A stretch of DNA of 64,000 nt, from the NCBI RefSeq assembly GCF_900156165.1, contig NZ_FTMY01000015.1, positions 1 through 64,000 on the forward strand. Direction: 5' to 3'. Under the pieces are notes generated by a model, which did no database searches, was not told the origin of the DNA, and saw only the letters and a list, made by a program, of their open reading frames with translations. This document shows positions 1-64,000 of this stretch, in pieces; position 1 is the first letter of the stretch, and every line of letters starts with the position of its first letter. The translations under genes were made by a program, and so were the position numbers. The DNA comes from Pseudacidovorax sp. RU35E (lineage in GTDB: Bacteria; Pseudomonadota; Gammaproteobacteria; Burkholderiales; Burkholderiaceae_C).

Positions 1-194
1 TGCTGGCGCGACTGCTCGCCATCGCCCACGATGTCGAGGCCCGCGTCTTCCTGGGCCTTGATCCAGAGGAGCGTCGCGTCGGCCTTGGCCTGTCGTAGTG
101 CCTCACCCTCAGAGCGCCACTCGGGCCAGAGCTTCTGAGTCTCGGCAAGCCAGGCGGGCTTCGGCAGGCTGCCGGCGATGGAGGTTTCGAACAT
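1..194 (-). CDS. MetE-like (cobalamin-independent) methionine synthase, N-terminal fragment
   Basis: The minus strand from the ATG at 192-194 reads MFETSIAGSLPKPAWLAETQ and stays open to the left edge, giving about 64 residues. The opening 'AGSLPKPAWL' and the later 'AGLDIVGDGEQSRQ' are typical of the MetE C-terminal-domain family, which transfers a methyl group to homocysteine using a zinc-bound thiol; the zinc ligands lie beyond the edge. The gene starts about 160 bp from the tRNA-Ser gene, behind that tRNA's terminator, so it should have its own promoter. Family assignment rests on the N-terminus only. Confidence 0.72.
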   Translation of the reverse strand, partial: MFETSIAGSLPKPAWLAETQKLWPEWRSEGEALRQAKADATLLWIKAQEDAGLDIVGDGEQSRQ

Positions 195-252
195 AGAGGG
201 CTTTCCTTCCGAGCAATGGGTGAGACGTGGCTGCAACCTGCAGCACACGAAC

Positions 253-286
253 AAAAAAAAGCCGCAACCTTGCGGTTTGCGGCTTT
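253..286 (-). terminator. Rho-independent terminator downstream of tRNA-Ser
   Basis: AAAGCCGCAA (258-267) pairs perfectly with TTGCGGCTTT (277-286) across a 9-nt loop. On the minus strand the hairpin is followed by a run of eight U (complement of 253-260). It lies directly downstream of the minus-strand tRNA-Ser gene, so it most likely ends that transcript. Confidence 0.75.
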
Positions 287-293
287 GCATTAA

Positions 294-312
294 GTGGGAC
301 TTTTTGTGGGAC
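294..312. repeat. Pair of GTGGGAC direct repeats beside the tRNA 3' end
   Basis: GTGGGAC occurs at 294-300 and again at 306-312, separated by TTTTT, in an AT-rich stretch (about 313-356) that abuts the 3' end of the tRNA-Ser gene. Short direct repeats next to a tRNA 3' end resemble integrase arm or attachment sites. No integrase is present in the window, so this is only a possible remnant. Confidence 0.35.
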
Positions 313-355
313 AAGCTTCCCAGTTCTCACCTAAGTTATTGTTTTTAAATAGATA

Positions 356-447
<92 letters not shown>

Positions 448-527
448 ACAAGCTGTGCGCTTCAGTCGAAGCCTCGCATTATATGCAGGCTTTCAGCCCG
501 CTGGGAAGCGGGTGACCCACGAATCGT

Positions 528-3114
<2,587 letters not shown>

Positions 3115-3130
3115 GGTGCGCGTGCCGGGT

Positions 3131-4123
3131 TCAGACGACCGTCGCCGGATCGACGTTGGCGCCGCAGACGATCAGGCAGACGCGCTGGCCCGGCTGCAGG
3201 CGCACGGCGCCGCTGTGCAGCGCGGCCAGCGGCAGCGCGGCGGCGGCCTCGACGGCCAGCTTCATCTCCTTCCACAGCCACTGTTGGGCGTCGCGGATGG
3301 CGGACTCGGTCAGCAGCAGCGCCTCGGGCACGTGCTGTTGCGCGATCTGCCACGCGATGTCGCCGATGCGGCGCGCGCCCAGCGAATCGGCGGCCAGGCC
3401 GCCCACGGCCACATCGACCGGCTCGCCGGCCTCGCGGGCGCGGTAGAGCGTGGGCGAGCCCTCGGGCTCCAGCGCGATGACGCGCGTGCGGCTCTCGAAC
3501 CAGCCGGCCAGGCCACCGATCAGGCCGCCGCCGCCCACGCTGACCAGCACCGCATCGGGCACGCCGCCGGCCTGGGCCTCGATCTCGCGGCCCAGCGTGC
3601 CGGCGCCGGCCACCACTTCGGGCTGGTCGTAGGCATGGGTCAGCAATGCGCCGGTGGCCTTCTGACGGGCCAGGCAGGCTTCGAGCGCATCCACATACAG
3701 CTCGCCGACCACGTTGACGGTGGCGCCCAGGTCGCGCAGCTTCTGGCGCTTGGCCTCGGGCGAGACGCCGGGCAGGAAGACCTCGCAGGGCACGCCCAGC
3801 GCCCGTGCAGCGCCTGCGGTCGCGATGCCGGCGTTGCCGCCGGAGGCGACCACGACGCCGGCCTCAGGAATGGGGTTGGCCAGCAGCCGGTTCATCATGC
3901 CGCGGGCCTTGAAGCTGCCACCCGACTGCAGATGCTCCAGCTTGAGCCAGACCTCGGCACCGGGCGCGTCCAGGCCCAGCGCCGAGGCGGGCAGGCGCCA
4001 CAGCGGCGTCTCGCGCACGAAGCCGCGGCCGTCCTGCTGCAGGCGACGGGCGGCGGTTTCGATGTCGGGGCGCCAGCCCTGGGAATCGTGCGAACCGTGG
4101 GAAGAGAGAGTCAAAGACGTCAT
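3131..4123 (-). CDS. PLP-dependent threonine/serine dehydratase family protein
   Basis: Fold type II PLP enzyme of 330 residues, likely deaminating threonine or serine to the 2-oxoacid and ammonia. The PLP lysine is in 'SGGSFKARG', the phosphate-binding glycine loop is 'SVGGGGLIGG', and 'ASGGNAGIA' is the substrate-binding loop. There is no C-terminal ACT domain, so it resembles the short catabolic or serine/threonine ammonia-lyase type rather than full-length biosynthetic IlvA. The family also includes racemases and other lyases, so the exact substrate is open. It lies 17 bp upstream of the DUF2254 gene on the same strand. Confidence 0.82.
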   Translation of the reverse strand: MTSLTLSSHGSHDSQGWRPDIETAARRLQQDGRGFVRETPLWRLPASALGLDAPGAEVWLKLEHLQSGGSFKARGMMNRLLANPIPEAGVVVASGGNAGIATAGAARALGVPCEVFLPGVSPEAKRQKLRDLGATVNVVGELYVDALEACLARQKATGALLTHAYDQPEVVAGAGTLGREIEAQAGGVPDAVLVSVGGGGLIGGLAGWFESRTRVIALEPEGSPTLYRAREAGEPVDVAVGGLAADSLGARRIGDIAWQIAQQHVPEALLLTESAIRDAQQWLWKEMKLAVEAAAALPLAALHSGAVRLQPGQRVCLIVCGANVDPATVV

Positions 4124-4220
4124 GGTGGCTCGAAAGTGGCGCCGGCCGCATCGTGCGGCCGGCTGACGGGAGGCATTGACCGGCGCGCCATGGCGCTCGT
4201 GCAGAAACGTCCCGGAAGGC

Positions 4221-5195
4221 TCAGGAGATGTGGTGCAACGGCGGCTGGTCGTCCAGCTTGAGGCCCTTGGGCAGCGGGAACTTGAGATGCTCCTCCACGC
4301 CCGGCAGGCTGCGCACCGACACCGCCCCCAGCGACTTGATGCGCTCGATGACCTCGGCCACGAGCACCTCAGGCGCCGAGGCGCCGGCCGTCAAGCCCAC
4401 GCGCGCGCGGCCCTCGAACCATTCGGGTTGCAGCTCGGCGGCCGAGTCGACCATGTAGGCCGCCGTACCCAGCCGCTCGGCCAGCTCGCGCAGGCGGTTG
4501 CTGTTGGAGCTGGTGGGGCTGCCCACGACGATCACCACGTCGACCTGGGGCGACAGCAGCTTGACCGCGTCCTGCCGGTTCTGGGTGGCATAGCAGATGT
4601 CCTGCTGCTTGGGCTCGCGCACCTTGGGAAAGCGCGCCCGCACGGCCGCGGCGATCTCGGCGGCATCGTCCACACTCAGCGTGGTCTGCGTGACGACGGC
4701 CAGCTTGTCGGTCTGGCCCGGCTGCACATGGGCCACGTCTTCGACGTCCTCGACGAGGTGGATGCCGCTGGAGAGCTGGCCCATCGTGCCCTCGACTTCG
4801 GGATGCCCCTTGTGGCCGATCATGATGAACTCGTAGCCTTCTTTGGCCAGCTTGGCGACCTCGACATGCACCTTGGTCACGAGCGGGCAGGTGGCGTCGA
4901 AGATGGAGAAGCCCCGCGCACGCGCTTCGTTCTCCACCGCCTTGCTCACGCCATGGGCGCTGAAGACCAGCGTGGCGCCGGGCGGCACCTCGTCCAGCTC
5001 TTCGATGAAGATCGCGCCCTTGGCCTTGAGGTCGTTGACCACGTAGGTGTTGTGCACGATCTCGTGGCGTACGTAGATGGGCGCGCCGAACTTGGCCAGC
5101 GCCCGTTCCACGATCTCGATGGCCCGGTCCACGCCCGCGCAGAAGCCGCGTGGCTCGGCCAGGAGGATTTCGTTCAGCGCGGTGTCCGTGCTCAT
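4221..5195 (-). CDS. ispH: 4-hydroxy-3-methylbut-2-enyl diphosphate reductase (IspH/LytB)
   Basis: Last step of the MEP isoprenoid pathway: the [4Fe-4S] enzyme reduces HMBPP to IPP and DMAPP in the cytoplasm. The 324-residue product carries the three cluster cysteines in '[12 protein letters not shown]', '[12 protein letters not shown]' and '[11 protein letters not shown]', plus '[11 protein letters not shown]' and '[10 protein letters not shown]'. The chosen ATG at 5195 overlaps the stop of fkpB (TGATG). An open frame continues upstream but is not conserved. The fkpB-ispH pairing is common in proteobacteria. Confidence 0.97.
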
Positions 5196-5653
5196 CACAG
5201 GACGCCGATCAGGCGCACCTCGAAGGTCACCGGCTGGCCCGCCAATGGATGATTGAAGTCGAACTGCACCGCGCTGTCCGACAGCGCGACGACGGCCCCG
5301 GCATAGCTGCCGGCGCCATCGGGCGTGGGGAACTGCACCACGTCGCCGACGGCGTACTGCTCGTCGGGGTCGCCCAGCTGCGCGAGCAGCGTGCGCGCCA
5401 CCCACTGCTGCATCTCGGGGTTGCGCTCGCCGAAGGCCTCGCCGGCCGGCAGCGCGAACGTGGTGTGCGTGCCTTCCTCCAGGCCCAGCAGGCGCTGCTC
5501 GACGGCGGGCGAGAGTTCGCCAGCGCCCAGCGACAGCGTGGCGGGCTTGTCGTTGAAGGTGTTGATGATGTCGCCGGCCGGGCCGGCCAGGCGGTAGTGC
5601 AGCGTGAGGAAGGAGCCGGGCTGCACCACGGGGATTTGGGTGGACGAAGACAA
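5195..5653 (-). CDS. fkpB: FKBP-type peptidyl-prolyl cis-trans isomerase, FkpB/SlpA type
   Basis: A 152-residue FKBP of the small SlpA kind, a cytoplasmic prolyl isomerase/chaperone. The FKBP fold frames an insert-in-flap domain, and the C-terminal '[18 protein letters not shown]' is the family signature; 'FGERNPEM' lies in the flap. The open frame begins with a TTG codon at 5653 and no strong ribosome site is visible. It is translationally coupled to ispH (overlapping stop and start) and divergent from radC, so the roughly 100-bp gap should hold both promoters. Confidence 0.9.
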
Positions 5654-5750
5654 GGGAGGCCCCCGATAAACTGGCTCGCGAGTTTAAAGGAGGGGGTTGG
5701 ACCGCCGCGCCGTAGGGCCGTCGACGCCACAGCCCCCGGGGAGGATCCAC

Positions 5751-6428
5751 ATGGCATTCCACGACCTGCCGGCCGACGCGCGCCCGCGGGAGAAGCTGCT
5801 CGCGCGCGGCCCCGCCGCGCTGAGCGACACCGAACTGCTGGCGCTGCTGCTGCGCACCGGCCTCGCGGGCCGGCATGTGCTGCAGCTGGCGCAGGACGTG
5901 CTCGATGCCTGCGGCGGCATCGCCGGCCTGCTCCATGCCGACGGCGAGGCGCTGCGCCAGATCCGCGGCCTGGGCGGCACCGCCAAGCGGGCCGAGCTGC
6001 TAGCGGTGATGGAACTGGCCCGGCGCGCCATGGCCCAGCGCCTGGCCGAGCGCCCGGCCTTCGAGACGCCCGATGCCGTGGCCGAGTACCTGCAGCTGCA
6101 CCTGGCCCACAAGCCGCACGAGGTGTTTGCGGTGCTCTTCCTCGACACGCGCCACCACCTGCTGGCCATGGAAGAGCTGTTCCGCGGCACGCTGTCGCAG
6201 ACCAGCGTCTACCCGCGCGAGGTGGTGCAGCGCGCCCTGCACCATGGCGCCGCAGCCGTCGTGCTGGCCCACAACCATCCCAGCGGCGACGTGCAGCCCT
6301 CGCGGGCCGACCAGCAGCTCACCGACGCACTCAAGGCGGCGCTGGCCCTGCTCGACATCCGCGTGCTGGACCATGTGATCGTGGGGCCGGGGCGCTTCCA
6401 TTCGATGGCCGCCCACGGCGAGCTGTGA
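5751..6428 (+). CDS. radC: RadC family JAB/MPN-domain protein
   Basis: The 225-residue protein has an N-terminal helix-hairpin-helix region ('[15 protein letters not shown]'-like segment near residues 70-85) and a C-terminal JAB/MPN+ metalloprotease-like domain with the zinc motif '[14 protein letters not shown]'. The ATG at 5751 is preceded by GGGGAGGA with good spacing and begins [17 protein letters not shown], the usual RadC start. RadC was once thought to act in DNA repair; its true role is unsettled. It is transcribed alone, divergently from fkpB. Confidence 0.95.
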
Positions 6429-6519
6429 GGGGCGGCGGCCCGGCCCTGAACCCGGGCTGACGGCCAACGCGCACCGGCGCGCCGGCTGCGGGTTTGTCCT
6501 GCCCCTCAGGTCCTGATTC

Positions 6520-6573
6520 GGCAAAGGACGTGGCCGTTCCAGGCAAGGCGTCGTCGCGGGCCGTTCCTAGACT
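6520..6573 (+). promoter_or_regulatory. Candidate activator site and promoter of the 6.6-14.6 kb operon
   Basis: GGCAAAGG (6520-6527) recurs as GGCAAGG (6542-6548), 22 bp apart, and GGCCGTTCC occurs at 6532-6540 and 6559-6567, followed at once by TAGACT (6568-6573), a possible -10 box. Tandem direct repeats spaced by about two helix turns next to a promoter suit an AraC-type activator, and an AraC gene closes this cluster (14620-15594). Assignment is inferential. Confidence 0.4.
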
Positions 6574-6594
6574 GCCCCGGCACCCAGACGCCCC

Positions 6595-7383
6595 ATGAAC
6601 CGCAGTCCCTTCCACTTCGACGACCTGCCCGCCGTACCGCCCGCCGCGGCACCCGGCGACAGCTTCGCGCCCGGCCTGCTGGCCGGCCGCACGGCAGTGG
6701 TGACCGGGGCCGGCACCGGCATCGGCGGCGCGACCGCGCTGCTGCTCGCCCGGCTGGGCGCGCAGGTCACGGCCTTCGGCGACAGCCGCGGCGGCGGCGC
6801 GGTGCCGTGCCATGCGGGCATCGAGGTGCATGAAGTCGACCCGCGCGACGAAGACACCGTCGCCGCCCGGCTCGACGCCCTGCCCGCGCTGGACATGCTG
6901 GTGAACGCCGCCGGCCTGAGCCTGGAGCGCGACGAGTACGAGCGCGGCGCCTTCGGGCAGGTGATGGCGCACAACCTCGACAGCGCCATGTATGCCTGCA
7001 CCCGCGCGCTGCCGGCGCTGGCCCAGCGCCACGGGGCCATCGTGAACGTGGCCTCGGTGCTGGGCCTGGCCGGCAGTGCCGACCGGCCCGCCTTCGCCGC
7101 CAGCCAGGGCGCGTTGATCCAGCTCACCCGCTCGCTGGCACAGAACTACGCCCGCGTCGGCGTGCGGGTCAACGCCGTGGCGCCGGGCTGGATCCGCACG
7201 GCGCAGGCCGACGCCATGCGCGGCGAGGACGCCGCCCGCCAGGCCATCGCGCAGCGCACGCCCCTGGGCCGCTGGGGCGAGGCCGGGGAGGTGGCCGCCG
7301 TCGCCGCCTTTCTCTGCAGCCCCGCCGCCCGCTACATGACCGGCGCCATCGTCCCCGTGGACGGCGGCTACCTGGCCGGCTGA
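6595..7383 (+). CDS. SDR-family protein with a degenerate active site
   Basis: The 262-residue protein has the short-chain dehydrogenase fold: cofactor motif 'TGAGTGIG', 'NAAG', the active-site Ser in 'VNVASVLG', and 'VNAVAPGWIRT'. The catalytic Tyr-x3-Lys is replaced by Phe167-x3-Gln171 ('AFAASQGAL', where related enzymes read YSASKAAL). Such a protein could bind nucleotide or act as a non-classical enzyme, but standard SDR catalysis is not expected. It is the first gene of the operon, 54 bp upstream of the ABC receptor gene. The C-terminal 'VDGGYLAG' is typical, so it is not truncated. Confidence 0.85.
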   Translation: MNRSPFHFDDLPAVPPAAAPGDSFAPGLLAGRTAVVTGAGTGIGGATALLLARLGAQVTAFGDSRGGGAVPCHAGIEVHEVDPRDEDTVAARLDALPALDMLVNAAGLSLERDEYERGAFGQVMAHNLDSAMYACTRALPALAQRHGAIVNVASVLGLAGSADRPAFAASQGALIQLTRSLAQNYARVGVRVNAVAPGWIRTAQADAMRGEDAARQAIAQRTPLGRWGEAGEVAAVAAFLCSPAARYMTGAIVPVDGGYLAG

Positions 7384-7437
7384 GTCCGTCATTCCCTGTC
7401 ACACAACAAGCCCCACAACCCCCGGAGACACGCCCCC

Positions 7438-8718
7438 ATGACCACCATGCCCACTTCCCTTCGCCGCCGCCGCCTCGTGCAGGGCCTGGCCGCCAGCCCC
7501 GTGCTGGGCCTGCCGGCGCTCGCCCGCGCCCAACAGGGCAAGACCATCCGCATCGGCTACATCAGCCCGCTCACCGGCCCGCTGGCGCCCTTCGGCGAGA
7601 CCGACAAGTACACGGTCGCGCGCATCCAGGCGCTGCTCAAGGACGGGCTGACCATCAACGGCACGCGCCATCCGGTGGAGATCCTGGTGCGCGACAGCCA
7701 GTCCAACCCCAACAAGGCGGCCGAGCTGGCGGGCAACCTGATCCTCAACGAGAAGGTGGCGCTGATGCTGCCGGCCTCCACCACCGATGCCATCAATCCG
7801 GTGGCCGACCAGTGCGAGCTCAACGGCGTGCCCTGCCTGTCCAGCCAGGCGCCGTGGCAGAGCTTCGTCTTCCCGCGTGGCGGCTCGGCCGACAAGCCCT
7901 TCAAGTGGACGTACCACTTCTTCTGGGGCCTGGAGGACGTGCTCGCCACCTTCACCAGCATGTGGGGCCAGGTGGAGACCAACCGCAAGGTGGGCATGCT
8001 GTTCCCGCGCAATGCCGACGGCGAGGCCTGGGGCAACAAGGAATGGGGCCTGCCCCCGGCGGTGAGCAAGGCCGGCTTCCAGACCGTCATTCCCAGCTCC
8101 TTCCAGCCGCTGACCAACGACTTCAGCGCGCAGATCGCCGAGTTCAAGAAGAACGGCGTGGAGATCGTCGGCGGCATCACCTACCCGGTGGACCTCAAGA
8201 CCTTCATCACGCAGTCGCGCCAGCAGCAGTTCAAGCCCAAGGTGGTCACGGTGGCGGCGGCGCTGCTCTTCCCCTCGGGCGTGGAGTCGATGGGCGATCT
8301 GGGCAACGGCATGAGCACCGAGGTGTGGTGGACGCCGGCCTTCCCCTTCAAGTCCTCGCTCACCGGCGAGACCGGCCAGAAGCTGGCCGCCGACTGGGAG
8401 GCCGAGATGAAGAAGCAGTGGACGCAGCCGCTGGGCTATGCCCACGCGCTGTGGGAAGTGGCGCTGGACGCCCTCAAGCGCGCCAAGGACCCGACCAGCC
8501 GCGAGGCCATCCGCCAGGCCATCACCGAGACCGACCTGACCACCATGGCCGGCCCCATCAAGTTCAAGGGCGGCCCCACGCCCAACATCTGCAAGACGCC
8601 CATCGTGGGCGGCCAGTGGGTGCGCGGCCAGAAGTACCGCTACGACCTCAAGATCGTGGACAACGTCAGCGGCAAGCTGGTGCCGGTGCAGGGCAATCTG
8701 CAGCCCATCCAGGGTTGA
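7438..8718 (+). CDS. ABC transporter substrate-binding protein, branched-chain amino acid (LivK) type
   Basis: Periplasmic receptor of 426 residues. The N-terminus 'RRRRLVQGLAASPVLG' followed by 'ALARAQQ' is a probable Tat or Sec signal. The mature part opens 'IRIGYISPLTGPLAPFGETD', the signature of the type I periplasmic-binding fold (Peripla_BP_6). Such receptors bind amino acids, amides, urea or aromatic compounds, so the ligand cannot be read off. Ribosome site CGGAG lies about 10 bp upstream of the ATG. The next four genes encode the rest of the same importer. Confidence 0.92.
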   Translation: MTTMPTSLRRRRLVQGLAASPVLGLPALARAQQGKTIRIGYISPLTGPLAPFGETDKYTVARIQALLKDGLTINGTRHPVEILVRDSQSNPNKAAELAGNLILNEKVALMLPASTTDAINPVADQCELNGVPCLSSQAPWQSFVFPRGGSADKPFKWTYHFFWGLEDVLATFTSMWGQVETNRKVGMLFPRNADGEAWGNKEWGLPPAVSKAGFQTVIPSSFQPLTNDFSAQIAEFKKNGVEIVGGITYPVDLKTFITQSRQQQFKPKVVTVAAALLFPSGVESMGDLGNGMSTEVWWTPAFPFKSSLTGETGQKLAADWEAEMKKQWTQPLGYAHALWEVALDALKRAKDPTSREAIRQAITETDLTTMAGPIKFKGGPTPNICKTPIVGGQWVRGQKYRYDLKIVDNVSGKLVPVQGNLQPIQG

Positions 8719-8726
8719 GCAGGGCC

Positions 8727-9464
8727 ATGCAAGACGGTGCGGTGCTCTTCCAGGCCCGGGGCCTGGCCAAGTCCTTCGGCGCGGTGCGCGTCGTGCAGGG
8801 GCTGGACTTCGACGTGCGGGCCGGCGAGGTGCTGGGCGTGCTCGGCCCCAACGGCGCGGGCAAGACCACGCTGTTCAACCTCATCAGCGGCGACATCGCG
8901 CCCGACGCCGGGCAGATGCGCTTCGACGGCCGGCCGCTGGGCAAGGAGCCGCCCTTCCAGCGTTGCCGCCTGGGCATCGGCCGCACCTACCAGGTGCCGC
9001 GCCCCTACGGCGGCATGACGGTGTTCGAGAACCTGCTGGTGGCCGCCCTCTTCGGCGGCCGCCAGCCCGAGGCCGCGGCGCAGGCGCGCTGCGCCCGCAT
9101 CCTGGACGAATGCGGCCTGGCCGCGCGCGCCAACCAGCTGGCCGGCGGCCTGCCGCTGCTGGACCGCAAGCGCCTGGAGCTGGCCCGCGCCCTGGCCAGC
9201 GGCCCGCGCCTGCTGCTGCTCGACGAGATCGCCGGCGGCCTGACCGACGAGGAGTCGAAACAGCTGGTGGCGCTGGTGCGCCAGATCCGCGACAGCGGCG
9301 TCACCGTGGTCTGGATCGAGCACGTGCTCAACGCCCTGATGGCGGTGGCCGGCCGGCTGATGGTGCTGAACTTCGGTCAGAAGATCGCCGAGGGCGCGCC
9401 GGCCGAGGTGATGGCCAGCGCCGAGGTGCAGCGCGTGTACATGGGGCTGGAGGCGCATGCGTGA
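8727..9464 (+). CDS. ABC transporter ATPase, LivG type
   Basis: A 245-residue ATPase with Walker A 'GPNGAGKTT' and Walker B 'LLLLDEIAGGL'. The signature loop is 'GGLPLLDRKRLELARAL', a LivG-style variant of LSGGQ, and the C-terminal 'EGAPAEVMA' is also typical of LivG. The frame is open far upstream, but the ATG at 8727 follows the receptor stop by 8 bp and gives the family N-terminus. Its stop overlaps the GTG start of the next ATPase by 4 bp, so the importer genes are translationally coupled. Confidence 0.92.
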   Translation: MQDGAVLFQARGLAKSFGAVRVVQGLDFDVRAGEVLGVLGPNGAGKTTLFNLISGDIAPDAGQMRFDGRPLGKEPPFQRCRLGIGRTYQVPRPYGGMTVFENLLVAALFGGRQPEAAAQARCARILDECGLAARANQLAGGLPLLDRKRLELARALASGPRLLLLDEIAGGLTDEESKQLVALVRQIRDSGVTVVWIEHVLNALMAVAGRLMVLNFGQKIAEGAPAEVMASAEVQRVYMGLEAHA

Positions 9465-10204
9465 CTGATTCACTGCTCTCCACCCACGGCCTGCAGGCCC
9501 GCTACGGCGACTTCCAGGCCCTGTTCGGCATCGACTTCGAGCTGGCGGCCGGCGAGGTGGTGGCCCTGATCGGCGCCAACGGCGCCGGAAAGTCCACCCT
9601 GCTACGCAGCCTGACCGGCCTGCTGCCCGTGGCCCGCCCCATGGTGCAGCTGGGCGGCGAGGCCATCGGCGGCCTGCCGGCCCACGAGATCGTGCGCCGC
9701 GGCCTGGCCATGGTGCCGGAAGGCCGGCGCCTGTTCACCGGCATGTCGGTGGAAGACAACCTGCGCGTGGCCATCGATCAGGCCCGGGCCCTCGCCCTGC
9801 GCGCCGCGGCCGATGCCTGGACGCTGGAGCGGCTGTACGCGCTCTTCCCCATCCTGCGCGACAAGCGCCGCACGCCGGTGGAGTCGCTCTCCGGCGGCCA
9901 GCAGCAGATGGTGGCCATCGGCCGCGCCCTGCTGCTGCAGCCGCGCGTGCTGCTGTGCGACGAACTGTCGCTGGGCCTGGCGCCGAAGGTGGTGCGCGAG
10001 ATCCATGCCGCGCTGCCGCAGATCACCGCCGCCGGCACCGCCATCGTGCTGGTCGAGCAGGACGTGGGCCTGGCCCAGCACAGCTCGCAGCGCCTGTATT
10101 GCATGCTCGAAGGCCGCATCACGCTGCAGGGCGATTCGGCCGCCGTCACGCGCGAAGCCATCGCACAGGCCTATTTCGGAGGAAGCCACCATGCCATGGC
10201 TTGA
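9461..10204 (+). CDS. ABC transporter ATPase, LivF type
   Basis: Second ATPase of the importer, 247 residues, starting at a GTG that overlaps the previous stop (GTGA). Walker A is 'GANGAGKST', the signature is 'LSGGQQQMVAIGRAL', and Walker B is 'LLCDELSLGLAP'. 'VPEGRRLFTGMSVEDNL' is highly characteristic of LivF. It pairs with the LivG-type subunit to drive transport. The end of the gene overlaps the start of the first permease by 14 bp. Confidence 0.92.
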   Translation: MTDSLLSTHGLQARYGDFQALFGIDFELAAGEVVALIGANGAGKSTLLRSLTGLLPVARPMVQLGGEAIGGLPAHEIVRRGLAMVPEGRRLFTGMSVEDNLRVAIDQARALALRAAADAWTLERLYALFPILRDKRRTPVESLSGGQQQMVAIGRALLLQPRVLLCDELSLGLAPKVVREIHAALPQITAAGTAIVLVEQDVGLAQHSSQRLYCMLEGRITLQGDSAAVTREAIAQAYFGGSHHAMA

Positions 10205-11051
10205 TGCACTGGTGCAGGGCCTGCTGCTGGGCGGCATGTATGCCCAATACGCCCTGGGAATGGCGCTGATGTTCGGCGTCATGCGCATCGTCAACACCGC
10301 CCATGGCGACCTGGTGGTGCTGCTGGCGCTGCTGGGCGTCAGCGCGGCCGGCGCGCTGGCCCTCGGCCCGTCGATGGTGCTCGCGCTGCTGGTGCCCATC
10401 GCCCTGGCGCTGGGCTGGCTGCTGCAGCGGCTGGTGCTCAACAAGGTGCTGGGCAACGACCCGCTGCCCTCGCTCATCGCCACCTATGGCCTGTCGATCG
10501 CGCTGCAGAACCTGATGCTGGCCGTGTGGTCCGCCGACAACCGCAGCCTGCCCGGCGGCGGGCTGGAGGCCGAGAGCCTGGCCATCGGCCCGCTCTACGT
10601 GGGCCTGCTGCCGGTGCTGATCTTCCTGGCCGCCCTGGCCATGAGCGCGGGGCTGGACCTGACGCTGCGTCGCACCGCCTTCGGCCGCGCGCTGCGCGCC
10701 GCCTCGGCCGACCCGGAAGCGGCCTCCATCAGCGGTGTGAACCCCCGGCGCGTCTATGCCCTGGCCACCGCGCTGGCGGTGGGCATGCTGGGCGTGGCGG
10801 CGTTGTGCCAGTCGCTGCGGGCCACGGTGTCGCCCACCGACGGGCCGGCGCAGCTGATCTATGCCTTCGAGGCCGTGATCATCGGCGGCATGGGCTCCAT
10901 CTGGGGCGCCTTCGCCGGGGCCATGGTGCTGGGCATCGCCCAGGCCATCGGCTTTCGCATCGACGCCGGCTGGGGCGTGCTGGCCGGGCACCTGGTCTTC
11001 CTCGGCATGCTGGCCTTCCGGCCGCAGGGGCTGACTGCGCGGCGGGCCTGA
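10191..11051 (+). CDS. ABC transporter permease, LivH type
   Basis: A 286-residue inner-membrane permease rich in hydrophobic helices. It opens MPWLDALVQGLLLGGMYAQY and contains 'MRIVNTAHGDLVVL' and 'FEAVIIGGMGSIWGAFAGA', both LivH signatures. The ATG at 10191 has GGAGGA 7-8 bp upstream, inside the end of the LivF-type gene. It forms the membrane channel with the LivM-type permease encoded next. Confidence 0.92.
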   Translation: MPWLDALVQGLLLGGMYAQYALGMALMFGVMRIVNTAHGDLVVLLALLGVSAAGALALGPSMVLALLVPIALALGWLLQRLVLNKVLGNDPLPSLIATYGLSIALQNLMLAVWSADNRSLPGGGLEAESLAIGPLYVGLLPVLIFLAALAMSAGLDLTLRRTAFGRALRAASADPEAASISGVNPRRVYALATALAVGMLGVAALCQSLRATVSPTDGPAQLIYAFEAVIIGGMGSIWGAFAGAMVLGIAQAIGFRIDAGWGVLAGHLVFLGMLAFRPQGLTARRA

Positions 11052-11071
11052 GGCCGGCTTCGGAACGCCCC

Positions 11072-12151
11072 ATGTCCTCGCACACCCCCACTGAAGTTGC
11101 CATGAGCGCCACCTTCCCGACCTCTCTCGCCGCAACTGCGGGCCGCCCGGCCGCCGCGCCGCCCCCCGTGACCGTGCAGCGCCACAGCCGCTCCAGTCGC
11201 ATCGCCACGACGCTCGCGCTGGCGGCGGTGGTGGCGGTGTACGCCATGCCCTGGTGGGCCGACAGCGGCCTGATCCGCTCGGTGGTGGAGCTGGCCTGCT
11301 ACATCGCCCTGGCCCAGATGTGGAACCTGCTGGCCGGCTACGCCGGGCTGGTGTCGGTGGGCCAGCAGGCCTTCGTCGGCGTGGCGGGCTATGCCATGTT
11401 CGTGCTGGCCAACAAGTTCGGCGTGGACCCCTTCCTGGCCGCCGGCCTGTGCGTGGTCGCGCCCATGCTGCTGGCCGTGCCCGCCTACGGCCTGCTGCAC
11501 CGGCTGGACGGGCCCTACTTCGCCATCGGCACCTGGGTGGTAGCCGAGGCCTGCCGGCTCTTCGTCTCCACGCAGGACTACGTGGGCTCCGGCTCGGGCA
11601 TGACCTTGCGCGCCATGGCGGCCTACAGCCCCGAGGCCCGCGAGCTGGGCGCCGCCTGGCTGGCCGCCACGCTGCTGCTGCTGACCGTGGGCGGCAGCGT
11701 GCTGCTGATGCGTTCGCGCTTCGGCCTGGCCCTCACCGCCATGCGCGACAACCCGGTGGCCGCGGCCAGCCAGGGCGTGAACGTGGTGCGGCTGCGCTTT
11801 CTGGTCTACGTGGCGGCGGCCGCCGGCACCGGGCTCGCGGGCGCCGTGTACTACCTGAGCGCGCTGCGCATCTCGCCGGCCGCGGGCTTCGACCCCAACT
11901 GGTCGTCGATCTGCATCTTCATCGTCATGGTGGGCGGCATCGGCACCATCGAAGGGCCGCTGGTCGGCGCCCTGCTGTACTTCGCGGCCGACCGGCTGTT
12001 CGGCCAGTACGGCACGCCCTACATGGTGGTGCTGGGCCTGCTCACGCTGCTGGTGGCGCTGTATGCCCGCCAGGGGCTGTGGGGCCTGTGGAGCCAGCGC
12101 GTGGACGCGCCCTGGTTCGCCCTGCGCCGCCGGCTGGCGGGGCCGCGCTGA
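11072..12151 (+). CDS. ABC transporter permease, LivM type
   Basis: A 359-residue permease with about ten hydrophobic segments and the LivM signatures 'NLLAGYAGLVSVGQQAFVG', 'DGPYFAIGTWVVAE' and 'MVGGIGTIEGPLVGA'. A second Met at 11102 is an alternative start; the N-terminal 50 residues are Ala/Pro/Arg-rich and poorly conserved, so the shorter start is possible. It completes a five-part importer of unknown substrate; the cupin, SDR and alcohol dehydrogenase downstream suggest a ketone or aromatic-type compound. Confidence 0.92.
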   Translation: MSSHTPTEVAMSATFPTSLAATAGRPAAAPPPVTVQRHSRSSRIATTLALAAVVAVYAMPWWADSGLIRSVVELACYIALAQMWNLLAGYAGLVSVGQQAFVGVAGYAMFVLANKFGVDPFLAAGLCVVAPMLLAVPAYGLLHRLDGPYFAIGTWVVAEACRLFVSTQDYVGSGSGMTLRAMAAYSPEARELGAAWLAATLLLLTVGGSVLLMRSRFGLALTAMRDNPVAAASQGVNVVRLRFLVYVAAAAGTGLAGAVYYLSALRISPAAGFDPNWSSICIFIVMVGGIGTIEGPLVGALLYFAADRLFGQYGTPYMVVLGLLTLLVALYARQGLWGLWSQRVDAPWFALRRRLAGPR

Positions 12152-12209
12152 GCCCCGCCCTTTTCTGTTCTTCCCTCGCCTTTCCGCACCCACGACACGG
12201 AGACATCCC

Positions 12210-12737
12210 ATGAGCACCGTCATCACCCCCCGCCCCGGCCTCATCGCCCTGCCGCCCGAGCCGCACCAGCCCATCGTCGACGAGTTCGGCCTGGAGGGCG
12301 GCTTCGTCGGCCCGAGCGAGCAGGACTCGCCCTGGGTGCCCTTCGGCGAGAGCGCCGCCATCCGCCACCTGTCCTTCGACGTGCGCAGCGGCGCCGTGGC
12401 CAACATCCTGTGGGTCAAGGGCGGCGGGCGCATCGGCACCCACCGCCACCGCGGCGCGGTGTCGGCCATCACGCTGGAAGGCAGCTGGGGCTACTACGAA
12501 TACGACTGGGTGGCCACGCCCGGCAGCTTCGTCTACGAGACGCCCGGCACCGCCCACACCCTCTACTCCGACGATCCCAAGGGCATGAAGGCCATGTTCT
12601 GGATCAACGGCGCCATCGAGTTCTTCGACGATGCCGGTCAGCTCACCGACACCTTCGACGTGTTCTGGTTCATCAACCACTACGTGTCGCACTGCCGGGC
12701 CCATGGCCTGCCGATCAACAAGAGCCTGTTCCTCTGA
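12210..12737 (+). CDS. Cupin protein of the 2,4'-dihydroxyacetophenone dioxygenase family
   Basis: A 175-residue single-cupin protein. The first cupin motif is 'GTHRHRGAVSAITLEGSWGY', with two metal-binding His, and the second is 'GSFVYETPGTAHTL', with the third His. The arrangement, including 'EYDWVATPGSFVYE', resembles 2,4'-dihydroxyacetophenone dioxygenase, an iron enzyme that cleaves between the carbonyl carbons, and its many uncharacterised relatives. Start at 12210 is preceded by CGGAGA. Its place behind an importer and before two dehydrogenases points to a catabolic role; the substrate is not known. Confidence 0.8.
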   Translation: MSTVITPRPGLIALPPEPHQPIVDEFGLEGGFVGPSEQDSPWVPFGESAAIRHLSFDVRSGAVANILWVKGGGRIGTHRHRGAVSAITLEGSWGYYEYDWVATPGSFVYETPGTAHTLYSDDPKGMKAMFWINGAIEFFDDAGQLTDTFDVFWFINHYVSHCRAHGLPINKSLFL

Positions 12738-12741
12738 CGCC

Positions 12742-13566
12742 ATGGCCCGCAGCCTGCAAGAGATGTTCGACGTGCGCGGGCGTGCCTGCGTCGTCACCGG
12801 CGCCGCCAGCGGCATCGGCCTGGCCTATGCCGAGGCCATGGCCGAGCAGGGCGCGCGCGTCAGCCTGTTCGACCTGAACCGCGAGCGGCTGGACGCCGCC
12901 GTGGCGCGCCTGCGCGAGCAGGGCGCCGACGTGCGCGCCGAGGTGGTCGACGTGACCGACCGGCCCGCGATGTACGCCGCCTTCGACCGCAGCGCCCAGG
13001 CCCACGGCGGGCTGGACGTGCTGTTCGCCAACGCCGGCATCGACGCCGGCCCCGGCTTCCTCACGCCCGAGCACGAACGCAACCCCGAAGGCGCGCTGGA
13101 GGGCCTGGACGAGCGGCACTGGGACGCGGTGATCGCCACCAACCTGGGCTCGGTGTTCACCAGCCTGCGCGCCGCCGCCCGGCTGATGAAGCCGCGCGGC
13201 AAGGGCAGCATCGTCGTGACCACGTCCAATGTGGCCATCATCAACGAGGCCATCGTCGGCACGCCCTACATGCCGGCCAAGGCCGGCGCGGCCTCGCTGG
13301 TGCGACAGGCCGCGATGGAGCTGGCGCGCTACGGCATCCGCGTGAACGCCATCGCGCCCGGCCCCTTCGCCACCAACATCGCCGGCGGCCGGCTGCGCAA
13401 CCCGGCCGACCGCGCCGCCTTCGAGTTGCGCGTGCCCATGCACCGCGTGGCCGACACCGAGGAGATCAAGCCGCTGGCGCTGTACCTGGCCTCGGACGCC
13501 TCGTCCTTCGTCACGGGTGCGCAGATCGTGATCGACGGCGGGCAGATGCTCGGCCGGACCGACTGA
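12742..13566 (+). CDS. Short-chain dehydrogenase/reductase (SDR)
   Basis: A 274-residue classical SDR: cofactor motif 'TGAASGIG', 'NAGI', and an intact Tyr-x3-Lys in 'TPYMPAKAGAAS'. The C-terminal 'VTGAQIVIDGG' fits the family. The Asp after the second strand ('LFDLN') suggests NAD(H) preference. It follows the cupin gene by 4 bp and precedes the zinc dehydrogenase by 2 bp. Unlike the SDR at the head of the operon, its catalytic residues are complete. Substrate unknown, probably an alcohol or ketone intermediate of the imported compound. Confidence 0.92.
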   Translation: MARSLQEMFDVRGRACVVTGAASGIGLAYAEAMAEQGARVSLFDLNRERLDAAVARLREQGADVRAEVVDVTDRPAMYAAFDRSAQAHGGLDVLFANAGIDAGPGFLTPEHERNPEGALEGLDERHWDAVIATNLGSVFTSLRAAARLMKPRGKGSIVVTTSNVAIINEAIVGTPYMPAKAGAASLVRQAAMELARYGIRVNAIAPGPFATNIAGGRLRNPADRAAFELRVPMHRVADTEEIKPLALYLASDASSFVTGAQIVIDGGQMLGRTD

Positions 13567-13568
13567 CC

Positions 13569-14588
13569 ATGAAGGCGGCGATCTTCGAGGCGCTGAACCG
13601 CCCGCTGCGCGTCACCGACGTGGACGACCCGGTGCCCGAGCGCAACCAGCTTGTGCTCAAGGTCTGCCGCTGCGGCATCTGCGGCAGCGACCTGCACATC
13701 ACGCAGGACGCGGTGTTCGGCGCCCGCGCCGGCGACGTGCTGGGGCACGAGATCTCGGGCGAGGTGCTCGAGGTGGGCCCCGAGGTGCAGGGCCTGCGCG
13801 TGGGCGACCTGGTGAGCGTGGCGCCGCTGGCCGGCTGCGGCCGCTGCGAGTCCTGCCTGCGCGGCGAGCCGGCCTGGTGCAGCCAGTTCCGCCTGACCAT
13901 GGGCGGCTATGCGCAATACGCCGCGCTGCTGCCGCAGCAATGCCGCAGGCTGCCGGCGGACGTGTCGCTGGCCGATGCGGCGCTGGCCGAGCCGCTGGCC
14001 GTGGCCCTGCACGGCGTCATGCGCGCCGGCCTGCAGCCGGGGCAGCGCGTGGCCGTGGTGGGCGCGGGGGCCATCGGCCTGGCGGTGGCCTACTGGGCAC
14101 GGCGCCTGGGCGCCACGCATGTCGCGGTGCTGGACCTGCTGGCCCATCAGCAGGACCGCGCGCTGGCCCTGGACGCGACCGCCTTCCTGGCCACGGCCGA
14201 CATGGACGCCGCCGAACAGTCCGCGCGCCTGGACGCGGCCCTCGGCGGCCCGCCCGACATCGTCTTCGAATGCGTGGGCCGGCCGGGGCTCATCGACCAC
14301 TGCATCGGCCTGGTGCGCCCGCGCGGCACCGTGGCCGTGCTGGGCCTGTGCACGGCGACGGACCATTTCGATGCCTTCCGTGCCATCTCGAAGGAAGTGC
14401 AGATCGCCATGTCGGTCTTCTTCGGCATGCCCGAGTTCGAACGCACGCTGGACGCGCTGGACGCCGGCCAGGCCGCACCGCTGGCCCTGGTGTCCGGCAC
14501 CGTGGGCCTGGACGCCATGCCCGAGGCCTTCGAGGCCCTGCGCGTGCGCAGCGGGCAGTGCAAGGTGCTGGTCGATCCCTTCGGCTGA
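13569..14588 (+). CDS. Zinc-dependent alcohol dehydrogenase (MDR superfamily)
   Basis: A 339-residue medium-chain dehydrogenase. Catalytic zinc site: 'CGICGSDLH' and 'GHEISGEV'. Structural zinc site: four Cys in 'CGRCESCLRGEPAWC'. Nucleotide motif: 'VVGAGAIGLAVA'. It looks like the threonine/sorbitol dehydrogenase-like branch. Last gene of the plus-strand operon that began at 6595. It probably oxidises a secondary alcohol in the same pathway as the SDR upstream. It ends 31 bp before the convergent AraC gene. Confidence 0.92.
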   Translation: MKAAIFEALNRPLRVTDVDDPVPERNQLVLKVCRCGICGSDLHITQDAVFGARAGDVLGHEISGEVLEVGPEVQGLRVGDLVSVAPLAGCGRCESCLRGEPAWCSQFRLTMGGYAQYAALLPQQCRRLPADVSLADAALAEPLAVALHGVMRAGLQPGQRVAVVGAGAIGLAVAYWARRLGATHVAVLDLLAHQQDRALALDATAFLATADMDAAEQSARLDAALGGPPDIVFECVGRPGLIDHCIGLVRPRGTVAVLGLCTATDHFDAFRAISKEVQIAMSVFFGMPEFERTLDALDAGQAAPLALVSGTVGLDAMPEAFEALRVRSGQCKVLVDPFG

Positions 14589-14619
14589 GCGCCGGGCCGT
14601 CGGCGCCGCGCCCAGCCGC

Positions 14620-15594
14620 TCAGTGCGCGGCGCGGGCCGCCAGCTCGCTCGGCGTCAGGCCGTAGCGCTGCTTGAACACGCGCGAGAAATGCGCGTGGTT
14701 GCTGAAGCCGCAGCGGTAGGCCGTCTCAGCGATGGTGAGCCGCCGCGCCTGCCGCTCCTGCAGCAGGCGGTGGGCGCGCTCCAGCCGGCGCTGCAGGATG
14801 TGGTCGGCCACCGAGGTGTCCTGCGCGGCGAACAGCCGGCGCAGGTGGCGCTCGGAGATGCCCACGTGCGCCGCCACGTCGTGCGCCGCCAGGCCTTCCT
14901 CGTCCAGGTGGGCCTCGATGTATTCGCGCGCCGCCAGCAGGTGGCCCGCGCTCATGGCCGACAGCGGCAGCGGCCCCTGGGCCTGGCCCATCACCGCGCC
15001 CAGCAGTTCGCACACCGCCTCGTCGATGGCCACGGCGCCGTCGGCGCGGGCGGGCGCGTCGCCCATCGCATCGAGCAGCAGGCGCTGCAGGGCCTGGCGG
15101 TAGAGGCGGCTCGCGCCATCGGCCTCGTCCAGCTGCAGCGGGTGGCTCATGTCCTCGCGGCCGAAGCGGGCACGAAACAGCTCGGCCGGAATGTCGAGGT
15201 GGATGATGTCGAAGCCCGGCGCCCCGCCCAGCAGGTAGGGGTAGCGCGCGTCGTAGACCATCAGTCCGCCCGCCGTCAGCTTGGCCGCATGGCCGCGCTG
15301 GTAGGCGAACACGCCGCCGGCCAGCACCAGGTTCATGAAGATGGATTCGCGCGGAAAGGCGCGGATCGACTCCGGCGTGCGCTCGATCACATGCGCATTG
15401 GCGCGGGTGCGGCCGATGCGCAGCGAGCCGGCCTCCACACAGATCTGCTGGGCCAGCAGGCCCTCGTCGGCATGCGGCGAACAGCGGAAGCTGACCAGCT
15501 GCTCGCGGCAGCGCTCTTCCCAATAGCGCACGCGCTCCTCGGGCGGCACGGGCACGGTGTCGATGAAGCACCGATGTTCGGGGAAGGCATGCAT
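14620..15594 (-). CDS. AraC family transcriptional regulator
   Basis: The 324-residue protein has an N-terminal effector domain of the AraC-binding-like (FeaR/XylS-type) kind and a C-terminal double helix-turn-helix: 'HDVAAHVGISERHLRRLF' and 'IAETAYRCGFSNHAHFSRVF', ending 'YGLTPSEL'. It is convergent with the alcohol dehydrogenase gene and most likely activates the 6.6-14.6 kb operon in the presence of the transported compound. A tandem-repeat promoter candidate lies at 6520-6573. Confidence 0.93.
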   Translation of the reverse strand: MHAFPEHRCFIDTVPVPPEERVRYWEERCREQLVSFRCSPHADEGLLAQQICVEAGSLRIGRTRANAHVIERTPESIRAFPRESIFMNLVLAGGVFAYQRGHAAKLTAGGLMVYDARYPYLLGGAPGFDIIHLDIPAELFRARFGREDMSHPLQLDEADGASRLYRQALQRLLLDAMGDAPARADGAVAIDEAVCELLGAVMGQAQGPLPLSAMSAGHLLAAREYIEAHLDEEGLAAHDVAAHVGISERHLRRLFAAQDTSVADHILQRRLERAHRLLQERQARRLTIAETAYRCGFSNHAHFSRVFKQRYGLTPSELAARAAH

Positions 15595-15684
15595 CCGGGC
15601 GATTGAAGCAGATCACCCCTGGCGCGCGGTCGGGACTTCCCCCGAGGCCGGCGCCACGGCCAGACCCCATGCGACACTGCCCCG

Positions 15685-16353
15685 ATGCCCCCCAAGCCCC
15701 CGGCCCTCAAGAGCCTTGCCGACCTCAAGCAGGTGCAGCGCCAGCTGGCCGAGGACCGCGCGCGCGAGGCGGCCGAGGCCCTGCGCCAGCAGCAGCTGGA
15801 AGAGCAGAGCCAGGCGCGCCAGAACCTCTTTGCCCGCGCCATCGGCGCGGACACGGGCGCCACCAAGCCGCTCAAGCACAAACCCATGGTCGTGCTGACC
15901 AAGGAGCGGCCGGCGCCGGTGGCCACGCAGTTCCACCTCGATGAGGCCCGCGCCCTGCGCGAGGCGATCAGCGACGAGTTCGACGTCACCACGCTGCTGG
16001 ACGCCGACGACCAGATGAGCTTCCGCCGCCCCGGCGTGGGCCTGGACGTGACGCGCCGGCTGCGCTCGGGCGACTGGTCCATCCAGCGCCAGCTGGACCT
16101 GCACGGCATGCGCAGCGACGAGGCGCGCGAAGCCCTGGGTGGCTTCATCCGCGAGGCCCACCGCCACGGCGTGCGCTGCGTGCGCGTGGTGCACGGCAAG
16201 GGCCTGGGCTCGCCCGGCAAGCAGCCCGTGCTCAAGACCAAGGCGCAGCGCTGGCTGATCCAGAAGAAGGAAGTGCTGGCCTTCGTGCAGGCCAAGCCGG
16301 CCGAAGGCGGCGCCGGCGCACTGGTGGTGCTGCTGGCGCCTGCGGGACGCTGA
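15685..16353 (+). CDS. Smr-domain protein
   Basis: The 222-residue protein has a charged N-terminal helical region (about residues 15-60, 'AEDRAREAAEALRQQQLEEQ') and a C-terminal Smr domain with 'QLDLHGMRSDEAREAL' and 'VRVVHGKGLGS'. Smr domains are nucleases or nucleic-acid-binding modules; this stand-alone YdaL/SmrA-like kind acts on DNA or RNA, with precise substrates uncertain. It is divergent from the AraC gene and convergent with the truncated haemoglobin. Confidence 0.9.
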   Translation: MPPKPPALKSLADLKQVQRQLAEDRAREAAEALRQQQLEEQSQARQNLFARAIGADTGATKPLKHKPMVVLTKERPAPVATQFHLDEARALREAISDEFDVTTLLDADDQMSFRRPGVGLDVTRRLRSGDWSIQRQLDLHGMRSDEAREALGGFIREAHRHGVRCVRVVHGKGLGSPGKQPVLKTKAQRWLIQKKEVLAFVQAKPAEGGAGALVVLLAPAGR

Positions 16354-16369
16354 AGGAAGGCAGGGGCGC

Positions 16370-16774
16370 TCAGACGCCCTTGTTGCGCATCCAGTCCGCG
16401 GTCTGGAAGAAGGAATCGCGCAGGCGAGCCCGCAGCCCTTCGGGGACGCCCGTCTCGCCCATGGCCTGGTCCATGCAGGCCAGCCACTGGTCGCGTTCCT
16501 TGATACCGATGGGAAAGGGCATGTGCCGCGCCCGCAGCCGAGGATGGCCGAAGCGCTCGGTGTAGTGCTGCGGCCCGCCCATCCATCCGGTGAGGAACCA
16601 CGTCAGCCGCTGTCGCGCGTTGTCCAGGCTGGGGCCGTGCGCGGCGCGCAGGTCCGCGTACTTCGGCTCCAGCTCCATCAAGTCGTAGAAGCGCTCGACC
16701 ATGGCGCGGATCTTGTCTTCGCCGCCGATCCACTCGAAGGGCGTGTCGAAGGGCGGCTTTTCCTGAATCTGCAT
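16370..16774 (-). CDS. Group II truncated haemoglobin
   Basis: The 134-residue protein has the truncated globin layout: 'FEWIGGEDKIRAMVERFYDLM' (helix B region with the Tyr), 'FLTGWMGGPQHYTERFGHPRLRARH' with the proximal His, and 'FFQTADWMRN' at the end. The 'FGHPRLRARHMPFPIG' segment is typical of group II. Such proteins bind O2 or NO, or guard respiration. It is a single gene, convergent with the Smr gene. Confidence 0.9.
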   Translation of the reverse strand: MQIQEKPPFDTPFEWIGGEDKIRAMVERFYDLMELEPKYADLRAAHGPSLDNARQRLTWFLTGWMGGPQHYTERFGHPRLRARHMPFPIGIKERDQWLACMDQAMGETGVPEGLRARLRDSFFQTADWMRNKGV

Positions 16775-16878
16775 GCGGCGATTGTCCGCGCCGCCTGCCG
16801 CATGCCCGGAATCGGTGCGATGCCACCCCCTTCCCGGCCCGGGACACTGGCATGTGTCTTGCTCGAGTTTGTTCTACA

Positions 16879-16905
16879 TATTGAAATCAGTTCAATATAT
16901 TGAAC
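16879..16905. promoter_or_regulatory. TTGAA inverted-repeat operator, candidate IclR site
   Basis: GTTCAATATATTGAAC (16890-16905) is a perfect 16-bp palindrome. It overlaps a second inverted repeat, TATTGAAATCAGTTCAATA (16879-16897), so three half-sites are stacked just upstream of the receptor gene start at 16914. The site is strikingly AT-rich for this genome. IclR-family regulators bind short palindromes of this sort, and the operon ends with an IclR gene (23420-24220). The closeness to the start codon suggests repression. Confidence 0.6.
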
Positions 16906-16913
16906 AAGGAGTG

Positions 16914-17960
16914 ATGAGCATGACCATGAGCGACGCCTTCTCCCGACGCCATTTCCTCGGCGCCGCCTCCTCGCTGACGGTGGGACTCGCCCTGCCGGCC
17001 CGCGCCGCAGGGGGCCTCACCTCCACCGTCTTCGGGGGCGTCTGGGAAAAGAACTACCGCGCCGCCATCGTCGACAGCTTCGAGAAGAAGCTGGGCGTGA
17101 AGGTCGCGCTCAAGCTGGGCACGGCCAGCGAGTGGCTGACCAACGGCATGGTCAACCGGGCCAAGCCCGAGATCGACATGCTGCTGCTGCCCTACCCGGA
17201 CAGCATCAAGGCGGTGCGCGCCGGCATCGGCATGCCGCTGTCGCCCGAGAAGATCCCCAACATCCGCAACGTGCATCCGATGTGGTTCGACCAGTTCCGC
17301 AAGGAGGCGGTCGGCCTGGACTATGTGGCCTACGGCATCGCCTACCGCACCGACCTGGTGAAGAAGCCGCCGCAGGCCTGGAGCGACCTGTGGGACCCGG
17401 CCCTCAAGGGCCGCGTCACCGTGCCCAACATCGGCGTCTGGGGCAGCTGGGAGATGCTGGTCGCCGCCGCCCGCACGCGCGGTGGCGACGAGGGCAACCT
17501 CGACCCCGGCTTCAAGGCCCTGCGCGAGCTTCGGCCCAACATCCGCCGCTTCTTCAGCGGCTCCACCGATGCGATGCAGATGCTTGACACCGGCGAGGTC
17601 TCGGTGGTGGCGATGACCACCAACATCCCGGCCTACGCGCTCATCGACAGCGGCAAGCCCGTGAAGTTCGTCTTCCCCAAGGACGGCTCGATGGTGGGCA
17701 TGGTCTCCTACCACGTGGCGCGCAACACGCCCAACGCGGAGCTGTGCATGCAGTTCATCGACCATGCGCTCGGCAAGGAAGTGCAGGAGGCCTTCTGCAA
17801 CGCCGTGATCGCCGGCCCCACCAACCGCCTGGCCCGCCTGAGCGGCAAGGCGGCCGAGCGCGTGCCGGCCCTCGAACAGCTCAAGCTCTTCGACTGGGGC
17901 AAGGTCATCCCGCAGATGTCCGAGATCACCGACCGCTGGAACCAGGAGATCGCAGGTTGA
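16914..17960 (+). CDS. ABC transporter substrate-binding protein, spermidine/putrescine (PotD) type
   Basis: A 348-residue periplasmic receptor with a Tat signal 'SRRHFLGAASSLTVGLALPARAA'-like stretch; the RR pair and the Ala-rich cleavage site are clear. The mature part carries 'STVFGGVWEKNYRAAIVDSF' and later 'VAMTTNIPAYALIDSG', typical of the type II binding fold (SBP_bac_6/8). Ligands in this family include polyamines, iron, thiamine and organic amines. AAGGAG at 16906-16911 precedes the ATG closely; a GTG at 16911 is an alternative. First gene of the operon. Confidence 0.88.
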   Translation: MSMTMSDAFSRRHFLGAASSLTVGLALPARAAGGLTSTVFGGVWEKNYRAAIVDSFEKKLGVKVALKLGTASEWLTNGMVNRAKPEIDMLLLPYPDSIKAVRAGIGMPLSPEKIPNIRNVHPMWFDQFRKEAVGLDYVAYGIAYRTDLVKKPPQAWSDLWDPALKGRVTVPNIGVWGSWEMLVAAARTRGGDEGNLDPGFKALRELRPNIRRFFSGSTDAMQMLDTGEVSVVAMTTNIPAYALIDSGKPVKFVFPKDGSMVGMVSYHVARNTPNAELCMQFIDHALGKEVQEAFCNAVIAGPTNRLARLSGKAAERVPALEQLKLFDWGKVIPQMSEITDRWNQEIAG

Positions 17961-19168
17961 TCGCCGAGCAGCCCCTGGATGAAGCGGCGCAGGACGCCGC
18001 GCCTTTCGCGACCGCGCTGGTGATTCCTGCCTGCGCCGCCTTGCGTGACGCGCCGCCCGCCGCGCTGGAGGATCTGGCCGCGCTGCTGCAGGCCGCGCGT
18101 GCGGCCCGCGTGTTCACTGTCTTCATCGCGCCGGTCGAAGCCGCCTTCCCCTGGCCGGAAGCCCTGGCCCCGCGGCCGGGCCCGCACGAGTTCGTGGTCC
18201 GCGCGCCGGACACCGGCGTCTTCGGCGCCAGCACGCTCAACCTGCTGCTGCGTGCCAACGCCATCGAGCAGCTGGTGGTGGCCGGCGTGCAGCTGGACCT
18301 GGCTCTCGCCAGCCTGCTGCGCGATGCGCGCGCCCGCGGCATGCAGGCGCAGGCGGCCGTCGGTGCCGACACCCACGCCGCCATCGCGCGGCAATGGCCC
18401 GCCACGCCGGAAGCGCCGCGCAGCTGGCAGCCCGAGGTCAAGCATTCGCGCTGGCTGCGCACGCTGGAGCAACGCGTCGCACCGTCGCACACTGCGCTGC
18501 TGCTGATCGACGTGCAAAACGACTTCGTCAGCCCCGACGGCGCCACCGGCCGGCGCGAAGCCATGCCGCTGGTGCAGGCCGCCGTGGCCCAGGTACCGGC
18601 GCTGCTGGACGCGGCCCGCACGGCAGGCTGCACCGTGGTGCATGTGCATGCCGAGTACGGCCAGCATGTGCGCAATGTGGGCTCGCCCTACCGCTTTCCG
18701 AGCACACGCACGCGCGAAGGCGCCGTCTGGAGCCTGTCGGCCACCGAGGTGGACGACGCCCACCAGTTCGCGCCCGGCGAGGTGGAGGTCTGCCTGCCCG
18801 GCAGCTGGGGCGGTCAGCCGCTGGCGGCCGCCGCGCCGCGCGAGGGCGAGCTGCAGATCACCAAGCACCGCTTCAGCGCTTTCGTCGATACCCCGCTGGA
18901 AGTGATGCTGCGCGCCCGTGGCATCCGCACCCTGATCGTGGCGGGCGTGACCACCAACTGCTGCGTCGAATCGACGGTGCGCGACGCCTCCATGCTGGAC
19001 TTCCACGTCGTGGTCGCCGAAGACGCCGTGGGCGTGAAGAACTCGGTGGTGGCGCTGCACGAGGCGTCTCTCGAACAGATGCGCACCTACTTCGCGCTGG
19101 TCGAGCCCGTGGCCCGTATCGCGCAGGCGCTGCAGAGCCACACTGCGCCGCAGGACGCCGGCCCATGA
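17957..19168 (+). CDS. Tandem isochorismatase-like hydrolase with an inactive N-terminal copy
   Basis: The 403-residue product starts at a TTG that overlaps the receptor stop. The C-terminal half (about 165-395) is a complete isochorismatase/cysteine-hydrolase domain with Asp185 ('LLLIDVQNDF'), Lys303 ('ITKHRFSAF') and Cys336 ('GVTTNCCVEST'). The N-terminal half (about 18-150) repeats the fold, but the three positions read Pro24, Ala/Arg and Ala, so it cannot be catalytic. Family members cleave amides, ureides or vinyl ethers. Sitting between receptor and permeases, it probably hydrolyses the imported compound. Usual length is about 200 residues, so this is a fused duplication. Confidence 0.85.
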   Translation: MIAEQPLDEAAQDAAPFATALVIPACAALRDAPPAALEDLAALLQAARAARVFTVFIAPVEAAFPWPEALAPRPGPHEFVVRAPDTGVFGASTLNLLLRANAIEQLVVAGVQLDLALASLLRDARARGMQAQAAVGADTHAAIARQWPATPEAPRSWQPEVKHSRWLRTLEQRVAPSHTALLLIDVQNDFVSPDGATGRREAMPLVQAAVAQVPALLDAARTAGCTVVHVHAEYGQHVRNVGSPYRFPSTRTREGAVWSLSATEVDDAHQFAPGEVEVCLPGSWGGQPLAAAAPREGELQITKHRFSAFVDTPLEVMLRARGIRTLIVAGVTTNCCVESTVRDASMLDFHVVVAEDAVGVKNSVVALHEASLEQMRTYFALVEPVARIAQALQSHTAPQDAGP

Positions 19169-20079
19169 CCGCGCACGCCGCCATCCTGGCGCCCGACTCT
19201 CTCACCGTCGTCGCCCCGGCGCGGCGCCGGCCGCCCGTGGGCCTGCTGGTGCTGCCCGGCCTGGCCTTGCTGGTGCTCGGCCTGTTCCTGCCGCTGGGCC
19301 AGGTGCTGTGGATGAGCCTGAACCCGCCCGAGCCCGGCGTCATCGCGCCGGTCGCCGAACTCACGCTGGCCAACTACGCGCGCCTGATGCGCAGCGACTT
19401 CTACCTGGGAATCGTCGGCCGCACGCTGGGGCTGTCGGCGCTGACCACCCTTCTCACCGCGGTGTTCGGCATGGTGCTGGGCCTGTCGGTATGGCGGGCG
19501 CGGCCCTCGGTGCGGGGCATGCTGCTGGTGATGATCCTCGCGCCGCTGCTGGTGAGCATCGTCGCGCGCACCTATGGCTGGGTGGTGCTGCTCGGCGACA
19601 AGGGCGCGCTCAACAGCGTGCTCATGGCGCTGGGCCTGACGGACGAGCCCCTGCGCATCATGTACACCCAACCGGCCGTGCTCATCGGGCTGGTGCATGT
19701 GTTCCTGCCCTTCATGGTGCTATCGCTGCTGGGCGCGCTGGACCGCATCGACCCCCTGCTCACCGAGGCCGCGGCCACGCTCGGTGCCTCGCGCTGGCAT
19801 GTGTTCCGCCACGTGATCCTGCCGCTCGCGGTGCCTGGCCTGGCCAGCGGCACCATCATCGTCTTCAGCCTGTCGATGTCCTCGTACGTCACGCCGGCGC
19901 TCATGGGCGGCAGCCGCTCGGGGCTGATGACCACCTTCATCTACCAGCAGTTCTCGGTCACGATGAACTGGCACTTCGGCGCCACCATGGTGGCCGTGCT
20001 GCTGGCCGCCACGCTGGCCCTGCTGCTGGCCGTGGTGGGCTGGAGCCGCTGGTACACGCGCCAATGGAGCCTGGCCTGA
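19165..20079 (+). CDS. ABC transporter permease, PotB type
   Basis: A 304-residue inner-membrane permease with six or more hydrophobic helices and the cytoplasmic loop 'EAAATLGASRWHVFRHVILP' that contacts the ATPase. The ATG overlaps the upstream stop (ATGA). Its layout matches the first permease of polyamine-type importers (PotB/PotH). The residues 'LLLVMILAPLLVSIVARTYGW' are typical of that family. Confidence 0.9.
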   Translation: MTAHAAILAPDSLTVVAPARRRPPVGLLVLPGLALLVLGLFLPLGQVLWMSLNPPEPGVIAPVAELTLANYARLMRSDFYLGIVGRTLGLSALTTLLTAVFGMVLGLSVWRARPSVRGMLLVMILAPLLVSIVARTYGWVVLLGDKGALNSVLMALGLTDEPLRIMYTQPAVLIGLVHVFLPFMVLSLLGALDRIDPLLTEAAATLGASRWHVFRHVILPLAVPGLASGTIIVFSLSMSSYVTPALMGGSRSGLMTTFIYQQFSVTMNWHFGATMVAVLLAATLALLLAVVGWSRWYTRQWSLA

Positions 20080-20870
20080 TGAACCGACTTCTCTCTCTGG
20101 GCATCCGCGTGCTGACGGTGCTGCTCTACGTCTTCCTGCTCGCGCCGCTGGTCATGGTCGTGATCGTCTCGTTCAACGGCGGGCCGGTGCCCAGCTTTCC
20201 GCCGACCGACCTGTCGCTGCACTGGTACGGCGAGGCCCTGGCCTCGGACAACTTCATGGGCGGGCTGGTGACCAGCCTCTGGCTGGCCGCGGCGGCCACG
20301 CTGGTGGTGCTGCCGGTGGGCGTGGCCGCGGCCTTCGCCATCGCACGTGGACGCTGGCCGGGGCGCACGCTGGTCGAGTCGCTGTTCCTGTCGCCGCTGA
20401 TCGTGCCGGGCATCGTGATCGGCATCGCGGTGCTGGTGGCCATGGCGGGCCTGGGCATCGGCAACGCGCCGCTGCGCCTGCTGCTGGGCCATGCGCTGAT
20501 CGTGCTGCCCTACACGCTGCGCACCGTGCTGGCCGCCCTGACGCGGATGGACCCGACGCTGGAAGAAGCCGGCATGGTGTTCGGCGCCTCGCGCTGGCAG
20601 GTGCTGCGCCACATCCTGCTGCCGCAGTTGAGCGGCGCCATCGCCGCTGGCGCCATCCTGAGCTTCATCCTCTCCTTCGACGACGTGTCCGTCTCGCTCT
20701 TCCTCGGCAGCGCCCAGCACACCACGCTGCCCATCGCCATCATGTCCTACATGCAATACAACTTCGACCCGTCCATCGCGGCCATCTCCGCGATGCTGAT
20801 CCTGGCCACGCTGGCCATCGCGCTGGTGGTCGAACGCATGTTCGGCCTCAAGAAGATCCTGGGGAGCTGA
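20079..20870 (+). CDS. ABC transporter permease, PotC type
   Basis: A 263-residue permease, the partner of the PotB-type protein. It shows 'VVIVSFNGGPVPSFPP', the coupling loop 'EEAGMVFGASRWQVLRHILLP' and 'FILSFDDVSVSLFL', all typical of PotC/PotI. The ATG overlaps the upstream stop (TGATG), continuing a run of coupled genes. Confidence 0.92.
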   Translation: MNRLLSLGIRVLTVLLYVFLLAPLVMVVIVSFNGGPVPSFPPTDLSLHWYGEALASDNFMGGLVTSLWLAAAATLVVLPVGVAAAFAIARGRWPGRTLVESLFLSPLIVPGIVIGIAVLVAMAGLGIGNAPLRLLLGHALIVLPYTLRTVLAALTRMDPTLEEAGMVFGASRWQVLRHILLPQLSGAIAAGAILSFILSFDDVSVSLFLGSAQHTTLPIAIMSYMQYNFDPSIAAISAMLILATLAIALVVERMFGLKKILGS

Positions 20871-20872
20871 GC

Positions 20873-21940
<1,068 letters not shown>

Positions 21941-21998
21941 GTGCTCTCCCAGCCGCACGAAGGGCGCGTGCACTGAAGACGCCATCGGCGGTGCGCCG

Positions 21999-23438
21999 AT
22001 GAGCGCCCGCCCGGCCACGGGCACGGGGCCTGTACCGACGACGCGCCCCGCAACGGCCCGCCCGGCCGTCCGCGACCGGTTGGCGCAGGCCGGCCTGGCC
22101 ACCGCGGCGCTCTGCACCGTGCTGCGGCTCATGCTCGGCGGCGGCGCGGGATGGCTGACGGCCGCCGCACTGGGCCTGGCGGTGTTCGCCGCCGCCGCCT
22201 GGCCGCGGGTCAGTCCGCAGGCGCGATTCTTCGGCGCGCTGGCCGTGCCCGCGGCGGCGCTGGTATGGCTGGTGGCGTCCGCGCCGGGCCCGATCCTCGA
22301 AGGGGCGGTGGCGCAGAGCACGCAGTTCGCCGCACTGCTGGCGGCGCTGGCCACCCTGCGCCTGCCGATGCGCCGCTCGCCGCTCATGGGCCGGGCGGCG
22401 GCCTCGCTGCTGGCCGCGCGCCCAGGCCTGCGCCACGGCGCGGTGCTGTTCGGCAGCCACTGGCTGAGCCTCATGTTCAGCTTCGGCGTGGTGCCGATGA
22501 TGGGCGAGCTCCTGGAGCGCGCCGGTCTTCATGTGCGCAGCAGCCCCGTGGCCCGCGGCATGCTGGCGGCCGTCATTCGCGGGCTGGCGATGACCACCGC
22601 CTGGTCGCCCATGGCGATCAGCTTCGCCATCGTGAGTTCGGCCCTGCCGACGCTGGGCGTGCTGCCCTTCGTCGCCACCGGAATGCTGGCGGCGGCGCTG
22701 ATCCTGGGCGTCGAGCTCTTCGCGGACCATCGCGGCAGGCCGCCCACGGAGTCCGCCGATCCGGCGGCTTGCGTCCCGTCCGACGGGCGCGCGCTGGCAC
22801 TCATCCTGGGCATGAGCGTGCTGCTCTTCCTGGCCACGCTGCTGCTGCACGAAGCGACCGGCTGGAGCTTCATGGCCTGCGCCACGCTGACCATTCCCGC
22901 GCTGAGCCTGGCCTGGGCCCTGGGCCAGTCCACGCCGCCTTCGGCCACGCCGGGCCGCGGGGGCATCCGCTCGGCGCTGTCGCACTTCTTCGAGGTGCTG
23001 ACCGAGACGCGCAGCGAGATCTTCGTCTTCTCCTCGGCCCTCTTCATCGGGCAGGCCGTGCTGGCCGTCGCCCGCGCGTCGGGGCTGGGCGATGGCACCG
23101 GTCTGCCCGGCTGGCTGCTGCCGCTGCTGTGCCTGGTCTCCATTCCGCTGGTGGCCGCCCTGTCGGTGGCGCCCACCATCGCCGTGCTGATCTGGGCGCA
23201 GGTGTTCGCGGGCGCCGCCTCCGCGCTGGCCGCACCAGTGACGCATGCGCTGGCGCTGACGCTGGGCTGGTCGCTGGCCATCACGGTCTCGCCCGTGAGC
23301 GCCACGCTGCTGCTGGCGGGTGCCATGACCGGCGTGCCGCCGCGCGAGATCGCCCTGGGCTGGAACCTCGGCTTCGTGCTGCGCAGCGCCGTGGTGGCCG
23401 GCCTGCTGCTCGCCGGCCTCTACAGGCTGGGCTGCTGA
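21999..23438 (+). CDS. Polytopic membrane protein of unknown function, possible transporter
   Basis: The 479-residue protein has about eleven to twelve hydrophobic segments and internal repeats typical of ion-transporter-like folds: 'TTAWSPMAISFAIVSSALP' in the first half and 'LGWSLAITVSPVSATLLLAG' in the second look like matching re-entrant motifs. I do not recognise the family with confidence. It follows the PotA-type ATPase by 58 bp on the same strand, so it is probably in the operon. It could export a product of the hydrolase or import a related compound. Its 3' end overlaps the convergent IclR gene by 19 bp. Confidence 0.75.
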   Translation: MSARPATGTGPVPTTRPATARPAVRDRLAQAGLATAALCTVLRLMLGGGAGWLTAAALGLAVFAAAAWPRVSPQARFFGALAVPAAALVWLVASAPGPILEGAVAQSTQFAALLAALATLRLPMRRSPLMGRAAASLLAARPGLRHGAVLFGSHWLSLMFSFGVVPMMGELLERAGLHVRSSPVARGMLAAVIRGLAMTTAWSPMAISFAIVSSALPTLGVLPFVATGMLAAALILGVELFADHRGRPPTESADPAACVPSDGRALALILGMSVLLFLATLLLHEATGWSFMACATLTIPALSLAWALGQSTPPSATPGRGGIRSALSHFFEVLTETRSEIFVFSSALFIGQAVLAVARASGLGDGTGLPGWLLPLLCLVSIPLVAALSVAPTIAVLIWAQVFAGAASALAAPVTHALALTLGWSLAITVSPVSATLLLAGAMTGVPPREIALGWNLGFVLRSAVVAGLLLAGLYRLGC

Positions 23439-24220
23439 GGCCCGAGGGCGCGGGCCTGGCCCGCGATGTCGGCCTGCGCGATGCGCAGTGCCGCCTCCAC
23501 CCGTTCGCGCAGCGGCGCATCCAGCCGGTGCGCCGGCACCGCCACCGACACCGCCGCCAGCGGCACGCCCATGGAATTGACGATGGGCAGCGCCAGCGAG
23601 GCGACTTCCGGAACACGGCCGGGCGCACGGAAGGCCACGGCGCCATCGGCCACCTCGCGCAGATGCGCGATCAGCGCATCGGCTTCCGCGCCCGGTGCCA
23701 CGCCGCAGCGCGCCAGCGTGGGCGCCCATTGCGCCATGCCGCGCATCGCCAGCATGGCCAGGCCGCCGGCCGTGTCGGTGATCGAGGCGCGCTCACCAAG
23801 CGAGAACATGTAGGTCAGCCGCCGGCGGCAGACCTCGCGCCACATCACCAGCACCTCGTCGCCTTCGGCCTGCACCAGGAAGCTGCTCTCGTCGATGTCC
23901 AGCACCAGGCGGCTGAGCACCGGCTGGCTGATCTGCACGATGTCGGCTTCGGACAGGTAGCGCCCGGCGATGCCCAGGATGCGCGAGCCCAGCGAGTAGG
24001 CGCGGCTGAAGGCGTCACGGCGCAGGTAGCCCGATCGCACCAGCGTGTCGAGGATGAGCGTGGTCGTGCTCTTGGGAATGCCCAGCCGCGCGGCGATGTC
24101 CGAATGCTTGAGCAGCCGGGCCTCGGCCACCAGTTCGATGATGTCGAGGGCGCGCCGCGCGGCGCGCACCTGCTTGGAATCTTCGGAAGGCGAGTCGGGC
24201 GGGAGAGAGGAAGCGGTCAC
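23420..24220 (-). CDS. IclR family transcriptional regulator
   Basis: A 266-residue regulator. N-terminal winged helix: 'DIAARLGIPKSTTTLILDTL' with 'VRSGYLRRD' in the wing. C-terminal effector domain: 'YMFSLGERASITDTAGGLAML' and 'LALPIVNSMGVPLAAVSVAVP'. I chose the GTG at 24220; no ATG lies near the conserved start and the longer open frame upstream is not conserved. It is convergent with the 16.9-23.4 kb operon and most likely controls it through the TTGAA palindrome at 16879-16905. Confidence 0.9.
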   Translation of the reverse strand: MTASSLPPDSPSEDSKQVRAARRALDIIELVAEARLLKHSDIAARLGIPKSTTTLILDTLVRSGYLRRDAFSRAYSLGSRILGIAGRYLSEADIVQISQPVLSRLVLDIDESSFLVQAEGDEVLVMWREVCRRRLTYMFSLGERASITDTAGGLAMLAMRGMAQWAPTLARCGVAPGAEADALIAHLREVADGAVAFRAPGRVPEVASLALPIVNSMGVPLAAVSVAVPAHRLDAPLRERVEAALRIAQADIAGQARALGPQQPSL

Positions 24221-24305
24221 GATGGGCGAGCGGAGGGGCCATCGCAAGTGCAGCCCGGCCAACGGCGCGAGGACTTTAGCACCCAGCGTGCCAGCTTCCT
24301 TGCGC

Positions 24306-26825
24306 TCACTCGGCCGCTTGCCGCAGCGTGGCCGCCACGGGCCGGCGCAGCACTTCGCGCAAGCTCCACCAGCCGGCGCCCAGGGCCAGCAGCGCGCCGA
24401 CGATGGCGCCGAACAGCGGCACCAGCGGCGACGCGGTCCAGCGGAAGTCGAACACCCAGCGCGCCAGCGCCCAGGCGATGGCCGAGGCCACGATGCTCGC
24501 CAGCAGTCCGGCAAGCAGGCCGGTGCCCGCCAGTTCCGCGCGCTGCACCTGCCGCAGCAGCGCAGCGCGGGCGCCCAGGGCGCGCATGACGGCGAACTCG
24601 CGCGCCCGCTCCTCGCGCGTGGCGCTCACGGCCGCGAACAGCACCACCAGCCCAGCCGCGAGCGTGAAGCCGAACAGGAACTCCACCGCACGGATCACCT
24701 GGTCCAGCACGCGCTGAACCTGGGCGATGGTGCTGCTCATGTCGACGTTGGTCACGTTGGGAAACTGGCGCACCAGCGCGTTGTCGAAACCCCGTTGCTC
24801 TGGTGCGCGGAAGGCGGCCAGATACGTCACGGGCACCTCGGCCGGCATCGCCGCCAGCGGGTACATCACGAAGAAGTTCGCATGCAGCGAGCCCCAGTCC
24901 ACCTTGCGGGTGGAGGTGATGCGGCCCTCGCTCGTCACGCCGCCGATGTCGAAGCGCAGCCGGTCGCCGAGCTTGAGGCCCAGCGTCTCCATCAGGCCCT
25001 CCTCCACACTCACGGCATCGGCCTCGCCCGAGGTCCAGGCACCCTGCACGATGCTGTTGTGGCCGGGCCGGTCGGCCGCGTTGCTGAGGTTGAACTCACG
25101 GTCCACCAGGCGCTTGGCGCGGTCCTCGCTGTAGTCGTCGGGCGTGACCGGCTTGTCGTTGATGGCCACGAGCCGGCCGCGGAACATGGGGTACCAGTCG
25201 TACTGCGCCACGCCGCCCTGGCGCAGCGCGTCCTGGAAGGCCTGCGCCTGGTCGGGCATGACGTTGATGACGAAGCGGTTGGGCGCATCGGGCGGGGTGG
25301 CCTTGCGCCAGCTGTCGACCAGGTCGGTGCGCAGCAGCACCAGCAGCATCAGCGCCAGCAGGCCCACGGCCAGGCTGCTGACCTGCAGCACCGCATACAC
25401 CGGCCGCGCGGACACCTGCCGCGTGGCCAGCACCAGCCAGCGCGGCGCACTGCCCTCGCGCACCACGCGCCGCAGCACCAGCACGGCCAGCCAGGCCAGC
25501 ACGGCGAACACGGCCACCGCACCGGCAAAGCCGCCGACCGCGATCAGGCCGAGCTTGAGGTCGCTGCTGGCGGCCAGCAGCAGGGCCGCGAAGCCGGCCA
25601 CGCCCAGGCCCAGCACCGCGGCCGAGGCAGGCCGCAGCGCGCCCAGCTCGCGTCGGATGACGCGCAGCGGCGGCACCTGCGCCAGCTGCAGCACCGGCGG
25701 CAGGCCGAAGGCGAAGAGCAGCGTCAGGCCCATGCCCACGCCGAAGAGCGCCGGCCATGCCGTGGCAGCAGGCAGGTCGCCATCGACCAGCCCTGCCAGC
25801 AGGCGCACGAACACATGGTGCACCGCATAGCCGATGGCCACGCCCGCCAGACTGGCGCCCAGCCCGATGACGCCGAACTCGACCGCATAGGCGCCTGCGA
25901 TGGTGCGCTGGCGCTGACCCAGCACGCGCAGCATGGCGGCGCCGTCCAGGTGCCGGGCCGCGAAGCCGCGCGCCGCAAGGGCGACGGCCACGGCCGAAAG
26001 CAGTGCGGCGAGCAAGGCCACCAGGTTCAGGAATTTCTCGGCCCGGTCCAGCGTCTGGCGCATCTCGGGGCGGCCACTGTCCAGCGACTCCAGCCGGGCG
26101 CCGCGCAGCTCGCCGGCATCCAGGCGCTGCTGCACCTGGTCCGAGAAGCGCTTGACGGCCGGCGCCTCACCCGCCACTGCGAGCCGGTAGCGCACGCGGC
26201 TGGCCGGCTGCACGAGCGCCGTCCGGGCCACGTCGGCCTGGTTCATCATGACTCGCGGCGCGAAGTTGAGGAAGCCGGCGCCGCGGTCGGGCTCGATCAC
26301 CAGCACGCGGCGGATCACGAGCGAGGAATCGCCCAGCAGCAGGGTGTCGCCCACCTTCAGGTCCAGCGCTTCGAGCAGGCTGGCATCGACCCACACATCG
26401 CCCGGGGCGGGCACGTCGCGCGTCACGGCATCTGGGGCACCGGGCGCTTCGGCCACCCGCAGGCTGCCGCGCAACGGATAACCCGCGGCCACCGCCTTCA
26501 GCGCCACCAGGCGACTGGCGCCCCCCCGGGCGTCGGGCGCCCGGGCCATGGTCGGGAAGTCATAGGTCATGGCCGACTGCAGGCCCTGCCCGTGCGCCGC
26601 GTCCACCTGTGCCTGCGGCGGCGGGTTGTCCGTGACCAGCACCGCGTCGCCGCCGAGCAATTGCCGGGCATCGCGGGCCAGCCCGCCCTTGAGCCTGTCG
26701 GCGAAGAAGCCCACGGCCGTGAGCGCGGCCACGGCCAGCAGCACGGCCACGATCAGGAGGCGCAGTTCGCCCGCACGCAGGTCGCGGCGCAGCGTGCGCC
26801 AGCCAAGGAAGAAAGCGTCTTTCAT
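24306..26825 (-). CDS. FtsX-family ABC permease, YbbP-like
   Basis: An 839-residue inner-membrane protein. It opens 'MKDAFFLGWRTLRRDLRAGE' followed by one membrane segment and a periplasmic domain, then has two FtsX domains (around residues 250-400 and 720-839); 'AAMLRVLGQRQRTIAGAYAVE' and 'FAVMRALGARAALLRQVQRAE' are paired coupling loops. E. coli YbbP works with the ATPase YbbA, usually with the lipase TesA beside it, probably in envelope lipid or protein handling. No such ATPase lies on either side here, so the partner must be elsewhere. No strong ribosome site is visible. Confidence 0.88.
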   Translation of the reverse strand: MKDAFFLGWRTLRRDLRAGELRLLIVAVLLAVAALTAVGFFADRLKGGLARDARQLLGGDAVLVTDNPPPQAQVDAAHGQGLQSAMTYDFPTMARAPDARGGASRLVALKAVAAGYPLRGSLRVAEAPGAPDAVTRDVPAPGDVWVDASLLEALDLKVGDTLLLGDSSLVIRRVLVIEPDRGAGFLNFAPRVMMNQADVARTALVQPASRVRYRLAVAGEAPAVKRFSDQVQQRLDAGELRGARLESLDSGRPEMRQTLDRAEKFLNLVALLAALLSAVAVALAARGFAARHLDGAAMLRVLGQRQRTIAGAYAVEFGVIGLGASLAGVAIGYAVHHVFVRLLAGLVDGDLPAATAWPALFGVGMGLTLLFAFGLPPVLQLAQVPPLRVIRRELGALRPASAAVLGLGVAGFAALLLAASSDLKLGLIAVGGFAGAVAVFAVLAWLAVLVLRRVVREGSAPRWLVLATRQVSARPVYAVLQVSSLAVGLLALMLLVLLRTDLVDSWRKATPPDAPNRFVINVMPDQAQAFQDALRQGGVAQYDWYPMFRGRLVAINDKPVTPDDYSEDRAKRLVDREFNLSNAADRPGHNSIVQGAWTSGEADAVSVEEGLMETLGLKLGDRLRFDIGGVTSEGRITSTRKVDWGSLHANFFVMYPLAAMPAEVPVTYLAAFRAPEQRGFDNALVRQFPNVTNVDMSSTIAQVQRVLDQVIRAVEFLFGFTLAAGLVVLFAAVSATREERAREFAVMRALGARAALLRQVQRAELAGTGLLAGLLASIVASAIAWALARWVFDFRWTASPLVPLFGAIVGALLALGAGWWSLREVLRRPVAATLRQAAE

Positions 26826-27016
26826 AGGAGTGGCGCACGATAGCCCAGCGCCTCCGGCCGCGCGGGAATGCGGGGCAATCGCAAAGGGATTTCCCGCATG
26901 CGCGCCGAGGCAGCCGGCAGCCATCATGGGCTGGCGGACGCGGCGTCCTCCGACGCTGCCATGCGGCGGGCGCTGCAACCATGGCGGCCCAACCGATACC
27001 ACGTCCAAGGAAGCCC

Positions 27017-27328
27017 ATGACCGCCCTCGCCCGATCCGCACTCGTCACCGCCACGCTTGCCGCAGCCGTGGGCCTGCTGGCCGGCTGCGACCCCAAACCC
27101 AAGGCCGAAGCCCCGACGGCCGCATCAACCTCCGGTGCCACTGGGACACCCCAGGGCATCAACCCCGCGCCTTCCGGTGCGGGCGTAGACTCCGGCGCCC
27201 ACAAGGGCCCGGCCGAAGGCAGTTCGGCCATCGGCGGGGTGGCGGCAGGCCAGGCGGCCGGCGGCCACAACGTCGATGGCCCCACGCCGGCACCGTCGAG
27301 CGGCGACGGCGCGGCACCCAAGAACTGA
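27017..27328 (+). CDS. Small low-complexity lipoprotein
   Basis: The 103-residue product has a lipoprotein signal with lipobox 'LLAGC' (Cys at about residue 22), so the mature protein should be lipid-anchored. The rest is Gly/Ala/Pro/Ser-rich with no recognisable domain. AAGGAAG lies just upstream of the ATG at 27017; an in-frame ATG at 26981 is less likely because it would bury the signal. It precedes fdnG by 101 bp on the same strand. A link to formate dehydrogenase is only positional. Confidence 0.65.
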   Translation: MTALARSALVTATLAAAVGLLAGCDPKPKAEAPTAASTSGATGTPQGINPAPSGAGVDSGAHKGPAEGSSAIGGVAAGQAAGGHNVDGPTPAPSSGDGAAPKN

Positions 27329-27429
27329 CGACCCTCCGGCGGCGGCCCCACGAATTCCCACGACAGACGCACCACAGCGCAACCCACGATGAAGCCCACG
27401 ACACCCGTGTCATTGCAGGAGGTTCGGTC

Positions 27430-30400
27430 ATGGACATGAACCGCCGCCATTTCTTCCGCGTCAGCGGTGCCGGCCTGGTCGGCTCCAGCCTGGTGGCCCT
27501 GGGCTTCTCGCCCACCGCCGCACTGGCCGAGACCCGCCAGTTCAAGCTGGCCCGTACCACCGAGACGCGCCAGACCTGCACCTACTGCTCCGTGGGCTGC
27601 GGCCTGCTGATGTACAGCCTGGGTGACAAGGCCAAAAACGTGAAGGCCTCCATCCTTCACATCGAAGGCGACCCGGACCATCCCGTCAACCGCGGCACGC
27701 TGTGCCCCAAGGGTGCCGGCCTGCTCGACTTCGTGCACAGCCCCAACCGGCTGAAGTACCCCGAGGTGCGCGAGCCCGGCAGCACCGAGTGGAAGCGCGT
27801 GAGCTGGGAAGAAGCCTTCAGCCGCATCACGCAACTGCTCAAGGCCGACCGCGACGCCAACTTCCAGGCCACCAATGCCGCAGGGCAGGTGGTCAACCGC
27901 TGGACCTCGTCGGGCATGCTGTGTGCCTCGGCCTCCTCCAACGAAACCGGCTATCTCACGCACAAGGCATTCCGCTCGCTCGGAATGCTCGTCTTCGACA
28001 ACCAGGCCCGCGTTTGACACGGACCGACGGTGGCCAGTCTGGCCCCGACGTTCGGCCGCGGTGCGATGACCAACCATTGGCAGGACATCCAGAACGCTGA
28101 TCTGGTCCTGATCATGGGCGGCAATGCCGCAGAAGCGCATCCGTGCGGCTTCAAGTGGGTCATCGAGGCCAAGAAGCACAACAAGGCACGCCTCGTCGTG
28201 GTGGACCCGCGCTTCACGCGCTCGGCTGCCGTGGCGGACTATTACGCGCCCATCCGCGCCGGCTCCGACATCGCCTTCCTGGGCGGCGTCGTGCACTACC
28301 TGCTGAGCCAGGACAAGATCCAGACCGAGTACGTCCGCAACTACACCAACGCCCCCTTCATCGTGGGCCCGGACTACAAGTTCGAGGATGGGCTGTTCAG
28401 CGGCTACAACGCCGAGAAGCGCAGCTACGACAACAAGAGCTGGGGCTACGCGCTCGACGAGCAGGGCCATGCGAAGGTCGACATGACCATGCAGGACCCG
28501 AACTGCGTGCTGCAGGTCATGAAGCGCCATTACGCGCGCTACACGCCCGAGATGGTCAGCCGCATCACGGGCACGCCCCAGGACAAGTTCCTGAAGGTCT
28601 GCGAGTACATCGCCAGCACCAGCGTGCCCGGTCGCACCATGACCATCATGTATGCGCTGGGCTGGACGCAGCACAGCCAGGGCTCGCAGATCATCCGCAC
28701 CGGCGCCATCGTCCAGCTGCTGCTGGGCAACATCGGCGCACCCGGCGGCGGCATGAACGCGCTGCGCGGCCACAGCAATATCCAGGGCCTGACGGACCTG
28801 GGCCTGCTGTCGAACTCGCTGCCCGGCTACCTCTCGCTCGCACGCGACACCGAGCAGACGCTGGACGACTACTACAAGCCCCGCGCCCTCAAGCCGCTGC
28901 GTCCCAACCAGATGAGCTACTGGCAGAACTACCCCAAGTTCTTCGTCAGCATGCAGAAGGCCTGGTTCGGCAAGGCGGCGACGGCCGAGAACGACTGGGC
29001 CTTCCACTACCTGCCCAAGATCGACAAGCTCTACGACGTGCTCCAGGCCTTCGAACTGATGGACCAGGGCAAGCTCAACGGCTACATCTGCCAGGGCTTC
29101 AACCCTGTCGGCTCGTTCCCGGACAAGCACAAGATCGTGCGCAGCCTGTCCAAGCTCAAGTTCCTGGTCACCATCGACCCGTTGATGACCGAGACCAGCG
29201 AGTTCTGGCGCAATTTCGGCGAGCACAACGACGTCGATCCCAAGCAGATCCAGACCACGGTGTTCCGCCTGCCCTCCACCTGCTTCGCGGAGGAGAACGG
29301 CTCGGTCACCAACTCCAGCCGCTGGTTGCAGTGGCACTGGAAGGGCGCCGAGCCGCCGGGCGAGGCGCTGGCCGACACCGAGATCGTGGGCCAGCTGTTC
29401 ACGCGGCTGCGCGCGGCCTACGCCAAGGACGGCGGCGCCTTCCCCGACCCGATCGTCAACCTGGCCTGGAACTACAAGATTCCGACCTCGCCCGCTCCCG
29501 AGGAGCTGGCGATGGAATACAACGGCAAGGCGCTGAGCGACCTGACGGATCCGAAGGACCCGACCAAGGTGCTGGCCAAGGCCGGCGAGCAGCTGGCCGG
29601 CTTCGGTCTGCTGCGCGACGACGGCTCCACCGCCAGCGGCTGCTGGATCTATGCCGGCGCCTGGACCCAGGCTGGCAACCAGATGGCGCGCCGCGGCAAT
29701 GCCGACCCCTACGGCATCGGCATGGTGCAGGACTGGGCCTGGGCCTGGCCGGCCAACCGGCGCATCCTGTACAACGCCGCCTCCACCGACCCCAAGACCG
29801 GCAAGCCCTGGATCTCCAGGCGCCCGCTGGTGTTCTGGGACGGCGCCAAGTGGACGGGCCCGGACGTGCCGGACATCCGCCCCGACGCCAACCCGGCCGA
29901 CCCGGACGCGGTGCGTCCCTTCATCATGACCGCCGAGGGCGTGGCGCGCCTGTTCGCGCCCACGGGCATGGCCGAAGGGCCGCTGCCCGAGCACTACGAG
30001 CCCTTCGAGTCGCCGCTGGAGAACAACCCGCTGCACCCCAACAACAAGGTGGCGCGGGCCAACCCGGCAGCGCGCATCTTCAAGGGCGACCTGGAGCGCC
30101 TGGGCGTGCCCAAGGACTTCCCGTATGTGGCGACCAGCTACCGCTTGACGGAGCACTTCCACTACTGGACGAAGAACGTGATGACCTCGGCCATCATCCA
30201 GCCGCAGCAGTTCGTGGAGATCAGCGATGTGCTGGCGAAGGAAAAGGGCATCGCCAATGGCGACTGGGTCAAGGTGTCGAGCAAGCGCGGCTACATCAAG
30301 GCCGTCGCGCTGGTCTCCAAGCGCATCTCGGTGCTGCAGGTGGACGGCAAGACGGTGCACACCGTCGGGCTGCCGAACCACTGGGGATTCGTGGGCGTGG

Positions 30401-30504
30401 CCAAGCCGGGTTACCTGGTGAACACGCTCACGCCGTTCGTGGGGGATGCGAACACGCAGACGCCCGAATACAAGTCCTTCACCGTGAACATCGAGAAAGC
30501 CTAG
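27430..30504 (+). CDS. fdnG: Respiratory formate dehydrogenase catalytic subunit, selenoprotein (UGA = Sec196)
   Basis: Periplasmic molybdenum/tungsten bis-MGD subunit oxidising formate to CO2. The 1024-residue product begins with a Tat signal '[13 protein letters not shown]' and has one [4Fe-4S] site (C-x2-C-x3-C from 'CTYCSVGCG', fourth Cys in 'LCPKG'). The frame is interrupted only by TGA at 28015-28017, and the flanks 'NQARV' and '[20 protein letters not shown]' match the Sec site of E. coli FdnG, also residue 196. A SECIS hairpin follows (28028-28047). AGGAGG at 27417-27422 gives a strong start. fdnH and fdnI follow with 2-bp and overlapping junctions. All Sec-decoding genes lie downstream. 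Confidence 0.97.
28015..28047 (+). promoter_or_regulatory. Bacterial SECIS element with the recoded UGA codon
   Basis: Ten nucleotides after the UGA (28015-28017) comes a hairpin: CGG (28028-28030), a single bulged U (28031), GGCC (28032-28035), loop AGUCU (28036-28040), GGCC (28041-28044), CCG (28045-28047). All seven base pairs are Watson-Crick. The bulged U and the GU in the loop are the two features SelB is known to recognise in E. coli fdhF mRNA. This directs Sec insertion rather than termination. Confidence 0.93.
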
Positions 30505-30506
30505 CC

Positions 30507-31460
30507 ATGTCCTCCCTGCAATCTCTGGACATCGCCAAGCGCTCGGCCACCACGGTGCAGCCGCCGGTGGTGCGCCACCAGCCGCAGGTGCAGCCCGTTG
30601 CCAAGCTGATCGACGTGTCGGCCTGCATCGGCTGCAAGGCCTGCCAGGTGGCCTGCATGCAGTGGAACGACCTGCGTGACGAGGTCGGCACCACTCATGG
30701 CACCTACGACAACCCGATGGACCTCTCGCCGGCCTCCTGGACGGTGATGCGCTTCTCGGAAGTCGAGCCCGAAGAGGGCAAGCTCGAGTGGCTGATCCGC
30801 AAGGACGGCTGCATGCACTGCGAGGACCCGGGCTGCCTCAAGGCCTGCCCGGCGCCCGGCGCCATCGTCAAGTACACCAACGGCATCGTCGACTTCATCA
30901 GCGAGCATTGCGTGGGCTGCGGCAACTGCGTCACGGGCTGCCCCTTCAATGTGCCGCGCATCAACAAGGCGGACAACCGGGCCTACAAGTGCTCGCTGTG
31001 CTCCGACCGCGTGGGCGTGGGCCTGGAGCCGGCCTGCGCCAAGGTCTGTCCCACCGGAGCCATCCAGTTCGGCACCAAGGAGGACATGCACGAGTACGCC
31101 GCCGAGCGCCTCGTCGACCTCAAGGAGCGCGGCTATGCCAACGCCGGCGTCTACGACCCGCAGGGCGTGGGCGGCACGCACGTCATGTACGTGCTGCAGC
31201 ATGCCGACCGGCCCGAGCTCTACCATGGCCTGCCCAAGAACCCGACGATCAGCCCGCTGGTCTCGCTCTGGAAGGGCATCGCCAAGCCGCTGGGCCTGCT
31301 GGCCATGGCGGGCGCGGTGATCGGTGGCTTCTTCCACTACATGAAGGTCGGGCCCGTCGAGGCCAAGGACGACAAGGACGCCGATGGCGTCGCCGATGAC
31401 CACGAGGTGGTCGTCATCGAGAAGCCCGCCGCAGACCGTCGCGAAGGAGCCCCGTCATGA
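30507..31460 (+). CDS. fdnH: Formate dehydrogenase iron-sulfur subunit
   Basis: Electron-transfer subunit of 317 residues with four ferredoxin-like [4Fe-4S] sites: '[11 protein letters not shown]', '[14 protein letters not shown]', '[12 protein letters not shown]' and 'CSLCSDR' with 'CAKVCP'. One C-terminal transmembrane helix (about 262-285, '[14 protein letters not shown]') anchors it at the periplasmic face. It lacks its own signal and is expected to be co-exported with FdnG. The tail after the helix is longer and more acidic than in E. coli. It starts 2 bp after the fdnG stop. Confidence 0.96.
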
Positions 31461-32080
31461 GCCGTGTCTACCTGCGCCGCTACAAGGACGGCACGCGGAT
31501 GAACCACTGGTTCATCGTCCTCATGTTCTTCTGCGCCGCCCTCTCGGGCCTGGCCTTCTTCCACCCGGCGCTGTTTCCGCTGACCAACCTCTTCGGCGGC
31601 GGTCAGTGGACGCGCATCCTGCATCCCTTCATGGGCCTGTTGATGGTGCTGGGCTTCGTCTTCATGTTCTTCGGCCTCTGGCGCGAGAACCTGATCGACC
31701 GCAACGACGTCGAATGGATGAAGCGCTCGGGTCAGATGCTGGCCGGCCACAAGGAGCACATGCCGCCGGTGGGCAAGTACAACGCCGGCCAGAAGCTGGT
31801 GTTCTGGGTGATGGCGGTGTCGCTGCTGGTGCTGCTGGCGACGGGCTTCCTGTTCTGGAGCCCGTGGTTCGTGCACTACTTCCCGATCACGCTGCGCCGT
31901 ATCGCCGTGGTGCTGCATGCGGCCTCGGCCGTGTTCCTGGTGCTGTCGGTGATCATGCATGTGTACGCCGCCATCTGGGTCAAGGGCACCATGCGCGCCA
32001 TGACGCGCGGCACTGTCACCGAAGGCTGGGCACGGCTCAACCATCCGGTGTGGCACCGCGAGATGACGGGACGCGACTGA
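31457..32080 (+). CDS. fdnI: Formate dehydrogenase cytochrome b556 subunit
   Basis: A 207-residue membrane subunit with four transmembrane helices that carries two b haems and passes electrons to quinone. Candidate haem ligands are His17, His56, His154 and His168, each one position earlier than the ligands known in E. coli FdnI. The ATG overlaps the fdnH stop and GAAGGAG lies upstream. With FdnGH it forms the proton-motive formate:quinone half-loop. Confidence 0.96.
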
Positions 32081-32231
32081 GCACGGTCGCAGCCCTCGCG
32101 CGCCGGTCCGGCGCGCACCCTCCGCCCCACGGCGCCGCATCCGGGCCGTGGGGTTCGTTCTTTTGCAACGCCCGCCCCGGGATACCCCTGGCATGCGCCC
32201 TGACACGGCCATGCTCTAGCATTCGCCCCCG

Positions 32232-33290
32232 ATGACCGAACCCAGCAACCCCGCCGCCTTCTTCGCTAGCACGCGGGTGCTCGAGCCCGAGCAGATCGCG
32301 ATGCAGGCCGGCCAGCGGGTGCCCTTCCTGCGGCTGCCGCAGCGCGCCACCGTGTTCGCCGACCGCGGCCTGCGCCTTCGCCAACTGGCCGCCGGCCATC
32401 CGATGCGCGACTACCTGCTCTTCGTGGCCGACATCGCGCAGGCCCAGCACGAGGCGCTGCAGCACCATCCCGACGTGAAGCTGCCCGACCTGGCCGCCAT
32501 CGAGGCCGCCTCGCAGGCACTCAGGCCGCCGCTGCCCGCCGACCTGTGGCCGCGCGACCCGGCCTGGCGCGCCGTGCTGCGGCAGGTGCTGGGGCCGCTG
32601 CGGGATCGACTGCCCGAAGGCCCCGCGCGCGAGACCGTGCAGCGCGTGCTCGACGCCGACAGCGACTGGCTGGAACGCCAGGCCGGCCTGATCACGCAGG
32701 GCATCATGTTCGGCCTGGACCTGGGCACCGCGCCGCTGGTGGCGGCCGGCCTGCAGGCCTACTTCACGCACATGGCCATCGCCACGGCCGAGGAGCACGG
32801 CGCGTTGCGCGCCTTCGGCGTGACCGAGCCGCTGACCCGCTGCCCCTGCTGCGGCAGCGCACCCACCGCCGGCGTCATCCGCATCGGCGCCGACGATGCC
32901 GGCGTGCGCTACCTGCATTGCGCGCTGTGCAGCACCCAGTGGCACTACGTGCGCATCAAGTGCGCCCACTGCGAGAGCACCAAGGGCATCCACTACCAGT
33001 CGCTGGAGCCCGAGGGCGAGGCCGCGCCCGAGCGGCCGGTGGGCCTCAAGCCCGGCGCCGTACGCGCCGAATGCTGCGACGAATGCGGCCACTACCTCAA
33101 GCTCGTGGCCATGGACCGCGACCCCGAGGTCGAGGCCGTGGCCGACGACCTTGCCAGCCTGCCGCTGGACCTGCTGGTGTCCGAGGCCGGCCACCAGCGC
33201 ACAGGCCACAACCTGATGCTGCTCTTCGGCGACCCCGAGCCCGAGGCCGCATCGGCCAATCACCCACCCGACGACGGCGGAGGCGGCTGA
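32232..33290 (+). CDS. fdhE: Formate dehydrogenase accessory protein FdhE
   Basis: A 352-residue rubredoxin-like maturation factor needed for active membrane formate dehydrogenase. It carries four Cys pairs in the C-terminal half ('CPCC', 'CALC', 'CAHC', 'CDEC') that form two iron sites and contact the Tat substrate FdnG. N-terminal 'PFLRLPQRATVFADR' is family-typical. It starts 152 bp after fdnI and its stop overlaps the selA start (TGATG). Confidence 0.95.
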   Translation: MTEPSNPAAFFASTRVLEPEQIAMQAGQRVPFLRLPQRATVFADRGLRLRQLAAGHPMRDYLLFVADIAQAQHEALQHHPDVKLPDLAAIEAASQALRPPLPADLWPRDPAWRAVLRQVLGPLRDRLPEGPARETVQRVLDADSDWLERQAGLITQGIMFGLDLGTAPLVAAGLQAYFTHMAIATAEEHGALRAFGVTEPLTRCPCCGSAPTAGVIRIGADDAGVRYLHCALCSTQWHYVRIKCAHCESTKGIHYQSLEPEGEAAPERPVGLKPGAVRAECCDECGHYLKLVAMDRDPEVEAVADDLASLPLDLLVSEAGHQRTGHNLMLLFGDPEPEAASANHPPDDGGGG

Positions 33291-34738
33291 TGGCCATGCC
33301 CGACGAGTCCGTGGTCCACGGCTCCAAGGCAAGTCCCCAGGATCTGCCCGCCGTCGACCGGCTGCTGCGTGCCCCGGACACGCAATCCCTGATCGCCGCC
33401 CACGGCCACACGCTGGTGGCCGGCGAGGCGCGCGCCCTGCTCGATGCGTTGCGCCCGCGCGCCGTCGCCGGCCATTTGCCCCTCACCGACGTGCAGCCTG
33501 CGGCACTGCAGGCCGCACTGCTGAAGCGCCTGCAGGCCCGCCTGTCGCCGCGCATGCAGCGGGTCCTTAACCTCACCGGCACGGTGATCCACACCAACCT
33601 GGGCCGCGCGCTGCTGGCCGACGAGGCGCTGGCCCATCTGCTGCGGCTGATGGCCGGCCCCAACAACCTCGAATACGACCTGGCCACCGGCGGCCGCGGC
33701 GACCGCGACACGGTGGTCGAGGAACTGCTGACCACCCTGACCGGCGCCGAGGCCGCCACGGTGGTCAACAACAACGCCGCCGCCGTGCTGCTGACGCTGG
33801 GCGCCCTGGCCCGCGACCGCGAGGTGATCGTCTCGCGTGGCGAGCTGGTGGAGATCGGCGGCGCCTTCCGCATGCCCGACGTCATGGCCTCGGCCGGCGC
33901 GCACATGGTGGAGGTGGGCACCACCAACCGCACCCATCCGCGCGACTACGAGCAGGCCATCACCGAACGCACCGCACTGCTCCTCAAGGTGCACACCAGC
34001 AACTACGCGGTGCAGGGCTTCACCTCCGCCGTGGACGAATCGGTGCTGGCCGGCATCGCCCATGCGCGCGGCCTGCCCGTGGCCACCGACCTGGGCAGCG
34101 GCTCGCTGGTGGACCTGGCCGCCTACGGCCTGCCGCGCGAGCCGCTGCCGCAGGAGAAGCTGGCGGCCGGCTGCGACGTGGTCACCTTCTCCGGCGACAA
34201 GCTGTTGGGCGGTCCGCAGGCCGGCCTGATCGTCGGCAGCAAGGAGGCCGTGGGCCGCATCCGCAAGTTCCCGATGAAGCGCGCCCTGCGCATGAGCAAG
34301 CTGCCGCTGGCCGCGCTGGAGGCCACGCTGATGCTCTACCTGCGCCCCGAGCGCCTGGCGCAGGACCTGCCCACGCTGCGGCTGCTGACGCGCCCGCTGG
34401 AAGCCATCCAGGCCACCGCCCGCGCCGTGCACGGCCCGCTGGCCGAAGCCGTGGCGCCGCGCTTCACGGTGGAAACCGTGGCGCTGCAGGGCCAGATCGG
34501 CAGCGGCTCGCTGCCGGTGGAGCGCCTGCCCTCCGCGGGCCTCGCACTCGCGCCAGCAGGCATCGCCAAGAAGGGCACCGGCCGCGCCCTCGACCAGCTC
34601 GCCCAAGCCCTGCGCCAGTTGCCCCTGCCCGTCATCGGCCGCATCGCCGACGACCGCCTGCTGCTGGACCTGCGCTGCCTGGAAGACGCCACCGACCTGC
34701 TCGGCCAGCTGCCGAGCCTGCGCGAGCGCCTCGCATGA
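33290..34738 (+). CDS. selA: L-seryl-tRNA(Sec) selenium transferase
   Basis: Converts Ser-tRNA(Sec) to Sec-tRNA(Sec) using selenophosphate. The 482-residue product is a fold type I PLP enzyme with the PLP lysine in '[13 protein letters not shown]'. Other family motifs are '[17 protein letters not shown]'-like '[18 protein letters not shown]' and '[10 protein letters not shown]'. The ATG at 33290 overlaps the fdhE stop; a second Met lies two codons on. The gene overlaps selB by 4 bp. Length matches E. coli SelA (463) plus a short tail. Confidence 0.97.
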
Positions 34739-36645
34739 TCATCGGCACAGCGGGCCACATCGACCACGGCAAGACCACGCTGGTGCGTGCCTTGACCGGG
34801 GTGGACACCGACCGCCTGCCGGAGGAAAAGCGCCGCGGCATCTCCATCGAGCTGGGCTATGCCTACCTGCAGGCCGGTGACATCTCCCTGGGCTTCGTCG
34901 ACGTGCCCGGCCACGAGCGCCTGCTGCACACCATGCTGGCCGGCGCCACCGGCATCGACCATGCGCTGCTGGTGGTGGCCGCCGACGACGGCGTGATGCC
35001 GCAGACGCGCGAGCACCTGGCCGTGGTCGCGCTGCTGGGCCTGGACCGCGGCAGCGTGGCCCTGACCAAGATCGACCGCATCGATACCGCCGAGCGCACG
35101 GCCCGCATCGCCCAGCTGCGCACCGAGATCGCCGACCTGCTGGCGGGCACGCCGCTGGCGGCTTCACCGCTGTTCCCGGTCTCGGCCCAGACCGGCGAAG
35201 GGCTGGAGCCGCTGCGCCAGCACCTGCTGCAAGCCGCGGGTGAAGTGCGCGGCCACGACGACGCGCTGGCCTTCCGCCTGGCGACCGACCGCGCCTTCAC
35301 GCTGGCCGGCGTCGGCACCGTGGCCACCGGCACCGTGCATGCCGGCACCGCCCGCATCGGCGACGAACTGCGGCTGGTGCCCGGCGAGCGCAGCGCGCGC
35401 CTGCGCGGCATCCATGCGCAGAACCTGCCGGCTGACGAGGCCCGCGCCGGCCAGCGCTGCGCCCTGGCCCTGGCCGGCCTGGCGAAAGAGGAGGTTCGCC
35501 GCGGCGACTGGCTGTGCGACCCAGCCATCGCGCTCGCCACGACGCGCCTGGACGTGCAGCTCACGCTGTGGCCCGGCGAGGCCCACACGCTGCGCTCGGG
35601 CACACCCGTGCATGTGCACCTGGGCGCCAGCGACGTGATGGCCTCCATCGCGCTGCTCGACCGCGACGGCCTGGCGCCCGGCGACACCGCCCTGGCCCAG
35701 CTGGTGCTGCGCGAGCCCGTCGCCGCCTGGCACGGCGACCGCGGCGTGCTGCGCGATGCCAGCGCCACACGCACCGTGGCCGGCGTGCGCGTGCTCGACC
35801 CCTTCGCGCCCGTGCGCTACCGCCGTACGCCGCAACGCCTGGCCGAACTGGCGGCCTGGGCCCTGCCCGAGCGCGCCGCCTTGATCGACGGCCTGCTGCA
35901 GGCGGCCCCGCTGGGCATGGACGCCGCCCGGCTGGCCCGCGCCCTGGCCCTGCCCGGCCCCGACGCGCTGGCGCCCTTGCCCGCCGATGCGCTGCGCATC
36001 GACGGCATGCTGATCGCCCGCCGCCACCTGGAAGCGCTTCAGGCCCAGGTCATCGAGCGCCTGCGCGCCTTCCACGAGGCCCAGCCGGCGGAGATCGGCC
36101 CCGACGCGCGGCGCCTGCGCCGCCTGGCCGGCCCGCGCACCGACGACGGGCTTTGGCGCGCGCTGGTGGAGGCACTGGTGGCCGATGGCCGCCTGGTCCG
36201 CAGCGCCCACTGGCTGCACCTGCCCGACTATGCCGCCCGCCTCAATGCGGCCGAGGAGAAGCTCGCGCAGCAGCTGCTGCCCAAGCTGGCGGATGGTGGC
36301 TTCGACCCGCCCTGGGTGCGCGACCTCGCCAAGGACCTGGCCGCCAGCGAGGCCATGGTGCGCCAGACGCTGGCCAGCCTGGCCCGTCGTGGCGCGGCCT
36401 TCCAGGTGGTCAAAGACCTGTACTATCCGCTCCCCACCGTCGAGCGGCTGGCCGCACTGGCCCGCGACTGCGTCGACGGCCCGGACGGCCTGCAGGCCGC
36501 CAGCTTCCGCGACGCCACCGGCCTGGGCCGCAAGCGCGCGATCCAGATCCTGGAGTTCTTCGACCGCGTGGGCTACACGCGGCGGGTCAAGGACACGCAC
36601 CTGCTGCGGCCGGACACGGCGATGTTCGGGGGGCGGGGCGCATGA
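34735..36645 (+). CDS. selB: Selenocysteine-specific elongation factor SelB
   Basis: A 636-residue GTPase that carries Sec-tRNA to the ribosome and binds the SECIS. The N-terminal EF-Tu-like domain has '[13 protein letters not shown]', '[14 protein letters not shown]' and 'LTKID'. It is followed by two beta-barrel domains, and the C-terminal third has tandem winged helices that bind SECIS RNA ('[21 protein letters not shown]' near the end). Its ATG overlaps the selA stop (ATGA), and selC begins 28 bp after the stop, giving a selA-selB-selC operon. Confidence 0.97.
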
Positions 36646-36672
36646 GGGGCCTCGCGCTGGTGCAGATCAACT

Positions 36673-36765
36673 GGAGGGGAAACGTCCCTGGTGGGGCGGC
36701 CGGGCTTCAAACCCGGTGGGTGGCGCCACGCGTCGCTGGGAGGGTTCGACTCCCTCTCCCCTCCG
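36673..36765 (+). tRNA. selC: tRNA-Sec (anticodon UCA)
   Basis: It has the diagnostic bacterial Sec-tRNA shape: an 8-bp acceptor (GGAGGGGA with TCCCCTCC), a 6-bp D-stem (CGTCCC with GGGGCG), anticodon stem CCGGG/CCCGG with loop CTTCAAA and anticodon TCA (36707-36709), a long variable arm, and T-arm GAGGG-TTCGACT-CCCTC. The discriminator is G (36765). The next bases are CCC, not CCA, so the 3' CCA is not encoded here and must be added or repaired, unlike tRNA-Ser at 357-447. It lies 28 bp behind selB. Confidence 0.96.
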
Positions 36766-37013
36766 CCCTTTTGGGGCGCATTGGCCTACTGCGCGACCCG
36801 ATCTCGCACCTGCGATGCTCGCCGTACCCGAGTACGGCTGCGCTTCTCGGCGCGACCTCGGGCCGCTCGCTACGGCCACTGCACCCCAAAAGCTTGAAGG
36901 AATTCCAGGCAGAGGAAGCGCAACCCCGGCCCGCTCGCGACGGCGGCTGCTCCCCGAAAGGCGTAGCGGAAGAACGGCCACGACATGCCTCGCGGCGCTG
37001 GCCCCTCACCCAG

Positions 37014-37034
37014 CCTCTCCCCAGCGGGGAGAGG
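37014..37034. repeat. Perfect 9-bp hairpin, REP-like
   Basis: CCTCTCCCC (37014-37022) and GGGGAGAGG (37026-37034) flank the loop AGC. The surrounding 'CCCTCACCCAGCCTCTCC' looks like an extragenic repeat often seen in Burkholderiales intergenic DNA. There is no U-tract, so it is not a classical terminator. Confidence 0.55.
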
Positions 37035-37112
37035 AGCCAAACAGCCGCCGCACCCCAAAGCCGCGCCCATCGGGCAATCCCGAAGGGGAGCCCACCGATC
37101 ACCAGCCCCGGA

Positions 37113-37351
37113 GCCTGGTGCGGGGTGCCCGCGAGTGGCGCCCTCAGGATGCGCCGAGGCGCGCAGCCGGATGAGCGAGGCCCGCGGTCTCCGCGGGCCG
37201 TTCCTTCTGACTCGCGGCATCTGTCTGAGCGGAGCGCGTCAGCGCGCAGCGAGTTATGCCGCGCGCTCATCCGGCGAGCACCGCAGGTTCCGCGAGCGTT
37301 CAGCGAGCGGCGCAGCCTGTGGGCGACGCCCGGGGGTGCCCCGCACCAGGC
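37113..37351. repeat. 239-bp nested imperfect inverted repeat
   Basis: Matched arms nest around one centre: GCCTGGTGCGGGG (37113-37125) with its complement at 37339-37351; GCCGGATGAGCG (37166-37177) with 37264-37275; CGCGGCAT (37213-37220) with 37256-37263. Inside the left half is a separate perfect hairpin, GGCCCGCGG-TCT-CCGCGGGCC (37179-37199). It has no coding capacity and could be a mobile extragenic palindrome or a strong bidirectional terminator. Confidence 0.65.
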
Positions 37352-37418
37352 GGACCTCATCGAACGCGCAGGCCTGACTGACGCCACACCCGCCCGTCAG
37401 CACACACGAGCCAGCTCG

Positions 37419-38489
37419 TCAGCCTTCGACCACCAACTCCGCGGCTCCAGCCTCACAGCGTCCGACGACCGCAGCAGACTCAAAGCCTTCGTCACGGAAC
37501 ACGCCCAGCACCGCATCGACGGCCTCCGGCGCGCAGCTCACCAGCAGCCCGCCCGCCGTCTGCGGATCGGTCATCAGGGCCTGCGTCACGTCAGGCAGCC
37601 CGGCAGACAAGGACACCGAGGCCCCATAACCCGCCCAGTTGCGCCCCGACGCCCCGGTCACGAAGCCATCGGCCGCCATCGCCGCCACGCCCTCCAGCAG
37701 CGGCACGCGCGGCCACTCGATCACCACCCGCAGCCCCGCACCGCGCGCCAGCTCCAGCCCATGCCCGGCCAGGCCGAAGCCCGTCACGTCGGTGATCGCA
37801 TGCACGCCGTCCAATGCCGCCAGCTTCGGCCCCGGCGTGTTGAGCTTCGTCGTGTTGGCGATCAGCTGCCGGTAGCCCGACTCGGGCAGCTTCTCCTTCT
37901 TGAGCGCCGCCGACAGCACGCCCACGCCCAGCGGCTTGCCCAGCACCAGCACATCGCCGGGCCGCGCATCGGCATTGCGCCGCACGCGGTCCGGGTGCAC
38001 CAGCCCCAGCGCCACCAGCCCATAGATCGGCTCCACCGAATCGATGGTGTGGCCGCCCGCGATCGGGATGCCCGCCGCACGGCACACGTCCTGCCCGCCG
38101 CGCACGATGTCGCCGATCACCGCCACCGGCAGCTGATTGACCGGCATCGCCACCAACGCAAGCGCGAGGATGGGCTTGCCACCCATCGCGTACACGTCGC
38201 TGATCGCATTGGTCGCGGCGATGCGGCCGAACTCGTAAGGGTCGTCCACGATCGGCATGAAAAAATCGGTGGTCGCCACCAGCGCCTGTTCGTCGTTCAG
38301 CCGATACACGGCCGCATCGTCGGCCGTCTCGATGCCCACCATCAGTTCCGGCGGAATCAGCCCCGCACCGCTGCTGCGCAGGATCTCGCTGAGCACACCG
38401 GGCGCGATCTTGCAGCCGCAGCCGCCGCCGTGCGAGAAGCTGGTCAGGCGCATCGGCGCCAGCGGGTTCATCGGTCGCTGCTGCTGCAT
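37419..38489 (-). CDS. selD: Selenide, water dikinase (selenophosphate synthetase)
   Basis: Makes selenophosphate from selenide and ATP, the donor for both SelA and MnmH. The 356-residue product has the catalytic Cys and Lys in 'SHGGGCGCKIAPG' (Cys, not Sec) and 'TTDFFMPIVDDPYEFGRIAA', 'NAISDVYAMGGKPI' and 'GLAGHGLE'. The ATG at 38489 has AGGAG 9 bp upstream on the minus strand; the longer open frame is ignored. It is convergent with the selA-B-C operon and divergent from the PhnD-like importer gene (101-bp gap). Confidence 0.97.
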   Translation of the reverse strand: MQQQRPMNPLAPMRLTSFSHGGGCGCKIAPGVLSEILRSSGAGLIPPELMVGIETADDAAVYRLNDEQALVATTDFFMPIVDDPYEFGRIAATNAISDVYAMGGKPILALALVAMPVNQLPVAVIGDIVRGGQDVCRAAGIPIAGGHTIDSVEPIYGLVALGLVHPDRVRRNADARPGDVLVLGKPLGVGVLSAALKKEKLPESGYRQLIANTTKLNTPGPKLAALDGVHAITDVTGFGLAGHGLELARGAGLRVVIEWPRVPLLEGVAAMAADGFVTGASGRNWAGYGASVSLSAGLPDVTQALMTDPQTAGGLLVSCAPEAVDAVLGVFRDEGFESAAVVGRCEAGAAELVVEG

Positions 38490-38590
38490 CGCAGTGTTCT
38501 CCTGAGGGCGTTGTAGGGACAAGCGCCGGATTATCGAAGCGCCCCCATTCCTGCCCTTGCCATCCTGTCTTTTCAACGAGGCCAACAACC

Positions 38591-39457
38591 ATGACCTTCT
38601 CCCGCCGCGCCACCCTGGCCGCCCTGCTCGCCACCGCCGCCTTCGGCACGCTTTCGGCCCATGCCCAGACCGGCACCCTGCGCGTGTCCGCCATTCCCGA
38701 CGAGGCGCCCACCGAGCTGCAGCGCAAGTTCGCCCCGCTGGGCGAATACCTCAAGCAGCAGACCGGCATGAACGTGCAGTTCACGCCCGTCACCGACTAT
38801 GCCGCCGTGGTCGAGGGCCTGGCCACCAACAAGATCGACCTGGCCTGGCTGGGCGGCTTCACCTACGTGCAGGCCAAGATCCGCACCAACGGCGGCGCCA
38901 AGCCCATCGTGCAGCGCGCCGAGGACGAGGTGTTCACCAGCAAGTTCATCGTGCCGGCCGACAGCACCGCCAAGACCCTGGCCGACCTCAAGGGCAAGAC
39001 CTTCGCCTTCGGCGCGCCCTCCTCCACCTCTGGCAGCCTGATGCCGCGCTTCTTCCTGCTCAAGGACGGCATCAACCCCGAGAAGGACTTCAAGACCGTC
39101 GCCTACTCAGGCGCGCATGACGCCACCGTGGCCTTCGTGGCCGCAGGCCGCGCCGAGGCCGGCGTGCTCAACGCCTCGGTGTGGGACAAGCTGGTCGAGG
39201 CCAAGAACCCCAACGCCGCCAAGGTGCGCGTGCTGGCCACCACGCCGACGTACTACGACTACAACTGGACGGTGCGTCCCGGCCTGGACCCGGCGCTGAC
39301 CAAGAAGCTCACCGACGCCTTCCTGCAGCTGGACTCGGCCAAGCCCGAGCAGAAGGAAATCATGCAGCTGCAGCGCGCCAGCAAGTTCGTGCCCACGCAG
39401 TCGTCCAACTACGACGGCATCGAGGCCGCCGGCAAGTCGGCCGGACTGATCAAGTAA
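38591..39457 (+). CDS. PhnD-type ABC substrate-binding protein, candidate selenium oxyanion receptor
   Basis: A 288-residue periplasmic receptor with signal 'MTFSRRATLAALLATAAFG' and cleavage after 'SAHAQ'. The mature part is PhnD/SsuA-like: 'LRVSAIPDEAPTELQRKFAP', 'DYAAVVEGLATNKIDLAWLG', 'FGAPSSTSGSLMPR'. PhnD proteins bind oxyanions such as phosphonates, but no phosphonate genes are near; it is divergent from selD, and relatives beside selD have been proposed as selenate or selenite receptors. Substrate is therefore inferred from context. The next three genes supply ATPase and permeases. Confidence 0.85.
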   Translation: MTFSRRATLAALLATAAFGTLSAHAQTGTLRVSAIPDEAPTELQRKFAPLGEYLKQQTGMNVQFTPVTDYAAVVEGLATNKIDLAWLGGFTYVQAKIRTNGGAKPIVQRAEDEVFTSKFIVPADSTAKTLADLKGKTFAFGAPSSTSGSLMPRFFLLKDGINPEKDFKTVAYSGAHDATVAFVAAGRAEAGVLNASVWDKLVEAKNPNAAKVRVLATTPTYYDYNWTVRPGLDPALTKKLTDAFLQLDSAKPEQKEIMQLQRASKFVPTQSSNYDGIEAAGKSAGLIK

Positions 39458-39487
39458 GCCACTTCCCTGTTGCAAGAAAGGCACGGC

Positions 39488-40303
39488 GTGAGCTTTGCAC
39501 TGGAAGGCGTGGGCCTGGTCCATCCCAACGGCCAGCGGGCGCTCGAGGGCGTGACGCTGGCCGCGCGGCCCGGCGAGCGCATCGCCTTCATCGGCCCCTC
39601 GGGCGCCGGCAAGACCACGCTGCTGCGCATCCTGGGCGCGGCGCTGCGGCCGAGCGAGGGCCGGGTCACGCTGCTGGATCAGGCGCCCTGGCAGGCCGAC
39701 GCGCGGCGCCTGCGTGCCTTGCGTGCGCGCATCGGCACCGTGCACCAGCAGCCGCCCATCGCGCCGCGTCTGCGGGCGGTGACCGCCGTGCTCTCGGGCC
39801 GACTGGGGCAATGGTCCACGCTGCGGGCGCTGGGCTCGCTGCTGCGGCCTGGCGACCTGCAGGGCGCGCATGCCGCGCTGGCGCAGGTGGGCATAGAAGA
39901 CCGGCTCTTCGAACGCTGCGACCGGCTCTCCGGTGGGCAGTTCCAGCGCGTGGCCGTGGCGCGCGTGCTCTACCAGCGGCCCGACCTGCTGCTGGCCGAC
40001 GAGCCCGTCTCCGCGCTCGATCCCACGCTGGCCGACACCACGCTGCGCGCACTGGCGGCCCAGAGCGAGGCCACCGGCGCCACGCTCTGCGCCTCGCTGC
40101 ATGCGGTGGACCTGGCGCTGCGCTGGTTTCCGCGCGTGGTCGGGCTGCAGGGCGGGCGTGTGCTGTTCGACCTGCCGGCCGCCGAGGTCACGCCGGAGCG
40201 GCTTTCCGGGCTGTACGCGGCGGAAGGCGGCCTGCGGGCCGCCGACGAGGACACGGCCGTGATGCCGATGGCCACGGCCTTCATTCCCTCGGGCTGCCGA
40301 TGA
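39488..40303 (+). CDS. ABC transporter ATPase, PhnC type
   Basis: A 271-residue ATPase: Walker A 'GPSGAGKTT', signature '[15 protein letters not shown]', Walker B '[12 protein letters not shown]'. The GTG at 39488 fits the family start '[13 protein letters not shown]' and is preceded by AGAAAGG; a TTG at 39470 in the same frame would add six residues. The stop overlaps the first permease start. Part of the importer whose receptor is divergent from selD. Confidence 0.9.
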
Positions 40304-41160
40304 CGGCTCGCATGGGGACTGTCGCGCGGGCCGCGCCCGATGCACCTCGCCTGCGCGACCCGGCTGCGCGCCGCCGCCTGATCGGCGCGCTGGCGGCGCT
40401 GGCCATCGCCTGGCCGGTGCTGCAGCTGTCCGAGTTCCAGCCCTGGCAACTGCTGACCAGCGGCAACCTGGCCGTCATCGGCGGCTTCCTCGCCGCCTTC
40501 TGGCCGCCCGCGCTGTCGCCCGACTTCCTGGCTCTGCTGGGCCGCGCCACGCTCGAGACGCTGGCCATGGCCACGGCCGGCACCACGCTGGCCTTCGGGA
40601 TCGCGGTGCCGCTGGCCTTCGCCGCCACGCGGGCGCTGTCGGTGTCGCGCCTCGGCCCCGGCCCGGGCCGCTTTCGTGGCGGCCTCGTGCGCCGAGCGGC
40701 GCGGCTGCTGCTGATGGGCCTGCGCGCCATTCCCGAGATCGTGTGGGCGCTGCTCTTCGTGCGGGCCATGGGCCTGGGCCCGGCGGCCGGCGTGCTGGCC
40801 CTGGCCGTCACCTACGGCGGCATGCTGGGCAAGGTGTACGCGGAGATCCTGGAGTCGGTGGACAACCGCCCGGCGCAGGCGCTGCTCGAGTCGGGCAGCA
40901 GCCGCATCGCCGCCCTCGCCTACGGCCTGCTGCCCAACGCGGCGCCGGAGCTGGCCTCGTACACCGTCTACCGCTGGGAATGCGCCGTGCGCGCCTCGGT
41001 GGTCATGGGCTTCGTCGGCGCCGGCGGTCTGGGACAGCTCATGGACCAGTCGATGAAGATGCTCAACGGCGGCGAGGCCTGCAGCATCCTGCTGGTCTTC
41101 CTGGCGCTGGTGCTGCTCGCGGATGCGCTGTCGAATGGGCTTCGGAGGCTGCTGGCATGA
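40300..41160 (+). CDS. ABC transporter permease, PhnE type (first)
   Basis: A 286-residue inner-membrane protein with about six helices. The PhnE-like coupling segment is '[20 protein letters not shown]', followed by '[20 protein letters not shown]', which is typical of PhnE. The ATG overlaps the ATPase stop (ATGA), and its own stop overlaps the next start. Confidence 0.9.
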
Positions 41161-41960
41161 ACGGCAACGTCGCCAAGGCCCTGCCCCCGCGGCCCGCCGC
41201 CTGCTGGCGCTGCCGCGCCGTGCTCGTGGCCGTGCTGGCCGCCATCGTCGCCAGCTTCGCGTGGCTGGGGCTGGACCTGTCGGCGCTGGTCTCGGCCGAG
41301 TCGATGGGCCACATGGGCCGCTTCGTGGCCGAGTTCTTCCCGCCCGACCTGTCGCCCGACTTCCTGGCGCGCACGGCCCAGGGTGCGCTGCAGACCCTGG
41401 CCGTGTCGGCCCTGGGCACCGTGCTGGCCATGGCCGCGGGCGCGGTGCTGGCGCTGCCCGCTTCGGGCCGCGCGGGCTGGCCGGCGCAGCAGGCCGCGCG
41501 CTTCGTGCTCAACCTGCTGCGCAGCGTGCCCGAGCTGGTGTGGGCCGCGCTGATGGTGCTGGCCGCCGGCATCGGCCCCTTCGCCGGGGCGCTGGCGCTG
41601 TCGCTGCACACCACCGGCGTGCTGGGCCGGCTCTTCGCCGAGGCGCTGGAGAACGCGCCGCCCGCGCCGGAGCGCGCCCTGCGCGAGGCGGGCGCCGGCC
41701 GCATCGCCGCCTTCGGCTATGCCAGCTTGCCGCTGGTGGCGCCGCAGTGGCTGGCCTACAGCCTCTACCGCTGGGAGATGAACATCCGCATGGCCGCCGT
41801 GCTCGGCTTCGTGGGCGGCGGCGGGCTGGGGCAGATGCTGTACTTCCATCTGTCGATCTTCCAGCAGGCGCAGTCGATGACGGTGCTGCTGGGCATGTTC
41901 GCGCTGGTGGCGCTGGTGGACGGCGCCAGCGGCTGGGTGCGGCGGCGCTGGGGCGCCTGA
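41157..41960 (+). CDS. ABC transporter permease, PhnE type (second)
   Basis: A 267-residue permease related to its upstream neighbour: 'ALREAGAGRIAAFGYASLPL' and 'YRWEMNIRMAAVLGFVGGGG' repeat the coupling and C-terminal signatures. Two distinct PhnE-type permeases suggest a heterodimeric channel. It starts inside the previous stop codon (ATGA). Confidence 0.9.
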   Translation: MNGNVAKALPPRPAACWRCRAVLVAVLAAIVASFAWLGLDLSALVSAESMGHMGRFVAEFFPPDLSPDFLARTAQGALQTLAVSALGTVLAMAAGAVLALPASGRAGWPAQQAARFVLNLLRSVPELVWAALMVLAAGIGPFAGALALSLHTTGVLGRLFAEALENAPPAPERALREAGAGRIAAFGYASLPLVAPQWLAYSLYRWEMNIRMAAVLGFVGGGGLGQMLYFHLSIFQQAQSMTVLLGMFALVALVDGASGWVRRRWGA

Positions 41961-42020
41961 GGCCGCCCGCCCTCGGGCTGCGCAGACGGCGCAGGCCTGC
42001 GCGGCCGGCAAGCGGTCCGT

Positions 42021-43277
42021 TCAGCAGGGCCGTGCGCTGGCCAGCACGGTATGCAGCAGCACGTTGGCGCCTGCCTCGACATGGTGCGGGGCGGCGTCCT
42101 CGATCTCGTTGTGGCTGATCCCGTCCTTGCAGGGAATGAAGATCATGCCGGTGGGTGCACGCCGGGCGGTGTACACCGCATCGTGTCCCGCGCCCGATGT
42201 CATCCGCTGGCAAGGCAGCCCGAGCGTGCGGGCGGACCGTTCGATCAACGCGATGCACGCCCGGTCGAAGGGCTGGGCCGGATAGCTGGACACGGGCGTG
42301 AGCGCCACCTGCAGTCCACTGGCCCGGGCCAACCGATCGGCCGCCTCCTGCAGTGCACGCGCCATGTCGTCGAGCACCGCATCGTCGTCGTTGCGCAGGT
42401 CCACCGAGAAGGTGACGCGGCCCGGGATCACGTTGCGACTGTTGGGAAAGACCTGGACCATGCCCACCGTGCCCCGCCCCTGCGGCGGATGGCGATGCGC
42501 GATGGCGATCACTTCCTGCATGAGCGCTGAAGCGCCCTGCATCGCGTCGCGCCGCAGGGCCATGGGTGTCGGACCGGCATGGGCCTCCATGCCGGTCACG
42601 GTGCAGTCGAACCAGCGCACGCCCAGCGTGCCGGTGACCACGCCGATGGGCAGGCCGGCCGCTTCGAGCAGGGGGCCCTGCTCGATGTGCACCTCGAAGT
42701 AGGCGCCGATGGGGTGGGCGCGTGGCGGACGCTGCCCCAGGTAGCCGATGCGGGCGAGTTCCTCGCGCACCGTCCGCCCCTCCAGATCACGGGCCGCCCA
42801 CGCGTCCTCCAGCGCGATGGCGCCGGCGAACACGCCCGAGCCCATCATCACCGGCACGAAACGGGAGCCCTCCTCGTTGGTCCAGAACACCACCTCGATC
42901 GGCGCCTCGGTCTGCACGCCGGCGTCGTTCAGCGTCCGCACGACTTCCAGGGCCGCCAGTACACCGTAGTTGCCGTCGAACTTGCCGCCGGTGGGCTGCG
43001 TGTCGATGTGGCTGCCCGCGACCACCGGTGGCAGTGCGGACGCCCGGCCTTGACGCCGCATGAAGACATTGCCGATCTGGTCGACGGTGATGGCCAGCCC
43101 TGCCTCGCGGCCCCACTGCACCACGAGGTCGCGGCCCTGCCGGTCCAGGTCGGTCAGTGCCAGTCGCGCCACGCCGCCGCGGGGCGTGGCACCGACACGC
43201 GCGAGCGTCATGAGGCTGTCCCACAGACGGGCGCCGTCGACGTGCAGGTCGCGGGCATCGGAAGAAGATGCAGTCAT
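42021..43277 (-). CDS. Zn-dependent hydrolase, hydantoinase/carbamoylase family (M20)
   Basis: A 418-residue member of the allantoate amidohydrolase/N-carbamoyl-amino-acid hydrolase/ureidopropionase family, which splits N-carbamoyl compounds. Dinuclear metal ligands are visible in 'GSHIDTQPTGGKFDGNYGV', 'WTNEEGSRF' and 'EVHIEQGP'; 'GMEAHAGPTPM' and 'HDAVYTA' complete the set, and 'SHNEIEDA' carries the late His. Specificity cannot be told from motifs. The ATG at 43277 follows a long open frame that is not conserved. It is divergent from the FAD gene. Confidence 0.92.
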   Translation of the reverse strand: MTASSSDARDLHVDGARLWDSLMTLARVGATPRGGVARLALTDLDRQGRDLVVQWGREAGLAITVDQIGNVFMRRQGRASALPPVVAGSHIDTQPTGGKFDGNYGVLAALEVVRTLNDAGVQTEAPIEVVFWTNEEGSRFVPVMMGSGVFAGAIALEDAWAARDLEGRTVREELARIGYLGQRPPRAHPIGAYFEVHIEQGPLLEAAGLPIGVVTGTLGVRWFDCTVTGMEAHAGPTPMALRRDAMQGASALMQEVIAIAHRHPPQGRGTVGMVQVFPNSRNVIPGRVTFSVDLRNDDDAVLDDMARALQEAADRLARASGLQVALTPVSSYPAQPFDRACIALIERSARTLGLPCQRMTSGAGHDAVYTARRAPTGMIFIPCKDGISHNEIEDAAPHHVEAGANVLLHTVLASARPC

Positions 43278-43413
43278 GGGCCCAGTGTGGCCGCCGGCCC
43301 GACGCGGCGAAATGGGCCGGATGGTCCATTGGCAGGGGCTGTTCTGCCCGGCCAGACTCCACCGCGCCAAGGCCGTCGTCGATGGCCAGCGACAAGAGAA
43401 GGAGTGCGGACCG

Positions 43414-44751
43414 ATGCGGGTGATCGTGGTGGGCGGCGGCATTGCCGGCCTGGGTGCAGCCTGGCGGCTGCGGGAGGCGGGCCACGAGGTGGTGCTGCTG
43501 GAGAAGGACGCCGAACCCGGCGGCCGGTGCCGGTCGGTCCAGTGGAACGGCCTCTGGGCCGTGACCGGGGCCTTTGCCTTCCTGGGGTCCGAAGACAACC
43601 TGATCGAGCAGGCCCGCAAGCTGGGCATCCACACCCCCCAGGAAGTGGTCGACCTGACCGCCGCGCATCGATGGGAGGTGCTGGTGCGCCGCAGCAGAAC
43701 GGTGGACTTCGGCGCCTTCGACCTCAAGTCCGCCGCACTGCACAGATTCATTCCGATGGCCGAGAAGCTGCGCCTGCTCGCCGCCCTTCCCGCGCTGGCG
43801 GCGCGGATGCGCGGCGCGGACCCTCGCGACCTCACGAGCCTGTCCGCCCTGGACGACGTGGGCGCGTGCGACTATTTCCGGCGGCTCTCGCCCACGCTGG
43901 CGGACTACTTCCTGGAACCGAGCATGGGCATGTTCTGCGGCTACGGAGAAGACGACTTCTCGCTTGCCTGGACCGCCTGGAGTTCAGCGGGACGACTGTC
44001 ATGGGCGACGCGGTCGATGTGGAGCTTCAAGACCCGAGGCGCCGGCCAGTTGACCTGGGCGCTTGGGCGAAATTTCGAACAGGACCCCGGCACCGACTAC
44101 CGGCTCGACCGCGCCGTACAGGCGGTGCATGTGGACCGCGACGGCGTGCGGGTCGAGGCCACCGGCCCCGAAGGCGACGAAGTGCATGCAGGTGACGCCG
44201 TGATCATGGCCGTACCCGGCCATCGTGTCGCGCCGCTGATGCCAGGGCTGGACGCAGCGCGCCGCAGCTTCTTCGGCGGCATCGACTACGCAGGCCACCA
44301 CATCTTCTACTACCTGCTCGACCGACCGAAGGGCGCGTTGCCGGACACACGCGTCCTGCCCGCCGCCGATGGCTTCCACCGCACCGGCAACGTGAGATTC
44401 ACCGACCTGGGCGACGGCCGGACCTTCGCCCACTCGCAGTGGAAGGACGCAGGCTGCCGCCGCCACGCGGACGCCAGCGATGAGGAATTGATCGCGCTGG
44501 CCTGGGGCGACGTGACCGAGGTGGTGCCCGAGCTGGCTGGCAGTCAACCCTCGGACAGCTTCGTCTCGCGCCAACCCGCGGCCATCTGCAAGCGGCCGGT
44601 GGGCTTCGTCCGCCGGCTCAAGGCCTTCCGGGCTCTAAGGCCCCTGCCCCGCGTTGCATTCTGTGGTGACTACCTGTCGAACAGCACCGTCGGTCAGTCG
44701 CACTGGTCGGGCCTGATGGCCGCGCAGGCGCTGATCGCGGGCGTCCGCTGA
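43414..44751 (+). CDS. FAD-dependent amine oxidase/protoporphyrinogen-oxidase-like flavoprotein
   Basis: A 445-residue flavoprotein with the N-terminal dinucleotide motif 'VVGGGIAGLGAAWRL', followed by 'EKDAEPGGRCRS', and a C-terminal FAD motif region 'VAFCGDYLSNSTVGQSHWSG'. It is of the HemY/amine-oxidase/phytoene-desaturase superfamily; the substrate is not deducible. AAGGAG 9 bp before the ATG. Its 3' end overlaps the convergent LuxR gene by 58 bp. Confidence 0.87.
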   Translation: MRVIVVGGGIAGLGAAWRLREAGHEVVLLEKDAEPGGRCRSVQWNGLWAVTGAFAFLGSEDNLIEQARKLGIHTPQEVVDLTAAHRWEVLVRRSRTVDFGAFDLKSAALHRFIPMAEKLRLLAALPALAARMRGADPRDLTSLSALDDVGACDYFRRLSPTLADYFLEPSMGMFCGYGEDDFSLAWTAWSSAGRLSWATRSMWSFKTRGAGQLTWALGRNFEQDPGTDYRLDRAVQAVHVDRDGVRVEATGPEGDEVHAGDAVIMAVPGHRVAPLMPGLDAARRSFFGGIDYAGHHIFYYLLDRPKGALPDTRVLPAADGFHRTGNVRFTDLGDGRTFAHSQWKDAGCRRHADASDEELIALAWGDVTEVVPELAGSQPSDSFVSRQPAAICKRPVGFVRRLKAFRALRPLPRVAFCGDYLSNSTVGQSHWSGLMAAQALIAGVR

Positions 44752-45485
44752 GCACCCACGCGCGCCCCCAGTTGGGCGCGCGTGCGGACGTCGAGCTTGC
44801 GGAAGACCGCCGCCAGCTGCTTCTTGACCGTCGACGGGCTGGTGCCCAGCGTCCGGGCGATCTGCTTGGTGCTGTGACCGGCGACCGCCAACTGCGCGAC
44901 CTCGCGTTCGCGCGAACTCAGTCCTGCGAGTGGCGCATCGGCCACCAGCGTCACATCGGCCCGGCCCGCCTGTCCCAGGCGCCAGGCCAGGCCGAGGGCG
45001 GGCGCGAGCAGGGCCGCCGCTTCGCGTTCGCGCGGGCTGAAGTCCTGCGCGGCCATCGGCCGCACGAAGCTGAAGGCGCCCGCCAGTTGCCCTTGATGCC
45101 GGACCGCGACGGTGAGCACCGCGCCCGCTTCGTTGGGAACCAACATGGCCCTGAAGAATGGCGCATTGCGCAGATGAGGCAAGGGCACCAGATCGGTCAA
45201 GCGCACGGCCGCCCCCGCATCGGGACGGTCCAGCCAGGTGCGAATCGGGTCGGTCTGCCTGAAGCGACCGCAGTACTGCGCTTTGCTCCCGCCGCGCCAG
45301 CCGACGAAATGGACTGCGTCGGCAGAGGGATCGACGCGCCCGCCGGGGCGCTCGACGAACACGGCCTTGGTGGCGCCAAAGCCACGCCCGAACACATGCA
45401 TGCCGAAGTGCACGAAGTCCTCCGGCGTGCCCACCCGGGCGATCGGATCGAGCAGCGTGCTCAGGTAGGCAAAGGGCAGGTCCAT
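44694..45485 (-). CDS. LuxR family transcriptional regulator
   Basis: The 263-residue protein has an N-terminal sensory region and a C-terminal LuxR helix-turn-helix: 'LSSREREVAQLAVAGHSTKQ' followed by 'SPSTVKKQLAAVFRKLDV'. The N-terminal part has no receiver or autoinducer motif I recognise. I chose the ATG at 45485; an in-frame TTG at 45530 is less likely. Divergent from mnmH and overlapping the FAD gene tail. Confidence 0.85.
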   Translation of the reverse strand: MDLPFAYLSTLLDPIARVGTPEDFVHFGMHVFGRGFGATKAVFVERPGGRVDPSADAVHFVGWRGGSKAQYCGRFRQTDPIRTWLDRPDAGAAVRLTDLVPLPHLRNAPFFRAMLVPNEAGAVLTVAVRHQGQLAGAFSFVRPMAAQDFSPREREAAALLAPALGLAWRLGQAGRADVTLVADAPLAGLSSREREVAQLAVAGHSTKQIARTLGTSPSTVKKQLAAVFRKLDVRTRAQLGARVGAQRTPAISACAAIRPDQCD

Positions 45486-45538
45486 GGCGCGTCGGTGAGG
45501 CAGGCGGGTGGATGGCCAGTCGGCGGACAATCTTAGCC

Positions 45539-46591
45539 ATGAGCCAGCCCCGCCCCGTCCGCCCGGAAGACCGCCACGCCTTCGACACCTTCATCGACGC
45601 GCGCTCGCCCTCCGAATTCGCGCTGGACCACATTCCCGGCGCCATCAACTGCCCGGTGCTCGACGACGAGGAGCGCCGCATCGTCGGCACGCTCTACCAC
45701 CAGCAGGGCGCCTTCGAGGCCCGCCGCGTGGGTGGTGCGATGGTGGCAGCCAACCTGGCGCGGCACCTGCAAAGCCCCGTGATGGCCGAGCGGCCGATCA
45801 AGTGGCGGCCACTGGTCTACTGCTGGCGCGGCGGCCTGCGAAGCGGCTCGATGGTGCAGTGGATGCGCCTGGTGGGCTGGGACGCGCAGCAGCTGGCCGG
45901 CGGCTACAAGTCCTTCCGCAAGCACGTGGTCACGCAGATCGACCAGCTGGTGCCCGCGATCCAGTTGCGCGTGATCGTCGGCGCCACCGGCAGCGCCAAG
46001 ACCCGCGTGCTGGAGGCCCTGGCCAGACGCGGCGCCCAGGTGCTGGACCTGGAGGCCGCCGCCTGCCACAAGGGCTCGCTGCTGGGCGCCTGGCCCGGCG
46101 TGCCGCAGCCATCGCAGAAGCACTTCGAGACCCGCATCGCCGCCGCGCTGGAGGCCTGCGATCCGGCGCGCCCGCTGTACGTGGAGGGCGAAAGCCCGCG
46201 CATCGGCCGCCTGTCGGTGCCGCAGCCGCTGGTCGAGCGCATGCGTGCCGCCGACTGCATCGAGATCCGCGCCACGCCCGAGGCGCGCCTGGCCTACCTG
46301 CTCACCGACTACGCCTACCTGGGCGACGACCGCGAGGCCCTGGCCGAGCGGCTGGGCGCGCTCAAGGAGATGCAGGGCAAGGAGACGGTGCAGCGCTGGC
46401 AGCAATGGGCCCGCGAGGGCTCGCTGCCGCTGCTGTTCGGCGAGCTGATGGCGCTGCACTACGACCCGCACTACGAGCGCTCGCAGGCGCGGCATTTCCA
46501 TGCGTGGGCGACGCGGCGGCCGGTGGAGGTGTCGGCGCTGGGGCCGCAGGACATCGACGCCGCAGCCGAGGCAGTGCTGGCCCTGGGCTGA
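45539..46591 (+). CDS. mnmH: tRNA 2-selenouridine synthase (MnmH/SelU)
   Basis: Swaps sulfur for selenium at the wobble uridine of some tRNAs, using selenophosphate from SelD. The 350-residue product has an N-terminal rhodanese domain with catalytic Cys95 ('LVYCWRGGLRSGSM') and a P-loop 'GATGSAKT' in the C-terminal part, the standard MnmH layout. It is the second selenium sink in the window beside the Sec pathway. A hairpin (46600-46616) sits right after the stop but lacks a U-tract. Confidence 0.96.
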   Translation: MSQPRPVRPEDRHAFDTFIDARSPSEFALDHIPGAINCPVLDDEERRIVGTLYHQQGAFEARRVGGAMVAANLARHLQSPVMAERPIKWRPLVYCWRGGLRSGSMVQWMRLVGWDAQQLAGGYKSFRKHVVTQIDQLVPAIQLRVIVGATGSAKTRVLEALARRGAQVLDLEAAACHKGSLLGAWPGVPQPSQKHFETRIAAALEACDPARPLYVEGESPRIGRLSVPQPLVERMRAADCIEIRATPEARLAYLLTDYAYLGDDREALAERLGALKEMQGKETVQRWQQWAREGSLPLLFGELMALHYDPHYERSQARHFHAWATRRPVEVSALGPQDIDAAAEAVLALG

Positions 46592-46666
46592 AGCACGGAG
46601 TGCGGCAACGCCGCACGCGGCGCGGACCCGGTGACTCGCAGGGCACCGACGGACGGGCCCGTTCAG

Positions 46667-47614
46667 TCAATAGGCGGCGCCGTGCGCAGCCAGCAGCGGA
46701 TCTCCCGACACCGCGGTCGACGGCTGCCCATCCACGCCCACCGGCACCTCGCCCACCAGCGTGATGCGGTAGAGCTGCCGGTCGAAGTCCAGGTCGAAGA
46801 TGTCGAAGGGTGCCACGTGGGCGGTGGCGCGGTTGTCCCAGAAGGCGATGGAACCCGGCTCCCACTTGAAGCGCACGGTGAACTCGGGTCGCACGATGTG
46901 TTCCCACAGCAGTTCCAGCAGAACGCGGCTCTCGCGCGAAGTGAGACCGACCACGCTCTTGAGGAAGCCCGGGCTCACGAAGAGCGCACGCTCGCCAGTC
47001 TCGGGATGCACACGCACCAGCGGATGCTCGCTGACCAATGTCTTGCTCTGCACCAGCGCCTGGTACTCGGGCGAGGCATTGGCACCGGCGGGCGGGCTGA
47101 AGCGATGCAGCCCGCGAAGGCCATCGACGAAGCGCTGCATCGGCGCCGACAGTGCGCGGTACGCCGCCACCAGGTTGGTCCACTGCGTGTCGCCGCCATA
47201 GGGCGGAATCGTCACGCCGCGCAGGATGGATGCGGCCGGCGGGTTGTGCGCCGCCGTCACGTCGGTGTGCCAACCCGTCCAGGGGCGCAGTTCGGCCTGA
47301 CCCTCATGACTGTTGGCGCGCCGGTACTTGGCGATCGAGTACAGCTCGGGAAAGCCGTCCACATGGCCGAACACGGGGTGGCCAACGGTCGGGTCGCCGA
47401 ACTGCTTTGCCAGCGCGATGTGCTGTTCGTGGCTGAGCGACTGGTCGCGGAAGAACACCACCTTCCATTGGTGGAGTGCGGCGCGGATGGCCGCCACGTC
47501 ATGCGGCGCGAGCGGCGCACGCAGATCCACACCGCTGACCTGCGCGCCGGTATGGGCGGACAGTGGCTGCACGCGCACGGCGCTGTCGGGGTGAAGGGGG
47601 GGTCGGTTGCTCAT
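46667..47614 (-). CDS. TauD/TfdA family Fe(II)/2-oxoglutarate dioxygenase
   Basis: A 315-residue TauD-fold enzyme: the iron triad is His-x-Asp in 'WHTDVT' with the distal His in 'RATAHVAP', and the 2-oxoglutarate Arg is in 'FDRQLYRITL'. The 'HQWKVVFFRDQSLSHEQH' stretch near the start is typical of the taurine/2,4-D family. Substrate unknown. GGAGA precedes the ATG. It lies 49 bp downstream of a Bug-family receptor on the same strand, which may import its substrate. Confidence 0.92.
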   Translation of the reverse strand: MSNRPPLHPDSAVRVQPLSAHTGAQVSGVDLRAPLAPHDVAAIRAALHQWKVVFFRDQSLSHEQHIALAKQFGDPTVGHPVFGHVDGFPELYSIAKYRRANSHEGQAELRPWTGWHTDVTAAHNPPAASILRGVTIPPYGGDTQWTNLVAAYRALSAPMQRFVDGLRGLHRFSPPAGANASPEYQALVQSKTLVSEHPLVRVHPETGERALFVSPGFLKSVVGLTSRESRVLLELLWEHIVRPEFTVRFKWEPGSIAFWDNRATAHVAPFDIFDLDFDRQLYRITLVGEVPVGVDGQPSTAVSGDPLLAAHGAAY

Positions 47615-47663
47615 GGCTTGTCTCCGGTGAACGAGGGGTGGGGCGTGGCGTGCGAGCGCGTGG

Positions 47664-48686
47664 TCAGGCCTGGACGAGGCGCAGTTCCGCCAGCAGGGCG
47701 CGCACCTCCCGGTATTCCGCCGCCAGTTGGGTGGCGGTGTCCTGCGGGCCCTGGAAGTTGTCCTGCCATTGGTTCAGCACCAGGAAGTCCTTCCAGTCAG
47801 GCGTCTGCGTGACCTCCCTCAACGCGCGCGTCCAGTAGGCCTGCTGCGTCGCGGAGATGCCCTTCGGGGCCATGACGCCCTGCACTGACTGGCCGACGGC
47901 ATTGACGCCCTGCTCCCTCCAGGTCGGTGCGTCGGCGAAGACGCCACCCAGTCGCTGCGGCGCGGCCACGGCCAGCAGCCGGATCGCACCGGCCTTCAGT
48001 TGGCCGACCACGTTCGGCGTGGTGGCGGAGATCACGTCCAGATGCCCGCCCAGCAATGCGGTGAGCGACTCTGCCGAGGATTTGTACGGAATGACGCGAA
48101 GCCGGGTGACATCCACCTGCCCCGCCTTGAGCGGTCGGGCGATGCCGAGGTGGATGTGGTTGCCCAGCGTGGTGGCGATGCCGATGCTGAGCGCCGTCGG
48201 GTCCTGGCGCAGCCGGGCGATGAGGTCGCTGCCCGTGCGCAGCGGCGAATCGGCACGCACCGCCACCACCACGTACTCTGTCAGCAGCGTGGCCAGCGGC
48301 GTGAACTCGGTGTAGGGCACCGGGAGCGCGCCCTGCGCCTCGCTGTAGACCAGCGAGCTGCTCAGCGTGGCCAGCACGTTGGGATTGCGCTCGGCCTGCT
48401 GCAGCGCCTGCAGCACCACCACGCCATGGGCGCTGGATCGGTTGGACACGACGACCGCCGGACTCAGGCGCTGTTGCTCCAGCAGACGCGCCAGCTTGCG
48501 GGCAGAGGCGTCGAGCGCGGCGCCCGGGCCCGACGGGACCAGGAACTCGACCCGCGGCCCGGGCGACCAGGATTCGGCTGCGGCGACGCGCCCGGCGGCG
48601 CTGCCAGCGGCCAGTGCGGCGATGCCTGCAAGAAAGGTTCGACGTGTCGGAGATTGCGGTTGCATCGTGCGGGGATCCGTGGGCAT
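47664..48686 (-). CDS. Bug-family (TctC-type) extracytoplasmic solute receptor
   Basis: The 340-residue protein has a Tat signal 'SPTRRTFLAGIAALAAG' (a start at 48665 would shorten the leader) and a mature Bug/TctC domain: 'VEFLVPSGPGAALDASARKL', 'YKSSAESLTALLGGHLDV', 'GVMAPKGIS'. Bug receptors bind carboxylates and work with TctAB permeases, but no TctAB is close; solitary Bug receptors are common in Burkholderiales. It lies upstream of the TauD-type gene. Confidence 0.9.
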   Translation of the reverse strand: MPTDPRTMQPQSPTRRTFLAGIAALAAGSAAGRVAAAESWSPGPRVEFLVPSGPGAALDASARKLARLLEQQRLSPAVVVSNRSSAHGVVVLQALQQAERNPNVLATLSSSLVYSEAQGALPVPYTEFTPLATLLTEYVVVAVRADSPLRTGSDLIARLRQDPTALSIGIATTLGNHIHLGIARPLKAGQVDVTRLRVIPYKSSAESLTALLGGHLDVISATTPNVVGQLKAGAIRLLAVAAPQRLGGVFADAPTWREQGVNAVGQSVQGVMAPKGISATQQAYWTRALREVTQTPDWKDFLVLNQWQDNFQGPQDTATQLAAEYREVRALLAELRLVQA

Positions 48687-48831
48687 GGGCCGCGGGACAT
48701 CCCAGGGCCAGACCGACGAATCTAGGCAGCACGCGCCCGACGCACAAAGAAGCTTTGCGCGCGAGCTTCTGCAAAAAACGCGTTAGCCGCGTCCGCCCCC
48801 GTCTCGCTCCGGGCAGCGGCGACCCAGGGCC

Positions 48832-49695
48832 TCAGCCTGCATACAGCACCCCCCGCGGCGCCCGGCAAAGCCCCCACAGCCGCACGCCGCTCGCCTTCGC
48901 CATCTGCACGCCCATCGCCGTCGGCGCAGAGATGGTGGCCATCGCCGCGATGCCTACCCGCGCGCACTTGCGCACCAGCTCGTGGCTGCCGCGGCTGGAC
49001 AGCAGCACGAAGCCCTGCGCGTCCGTGCCCAGCCGTCCTTCGCGGGCCAGGCGGCCGACCAGCTTGTCGAGCGCGTTGTGGCGGCCCACGTCTTCCAGCA
49101 CATCGGTCACCGCACCATCGAGCGTGGCCCAGGCGGCAGCATGGATGGCGCCGGCCTCGGCATTGAGGCGCTGGCGCGGCGGCATCTGCGCGAAGCCGCG
49201 CAGCACGGTGGGCAGGTCCACCTGCGCCAGCCAGTCGGGCGCTGGCAGCGGCACGGGCGTGAGGTCGAGCGCGGCGAAGCTCTCGACGCCGCACACGCCG
49301 CAGCCCGTGCGGCCCGCCAGGCTGCGGCGCCGGCCCTTGAGGCGCTCGAAGGCGCGCGTGGAGATCTCCAGCCGCACCTCGATGCCGGGCATGCCCTCGG
49401 GCAGACCGGCCGCGGCCGCGTCGACGGCCGCCGCCTCGATGCCGCGGCAGTCGGCGGCGGCATCAAGGATGCCTTCGCTCAGCGCGAAGCCCAGCGCGAA
49501 GTCCTCGATGTCCTGCGGCGTGGCCATCATCACGGCATGCGAGATGCCGTTGAAGACCAGTGCCACCGGCACCTCCGCGGCCAGCACGTCCTCGCGCTGC
49601 GTGCCCTCGGGCGGCAGCCCGGCCTCGCCCTGCACGCGTACAGGCAGGCGCACGAGCGAAGGCAGGAGCGGATCGACAGCTGCGTCGGTGGTCAT
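48832..49695 (-). CDS. fdhD: Formate dehydrogenase sulfurtransferase FdhD
   Basis: FdhD passes sulfur from a cysteine desulfurase to the molybdenum cofactor of formate dehydrogenases and is needed by both Sec and Cys types. The 287-residue product has the active-site loop 'GCGVCG' and the C-terminal 'RHNALDKLVG' and 'SSRGSHELVRKCARVGI'. In Cupriavidus the homologue fdsC lies between fdsA and fdsD; here it is instead 3.7 kb further on, behind quiC and the MHS transporter and beyond a terminator, so it probably has its own promoter. Confidence 0.96.
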   Translation of the reverse strand: MTTDAAVDPLLPSLVRLPVRVQGEAGLPPEGTQREDVLAAEVPVALVFNGISHAVMMATPQDIEDFALGFALSEGILDAAADCRGIEAAAVDAAAAGLPEGMPGIEVRLEISTRAFERLKGRRRSLAGRTGCGVCGVESFAALDLTPVPLPAPDWLAQVDLPTVLRGFAQMPPRQRLNAEAGAIHAAAWATLDGAVTDVLEDVGRHNALDKLVGRLAREGRLGTDAQGFVLLSSRGSHELVRKCARVGIAAMATISAPTAMGVQMAKASGVRLWGLCRAPRGVLYAG

Positions 49696-49744
49696 GGCGA
49701 AGAAGGTCTGCGGCAGGCGGCGCGGGCAACATGCCGCAGCCAAA

Positions 49745-49779
49745 GAAAAAAGGCCGTGGCGCTGCAAGCACCACGGCCT
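49745..49779 (-). terminator. Rho-independent terminator after the MHS transporter
   Basis: AGGCCGTGG (49751-49759) pairs with CCACGGCCT (49771-49779). On the minus strand the hairpin is followed by about six U (complement of 49745-49750). It lies between the transporter stop (49858) and fdhD start (49695), so it should end the transcript coming from quiC and the transporter, isolating fdhD. Confidence 0.88.
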
Positions 49780-49857
49780 CGGGATTGTGCCCAGCCCCCG
49801 CCGGCGACGCACCGGCCGGGGCCACCCGCCGCACATCGTGCGGGGGCTTGGCGCCGA

Positions 49858-51252
49858 TCAGGCGCGCGCCGCCTGGGCCAGCGCCTCGTCGCGCAGGCGC
49901 AGGTATTCGCCTTCGGGCACGGGCGCCGCATCGGGCTTGCCCAAGTCGTTCATCGCCAGGCGGTAGGTTTCGCGCGCGGTGAAGCACGCCGCGGCCGAGA
50001 TCACGGTGATGCCGAAGGCCAGCGCCCCCACCGTCATCCAGATGTTGGTCGATCCCGGAGGCGCCACGGTCGCGAAGATGGCCGGCAGCATGGCAGTGAT
50101 GGCCGTGCCCACGTTCTGCGAGATGGCCATGGCCGACACGCGGGTGCGGGTGGGGAACAGCTCCGGATAGAAGCTGGGGAAGACCGCGTTGTAGCCCTGG
50201 TAGACGATGCCCCACATCAGCAGCGACATCACGATGGCCAGCGCCACGCTGCCGATGCTGATGGCATACAGGTAGCCGAAGGCGAGCAGGCCGGACAGCA
50301 GCGCACCCACGATCATCGGCGGGCGGCGGCCGATCTTGTCCGAGAGGTTCCCCACCATCGGGATCACCAGCACGGCCAGGATGTTGCCCAGCACGGGGAT
50401 CCACAGGTACACGTCTTTGTGGAAGCCGATGCCGTAGGCGGGCTGCACCGCATAGGCGGCGCCGAAGATGGTGGCCACCACCGGGATCACGTTCATCAGC
50501 GACATCAGCACCACGCGCAGCATGTCGGGGCCGTGATGCCTGAAGGCCTCGGTCACGGGCGAGCGCGGCTTGGCAGTGCCTTCCTGGGTGAAGGCGGGCG
50601 TCTCGTCCACTTCGCGGCGGATGATCCAGCCGACGATGATGACGACGAAGCTCAGGATGAAGGGCACGCGCCAGCCCCAGCTGTTGAACTGCTCGGTGGG
50701 CATGTAGTGCGCCAGCGGCAGGAAGACGGCAGCAGCCAGGATCTGGCCGGCCTGCACGCCCTGCAGCGTGAAGCTGGCGAAGAAGCCGCGGCGGCCGAAG
50801 GGCGCGTGCTCAAGGATCATGGAGCTGGCCCCCGAGATCTCGCCGGCGACGGCGAAGCCCTGCACCAGACGGCACAGCACCAGCAGCGCGGGCGCCCACA
50901 GGCCGATCTGGTCGTAGGTGGGCAGCAGGCCCACGGCGATGGTCGAAAAGCCCATCAGGAACATGCACAGCACCAGAACCTGCTTGCGGCCACGGGTGTC
51001 GCCCATGTGGCCCAGCACGAAGGCGCCGATGGGGCGGGCCACGTAGCCCACGCCATAGGTGGCCAGCGAGGCAATGATGGCGATGGCCGGGTCGCCCTTG
51101 GGGAAGAAGATCTGCGGAAAGATCAGCGAAGCGGCCGTGGCATAGATGAAGAAGTCGTAGTACTCCAGCGCCGAGCCGATCCAGCCGCTGGCCGCGGCCT
51201 TCTTGGACTGGCGCCGGCCTTCCGGCTCGTGCACGTGGGAAGAGGTGGACAT
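49858..51252 (-). CDS. MHS-family major facilitator transporter
   Basis: A 464-residue twelve-helix symporter of the metabolite:H+ symporter group, with 'GDTRGRKQVLVL' (the loop 2-3 motif) and 'GSALEYYDFFIYATAA' at the N-terminus. Members carry shikimate, citrate, proline or aromatic acids. It is 73 bp downstream of quiC, so shikimate or quinate is a reasonable guess. Confidence 0.9.
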   Translation of the reverse strand: MSTSSHVHEPEGRRQSKKAAASGWIGSALEYYDFFIYATAASLIFPQIFFPKGDPAIAIIASLATYGVGYVARPIGAFVLGHMGDTRGRKQVLVLCMFLMGFSTIAVGLLPTYDQIGLWAPALLVLCRLVQGFAVAGEISGASSMILEHAPFGRRGFFASFTLQGVQAGQILAAAVFLPLAHYMPTEQFNSWGWRVPFILSFVVIIVGWIIRREVDETPAFTQEGTAKPRSPVTEAFRHHGPDMLRVVLMSLMNVIPVVATIFGAAYAVQPAYGIGFHKDVYLWIPVLGNILAVLVIPMVGNLSDKIGRRPPMIVGALLSGLLAFGYLYAISIGSVALAIVMSLLMWGIVYQGYNAVFPSFYPELFPTRTRVSAMAISQNVGTAITAMLPAIFATVAPPGSTNIWMTVGALAFGITVISAAACFTARETYRLAMNDLGKPDAAPVPEGEYLRLRDEALAQAARA

Positions 51253-51325
51253 GGTGCGAGGTCTCCGCTTTGGTGTGTGACGTGTGGTTGTGGAACGGGG
51301 AAAAAAGCAAGCGGCCGCGCCTGGC

Positions 51326-53236
51326 TCAGGCCTGCGCCTGGGCGGCCATGCGCGCCGGGCTGTTGGCCGCGCCGTAGCCGTCGTAGAAATCGATGCGCTG
51401 CACCACCTCGAAGAACAGGCCTTCGTCCGCGGCACGGGTGTAGATGTGCAGGAAGTCGCCATCGGCCGAGCGGTCGAACAGCACGCCCGCCTCGCGCATG
51501 CGCGCCAGCAGCGCCGGCTCGATGTCGAAGCGCGTGGGCAGGTCGTCGTAGTAGTTGGGCGAGATCGGCAGGAAGTCCACGCCCTGCGCGCGCAGCTGCG
51601 CCACCGAGGCGAAGATGTCGTCGCTCGCGAAGGCGATGTGGTGCACGCCGCCGTCGCCGCGCCGGCCCACGGTGCGCGCCGTGAGGGTGCGGCTGCTGAG
51701 CGAGGCGTTGAGCACCAGCCGCACGCTGCGCGTCCGGTCGGCCGCGGCGCGGCTGCGCACCAGGCCGAAGGGATCGGCCAGCTCCAGGCTCTCGGCCAAC
51801 GACAGGCCCAGCACGGCGCGGGTGAACAGCGTCCAGGTGTCGTACTGCTCCAGGCTCAGGCCCAGCGCCACATGGTCCACGCGGCGCAGGCCGGCGTCGA
51901 CCGGCGCCGCATCGTCCACCTCGGGCAGGAAGTCGGCGGCGAAGAGGCCATCCGGGCCCAGGCGCTCGTCGACGAAATGCATCAGGTTGCCGCCCGGCGA
52001 GACGATGGCCGGGACCTCAAGCTCGCCCGGGCCCAGCGGGCTGCGGTGGCGCTGTGAGCGCAGGGCGATGGCGCGGTCCTGCGCGGCCTGCGGCTGCGCG
52101 GTGCGCAGACCCAGTGCGCAGACCGAGGGGCCGTGCAGCTCGAAGCGGCTGCGGGCGAAGGACGCCGGTTCGGCATTGACGATCAGCGCGATGTCGCCCT
52201 GGCGGTACAGCGTGGCGGCCTTGGAGCGGTGGCGACCGGCACGGCGGAAGCCCAACTGATGCAGCTGCGCGTCCAGCTGCGGGGCGGTGGCCTCGTCGGC
52301 GGCGAATTCGATGAAGGCGACCCCGGCGAACTCGGGCGCGGCCGGCGGCTCGGCCAGCTCGCGCACCGCCAGCACTGCGGCTGCGCGCGGATCGGGGCGC
52401 GCCGCAGCGGCACGGGCGGCCAGGCGCGGACGCACCTGGCTCTCGAGGTACTGCAGCGAGCGCATCGCGTCCACCGCCGTGCGGCGGTTGGGCGTCTCGC
52501 GGAACATGTCGTTGAAGATCTCCAGCGACAGCGGGCCGCTGTAGCCGGCCAGCAGCACCTGCTCGTAGAAGCCGACGACGTCGAAGTCGCCCTGTCCCGG
52601 GAACACGCGGTGATGGCGTGCCCACTGCAGCACGTCCATGGACAGCAGCGGCGCATCGGCCATCTGCAGGAAGAAGATCTTGTCGCCCGGGATCTCGGCG
52701 ATGCCGGCCGGGTCGTCTTGCAACGAGAGGGTGTGGAAGCTGTCCAGGATCAGGCCCAGGGCCGGATGATCGGCACGGCGCACGATGTCCCAGGCCTGCC
52801 CGTAGCGCGAGGTGTGCCGGCCCCAGGCCAGCGCCTCGAAGCCGACGCGCAGGCCGCGGCGGGCGGCGCGCTCGGCCAGCGCGTGCAATTGCTCGGCGGC
52901 GAGGTCGGGCTCGTCCACCGACAACGGCGAGGTGTTGGAGCAGCACAGCATCAGCGGCGCGCCCATGGCCTGCATGAGGTCGAACTTGCGCTCGGCGCGG
53001 TCCAGGCTGCGGGCGAACAGGCCGGGCGGCATGGCCTCGAAATCGCGGAAGGGCTGGAACAGGTCGATCGTCAGGCCCAGGTCGGCGGCCATGCGGCCCA
53101 GGGCGGCGGCCATGCCCGGGAAGTGCGTGAAGTCGGGCTCGAACAGCTCCACCCCGTCGAAGCCCGCGGCCGCCACGGCCTCGAGCTTCTGGCGCAGCGT
53201 GCCGCTGAGGGAGACGGTGGCGATGGAACGGCGCAT
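51326..53236 (-). CDS. quiC: 3-dehydroshikimate dehydratase with C-terminal HPPD-like domain
   Basis: Converts 3-dehydroshikimate to protocatechuate in quinate/shikimate catabolism. The 636-residue product has an N-terminal TIM-barrel (about 1-280; 'RSIATVSLSGTLRQKLEAVA', 'LSLEIFNDMFRE') and a C-terminal vicinal-oxygen-chelate domain of the hydroxyphenylpyruvate dioxygenase type (about 440-620; His in 'VDHVALGLSL' and 'VHHIAFASD', Glu in 'LFFEVVQRI'), as in Pseudomonas QuiC1. The Met at 53236 matches the family start; an in-frame ATG at 53275 is the alternative. A PcaU-like palindrome lies upstream (53378-53398). Confidence 0.92.
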   Translation of the reverse strand: MRRSIATVSLSGTLRQKLEAVAAAGFDGVELFEPDFTHFPGMAAALGRMAADLGLTIDLFQPFRDFEAMPPGLFARSLDRAERKFDLMQAMGAPLMLCCSNTSPLSVDEPDLAAEQLHALAERAARRGLRVGFEALAWGRHTSRYGQAWDIVRRADHPALGLILDSFHTLSLQDDPAGIAEIPGDKIFFLQMADAPLLSMDVLQWARHHRVFPGQGDFDVVGFYEQVLLAGYSGPLSLEIFNDMFRETPNRRTAVDAMRSLQYLESQVRPRLAARAAAARPDPRAAAVLAVRELAEPPAAPEFAGVAFIEFAADEATAPQLDAQLHQLGFRRAGRHRSKAATLYRQGDIALIVNAEPASFARSRFELHGPSVCALGLRTAQPQAAQDRAIALRSQRHRSPLGPGELEVPAIVSPGGNLMHFVDERLGPDGLFAADFLPEVDDAAPVDAGLRRVDHVALGLSLEQYDTWTLFTRAVLGLSLAESLELADPFGLVRSRAAADRTRSVRLVLNASLSSRTLTARTVGRRGDGGVHHIAFASDDIFASVAQLRAQGVDFLPISPNYYDDLPTRFDIEPALLARMREAGVLFDRSADGDFLHIYTRAADEGLFFEVVQRIDFYDGYGAANSPARMAAQAQA

Positions 53237-53377
53237 GGCGGGGCGAAGGGTTGCAGCGGGAGTGCGATTGGACATCAGGCAACCCGTGGGACCGGGCCGC
53301 GATGGCCGCGACTGTAGGAAGACCCCCACCCCTGCGACAACGCCGCACCCGCCCATCCCGAGCGATCAGCGAACCGG

Positions 53378-53398
53378 CGCGTTCGATGATCGAACGCG
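53378..53398. promoter_or_regulatory. GTTCGATGATCGAAC palindrome, candidate PcaU/PobR-type operator
   Basis: CGCGTTCGAT (53378-53387) and ATCGAACGCG (53389-53398) form a perfect palindrome with one central base. The core closely resembles the site I recall for the IclR-type regulators PcaR, PcaU and PobR of protocatechuate metabolism (GTTCGATAATCGCAC). It is about 142 bp upstream of quiC, whose product is protocatechuate. The regulator itself is not in the window. Confidence 0.6.
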
Positions 53399-53411
53399 AG
53401 CGGGGTTAACC

Positions 53412-53651
53412 CTAGCGAACCGCGGCTGGCGCGAGCAGGGTCCGGTGCAGCGTCACGGCCTCACGCACCAGCGGATGCAGGGCGGGCGCGCCCGCATCCA
53501 CAGCCGCCAGGAAGTCGGCCCGCATGCGCGGCGCCCAGAACTTCCTCAGGTGCTCGGCGATTCCCGCCAGCGCTTCCTCGTGGTCGGGCTGGGCGGCGAA
53601 GAAGTCGCCGATGCGGTTGGCCATGCGCACGAGGTTGTCGTCAGCGTCCAT
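53412..53651 (-). CDS. fdsD: NAD-linked formate dehydrogenase delta subunit
   Basis: A 79-residue FdsD: 'LVRMANRIGDFFAAQPDHEEA' and 'HLRKFWAPRMR' are the family pattern. The small subunit is needed to assemble or stabilise the FdsGBA complex. Its start overlaps the fdsA stop by 11 bp. The usual fdsC (fdhD) between fdsA and fdsD is missing here. Confidence 0.93.
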   Translation of the reverse strand: MDADDNLVRMANRIGDFFAAQPDHEEALAGIAEHLRKFWAPRMRADFLAAVDAGAPALHPLVREAVTLHRTLLAPAAVR

Positions 53652-56532
53652 CGGTGGCGGCCTCCAGGTGGGCGATCTGCTCGGCGTTGAAGCGGGCGTA
53701 GTCGCGCTGCCAGGCCGAGCGCTGCTGCGGCTGCGTGACGGGCGCCACCTGCACCGCCGTCACCTTGTACTCGGGGCAGTTGGTGGCCCAGTCGGAGCTG
53801 TCGGTGGTGATGACGTTGGCGCCCGACTCCGGAAAGTGGAAGGTGGTGTAGACCACGCCGGGCTGGATGCGCTCGGTGACGGTGGCGCGCAGCACGGTCT
53901 CGCCGGCGCGGCTGCGGATGCCGACCCAGTCGCCGTCGTGGATGCCGCGCTCCTCGGCATCGTGCGGATGGATCTCCAGCCGGTCTTCGCTGTGCCACTG
54001 GTTGTTGGGCGTGCGCCGCGTCTGCGCGCCCACGTTGTACTGCGACAGGATGCGGCCGGTGGTCAGCAGCAGCGGGAAGCGCGGCGTGACCTTCTCGTCC
54101 GTGGCCACGTACTGCGTGACGATGAAGCGGCCCTTGCCGCGCACGAAACGGTCGATGTGCATGATCGGCGTGCCGATCTCGGGCGTGCTGTCGTTGCAGG
54201 GCCACTGCAGGCTGCCGTGCTGGTCCAGCTTGTCGTAGCTGACGCCCGCGAAGGAGGGCGTGAGCGCCGCGATCTCGGCCATGATCTCGCGCGGATGCGT
54301 GTAGTGCATCGGGTAGCCCAGCGCATTGGCCAGCAGCTGCGTCACCTCCCAGTCGGCGTACTGGGCCAGCGGCGGCATGACCTTGCGCACGCGCGAGATG
54401 CGGCGCTCGGCGTTGGTGAAGGTGCCGTCCTTCTCCAGGAAGGAAGAGCCGGGCAGGAACACGTGGGCGTACTTGGCCGTCTCGTTCAAAAAGATGTCCT
54501 GCACCACGATGCATTCCATGGCCGAGAGCGCCGCGGCCACGTGCTGCGTGTTGGGGTCGGACTGCACGATGTCCTCGCCCTCGCAGTACAGGCCCATGAA
54601 GCTGCCGCCCAGCGCGGCGTCGAACATGTTGGGAATGCGCAGGCCCGGCTCGGGGCTCAGTTCCACGCCCCAGGCGGCCTCGAACTGGCTGCGGGTGGTG
54701 GTGTCGCTGATGTGGCGGTAGCCCGGCAGCTCGTGCGGAAAGCTGCCCATGTCGCAGCTGCCCTGCACGTTGTTCTGGCCACGCAGCGGGTTCACGCCCA
54801 CGCCCTCGCGCCCGACCATGCCGCAGGCCATGGCCAGGTTGGCGATGCCCATCACCATGGTGGAGCCCTGCGCATGCTCGGTCACGCCCAGGCCGTAGTA
54901 GATGGCGCTGTTGACGGGCCGGCCCGTCTTCACGCCCTCGGCATTGCCGGTGGCGTACAGGCGCGCCGCACCGCGCACCACGGCCGCGTGCACGCCGGTG
55001 ACGGCCTCCATGGCCTCGGGCGAGTTGTCCGGGCGGGCGACGAAGTCCTTCCAGGCGTTGAAGGACTTCTCGTCACAGCGCTCGGCGATGTAGTCGTCGG
55101 CCAGCAGGCCTTCGGTGACGACCACATGCGCCAGCGCGCTGATCAGGGCCACGTTGGTGCCGGGCTTGAGCGCCAGGTGGAAGTCGGCCTGCAGGTGCGG
55201 GCCTTTGACCATCTCGGTCTCGCGCGGATCGACCACGATCAGGCGCGCGCCCTGGCGGATGCGCTTCTTCATGCGCGAGGCGAACACCGGATGCGCCGCC
55301 GCCGGGTTGGCGCCGATCACCAGGATGACGTCGCTCTTCTCGACCGACTTGAAGGTCTGCGTGCCGGCCGAGGTGCCGAAGGTCTGGCCCAGGCCATAGC
55401 CGGTGGGCGAATGGCAGACGCGCGCGCAGGTGTCGACGTTGTTGTTGCCGAAGGCCGCGCGGATGAGCTTCTGCACCAGGTAGGTCTCTTCGTTGGTGCA
55501 ACGGCTGGAGGTGATGCCGCCGATGGAATCCTGCCCGTGCTTGGCCTGGATGCGGCGGAACTCCGAGGCTGCGTGGGCGATGGCCTCTTCCCAGCTGACC
55601 TCGCGCCACGGGTCGGTGATCTTGGCGCGAATCATGGGCGTGGTGATGCGGTCCTGGTGCGTGGCATAACCCCACGCGAAGCGGCCCTTGACGCAGCTGT
55701 GGCCCTCGTTGGCCTTGCCGTCCTTCCACGGGACCATGCGCACGACCTGCGTGCCTTTCATCTCGGCTTTAAAGGCGCAGCCCACGCCGCAGTAGGCGCA
55801 GGTGGTGATCACGCTGTGCTCGGGCTGGCCCAGCTCGATGACCGACTTCTCCTGCAGCGTGGCGGTGGGGCAGGCTTCGACGCAGGCGCCGCAGCTCACG
55901 CATTCGCTCTCCATGAAGGGCTGGTCCTGCCCCGGCGAGACGCGCGACTCGAAGCCGCGGCCGCTGATGGTGAGCGCGAAGGTGCCCTGCGTCTCCTCGC
56001 ACGCCCGCACGCAGCGGTTGCAGACGATGCACTTGGACGGGTCGTAGCTGAAGTAGGGGTTGGACTCGTCCTTGGCCGACGCCAGGTGATTGGCCCCGTC
56101 AAAACCATAGCGCACATTGCGCAGGCCGGTGACGCCGGCCATGTCCTGCAGCTCGCAGTTGCCGTTGGCCGAGCAGGTGAGGCAGTCCAGCGGATGGTCG
56201 GAGATGTAGAGCTCCATCACGCCCTTGCGCAGCTTCTGCAACTTGGGGCTCTGGGTGCGGACCTTCATGCCCGCCTCGGCCGGCGTGGTGCACGAGGCCG
56301 GGAAGCCCTTGCGCCCCTCGATCTCGACCAGGCACAGCCGGCAGGAGCCGAAGGGCTCCAGGCTGTCGGTGGCGCAGAGCTTGGGCACCTGCACGCCGGC
56401 ATCGACGGCGGCGCGCATCAGCGAGGTGCCCTGCGGCACGGTGACGGACTGGCCGTCGATCTCCAGCGTGACTTCCTGCGTGGACTCGCGCAGCGGCGTG
56501 CCGTAGTCGGTGGTCTTGAGGTGGTCGAGCAT
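53641..56532 (-). CDS. fdsA: NAD-linked formate dehydrogenase alpha (catalytic) subunit
   Basis: Cytoplasmic bis-MGD formate dehydrogenase subunit, 963 residues. Cofactors in order: an N-terminal [2Fe-2S] domain (from Cys53, 'CATDSLEPFGSCRLC'), a His/Cys [4Fe-4S] region ('DCLTCSANGNCELQ'), two ferredoxin clusters ('CIVCNRCVRAC', 'CVSCGACVEACP') and the molybdopterin domain with its own cluster ('CAYCGVGC'). The metal ligand is Cys373 ('ARVCHSPTGYG'), where FdnG has Sec. GGAGC precedes the ATG. It follows fdsB by 45 bp. Confidence 0.97.
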   Translation of the reverse strand: MLDHLKTTDYGTPLRESTQEVTLEIDGQSVTVPQGTSLMRAAVDAGVQVPKLCATDSLEPFGSCRLCLVEIEGRKGFPASCTTPAEAGMKVRTQSPKLQKLRKGVMELYISDHPLDCLTCSANGNCELQDMAGVTGLRNVRYGFDGANHLASAKDESNPYFSYDPSKCIVCNRCVRACEETQGTFALTISGRGFESRVSPGQDQPFMESECVSCGACVEACPTATLQEKSVIELGQPEHSVITTCAYCGVGCAFKAEMKGTQVVRMVPWKDGKANEGHSCVKGRFAWGYATHQDRITTPMIRAKITDPWREVSWEEAIAHAASEFRRIQAKHGQDSIGGITSSRCTNEETYLVQKLIRAAFGNNNVDTCARVCHSPTGYGLGQTFGTSAGTQTFKSVEKSDVILVIGANPAAAHPVFASRMKKRIRQGARLIVVDPRETEMVKGPHLQADFHLALKPGTNVALISALAHVVVTEGLLADDYIAERCDEKSFNAWKDFVARPDNSPEAMEAVTGVHAAVVRGAARLYATGNAEGVKTGRPVNSAIYYGLGVTEHAQGSTMVMGIANLAMACGMVGREGVGVNPLRGQNNVQGSCDMGSFPHELPGYRHISDTTTRSQFEAAWGVELSPEPGLRIPNMFDAALGGSFMGLYCEGEDIVQSDPNTQHVAAALSAMECIVVQDIFLNETAKYAHVFLPGSSFLEKDGTFTNAERRISRVRKVMPPLAQYADWEVTQLLANALGYPMHYTHPREIMAEIAALTPSFAGVSYDKLDQHGSLQWPCNDSTPEIGTPIMHIDRFVRGKGRFIVTQYVATDEKVTPRFPLLLTTGRILSQYNVGAQTRRTPNNQWHSEDRLEIHPHDAEERGIHDGDWVGIRSRAGETVLRATVTERIQPGVVYTTFHFPESGANVITTDSSDWATNCPEYKVTAVQVAPVTQPQQRSAWQRDYARFNAEQIAHLEAATDGR

Positions 56533-56577
56533 CGGGGGCTCCTTGCGGGTCTCGTTCGTTCTTAGGTGCAGGGCGCG

Positions 56578-58161
56578 TCAGGCGACGGCGCCGGCCGGAG
56601 CCTGGGCGGCGGCGGCTGGCTGCAGGCCGAAGTCCTCGGGGTAATGGTCCAGCGCGGACAGCACCGGGTAGGGCGTCATGCCGCCCATGGCGCACAGCGA
56701 GCCGGCCAGCATGGTGTCGCACAGGTCGCGCAGCAGCTCGACCTGTTCATCCTTCGCCGTGCCTGCGCGTGCCGTGATGCGGTCGATGACCTCGACGCCG
56801 CGCGTCGAGCCGATGCGGCAGGGCGTGCACTTGCCGCAGGATTCGATTGCACAGAATTCCATGGCGTAGCGCGCCAGGCGCGACAGGTCGGCCGTGTCGT
56901 CGTGCACCACGATGCCGCCGTGGCCCACCACGGCGCCCATGGCGGCGTAGGCCTCGTAATCGAGCGGCACGTCCCACTTCGACTCTGGTACGTAGGCGCC
57001 CAGCGGGCCGCCGACCTGCACCGCCTTCACCGGCCGGCCCGAGGCGGTGCCACCGGCCCAGTCGGTCAGCAGCTCGCGCAGGGTGACGCCGAAAGCCAGC
57101 TCCACCAGTCCACCGCGCCGCACGTTGCCCGCGATCTGGATCGGCAGCGTGCCATGCGAGCGGCCGACACCGTAGTCGCGGTAGAAGGCCGCGCCCCGCG
57201 CCAGGATGATGGGCACCGAGGCGAAGGTGATGACGTTGTTGATCACCGTCGGCTGGCCGAACAGGCCCGACAGTGCCGGGATCGGTGGCTTGGCGCGCAC
57301 GATGCCGCGCTTGCCTTCCAGGCTTTCCAGCAGGGCCGTCTCCTCGCCGCAGACATAGGCACCCGCGGCCATGCGCACCTCGATGTCGAAGGCGCGGCCG
57401 CTGCCCAGCACGTCGGGCCCCAGGATGCCGGCGGTGCGCGCGATGTCCACCGCCTCGCGCAGCGTGCGCACGGCGAAGGGGTATTCGGAGCGCACGTAGA
57501 TGTAGCCCCGCGTGGCGCCGGTGCTGATGCCGGCGATGGCCATGCCCTCGATCAGCACGAAGGGGTCGCCCTCCATGACCATGCGGTCGGAGAAGGTGCC
57601 GGAGTCGCCCTCGTCGGCATTGCAGACCACGTACTTGTGGCTGGCCGCGGCCGAGGCCACCGTCTTCCACTTGATGCCGGCCGGGAACGCCGCACCGCCG
57701 CGCCCGCGCAGGCCCGAGTCGGTCACCTGCTGCACCACCTCGGCGGCCGGCATGGCGAGCGCGCGGCGCAGGCCCAGCAGGCCGCCGTGGGCTTCGTAGT
57801 CGGCCAGCGACAGCGGATCGGTGAGGCCCACGCGCGCGAAGGTCAGGCGCTGCTGGCGCTTGAGCCACGGCAGTTCGTCGACCACGCCCAGCGAGAGCGC
57901 ATGCGCGCCGCCCTGCAGCCAGCCGGCGTCGAACAGCGCCGGCACGTCCTCGGGCACGACCGGGCCGTAGCCCATGCGGCCCTGCGGCGTCTGCACCTCC
58001 ACCAGGGTTTCGAGCCAGAGCATGCCGCGCGAGCCGTTGCGCACGAGGCGCACCGACAGGCCGCGGGCCGTGGCCTCGCGTTCGATGGCGGCAGCCACCT
58101 CGTCGGCGCCGACAGCCAGGGCGGCGCTATCGCGGGGTACGTAAACGGTGATGGCGTGCAT
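56578..58161 (-). CDS. fdsB: NAD-linked formate dehydrogenase beta subunit (NADH/FMN)
   Basis: NuoF-like diaphorase subunit of 527 residues, reducing NAD+ with electrons from FdsA. An N-terminal thioredoxin-like ferredoxin region precedes the FMN/NADH core ('GLRGRGGAAFPAGIKWKTV', 'CNADEGDSGTFSDR', 'GAYVCGEETAL') and a [4Fe-4S] motif ('ESCGKCTPCRIG'). The ATG at 58161 has a strong GGAGGA upstream; an in-frame ATG at 58224, overlapping the fdsG stop, would add 21 residues. Confidence 0.96.
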   Translation of the reverse strand: MHAITVYVPRDSAALAVGADEVAAAIEREATARGLSVRLVRNGSRGMLWLETLVEVQTPQGRMGYGPVVPEDVPALFDAGWLQGGAHALSLGVVDELPWLKRQQRLTFARVGLTDPLSLADYEAHGGLLGLRRALAMPAAEVVQQVTDSGLRGRGGAAFPAGIKWKTVASAAASHKYVVCNADEGDSGTFSDRMVMEGDPFVLIEGMAIAGISTGATRGYIYVRSEYPFAVRTLREAVDIARTAGILGPDVLGSGRAFDIEVRMAAGAYVCGEETALLESLEGKRGIVRAKPPIPALSGLFGQPTVINNVITFASVPIILARGAAFYRDYGVGRSHGTLPIQIAGNVRRGGLVELAFGVTLRELLTDWAGGTASGRPVKAVQVGGPLGAYVPESKWDVPLDYEAYAAMGAVVGHGGIVVHDDTADLSRLARYAMEFCAIESCGKCTPCRIGSTRGVEVIDRITARAGTAKDEQVELLRDLCDTMLAGSLCAMGGMTPYPVLSALDHYPEDFGLQPAAAAQAPAGAVA

Positions 58162-58220
58162 CGAACTTCCTCCGGCTTCGCCTGCGGAGTGCACGTCGTT
58201 CGGGACGGCCGGGCGGGCGC

Positions 58221-58820
58221 TCATACATTCACCTCCGCGTCCATGCAGGCGCCGATCACGCGATCCAGCCGCTCGGGCGAGAGCCGCGCATGCGGCCGGC
58301 CGTCGAGCATCGCCGCGGGCGACTGGGCGCACAGGCCCAGGCAGTAGACGGGCTGCAGCGTCAGCGACCCATCGGGCCGCGTGCCGCCGCCTTCGGGCAG
58401 GCCCAGGCCCTCGCACGCATGCTGCCAGAGCGCGTCGGCGCCCATGGACTGGCACGCTTCGGCGCGGCAGACCTCCAGCATATGGCGGCCGGCGGGTTCG
58501 CTGCGGAAGTGGTGGTAGTAGCTGATGACGCCGTGCACCTCGGCGCGCGAGAGGTTGAAGCCCAGGGCGATCTCGCCCACGACCTCAGGCGGGACGCAGC
58601 CCAGCGTGTCCTGCACGTCGTGCAGCGCGGGCAGCAGGCCGCCGCGCTGCAGGGCGTGGCGGGCGACGATCTCGCGGACCATGGCCAGGCGCGGATCGGC
58701 GGCTTCGGCGGGAGCGCGGCCCAGCTGGCGCAGTCGGTCGCGCAGTTCGTCGGGGGTGGCGAGCACGCGTTCGCTTCGGACGCGCGCGGGGCCGGCGGGT
58801 GGGGTCGGAATCTGGGCCAT
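58221..58820 (-). CDS. fdsG: NAD-linked formate dehydrogenase gamma subunit
   Basis: NuoE-like [2Fe-2S] subunit of 199 residues. Cluster cysteines are in 'CRAEACQ' and 'CLGLCAQ'; 'LSRAEVHGVISYYHHFR' is highly typical. First gene of fdsG-B-A-D. The N-terminal 25 residues are poorly conserved and a further-upstream start is possible. FdsG and the diaphorase FdsB together pass electrons from formate to NAD+. Confidence 0.94.
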   Translation of the reverse strand: MAQIPTPPAGPARVRSERVLATPDELRDRLRQLGRAPAEAADPRLAMVREIVARHALQRGGLLPALHDVQDTLGCVPPEVVGEIALGFNLSRAEVHGVISYYHHFRSEPAGRHMLEVCRAEACQSMGADALWQHACEGLGLPEGGGTRPDGSLTLQPVYCLGLCAQSPAAMLDGRPHARLSPERLDRVIGACMDAEVNV

Positions 58821-58930
58821 CGTGGGGCGGGCACCAGGCGCTCGGATGCCGCGCCGCATGCGCGTGGACGGCGGCCGGCCGGTGACGCTGGAGTTGTCTC
58901 GGCGGGAAGTGTGCGCGCGGGGGGGTGCCG

Positions 58931-58950
58931 GTCGCAAATTGCTTCGCGAC
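58931..58950. promoter_or_regulatory. Imperfect palindrome upstream of fdsG, candidate FdsR site
   Basis: GTCGCAAATTGCTTCGCGAC has matching ends (GTCGC with GCGAC) and centre bases that fit a LysR-type T-N11-A arrangement. It lies 111-130 bp upstream of the fdsG start and shares GCAAAT with the palindrome upstream of fdsR (61010-61042). Confidence 0.4.
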
Positions 58951-59046
58951 ATGGGGCGATTCAGGGTTTGAATGGGCTGGGCCTGCAGCGTGAATGGCAC
59001 TCGGGATTGGGCTCTCTTTCTGGGTCTCCTGTTCGCGTCCGGGCCC

Positions 59047-59116
59047 GGGGTCCGGGGTCCGGGGTCCGGGGTCCGGGTCCGGGTCCGGGTCCGGGTCCGG
59101 GGTCGGGGTCGGGGTC
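59047..59116. repeat. Composite GGGGTCC/GGGTCC/GGGGTC tandem array
   Basis: Four copies of GGGGTCC (59047-59074), then four of GGGTCC (59075-59098), then three of GGGGTC (59099-59116), all perfect and back to back. Unit length switches from 7 to 6 bp inside one array, which suggests slippage. Confidence 0.9.
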
Positions 59117-59131
59117 GGTGCGCGAGAAGCA

Positions 59132-59293
59132 GGGGCACCAACCCGGCAGAGGACGCCGGCATGCGCGCTCCCGGTGCACGCTCGCGCCGACCGGCTTGCC
59201 TCACGACACGGGCGCTCGCTCTCCACCGACGCGCCTTGCTCACTGCACGGCGCCGCGAATGGCACCTCCGCACGCACACCGTCATCCCCCGCC
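59132..59293. repeat. Left arm of 162-bp inverted repeat
   Basis: This stretch reappears in reverse complement at 59574-59735, also 162 bp, with roughly 90% identity by eye; 'CGCCGCGAATGGCACCTCC' is shared exactly. The 280-bp spacer holds no transposase-like gene. Confidence 0.85.
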
Positions 59294-59330
59294 TCGACGC
59301 TGCGCGCGAGCCCTCCCTTTCCGGGCTTTG

Positions 59331-59372
59331 GGGCCATGGGCTATGGGCTATGGGCTATGGGCTATGGGCCAT
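59331..59372. repeat. GGGCTAT heptamer tandem array
   Basis: Four perfect GGGCTAT units (59338-59365) are flanked on each side by the variant GGGCCAT (59331-59337 and 59366-59372), six units in all. Read in one frame it encodes a Tyr-Gly-Leu-Trp-type repeat, but no gene supports translation. Confidence 0.9.
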
Positions 59373-59410
59373 TAGGGTGCTGGAGGCAATGCAGGTCAGT
59401 CACCCCCCTA

Positions 59411-59436
59411 CCCTTCGGGCTGAGCCTGCCGAAGCC
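59411..59436. repeat. REP-like element (first of inverted pair)
   Basis: CCCTTCGGGCTGAGCCTGCC followed by GAAGCC. CTTCGG and CCGAAG can pair around GCTGAGCCTG. The core matches the complement of the unit at 59501-59528, so the two are an inverted pair of the widespread 'TTCG-CTGAGC-TG-CGAA' REP type. Confidence 0.6.
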
Positions 59437-59500
59437 TCGCCCCTGATGTTTGCACTGAGGCGGAACAGGATGGCCGAGCCGTGGCGCCGCGCGCCGCTCT

Positions 59501-59528
59501 GTCCTTTGACAAGCTCAGGGCGAACGGG
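59501..59528. repeat. REP-like element (second of inverted pair)
   Basis: GTCCTTTGACAAGCTCAGGG followed by CGAACGGG; its complement carries TTCGCCCTGAGCTTGTCAAA, the familiar dispersed REP core. It lies inside the spacer of the 162-bp inverted repeat. Confidence 0.6.
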
Positions 59529-59573
59529 ATGAGGGCCGGGGCAGCCGAACCGGCCGTTCGGGCGCACTGTCCA

Positions 59574-59735
59574 GGCGGAGGGTGCCGGTGTGCGTGCGGA
59601 GGTGCCATTCGCGGCGCCGTGCAGTGCGGCAGGCGCGTCGGTGGAAAGCGAGCACGCATGTCGTGAGGCAAGCCGGTCAGCGCGAGCGTGCACCGGGAGC
59701 GCGCATGCCGGCGCCCTCTGCCGGGTTAGCGCCCC
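59574..59735. repeat. Right arm of 162-bp inverted repeat
   Basis: Reverse complement of 59132-59293 with scattered substitutions and no net length change. Divergence of the arms shows the duplication is not brand new. Confidence 0.85.
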
Positions 59736-59775
59736 AGCCACTCGCGCGCCCCGACAACGCTCCACCAACAACCAG

Positions 59776-59803
59776 CAAGCACCAAGCACCAAGCACCAAG
59801 CAT
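59776..59803. repeat. CAAGCAC heptamer tandem array
   Basis: Three perfect CAAGCAC units (59776-59796) and one CAAGCAT (59797-59803). It is a third, unrelated short tandem repeat in the same intergenic region. Confidence 0.85.
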
Positions 59804-59869
59804 CAAAGACCAACCGGCAACCGCAATCCAGCCAAGGCCCTTGAGCGCGAGATCGCAAGACCAGAGCCC

Positions 59870-59974
59870 TCAGCGCCCGATGTTGAACAGCCAGAGAAAG
59901 AAGCGCCCCACCATCACCAGCAGCTCCCACAGCGCCCGCAGCGCATCCAGCAGCCCGACGTCAGGCGGCACCAC
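59870..59974 (-). CDS. Possible 34-residue hydrophobic small protein
   Basis: From a GTG at 59974 the minus strand encodes a short peptide with one hydrophobic helix, 'LWELLVMVGRFFLWLF', ending NIGR. GGAGGG (complement of 59982-59987) lies 8 nt upstream, a good ribosome site, and the frame starts 30 bp after the fdsR stop on the same strand. No homology is known to me. It could be a small membrane protein co-transcribed with fdsR, or chance. Confidence 0.42.
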   Translation of the reverse strand: MVPPDVGLLDALRALWELLVMVGRFFLWLFNIGR

Positions 59975-60004
59975 AACCACGCCCTCCGACACAGCGCACG
60001 GCCG

Positions 60005-60955
60005 TCACGCCTCCAGCGCCCCGCCATGCGCCCGCAATTCGGCCAGCCACTCCGGCGACTGCAGCAGCCCCAGCGCCGCCTCCAGCGCCCGCGAAGGCCG
60101 CACCGCCGCCGGCGCCATGAAACCCAAGGGCGTGCGCACGGTCGGCCCCACCAGCGGCTGCGCCACCAAGCCGGGCTGGCCGCGCACGGTGTCGACCATC
60201 GCGCCTGGCAGCACCGCGCACACGTCGCCCGCCTGCACCGCCAGCACCAGCGTGAGCACGGAATTGGTCTCCACCGCCGGCGCCACGCCCGTCGCACCGG
60301 CCTCGGCGAAGGCGGCGTCGACGATGGCACGGTTGTGCATCTCGGGCGTCAGCAGGCACAGCGGCAGCGCTGCGGCCTCGGCCCAGCCGATGGACGGGCC
60401 CCGCGCCATCATCCTGGTCGTTGGCGCGTCGTTGGGCCGGCGCAGCAGAAAGTAATGCTCCTCGATCTGTGGCCAGGTCTGCAGCGCCTTCGCAGCCGGT
60501 CCCTGCCGGCCGGTGTAGCCCAGGGCCAGGTCGATGGCCAGGTGGTCGAGCCCGGTCTCCAGCTCCAGCGAACTCATCGACAGCACCGTCGGCACGATGC
60601 CCGGGTGCCGCGCCCGTAGCCGCGCCGCAAAACGACTGAGCAGCGGAATGGCCGTGGGCACGGCCGCCATGCGAAGGCGCCCGCGAGGCTGGCCGGCCTC
60701 GCTGCGCAACTGCTGCTGCAGCCGCTCGTGCTCGTGCAGCATGCGGTGGGCGCTGGCCAGCACCTGCTCGCCCTCGGGCGTCAGGCCCGCATAGGCCCGG
60801 CCGCGGCGCACGATGGCCACGCCGAACTCGGCCTCCAGCGCACGCATGGCATTCGACAGCGCCGGCTGCGTGATGTGGCAGGCGACGGCCGCCCGGCCGA
60901 AGTGCCGGTGCTCGGCCAGGGCGGCCAGGTAGCGCAGGGAGGCGAGGATGTTCAT
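60005..60955 (-). CDS. fdsR: LysR family regulator, probable FdsR
   Basis: A 316-residue LysR regulator. N-terminal helix-turn-helix: 'HFGRAAVACHITQPALSNAM' with 'RALEAEFGVAIVRRGR'; the effector domain follows with 'RGRLRMAAVPTAIPLLSRF'. The Met at 60955 starts at the conserved 'MNILASLRYLAALAEHRHFG'; the longer open frame is not conserved. In Cupriavidus fdsR lies next to the fds operon and controls it; here it is on the same strand, 1.2 kb upstream of fdsG, so the role is inferred from position and family. Confidence 0.88.
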   Translation of the reverse strand: MNILASLRYLAALAEHRHFGRAAVACHITQPALSNAMRALEAEFGVAIVRRGRAYAGLTPEGEQVLASAHRMLHEHERLQQQLRSEAGQPRGRLRMAAVPTAIPLLSRFAARLRARHPGIVPTVLSMSSLELETGLDHLAIDLALGYTGRQGPAAKALQTWPQIEEHYFLLRRPNDAPTTRMMARGPSIGWAEAAALPLCLLTPEMHNRAIVDAAFAEAGATGVAPAVETNSVLTLVLAVQAGDVCAVLPGAMVDTVRGQPGLVAQPLVGPTVRTPLGFMAPAAVRPSRALEAALGLLQSPEWLAELRAHGGALEA

Positions 60956-61009
60956 GCGTCGGCAGGGCGGCAAGGCAGGTCAGCCACGGCCGATGATCGC
61001 CGGGCTTCC

Positions 61010-61042
61010 TTGCAAATCGATCGGCCGCCGATCAATTTGCAA
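61010..61042. promoter_or_regulatory. 33-bp near-perfect palindrome upstream of fdsR
   Basis: TTGCAAATCGATCGGC (61010-61025) and GCCGATCAATTTGCAA (61027-61042) pair with one mismatch around a single base. It lies 55-87 bp upstream of the fdsR start, a usual place for LysR autoregulatory sites, and also just after the mrp stop (61084), so it could form a hairpin in that transcript; no U-tract follows on the minus strand. Confidence 0.55.
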
Positions 61043-61083
61043 TGACGGCGAGCGGCACCTGGCCGCCCACCCGGCTGACACGA

Positions 61084-62175
61084 TCAGGTGTTCTTGCTCA
61101 CCGTGATGGTCGGAAACTTGGACGAGAAGTCCTTGGCCTTGCCCGCGATGCCCATGGCCACCTGGCGGGCGACGGCCTTGTACAGGCCGGCGATCTCGCC
61201 GTCGGGATCGGCCACCACGGTGGGCTTGCCGCCGTCGGCCTGCTCGCGGATGGTCATGGCCAGCGGCAGCGCACCCAGATAGGCCATGTTGCGCTCGGCC
61301 GCCATCTTCTTGCCGCCCTCGTGGCCGAAGATGTGCTCCACATGGCCGCAGTTGGTGCACACGTGCACGGCCATGTTCTCCACGATGCCGAGGATGGGCA
61401 CGCCCACCTTCTCGAACATGGTGATGCCCTTGCGGGCGTCGAGCAGGGCGATGTCCTGCGGCGTGGTGACGATCACCGCGCCGGTGATGGGCACGCGCTG
61501 GCTCAGGCTGAGCTGGATGTCGCCGGTGCCGGGCGGCATGTCGACCACGAGGTAGTCGATGTCCTTCCAGTTGGTCTGGCGCAGCAGCTGGTCCAGCGCC
61601 TGGGTGGCCATGGGGCCGCGCCAGATCATGGCCTGGTCGGGGTCGACCAGGAAGCCGATGGACATCAGCTGCACGCCGTGGCCTTCCAGCGGGTCCATGG
61701 TCTTGTCGTCGGGGCTGGTGGGCCGGCCGCTCACGCCCATCATCATGGGCTGGCTGGGGCCGTAGATGTCGGCGTCGAGCAGGCCCACGCGCGCACCTTC
61801 GGCGGCCAGCGCGAGCGCCAGGTTGGCGGCGGTGGTGCTCTTGCCCACGCCGCCCTTGCCCGAGGCCACGGCCACGATGTTCTTCACGCCCGGCAGCAGC
61901 TGCACGCCGCGCTGCACGGCATGGGCGGTGATCTCGGTCAACACGTTGACCGACACGTTCTCGACGCCGGGCACGGTGCGGGCTGCGGCCACCAGCGCCT
62001 TGCGCAGCGCCGGATGCTGGCTGCGTGCCGGGTAGCCCAGCACCAGGTCGAAGGCGACGTCGCCACCGTCGATCTGCAGGTTGCGCACGGCCTTGGCCGC
62101 CACGAAGGACTGGCCGGTGTTCGGGTCCTGGACGCTCTTGAGCGCGTCGAGCAGGCCCTCGGGGGTCACGGTCAT
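61084..62175 (-). CDS. apbC: Iron-sulfur cluster carrier protein Mrp/ApbC
   Basis: A 363-residue P-loop NTPase that carries [4Fe-4S] clusters to target proteins. It has an N-terminal MIP18-like domain (about 1-90), the deviant Walker A 'SGKGGVGKST', 'LDADIYGPSQP', 'VVDMPPGTGD' and the cluster Cys pair 'CTNCGH'. Length and layout match E. coli Mrp. The nearby FeS-rich formate dehydrogenases make it a plausible supplier, but it is a general factor. Confidence 0.95.
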   Translation of the reverse strand: MTVTPEGLLDALKSVQDPNTGQSFVAAKAVRNLQIDGGDVAFDLVLGYPARSQHPALRKALVAAARTVPGVENVSVNVLTEITAHAVQRGVQLLPGVKNIVAVASGKGGVGKSTTAANLALALAAEGARVGLLDADIYGPSQPMMMGVSGRPTSPDDKTMDPLEGHGVQLMSIGFLVDPDQAMIWRGPMATQALDQLLRQTNWKDIDYLVVDMPPGTGDIQLSLSQRVPITGAVIVTTPQDIALLDARKGITMFEKVGVPILGIVENMAVHVCTNCGHVEHIFGHEGGKKMAAERNMAYLGALPLAMTIREQADGGKPTVVADPDGEIAGLYKAVARQVAMGIAGKAKDFSSKFPTITVSKNT

Positions 62176-62268
62176 TGGATTTGGCTCCTCAATTGGGCGG
62201 CGAGTCTACGGGGCAGCGGCCGGCCGCTGCCGCGGAAGGGACAAGCCGCCTCAGCACCGGCAGCTACG

Positions 62269-63081
62269 TCAGCCGGCGCGGGCGGCCGGCTCGCCCGACA
62301 CACGGGCAGTCGGCGCCCCGCGACGTCGGCCTCGCTGGCCCTGAGACGCCCAGTGCAGCGCCAGGCCCAGCGCCAGGGCCATGTAGCCCAGGCCCCCGGG
62401 CACCCACATCACCAGGCCGGCGATCTGCTGGTCGGTGAGCGGATCGAGGCCCCAGGCCCGCGCACCAGGCGCCTGCAGCGCGTACAGCGGCTGGCCGGCG
62501 AAGGTGAGCAGTGCACCCAGCAGGCCGGTGTGGGCCAGCGTGGCCAGCACGGCCAGCAGCGCGGCGCCGCGCCGCTCCGCCGGCGCATGGACGGCGTGGC
62601 GGAAGAAGGCGAAGGAGGCCGCCACCAGCGCCGCCGTGGCGGCCCAGTGCACCAGGGCGCTGGTCAGCGTGGCGGCATAGACCGCCGGCAGGTGCCACAG
62701 CCACAGCAGGCCGCCGTGCAGGGCCGCCGCCAGCGGCAGCGCCGTGCGCGATTCCCGGCGCAGGGGCGTCCAGCCGAGGGCCAGCAGCGCGCAGCCCGCC
62801 ACCATCACCATCAGCTGCACCATGTGCGCGCCGGCCAGGGTGGCGGCCAGGCGGCACAGGGGCGACAGCAATGCGAGCGCCAGAAGGGCCAGCCCCGCCA
62901 GGCGCCAGCGGCGGGCGCTGCCCTCCGGCAGGCCTGACTTCGCCGTCGGCCGAAGCGCATGGAACGCCAGTGCCAGCAGCGGCAGCACCATAGCCGGCGC
63001 CAGGCTCCAGGCGGCCCACCAATCCTGCGGCAGCGCGGGCATGGCGCCGAGGGTGCACAGACGGATCAAATCGATGGGCAT
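62269..63081 (-). CDS. ctaG: Cytochrome c oxidase assembly factor CtaG (caa3_CtaG family)
   Basis: A 270-residue membrane protein with about seven hydrophobic helices. Family-typical stretches are 'AHMVQLMVMV' after the third helix, 'LLWLWHLPAVYAA', and 'GLVMWVPGGLGYMALAL' near the end. This is the Bacillus-type CtaG (not the Cox11-type protein of the same name) and assists haem-copper oxidase assembly. It follows two genes of an oxidase cluster on the minus strand, 22 bp after the stop of the small membrane protein. Confidence 0.88.
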   Translation of the reverse strand: MPIDLIRLCTLGAMPALPQDWWAAWSLAPAMVLPLLALAFHALRPTAKSGLPEGSARRWRLAGLALLALALLSPLCRLAATLAGAHMVQLMVMVAGCALLALGWTPLRRESRTALPLAAALHGGLLWLWHLPAVYAATLTSALVHWAATAALVAASFAFFRHAVHAPAERRGAALLAVLATLAHTGLLGALLTFAGQPLYALQAPGARAWGLDPLTDQQIAGLVMWVPGGLGYMALALGLALHWASQGQRGRRRGAPTARVSGEPAARAG

Positions 63082-63102
63082 GGCGGCATTCCTCGGAGTC
63101 GG

Positions 63103-63600
63103 TCAGAGACACGGCGGCAGCCGCAGCAGCGGCAGCGCCACGAAGACGGTGGACGCGGCCGCCAGCGCATGCAGCAGTGCCGCCATGAAGGCGATGAAGC
63201 GCCGACGTTCAAGACGCTGGTCGAAGGCGCTTTCGGGCACCTCACCGCCCGGCGGCTGGTCGGCCTCGGCCTGCCCCACCGCATCCACCGGTCGTGCCGG
63301 TCGACGCGGGCCGGCCGGGTCCAGCCGACGCAGGACCCGGGCATGGCGCAGGCAACGCCAGGCGGCCAGCAGCAGCAGGACCAGGGTGGCCAGCGTGCCG
63401 CCGATCAGCGCACCGTTGACCCCGTTGCCGGGCCCGGTTGCACCGGCCGCCCAGCCCGCCGCGCACGCCACCGACACCCCGCCGTACACCCCCACGAACC
63501 ACAGCGACCACAACGCGAATCCCAGCGCCAGCTGCCAGGGACTGTCCGGCGACAGCCAGCGCGGCATTCGACGCGCGACGAGCTGGCGGCGGCCCGTCAT
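63103..63600 (-). CDS. Uncharacterised membrane protein in an oxidase cluster
   Basis: A 165-residue protein with three hydrophobic segments ('WQLALGFALWSLWFVGVYGG', 'GGTLATLVLLLLAAW', 'FMAALLHALAAASTVFVALP'). No known motif. The ATG at 63600 overlaps the stop of the upstream oxidase gene (TCAT on the plus strand), and ctaG follows. Position suggests a small oxidase subunit or assembly protein, of the sort found in coxMNOP-type clusters. Confidence 0.72.
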   Translation of the reverse strand: MTGRRQLVARRMPRWLSPDSPWQLALGFALWSLWFVGVYGGVSVACAAGWAAGATGPGNGVNGALIGGTLATLVLLLLAAWRCLRHARVLRRLDPAGPRRPARPVDAVGQAEADQPPGGEVPESAFDQRLERRRFIAFMAALLHALAAASTVFVALPLLRLPPCL

Positions 63601-64000
63601 GCCCACCCCCGCGGCACCAGCGCGAAGGCCAGCCAGGCGACGGCACAGGCCCCCGCCGTGTAGTGGCAGAAGGCCGCCACCACCCCGGGCTCATAGGGGC
63701 GCCGCAGCCCCACATGGCCCGCCCGCACGCGCGCCGCCTGCATCAGCGCCAGCACGCCGGCCAGCAGCGTGTGGAAGCCCAGGTAGAGCAGCGTCACGGC
63801 GACGATGGCATCGTGCGCCTGCAGATGCGGACGCAGGTCGAGCGTGGCGCCCAGCAGCGCCAGGCCGGCTGACGCACCCAGCGCCAGCAGCCCCGCGGCA
63901 GCCAGGCGCCACGCAAGACCGCCACCCTCTCCCTGCCGCAGCCGCCCGACCCCATTGCCCATCAACCCGCTCGCCGCCACCGCCAGCCCGCCGACGGCCA
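63597..64000 (-). CDS. Haem-copper oxidase subunit III-like protein, C-terminal part (runs off right edge)
   Basis: The last 134 or so residues of a membrane protein, open to the right edge. It has helices 'RLAAAGLLALGASAGLALLG', 'AIVAVTLLYLGFHTLLAGVL', and 'AAFCHYTAGACAVAWLAFAL' near the C-terminus; the 'HYTA' helix resembles the last helix of subunit III or of fused I+III oxidase subunits. Context (ctaG two genes on) supports an oxidase. The exact subunit needs the missing 5' part. Confidence 0.65.
   Translation of the reverse strand, partial: AVGGLAVAASGLMGNGVGRLRQGEGGGLAWRLAAAGLLALGASAGLALLGATLDLRPHLQAHDAIVAVTLLYLGFHTLLAGVLALMQAARVRAGHVGLRRPYEPGVVAAFCHYTAGACAVAWLAFALVPRGWA

Follow-up and report, generated by a model that had tools for sequence, protein, structure and literature searches.

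A selenium-use gene set in Pseudacidovorax sp. RU35E that probably adjoins a dedicated inorganic-selenium importer, with parts reshuffled between relatives

Positions 27430-46591 of the stretch of Pseudacidovorax sp. RU35E DNA analysed here (64,000 nucleotides, hereafter the window) hold genes for selenium use beside an ABC importer, which raises the question of whether the importer serves selenium and whether the block moves as one unit. The selenium genes and importer named in the initial annotation were all recovered in place by profile, Rfam and ARAGORN matches (Table 1), and the selenium role of each enzyme was supported. The reading favoured here is that the selenium-use gene set probably adjoins a dedicated importer of inorganic selenium, and that its parts reshuffle between relatives.

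Table 1. Features of the selenium gene block (positions in the window)
Feature	Position	Strand	Evidence
fdnG, formate dehydrogenase-N catalytic subunit	27430-30504	+	read-through frame across in-frame TGA
SECIS_3 element for fdnG UGA	28012-28070	+	Rfam RF01989, 84.6 bits (gathering score 63)
fdhB/fdnH, iron-sulfur subunit	30507-31460	+	TIGR01582, 441.5 bits (cut-off 334.7)
fdnI, cytochrome b subunit	31457-32080	+	TIGR01583, 182.7 bits (cut-off 115.85)
fdhE, formate dehydrogenase accessory protein	32232-33290	+	TIGR01562, 264.9 bits (cut-off 187.65)
selA, selenocysteine synthase	33290-34738	+	TIGR00474, 571.5 bits (cut-off 267.9)
selB, selenocysteine elongation factor	34735-36645	+	TIGR00475, 459.1 bits (cut-off 242.25)
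selC, tRNA-Sec, anticodon TCA	36673-36767	+	ARAGORN; Rfam RF01852, 77 bits
selD, selenophosphate synthetase	37419-38489	-	TIGR00476, 423.7 bits (cut-off 125)
selD/importer divergent intergenic region, 101 bp	38490-38590	no strand	read directly
importer substrate-binding protein, TIGR04553	38591-39457	+	369.7 bits (cut-off 250)
importer ATPase, PhnC-like	39470-40303	+	TIGR02315, 206.8 bits (below cut-off 266.1); ABC_tran
importer permease 1, PhnE-like	40300-41160	+	TIGR01097, 210.3 bits (below cut-off 216.7); BPD_transp_1
importer permease 2, PhnE-like	41157-41960	+	TIGR01097, 236.8 bits (above cut-off 216.7)
stretch between importer and mnmH, ~3.6 kb	41961-45536	mixed	Pfam domains; comparison with L071
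mnmH/selU, tRNA 2-selenouridine synthase	about 45512-46591	+	TIGR03167, 348.6 bits (cut-off 219.75)

The selenocysteine of fdnG corresponds to the TGA at 28015-28017 (residue 196 of the read-through frame), and the Molybdopterin and Molydop_binding domains (Pfam) are located after it. The selenocysteine decoding set is complete (SelA, SelB, tRNA-Sec, SelD, and a UGA with its SECIS), and the selenouridine (SeU) trait is present through MnmH and SelD. The coupling described for selA-selB-selC was confirmed, with a 4-bp overlap of selA and selB and 27 bases between selB and the start of selC, as was the divergence of selD and the importer across 101 bp. The importer genes follow the order D-C-E-E, with one 12-bp gap and then 4-bp overlaps. 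Every enzyme of the block is a member of a known family. A special regulator site in the selD-importer gap was considered and dropped, the shared GATTATCGAAGC apparently reading as a -10-like GATAAT on the selD strand. mnmH is not directly beside the importer: the intervening stretch, which is missing in the Pseudacidovorax relative L071 (locus comparison), contains an M20 amidohydrolase (-), a flavin amine oxidase (+) and a LuxR-type regulator (-) according to Pfam domains.

No duplicates of SelA, SelB, SelD, MnmH or TIGR04553 above cut-off were found elsewhere in the genome, a result that the initial annotation had named as bearing on its proposal. SelA and MnmH (TIGR03167) each gave a single match and SelB one copy above cut-off; SelD and TIGR04553 each gave one match above cut-off and two further weaker ones; SECIS_3 matched once above the gathering score, and the tRNA-Sec scan covered the 64-kb window. 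No other set of these genes for selenium use was found in the genome.

The description of the importer as PhnD/C/E/E-like holds for its gene order and falls short for its family: the binding protein scores below the curated PhnD cut-off (TIGR03431, 195.2 against 261.1 bits), the ATPase falls below that of the PhnC equivalog, and the permeases lie on either side of that of PhnE (Table 1). By the curated PhnD and PhnC scores, the importer does not class as a PhnDCEE phosphonate system. The family to which the binding protein is assigned, TIGR04553, is a model of the hypothetical kind with a putative name in NCBIfam (“putative selenate ABC transporter”), and experimental proof of its function was not found in the literature; PMC13077682 interprets this annotation as efflux of selenite.

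Co-occurrence of this family with SelD was surveyed in family, class and phylum samples, which overlap in some genomes. SelD was found in 65/67 family genomes with a TIGR04553 protein above cut-off, in 13/13 such genomes of the class sample (base 62/274; Fisher p 1.4e-9, kinship ignored) and in 32/34 of the phylum sample (against 129/398; Fisher p 3.7e-15, kinship likewise ignored). Genomes with lower-scoring homologues alone had SelD in 0/11 cases in the class (E up to 1e-50) and 2/6 in the phylum (E up to 1e-40). The curators may have been thinking of selenium genomes when they fixed the TIGR04553 cut-off, in which case some of this co-occurrence could follow from the definition itself. A TIGR04553 protein was found in G551, with neither SelD (E 1e-35) nor an ABC partner found alongside, and in G666 (78% complete), where SelD is missing as well. 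The importer is non-essential for selenium use, since it is missing from 70 of the 135 SelD genomes of the family sample. What is new here is how closely the TIGR04553 importer tracks selenium. Membership of the importer in the Sec trait was considered and rejected, SelA being present in 14/67 importer genomes versus 25/83 importer-free ones (family sample, 150 genomes).

Gene neighbourhoods in relatives place the importer in three contexts: beside selD or mnmH, within or after a selenocysteine operon, and among selenoneine genes. In the family it lies within 10 kb of selD in 47/65 genomes, and is divergent from it in 45 of these 47; divergent pairs were likewise seen in L155-L157, a single genus of another family, and in L153, from another class. 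The importer is located between selA and selB in G036 (last permease and selB overlapping by 4 bp, with mechanical ORF starts) and downstream of selB in G030, and many relatives have it among senA, senB, egtD and selD. Nine Variovorax loci and Pseudacidovorax L071 have Sec, SeU and SelD genes flanking it, and a Sphaerotilus plasmid carries a smaller mnmH-ATPase-permease-SBP-selD run. Among the named loci, the best 80 of 593 and therefore close relatives, a selenium gene was within reach in 47/80, and in 33 of the 50 whose 8-kb flanks are complete; the other 33 of the 80 (17 with complete flanks) had none within reach. Some genomes are represented by two loci in the analysis (e.g. L019 and L089; L055 and L056). 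Thirty-six importer loci with no selenium gene close by, of which some have short flanks, showed no shared selenium-like neighbour (clusters judged by eye), and two alphaproteobacterial plasmids carry the importer with no annotated selenium gene within 8 kb. On a binding-protein tree of 144 sequences, 124 of them labelled, the minimum number of changes was 35 for the four context labels and 18 between linked and unlinked, both descriptive and without a shuffled control. This tree omits L051, L052, L056, L065-L070, L151 and rows with stops or shorter than 220 aa, and leaves without a label 20 truncated loci that lack a selenium gene. On the favoured reading the importer goes with SelD rather than with any single downstream use. 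The case for a dedicated importer, first put forward as a candidate, has become much stronger through SelD co-occurrence and recurrent linkage to three selenium uses; the two uses of selenophosphate initially counted are both present, and the third, selenoneine, found in importer relatives, had been left out.

By sequence, the closest proteins of solved structure carry the name of phosphonate/phosphite ABC binding proteins (7s6g, 5lq5, PtxB), and alignment to them indicates that the TIGR04553 pocket keeps the phosphite-contact positions (Y, F/Y, S-T-S, H and a capping Y), as would be expected of a PhnD/PtxB-like scavenger of phosphite or phosphonate that merely lies near selenium genes. The same residues occur in 5/5 sub-cut-off homologues examined, so that pocket residues alone cannot separate selenium from phosphorus (alignment counts omit row L038, which has tandem copies, and most near rows come from tblastn and were not HMM-scored individually). 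Position 111 is Glu in TIGR04553, Ile in the three solved proteins and Ile/Val in the five sub-cut-off homologues. Scores under the PhnD and PhnC cut-offs, the SelD counts above against those of lower-scoring homologues, and linkage to three separate selenium uses make a scavenger unlikely.

Selenite is pyramidal and selenate tetrahedral. According to PMC5700983, the affinity of Pm_PhnD and Te_PtxB for pyramidal phosphite exceeds that for phosphate and phosphonates by 2-4 orders of magnitude. Uptake of selenate, as the curated TIGR04553 name has it, appears improbable, given the hypothetical kind of the model and the preference for a pyramidal ligand in proteins with matching contacts. Selenite is the best guess for the substrate because the pocket residues match those of phosphite binders.

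The block had also been proposed to be a near self-contained, potentially transferable module; the whole 19 kb would then be a mobile selenium island, acquired and lost as a unit. The flanking of the importer by Sec, SeU and SelD genes in Variovorax and L071 and the Sphaerotilus plasmid run are in its favour, as are fdnG, selD and fdnI, which are nearer to Aquincola (G078; 84%, 75% and 75% identity) than to the same-genus G071 (65%, 63% and 50%). The pattern of mnmH is opposite (69% to G071, 37% to Aquincola), and the G + C profile is unremarkable (0.65-0.75 in the block, 0.66-0.75 in the rest of the window). Median identities of collinear non-selenium genes (67.7% to G071 over 10 genes, 49.5% to G078 over 17) concern few genes with paralogues likely, and no conclusion was drawn from them. 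The gene-order comparison suggested with that proposal gave the kind of outcome named there as refuting it: G071, the sole same-genus genome sampled, has no TIGR04553 above cut-off, selD and mnmH 278 bp apart, and selA 38 kb from selD. Binding protein, selA, selD and mnmH were found within 20 kb in just 2/150 family genomes (G000, G078). With G071, the family survey and the mnmH pattern all against parts gained and lost together, a single island is very unlikely; the block is better read as a collection of parts reshuffled between relatives than as a single transferable unit.

Organic selenium (e.g. selenoneine, a selenosugar or a selenium amino acid) is a most improbable substrate despite the frequent linkage of senA/senB and egtD, as the importer also accompanies Sec and selenouridine genes where sen genes are absent and it conserves the tyrosine cap that, in relatives of solved structure, shuts a small pocket.

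Under the preferred reading of selenite uptake, periplasmic capture of a small oxyanion of selenium (most likely selenite) would fall to the TIGR04553 binding protein, its passage inward to the ATPase with the two permeases, and its reduction to selenide for SelD to thiols or reductases of the cell, of which none was recognised in the block. SelD makes selenophosphate, used by SelA, SelC and SelB for selenocysteine insertion and by MnmH for 2-selenouridine in tRNA; selenocysteine would in this way be inserted at the fdnG UGA, where a SECIS is present. According to two reviews, PMC9312934 (2022) and PMC13188914 (2026), a high-affinity transport system for selenium has yet to be identified in any prokaryote. 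The chances appear evenly balanced that TIGR04553 is this missing dedicated bacterial importer, a selenite-specific offshoot of the phosphite-binding PhnD/PtxB lineage feeding SelD for selenocysteine, selenouridine or selenoneine alike, with Glu111 as candidate selectivity residue. The putative transporter is a good candidate for the system that reviews call unfound, and the survey puts a name to four genes, predicts their ligand, singles out a residue and shows many organisms with the importer beside selenium genes; if the proposal is right, these bacteria would obtain selenium through a nutrient pathway of its own, and not just as a side effect of taking up sulfate or phosphate.

Among known systems, the closest is the TIGR04553 family itself, whose relatives share the D-C-E-E partner set and SelD, and whose name says selenate where selenite is predicted here. 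Pm_PhnD (5lq5), 7s6g and the Te and Ps PtxB proteins are sequence-related and have the pocket contacts in common with it, and differ by the PhnD cut-off and by position 111. E. coli fdnGHI, selAB, selC, selD and mnmH encode the same enzymes as the block, and the E. coli control genome likewise has a SECIS_3 match; in the block the enzymes are clustered and an importer is added, whereas the control has no TIGR04553 match above cut-off. The CysPUWA binding protein presumably belongs to a different family from that of the importer. The Variovorax senA-senB-senC(selD) selenoneine cluster (pathway outlined in parts of PMC10891094 and PMC10903977) has importer relatives inside or alongside it, and differs from the 64-kb window, in which SenA, SenB and EgtD were unmatched (E 1e-3, one query each). 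The CysPUWA sulfate/thiosulfate importer is described, in passages of PMC3781023 and PMC11422209, as an ABC route for both selenate and selenite in E. coli, with sulfate preferred according to the latter.

By curated score, the ABC importer described in the initial annotation as PhnD/C/E/E-like is not PhnDCEE: its binding protein scored 195.2 against PhnD (cut-off 261.1) and 369.7 against TIGR04553 (cut-off 250), its ATPase fell under the PhnC cut-off, and its two permeases were split by the PhnE cut-off, one under and one over. From its sequence it is a member of a named family of putative function, and a selenium link already stands in a database name because NCBIfam calls TIGR04553 a "putative selenate ABC transporter". 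The accession TIGR04553 occurred in no paper found by literature search, and no experimental test of its transport role was among the matches listed. Among the papers searched, "selenate ABC transporter" stands in three: two have it as a gene annotation, which the excerpt of one (PMC13077682) takes as selenite efflux, and the third gives the name to the E. coli sulfate system. Set against excerpts of PMC9312934, PMC13188914 and PMC11422209, according to which a selenium-specific importer is not known, the value of the present analysis is evidence that the TIGR04553 family tracks SelD across three selenium uses.

The window lies on contig 24 of a 5.69-Mb genome. The plus strand carries fdnG-fdhB-fdnI-fdhE-selA-selB-selC, followed by selD on the minus strand, the importer (binding protein, ATPase, two permeases), a gap, and mnmH; the sel, fdn and mnmH genes all belong to known kinds. 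The coupling, or near coupling, of selA-selB-selC was confirmed (4-bp selA/selB overlap, selC 27 bases downstream of selB), as was the divergence of selD and importer, with 101 bp between them. The check for duplicated selenium genes gave a single SelA in this genome and one copy each of SelB, SelD, MnmH and the TIGR04553 protein above cut-off, with one SECIS_3 above gathering score; the tRNA-Sec scan covered the window only.

Features located in the window
Feature	Position	Strand	Description
fdnG TGA	28015	+	Sec codon, residue 196
SECIS_3	28012-28070	+	RNA family match
Stretch downstream of selC	36790-36887		~100 bp just 3' of selC
Importer	38591-41960		Binding protein, ATPase, two permeases
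M20 amidohydrolase, flavin amine oxidase, LuxR-type regulator	41961-45536		Between last permease and mnmH

Sequence 83-90% similar to the stretch 3' of selC occurs in four Variovorax loci, a Pseudacidovorax MAG locus (L071) and G030, mostly near selB/selC there too; a further copy (88%) lies at C23:112135 of the same genome, and no tRNA was found near it in the 13 kb examined.

Co-occurrence with SelD was evaluated in family, class and phylum samples that overlap in some genomes, using Fisher's test, which takes no account of relatedness, and, for the class and the phylum, a SelD search threshold of E 1e-35. Among 150 genomes of the family, TIGR04553 was above cut-off in 67, SelD in 135, MnmH in 131 and SelA in 39; SelD was present in 65 of the 67 importer genomes (p 0.012), and the two without it are 85% and 76% complete. 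After removal of 17 genomes of low completeness or high contamination, the importer was found in 0 of 11 genomes without SelD versus 58 of 122 with it (p 0.002; 133 genomes). In the class, SelD occurred in 13/13 importer genomes versus 62/274 overall (p 1.4e-9), in 10/10 when three same-family genomes were left aside (p 1.3e-7), and in 0/11 genomes whose best match was under cut-off (E up to 1e-50). The corresponding phylum figures were 32/34 versus 129/398 (p 3.7e-15), and 2/6 for genomes whose homologues were all of lower score (E up to 1e-40); the exceptions are G551, with a TIGR04553 binding protein and neither SelD nor an adjoining ABC partner found, and G666, 78% complete. Selenium genomes may have been a consideration when the TIGR04553 cut-off was chosen. 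The importer shows no tie to the selenocysteine (Sec) trait, SelA being present in 14/67 family genomes with it and 25/83 without, and MnmH accompanies it in 64/67. One genome, G116 (620 contigs, 99% complete), has SelA and MnmH and no SelD above cut-off. In many relatives (family and class surveys) SelD lies in an open frame of ~720-900 aa scoring ~230-310 bits, suggestive of a SelD fusion; the importer is found with both the long-frame and the ordinary form.

Within the family, the binding-protein gene lay less than 10 kb from selD in 47 of 65 genomes (divergent in 45 of the 47), on a different contig in 15 and further apart in 3. In G036 an operon runs fdn-fdhE-selA, a 1.5-kb gap, then binding protein-ATPase-permease-permease-selB, with a 4-bp last permease/selB overlap (mechanical ORF starts), and in G030 the importer is downstream of selB. 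Many other loci have EgtD, SenA and SenB between or around selD and importer, assigned by curated-level scores for L026 and by similarity to L026 elsewhere; Polynucleobacter-type loci have senA, selD and importer co-directional, mostly with egtD too where the stretch reaches. In the scan of named loci, which leans to close relatives because the best 80 of 593 were kept, a selenium gene was in reach in 47 and in none of the other 33 (33 of 50 loci with full 8-kb flanks had one). The linked loci comprised selenoneine genes (Sen) with SelD in 25, Sec, 2-selenouridine (SeU) and SelD in 10, SeU with SelD in 5, Sec in 3, Sen in 2 and SelD in 2. Outside the family, divergent selD-importer pairs occur in a second family of the class (the single-genus loci L155-L157, where an MnmH match lies behind selD) and in a different class (L153). 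Two tandem binding-protein genes precede the same ATPase and permeases in L038 (G058) and L153 (G674).

The block had also been proposed as a near self-contained, potentially transferable selenium module, to be compared for gene order among relatives. Part of the arrangement recurs: in L071 and nine Variovorax loci, 10 of the 80 named loci kept, the importer is surrounded by genes of Sec, SeU and SelD. The best named match of the window's binding protein is that of L071 (97% protein identity), with ~93-94% nucleotide identity across coding stretches from fdhB to mnmH. Other loci differ. Of 22 Variovorax-titled loci, mnmH is in reach in 13, each time directly 3' of the final permease gene (matches 17-212 bp apart); 7 instead have importer with senA, senB and selD, 1 has selA and selB only and 1 none; in the one same-genus genome, G071, selD adjoins mnmH, selA is 38 kb off and no importer is above cut-off. 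Identities to the window conflict as well: fdnG, SelD and FdnI are nearer G078 (84, 75 and 75%) than G071 (65, 63 and 50%), whereas mnmH is nearer G071 (69%) than G078 (37%), which points to piecewise exchange, as read from these sequences, rather than to one transferable unit. The 37% MnmH lies in the same neighbourhood of the Aquincola-type locus of G078 (L019, 3400-4476). Last permease and mnmH are ~3.6 kb apart in the window versus 113 bp in L071; because the two genes adjoin in 13 Variovorax loci as well, the intervening genes look like an insertion in this lineage. A smaller version of the block can sit on a plasmid, since on one of Sphaerotilus sulfidivorans, typed non-mobilizable, the genes mnmH, ATPase, permease, binding protein and selD are consecutive (pSna507_unt10, L227, 303 kb; binding protein annotated as TIGR04553). 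Of five plasmid-collection matches, four were examined; two alphaproteobacterial plasmids have the importer but, in the 8 kb around it, no gene annotated for selenium, and one match is to a 4.9-Mb record that is unannotated at that place.

According to an excerpt of PMC5700983, Pm_PhnD contacts phosphite through Y46, S126-T127-S128, H158 and D205, capped by Y206. By alignment the window equivalents are Y70, S145-T146-S147, H176, D223 and Y224, with F115 for Pm_PhnD F90. Y70, F115, S-T-S, H176 and Y224 are invariant in 120/120 nearer rows (D223 95%); of the 10 far rows, which come from 9 genomes, 9 keep F115 and all keep the other pocket residues. These residues suggest the shape of the ligand, a small pyramidal oxyanion, and hint at shape, not element, because they are also present in 5/5 sub-cut-off homologues (5 of 11 found). 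Selenite is pyramidal, like phosphite. Such binders show a preference of 2-4 orders of magnitude for phosphite over phosphate and phosphonates (excerpt of PMC5700983). On these two grounds we predict selenite as substrate, not selenate as the database name has it. Glu111, present in 98% of near rows, 10/10 far rows and 0/5 sub-cut-off rows, sets TIGR04553 apart from the solved proteins compared (n=3), which have Ile at this position.
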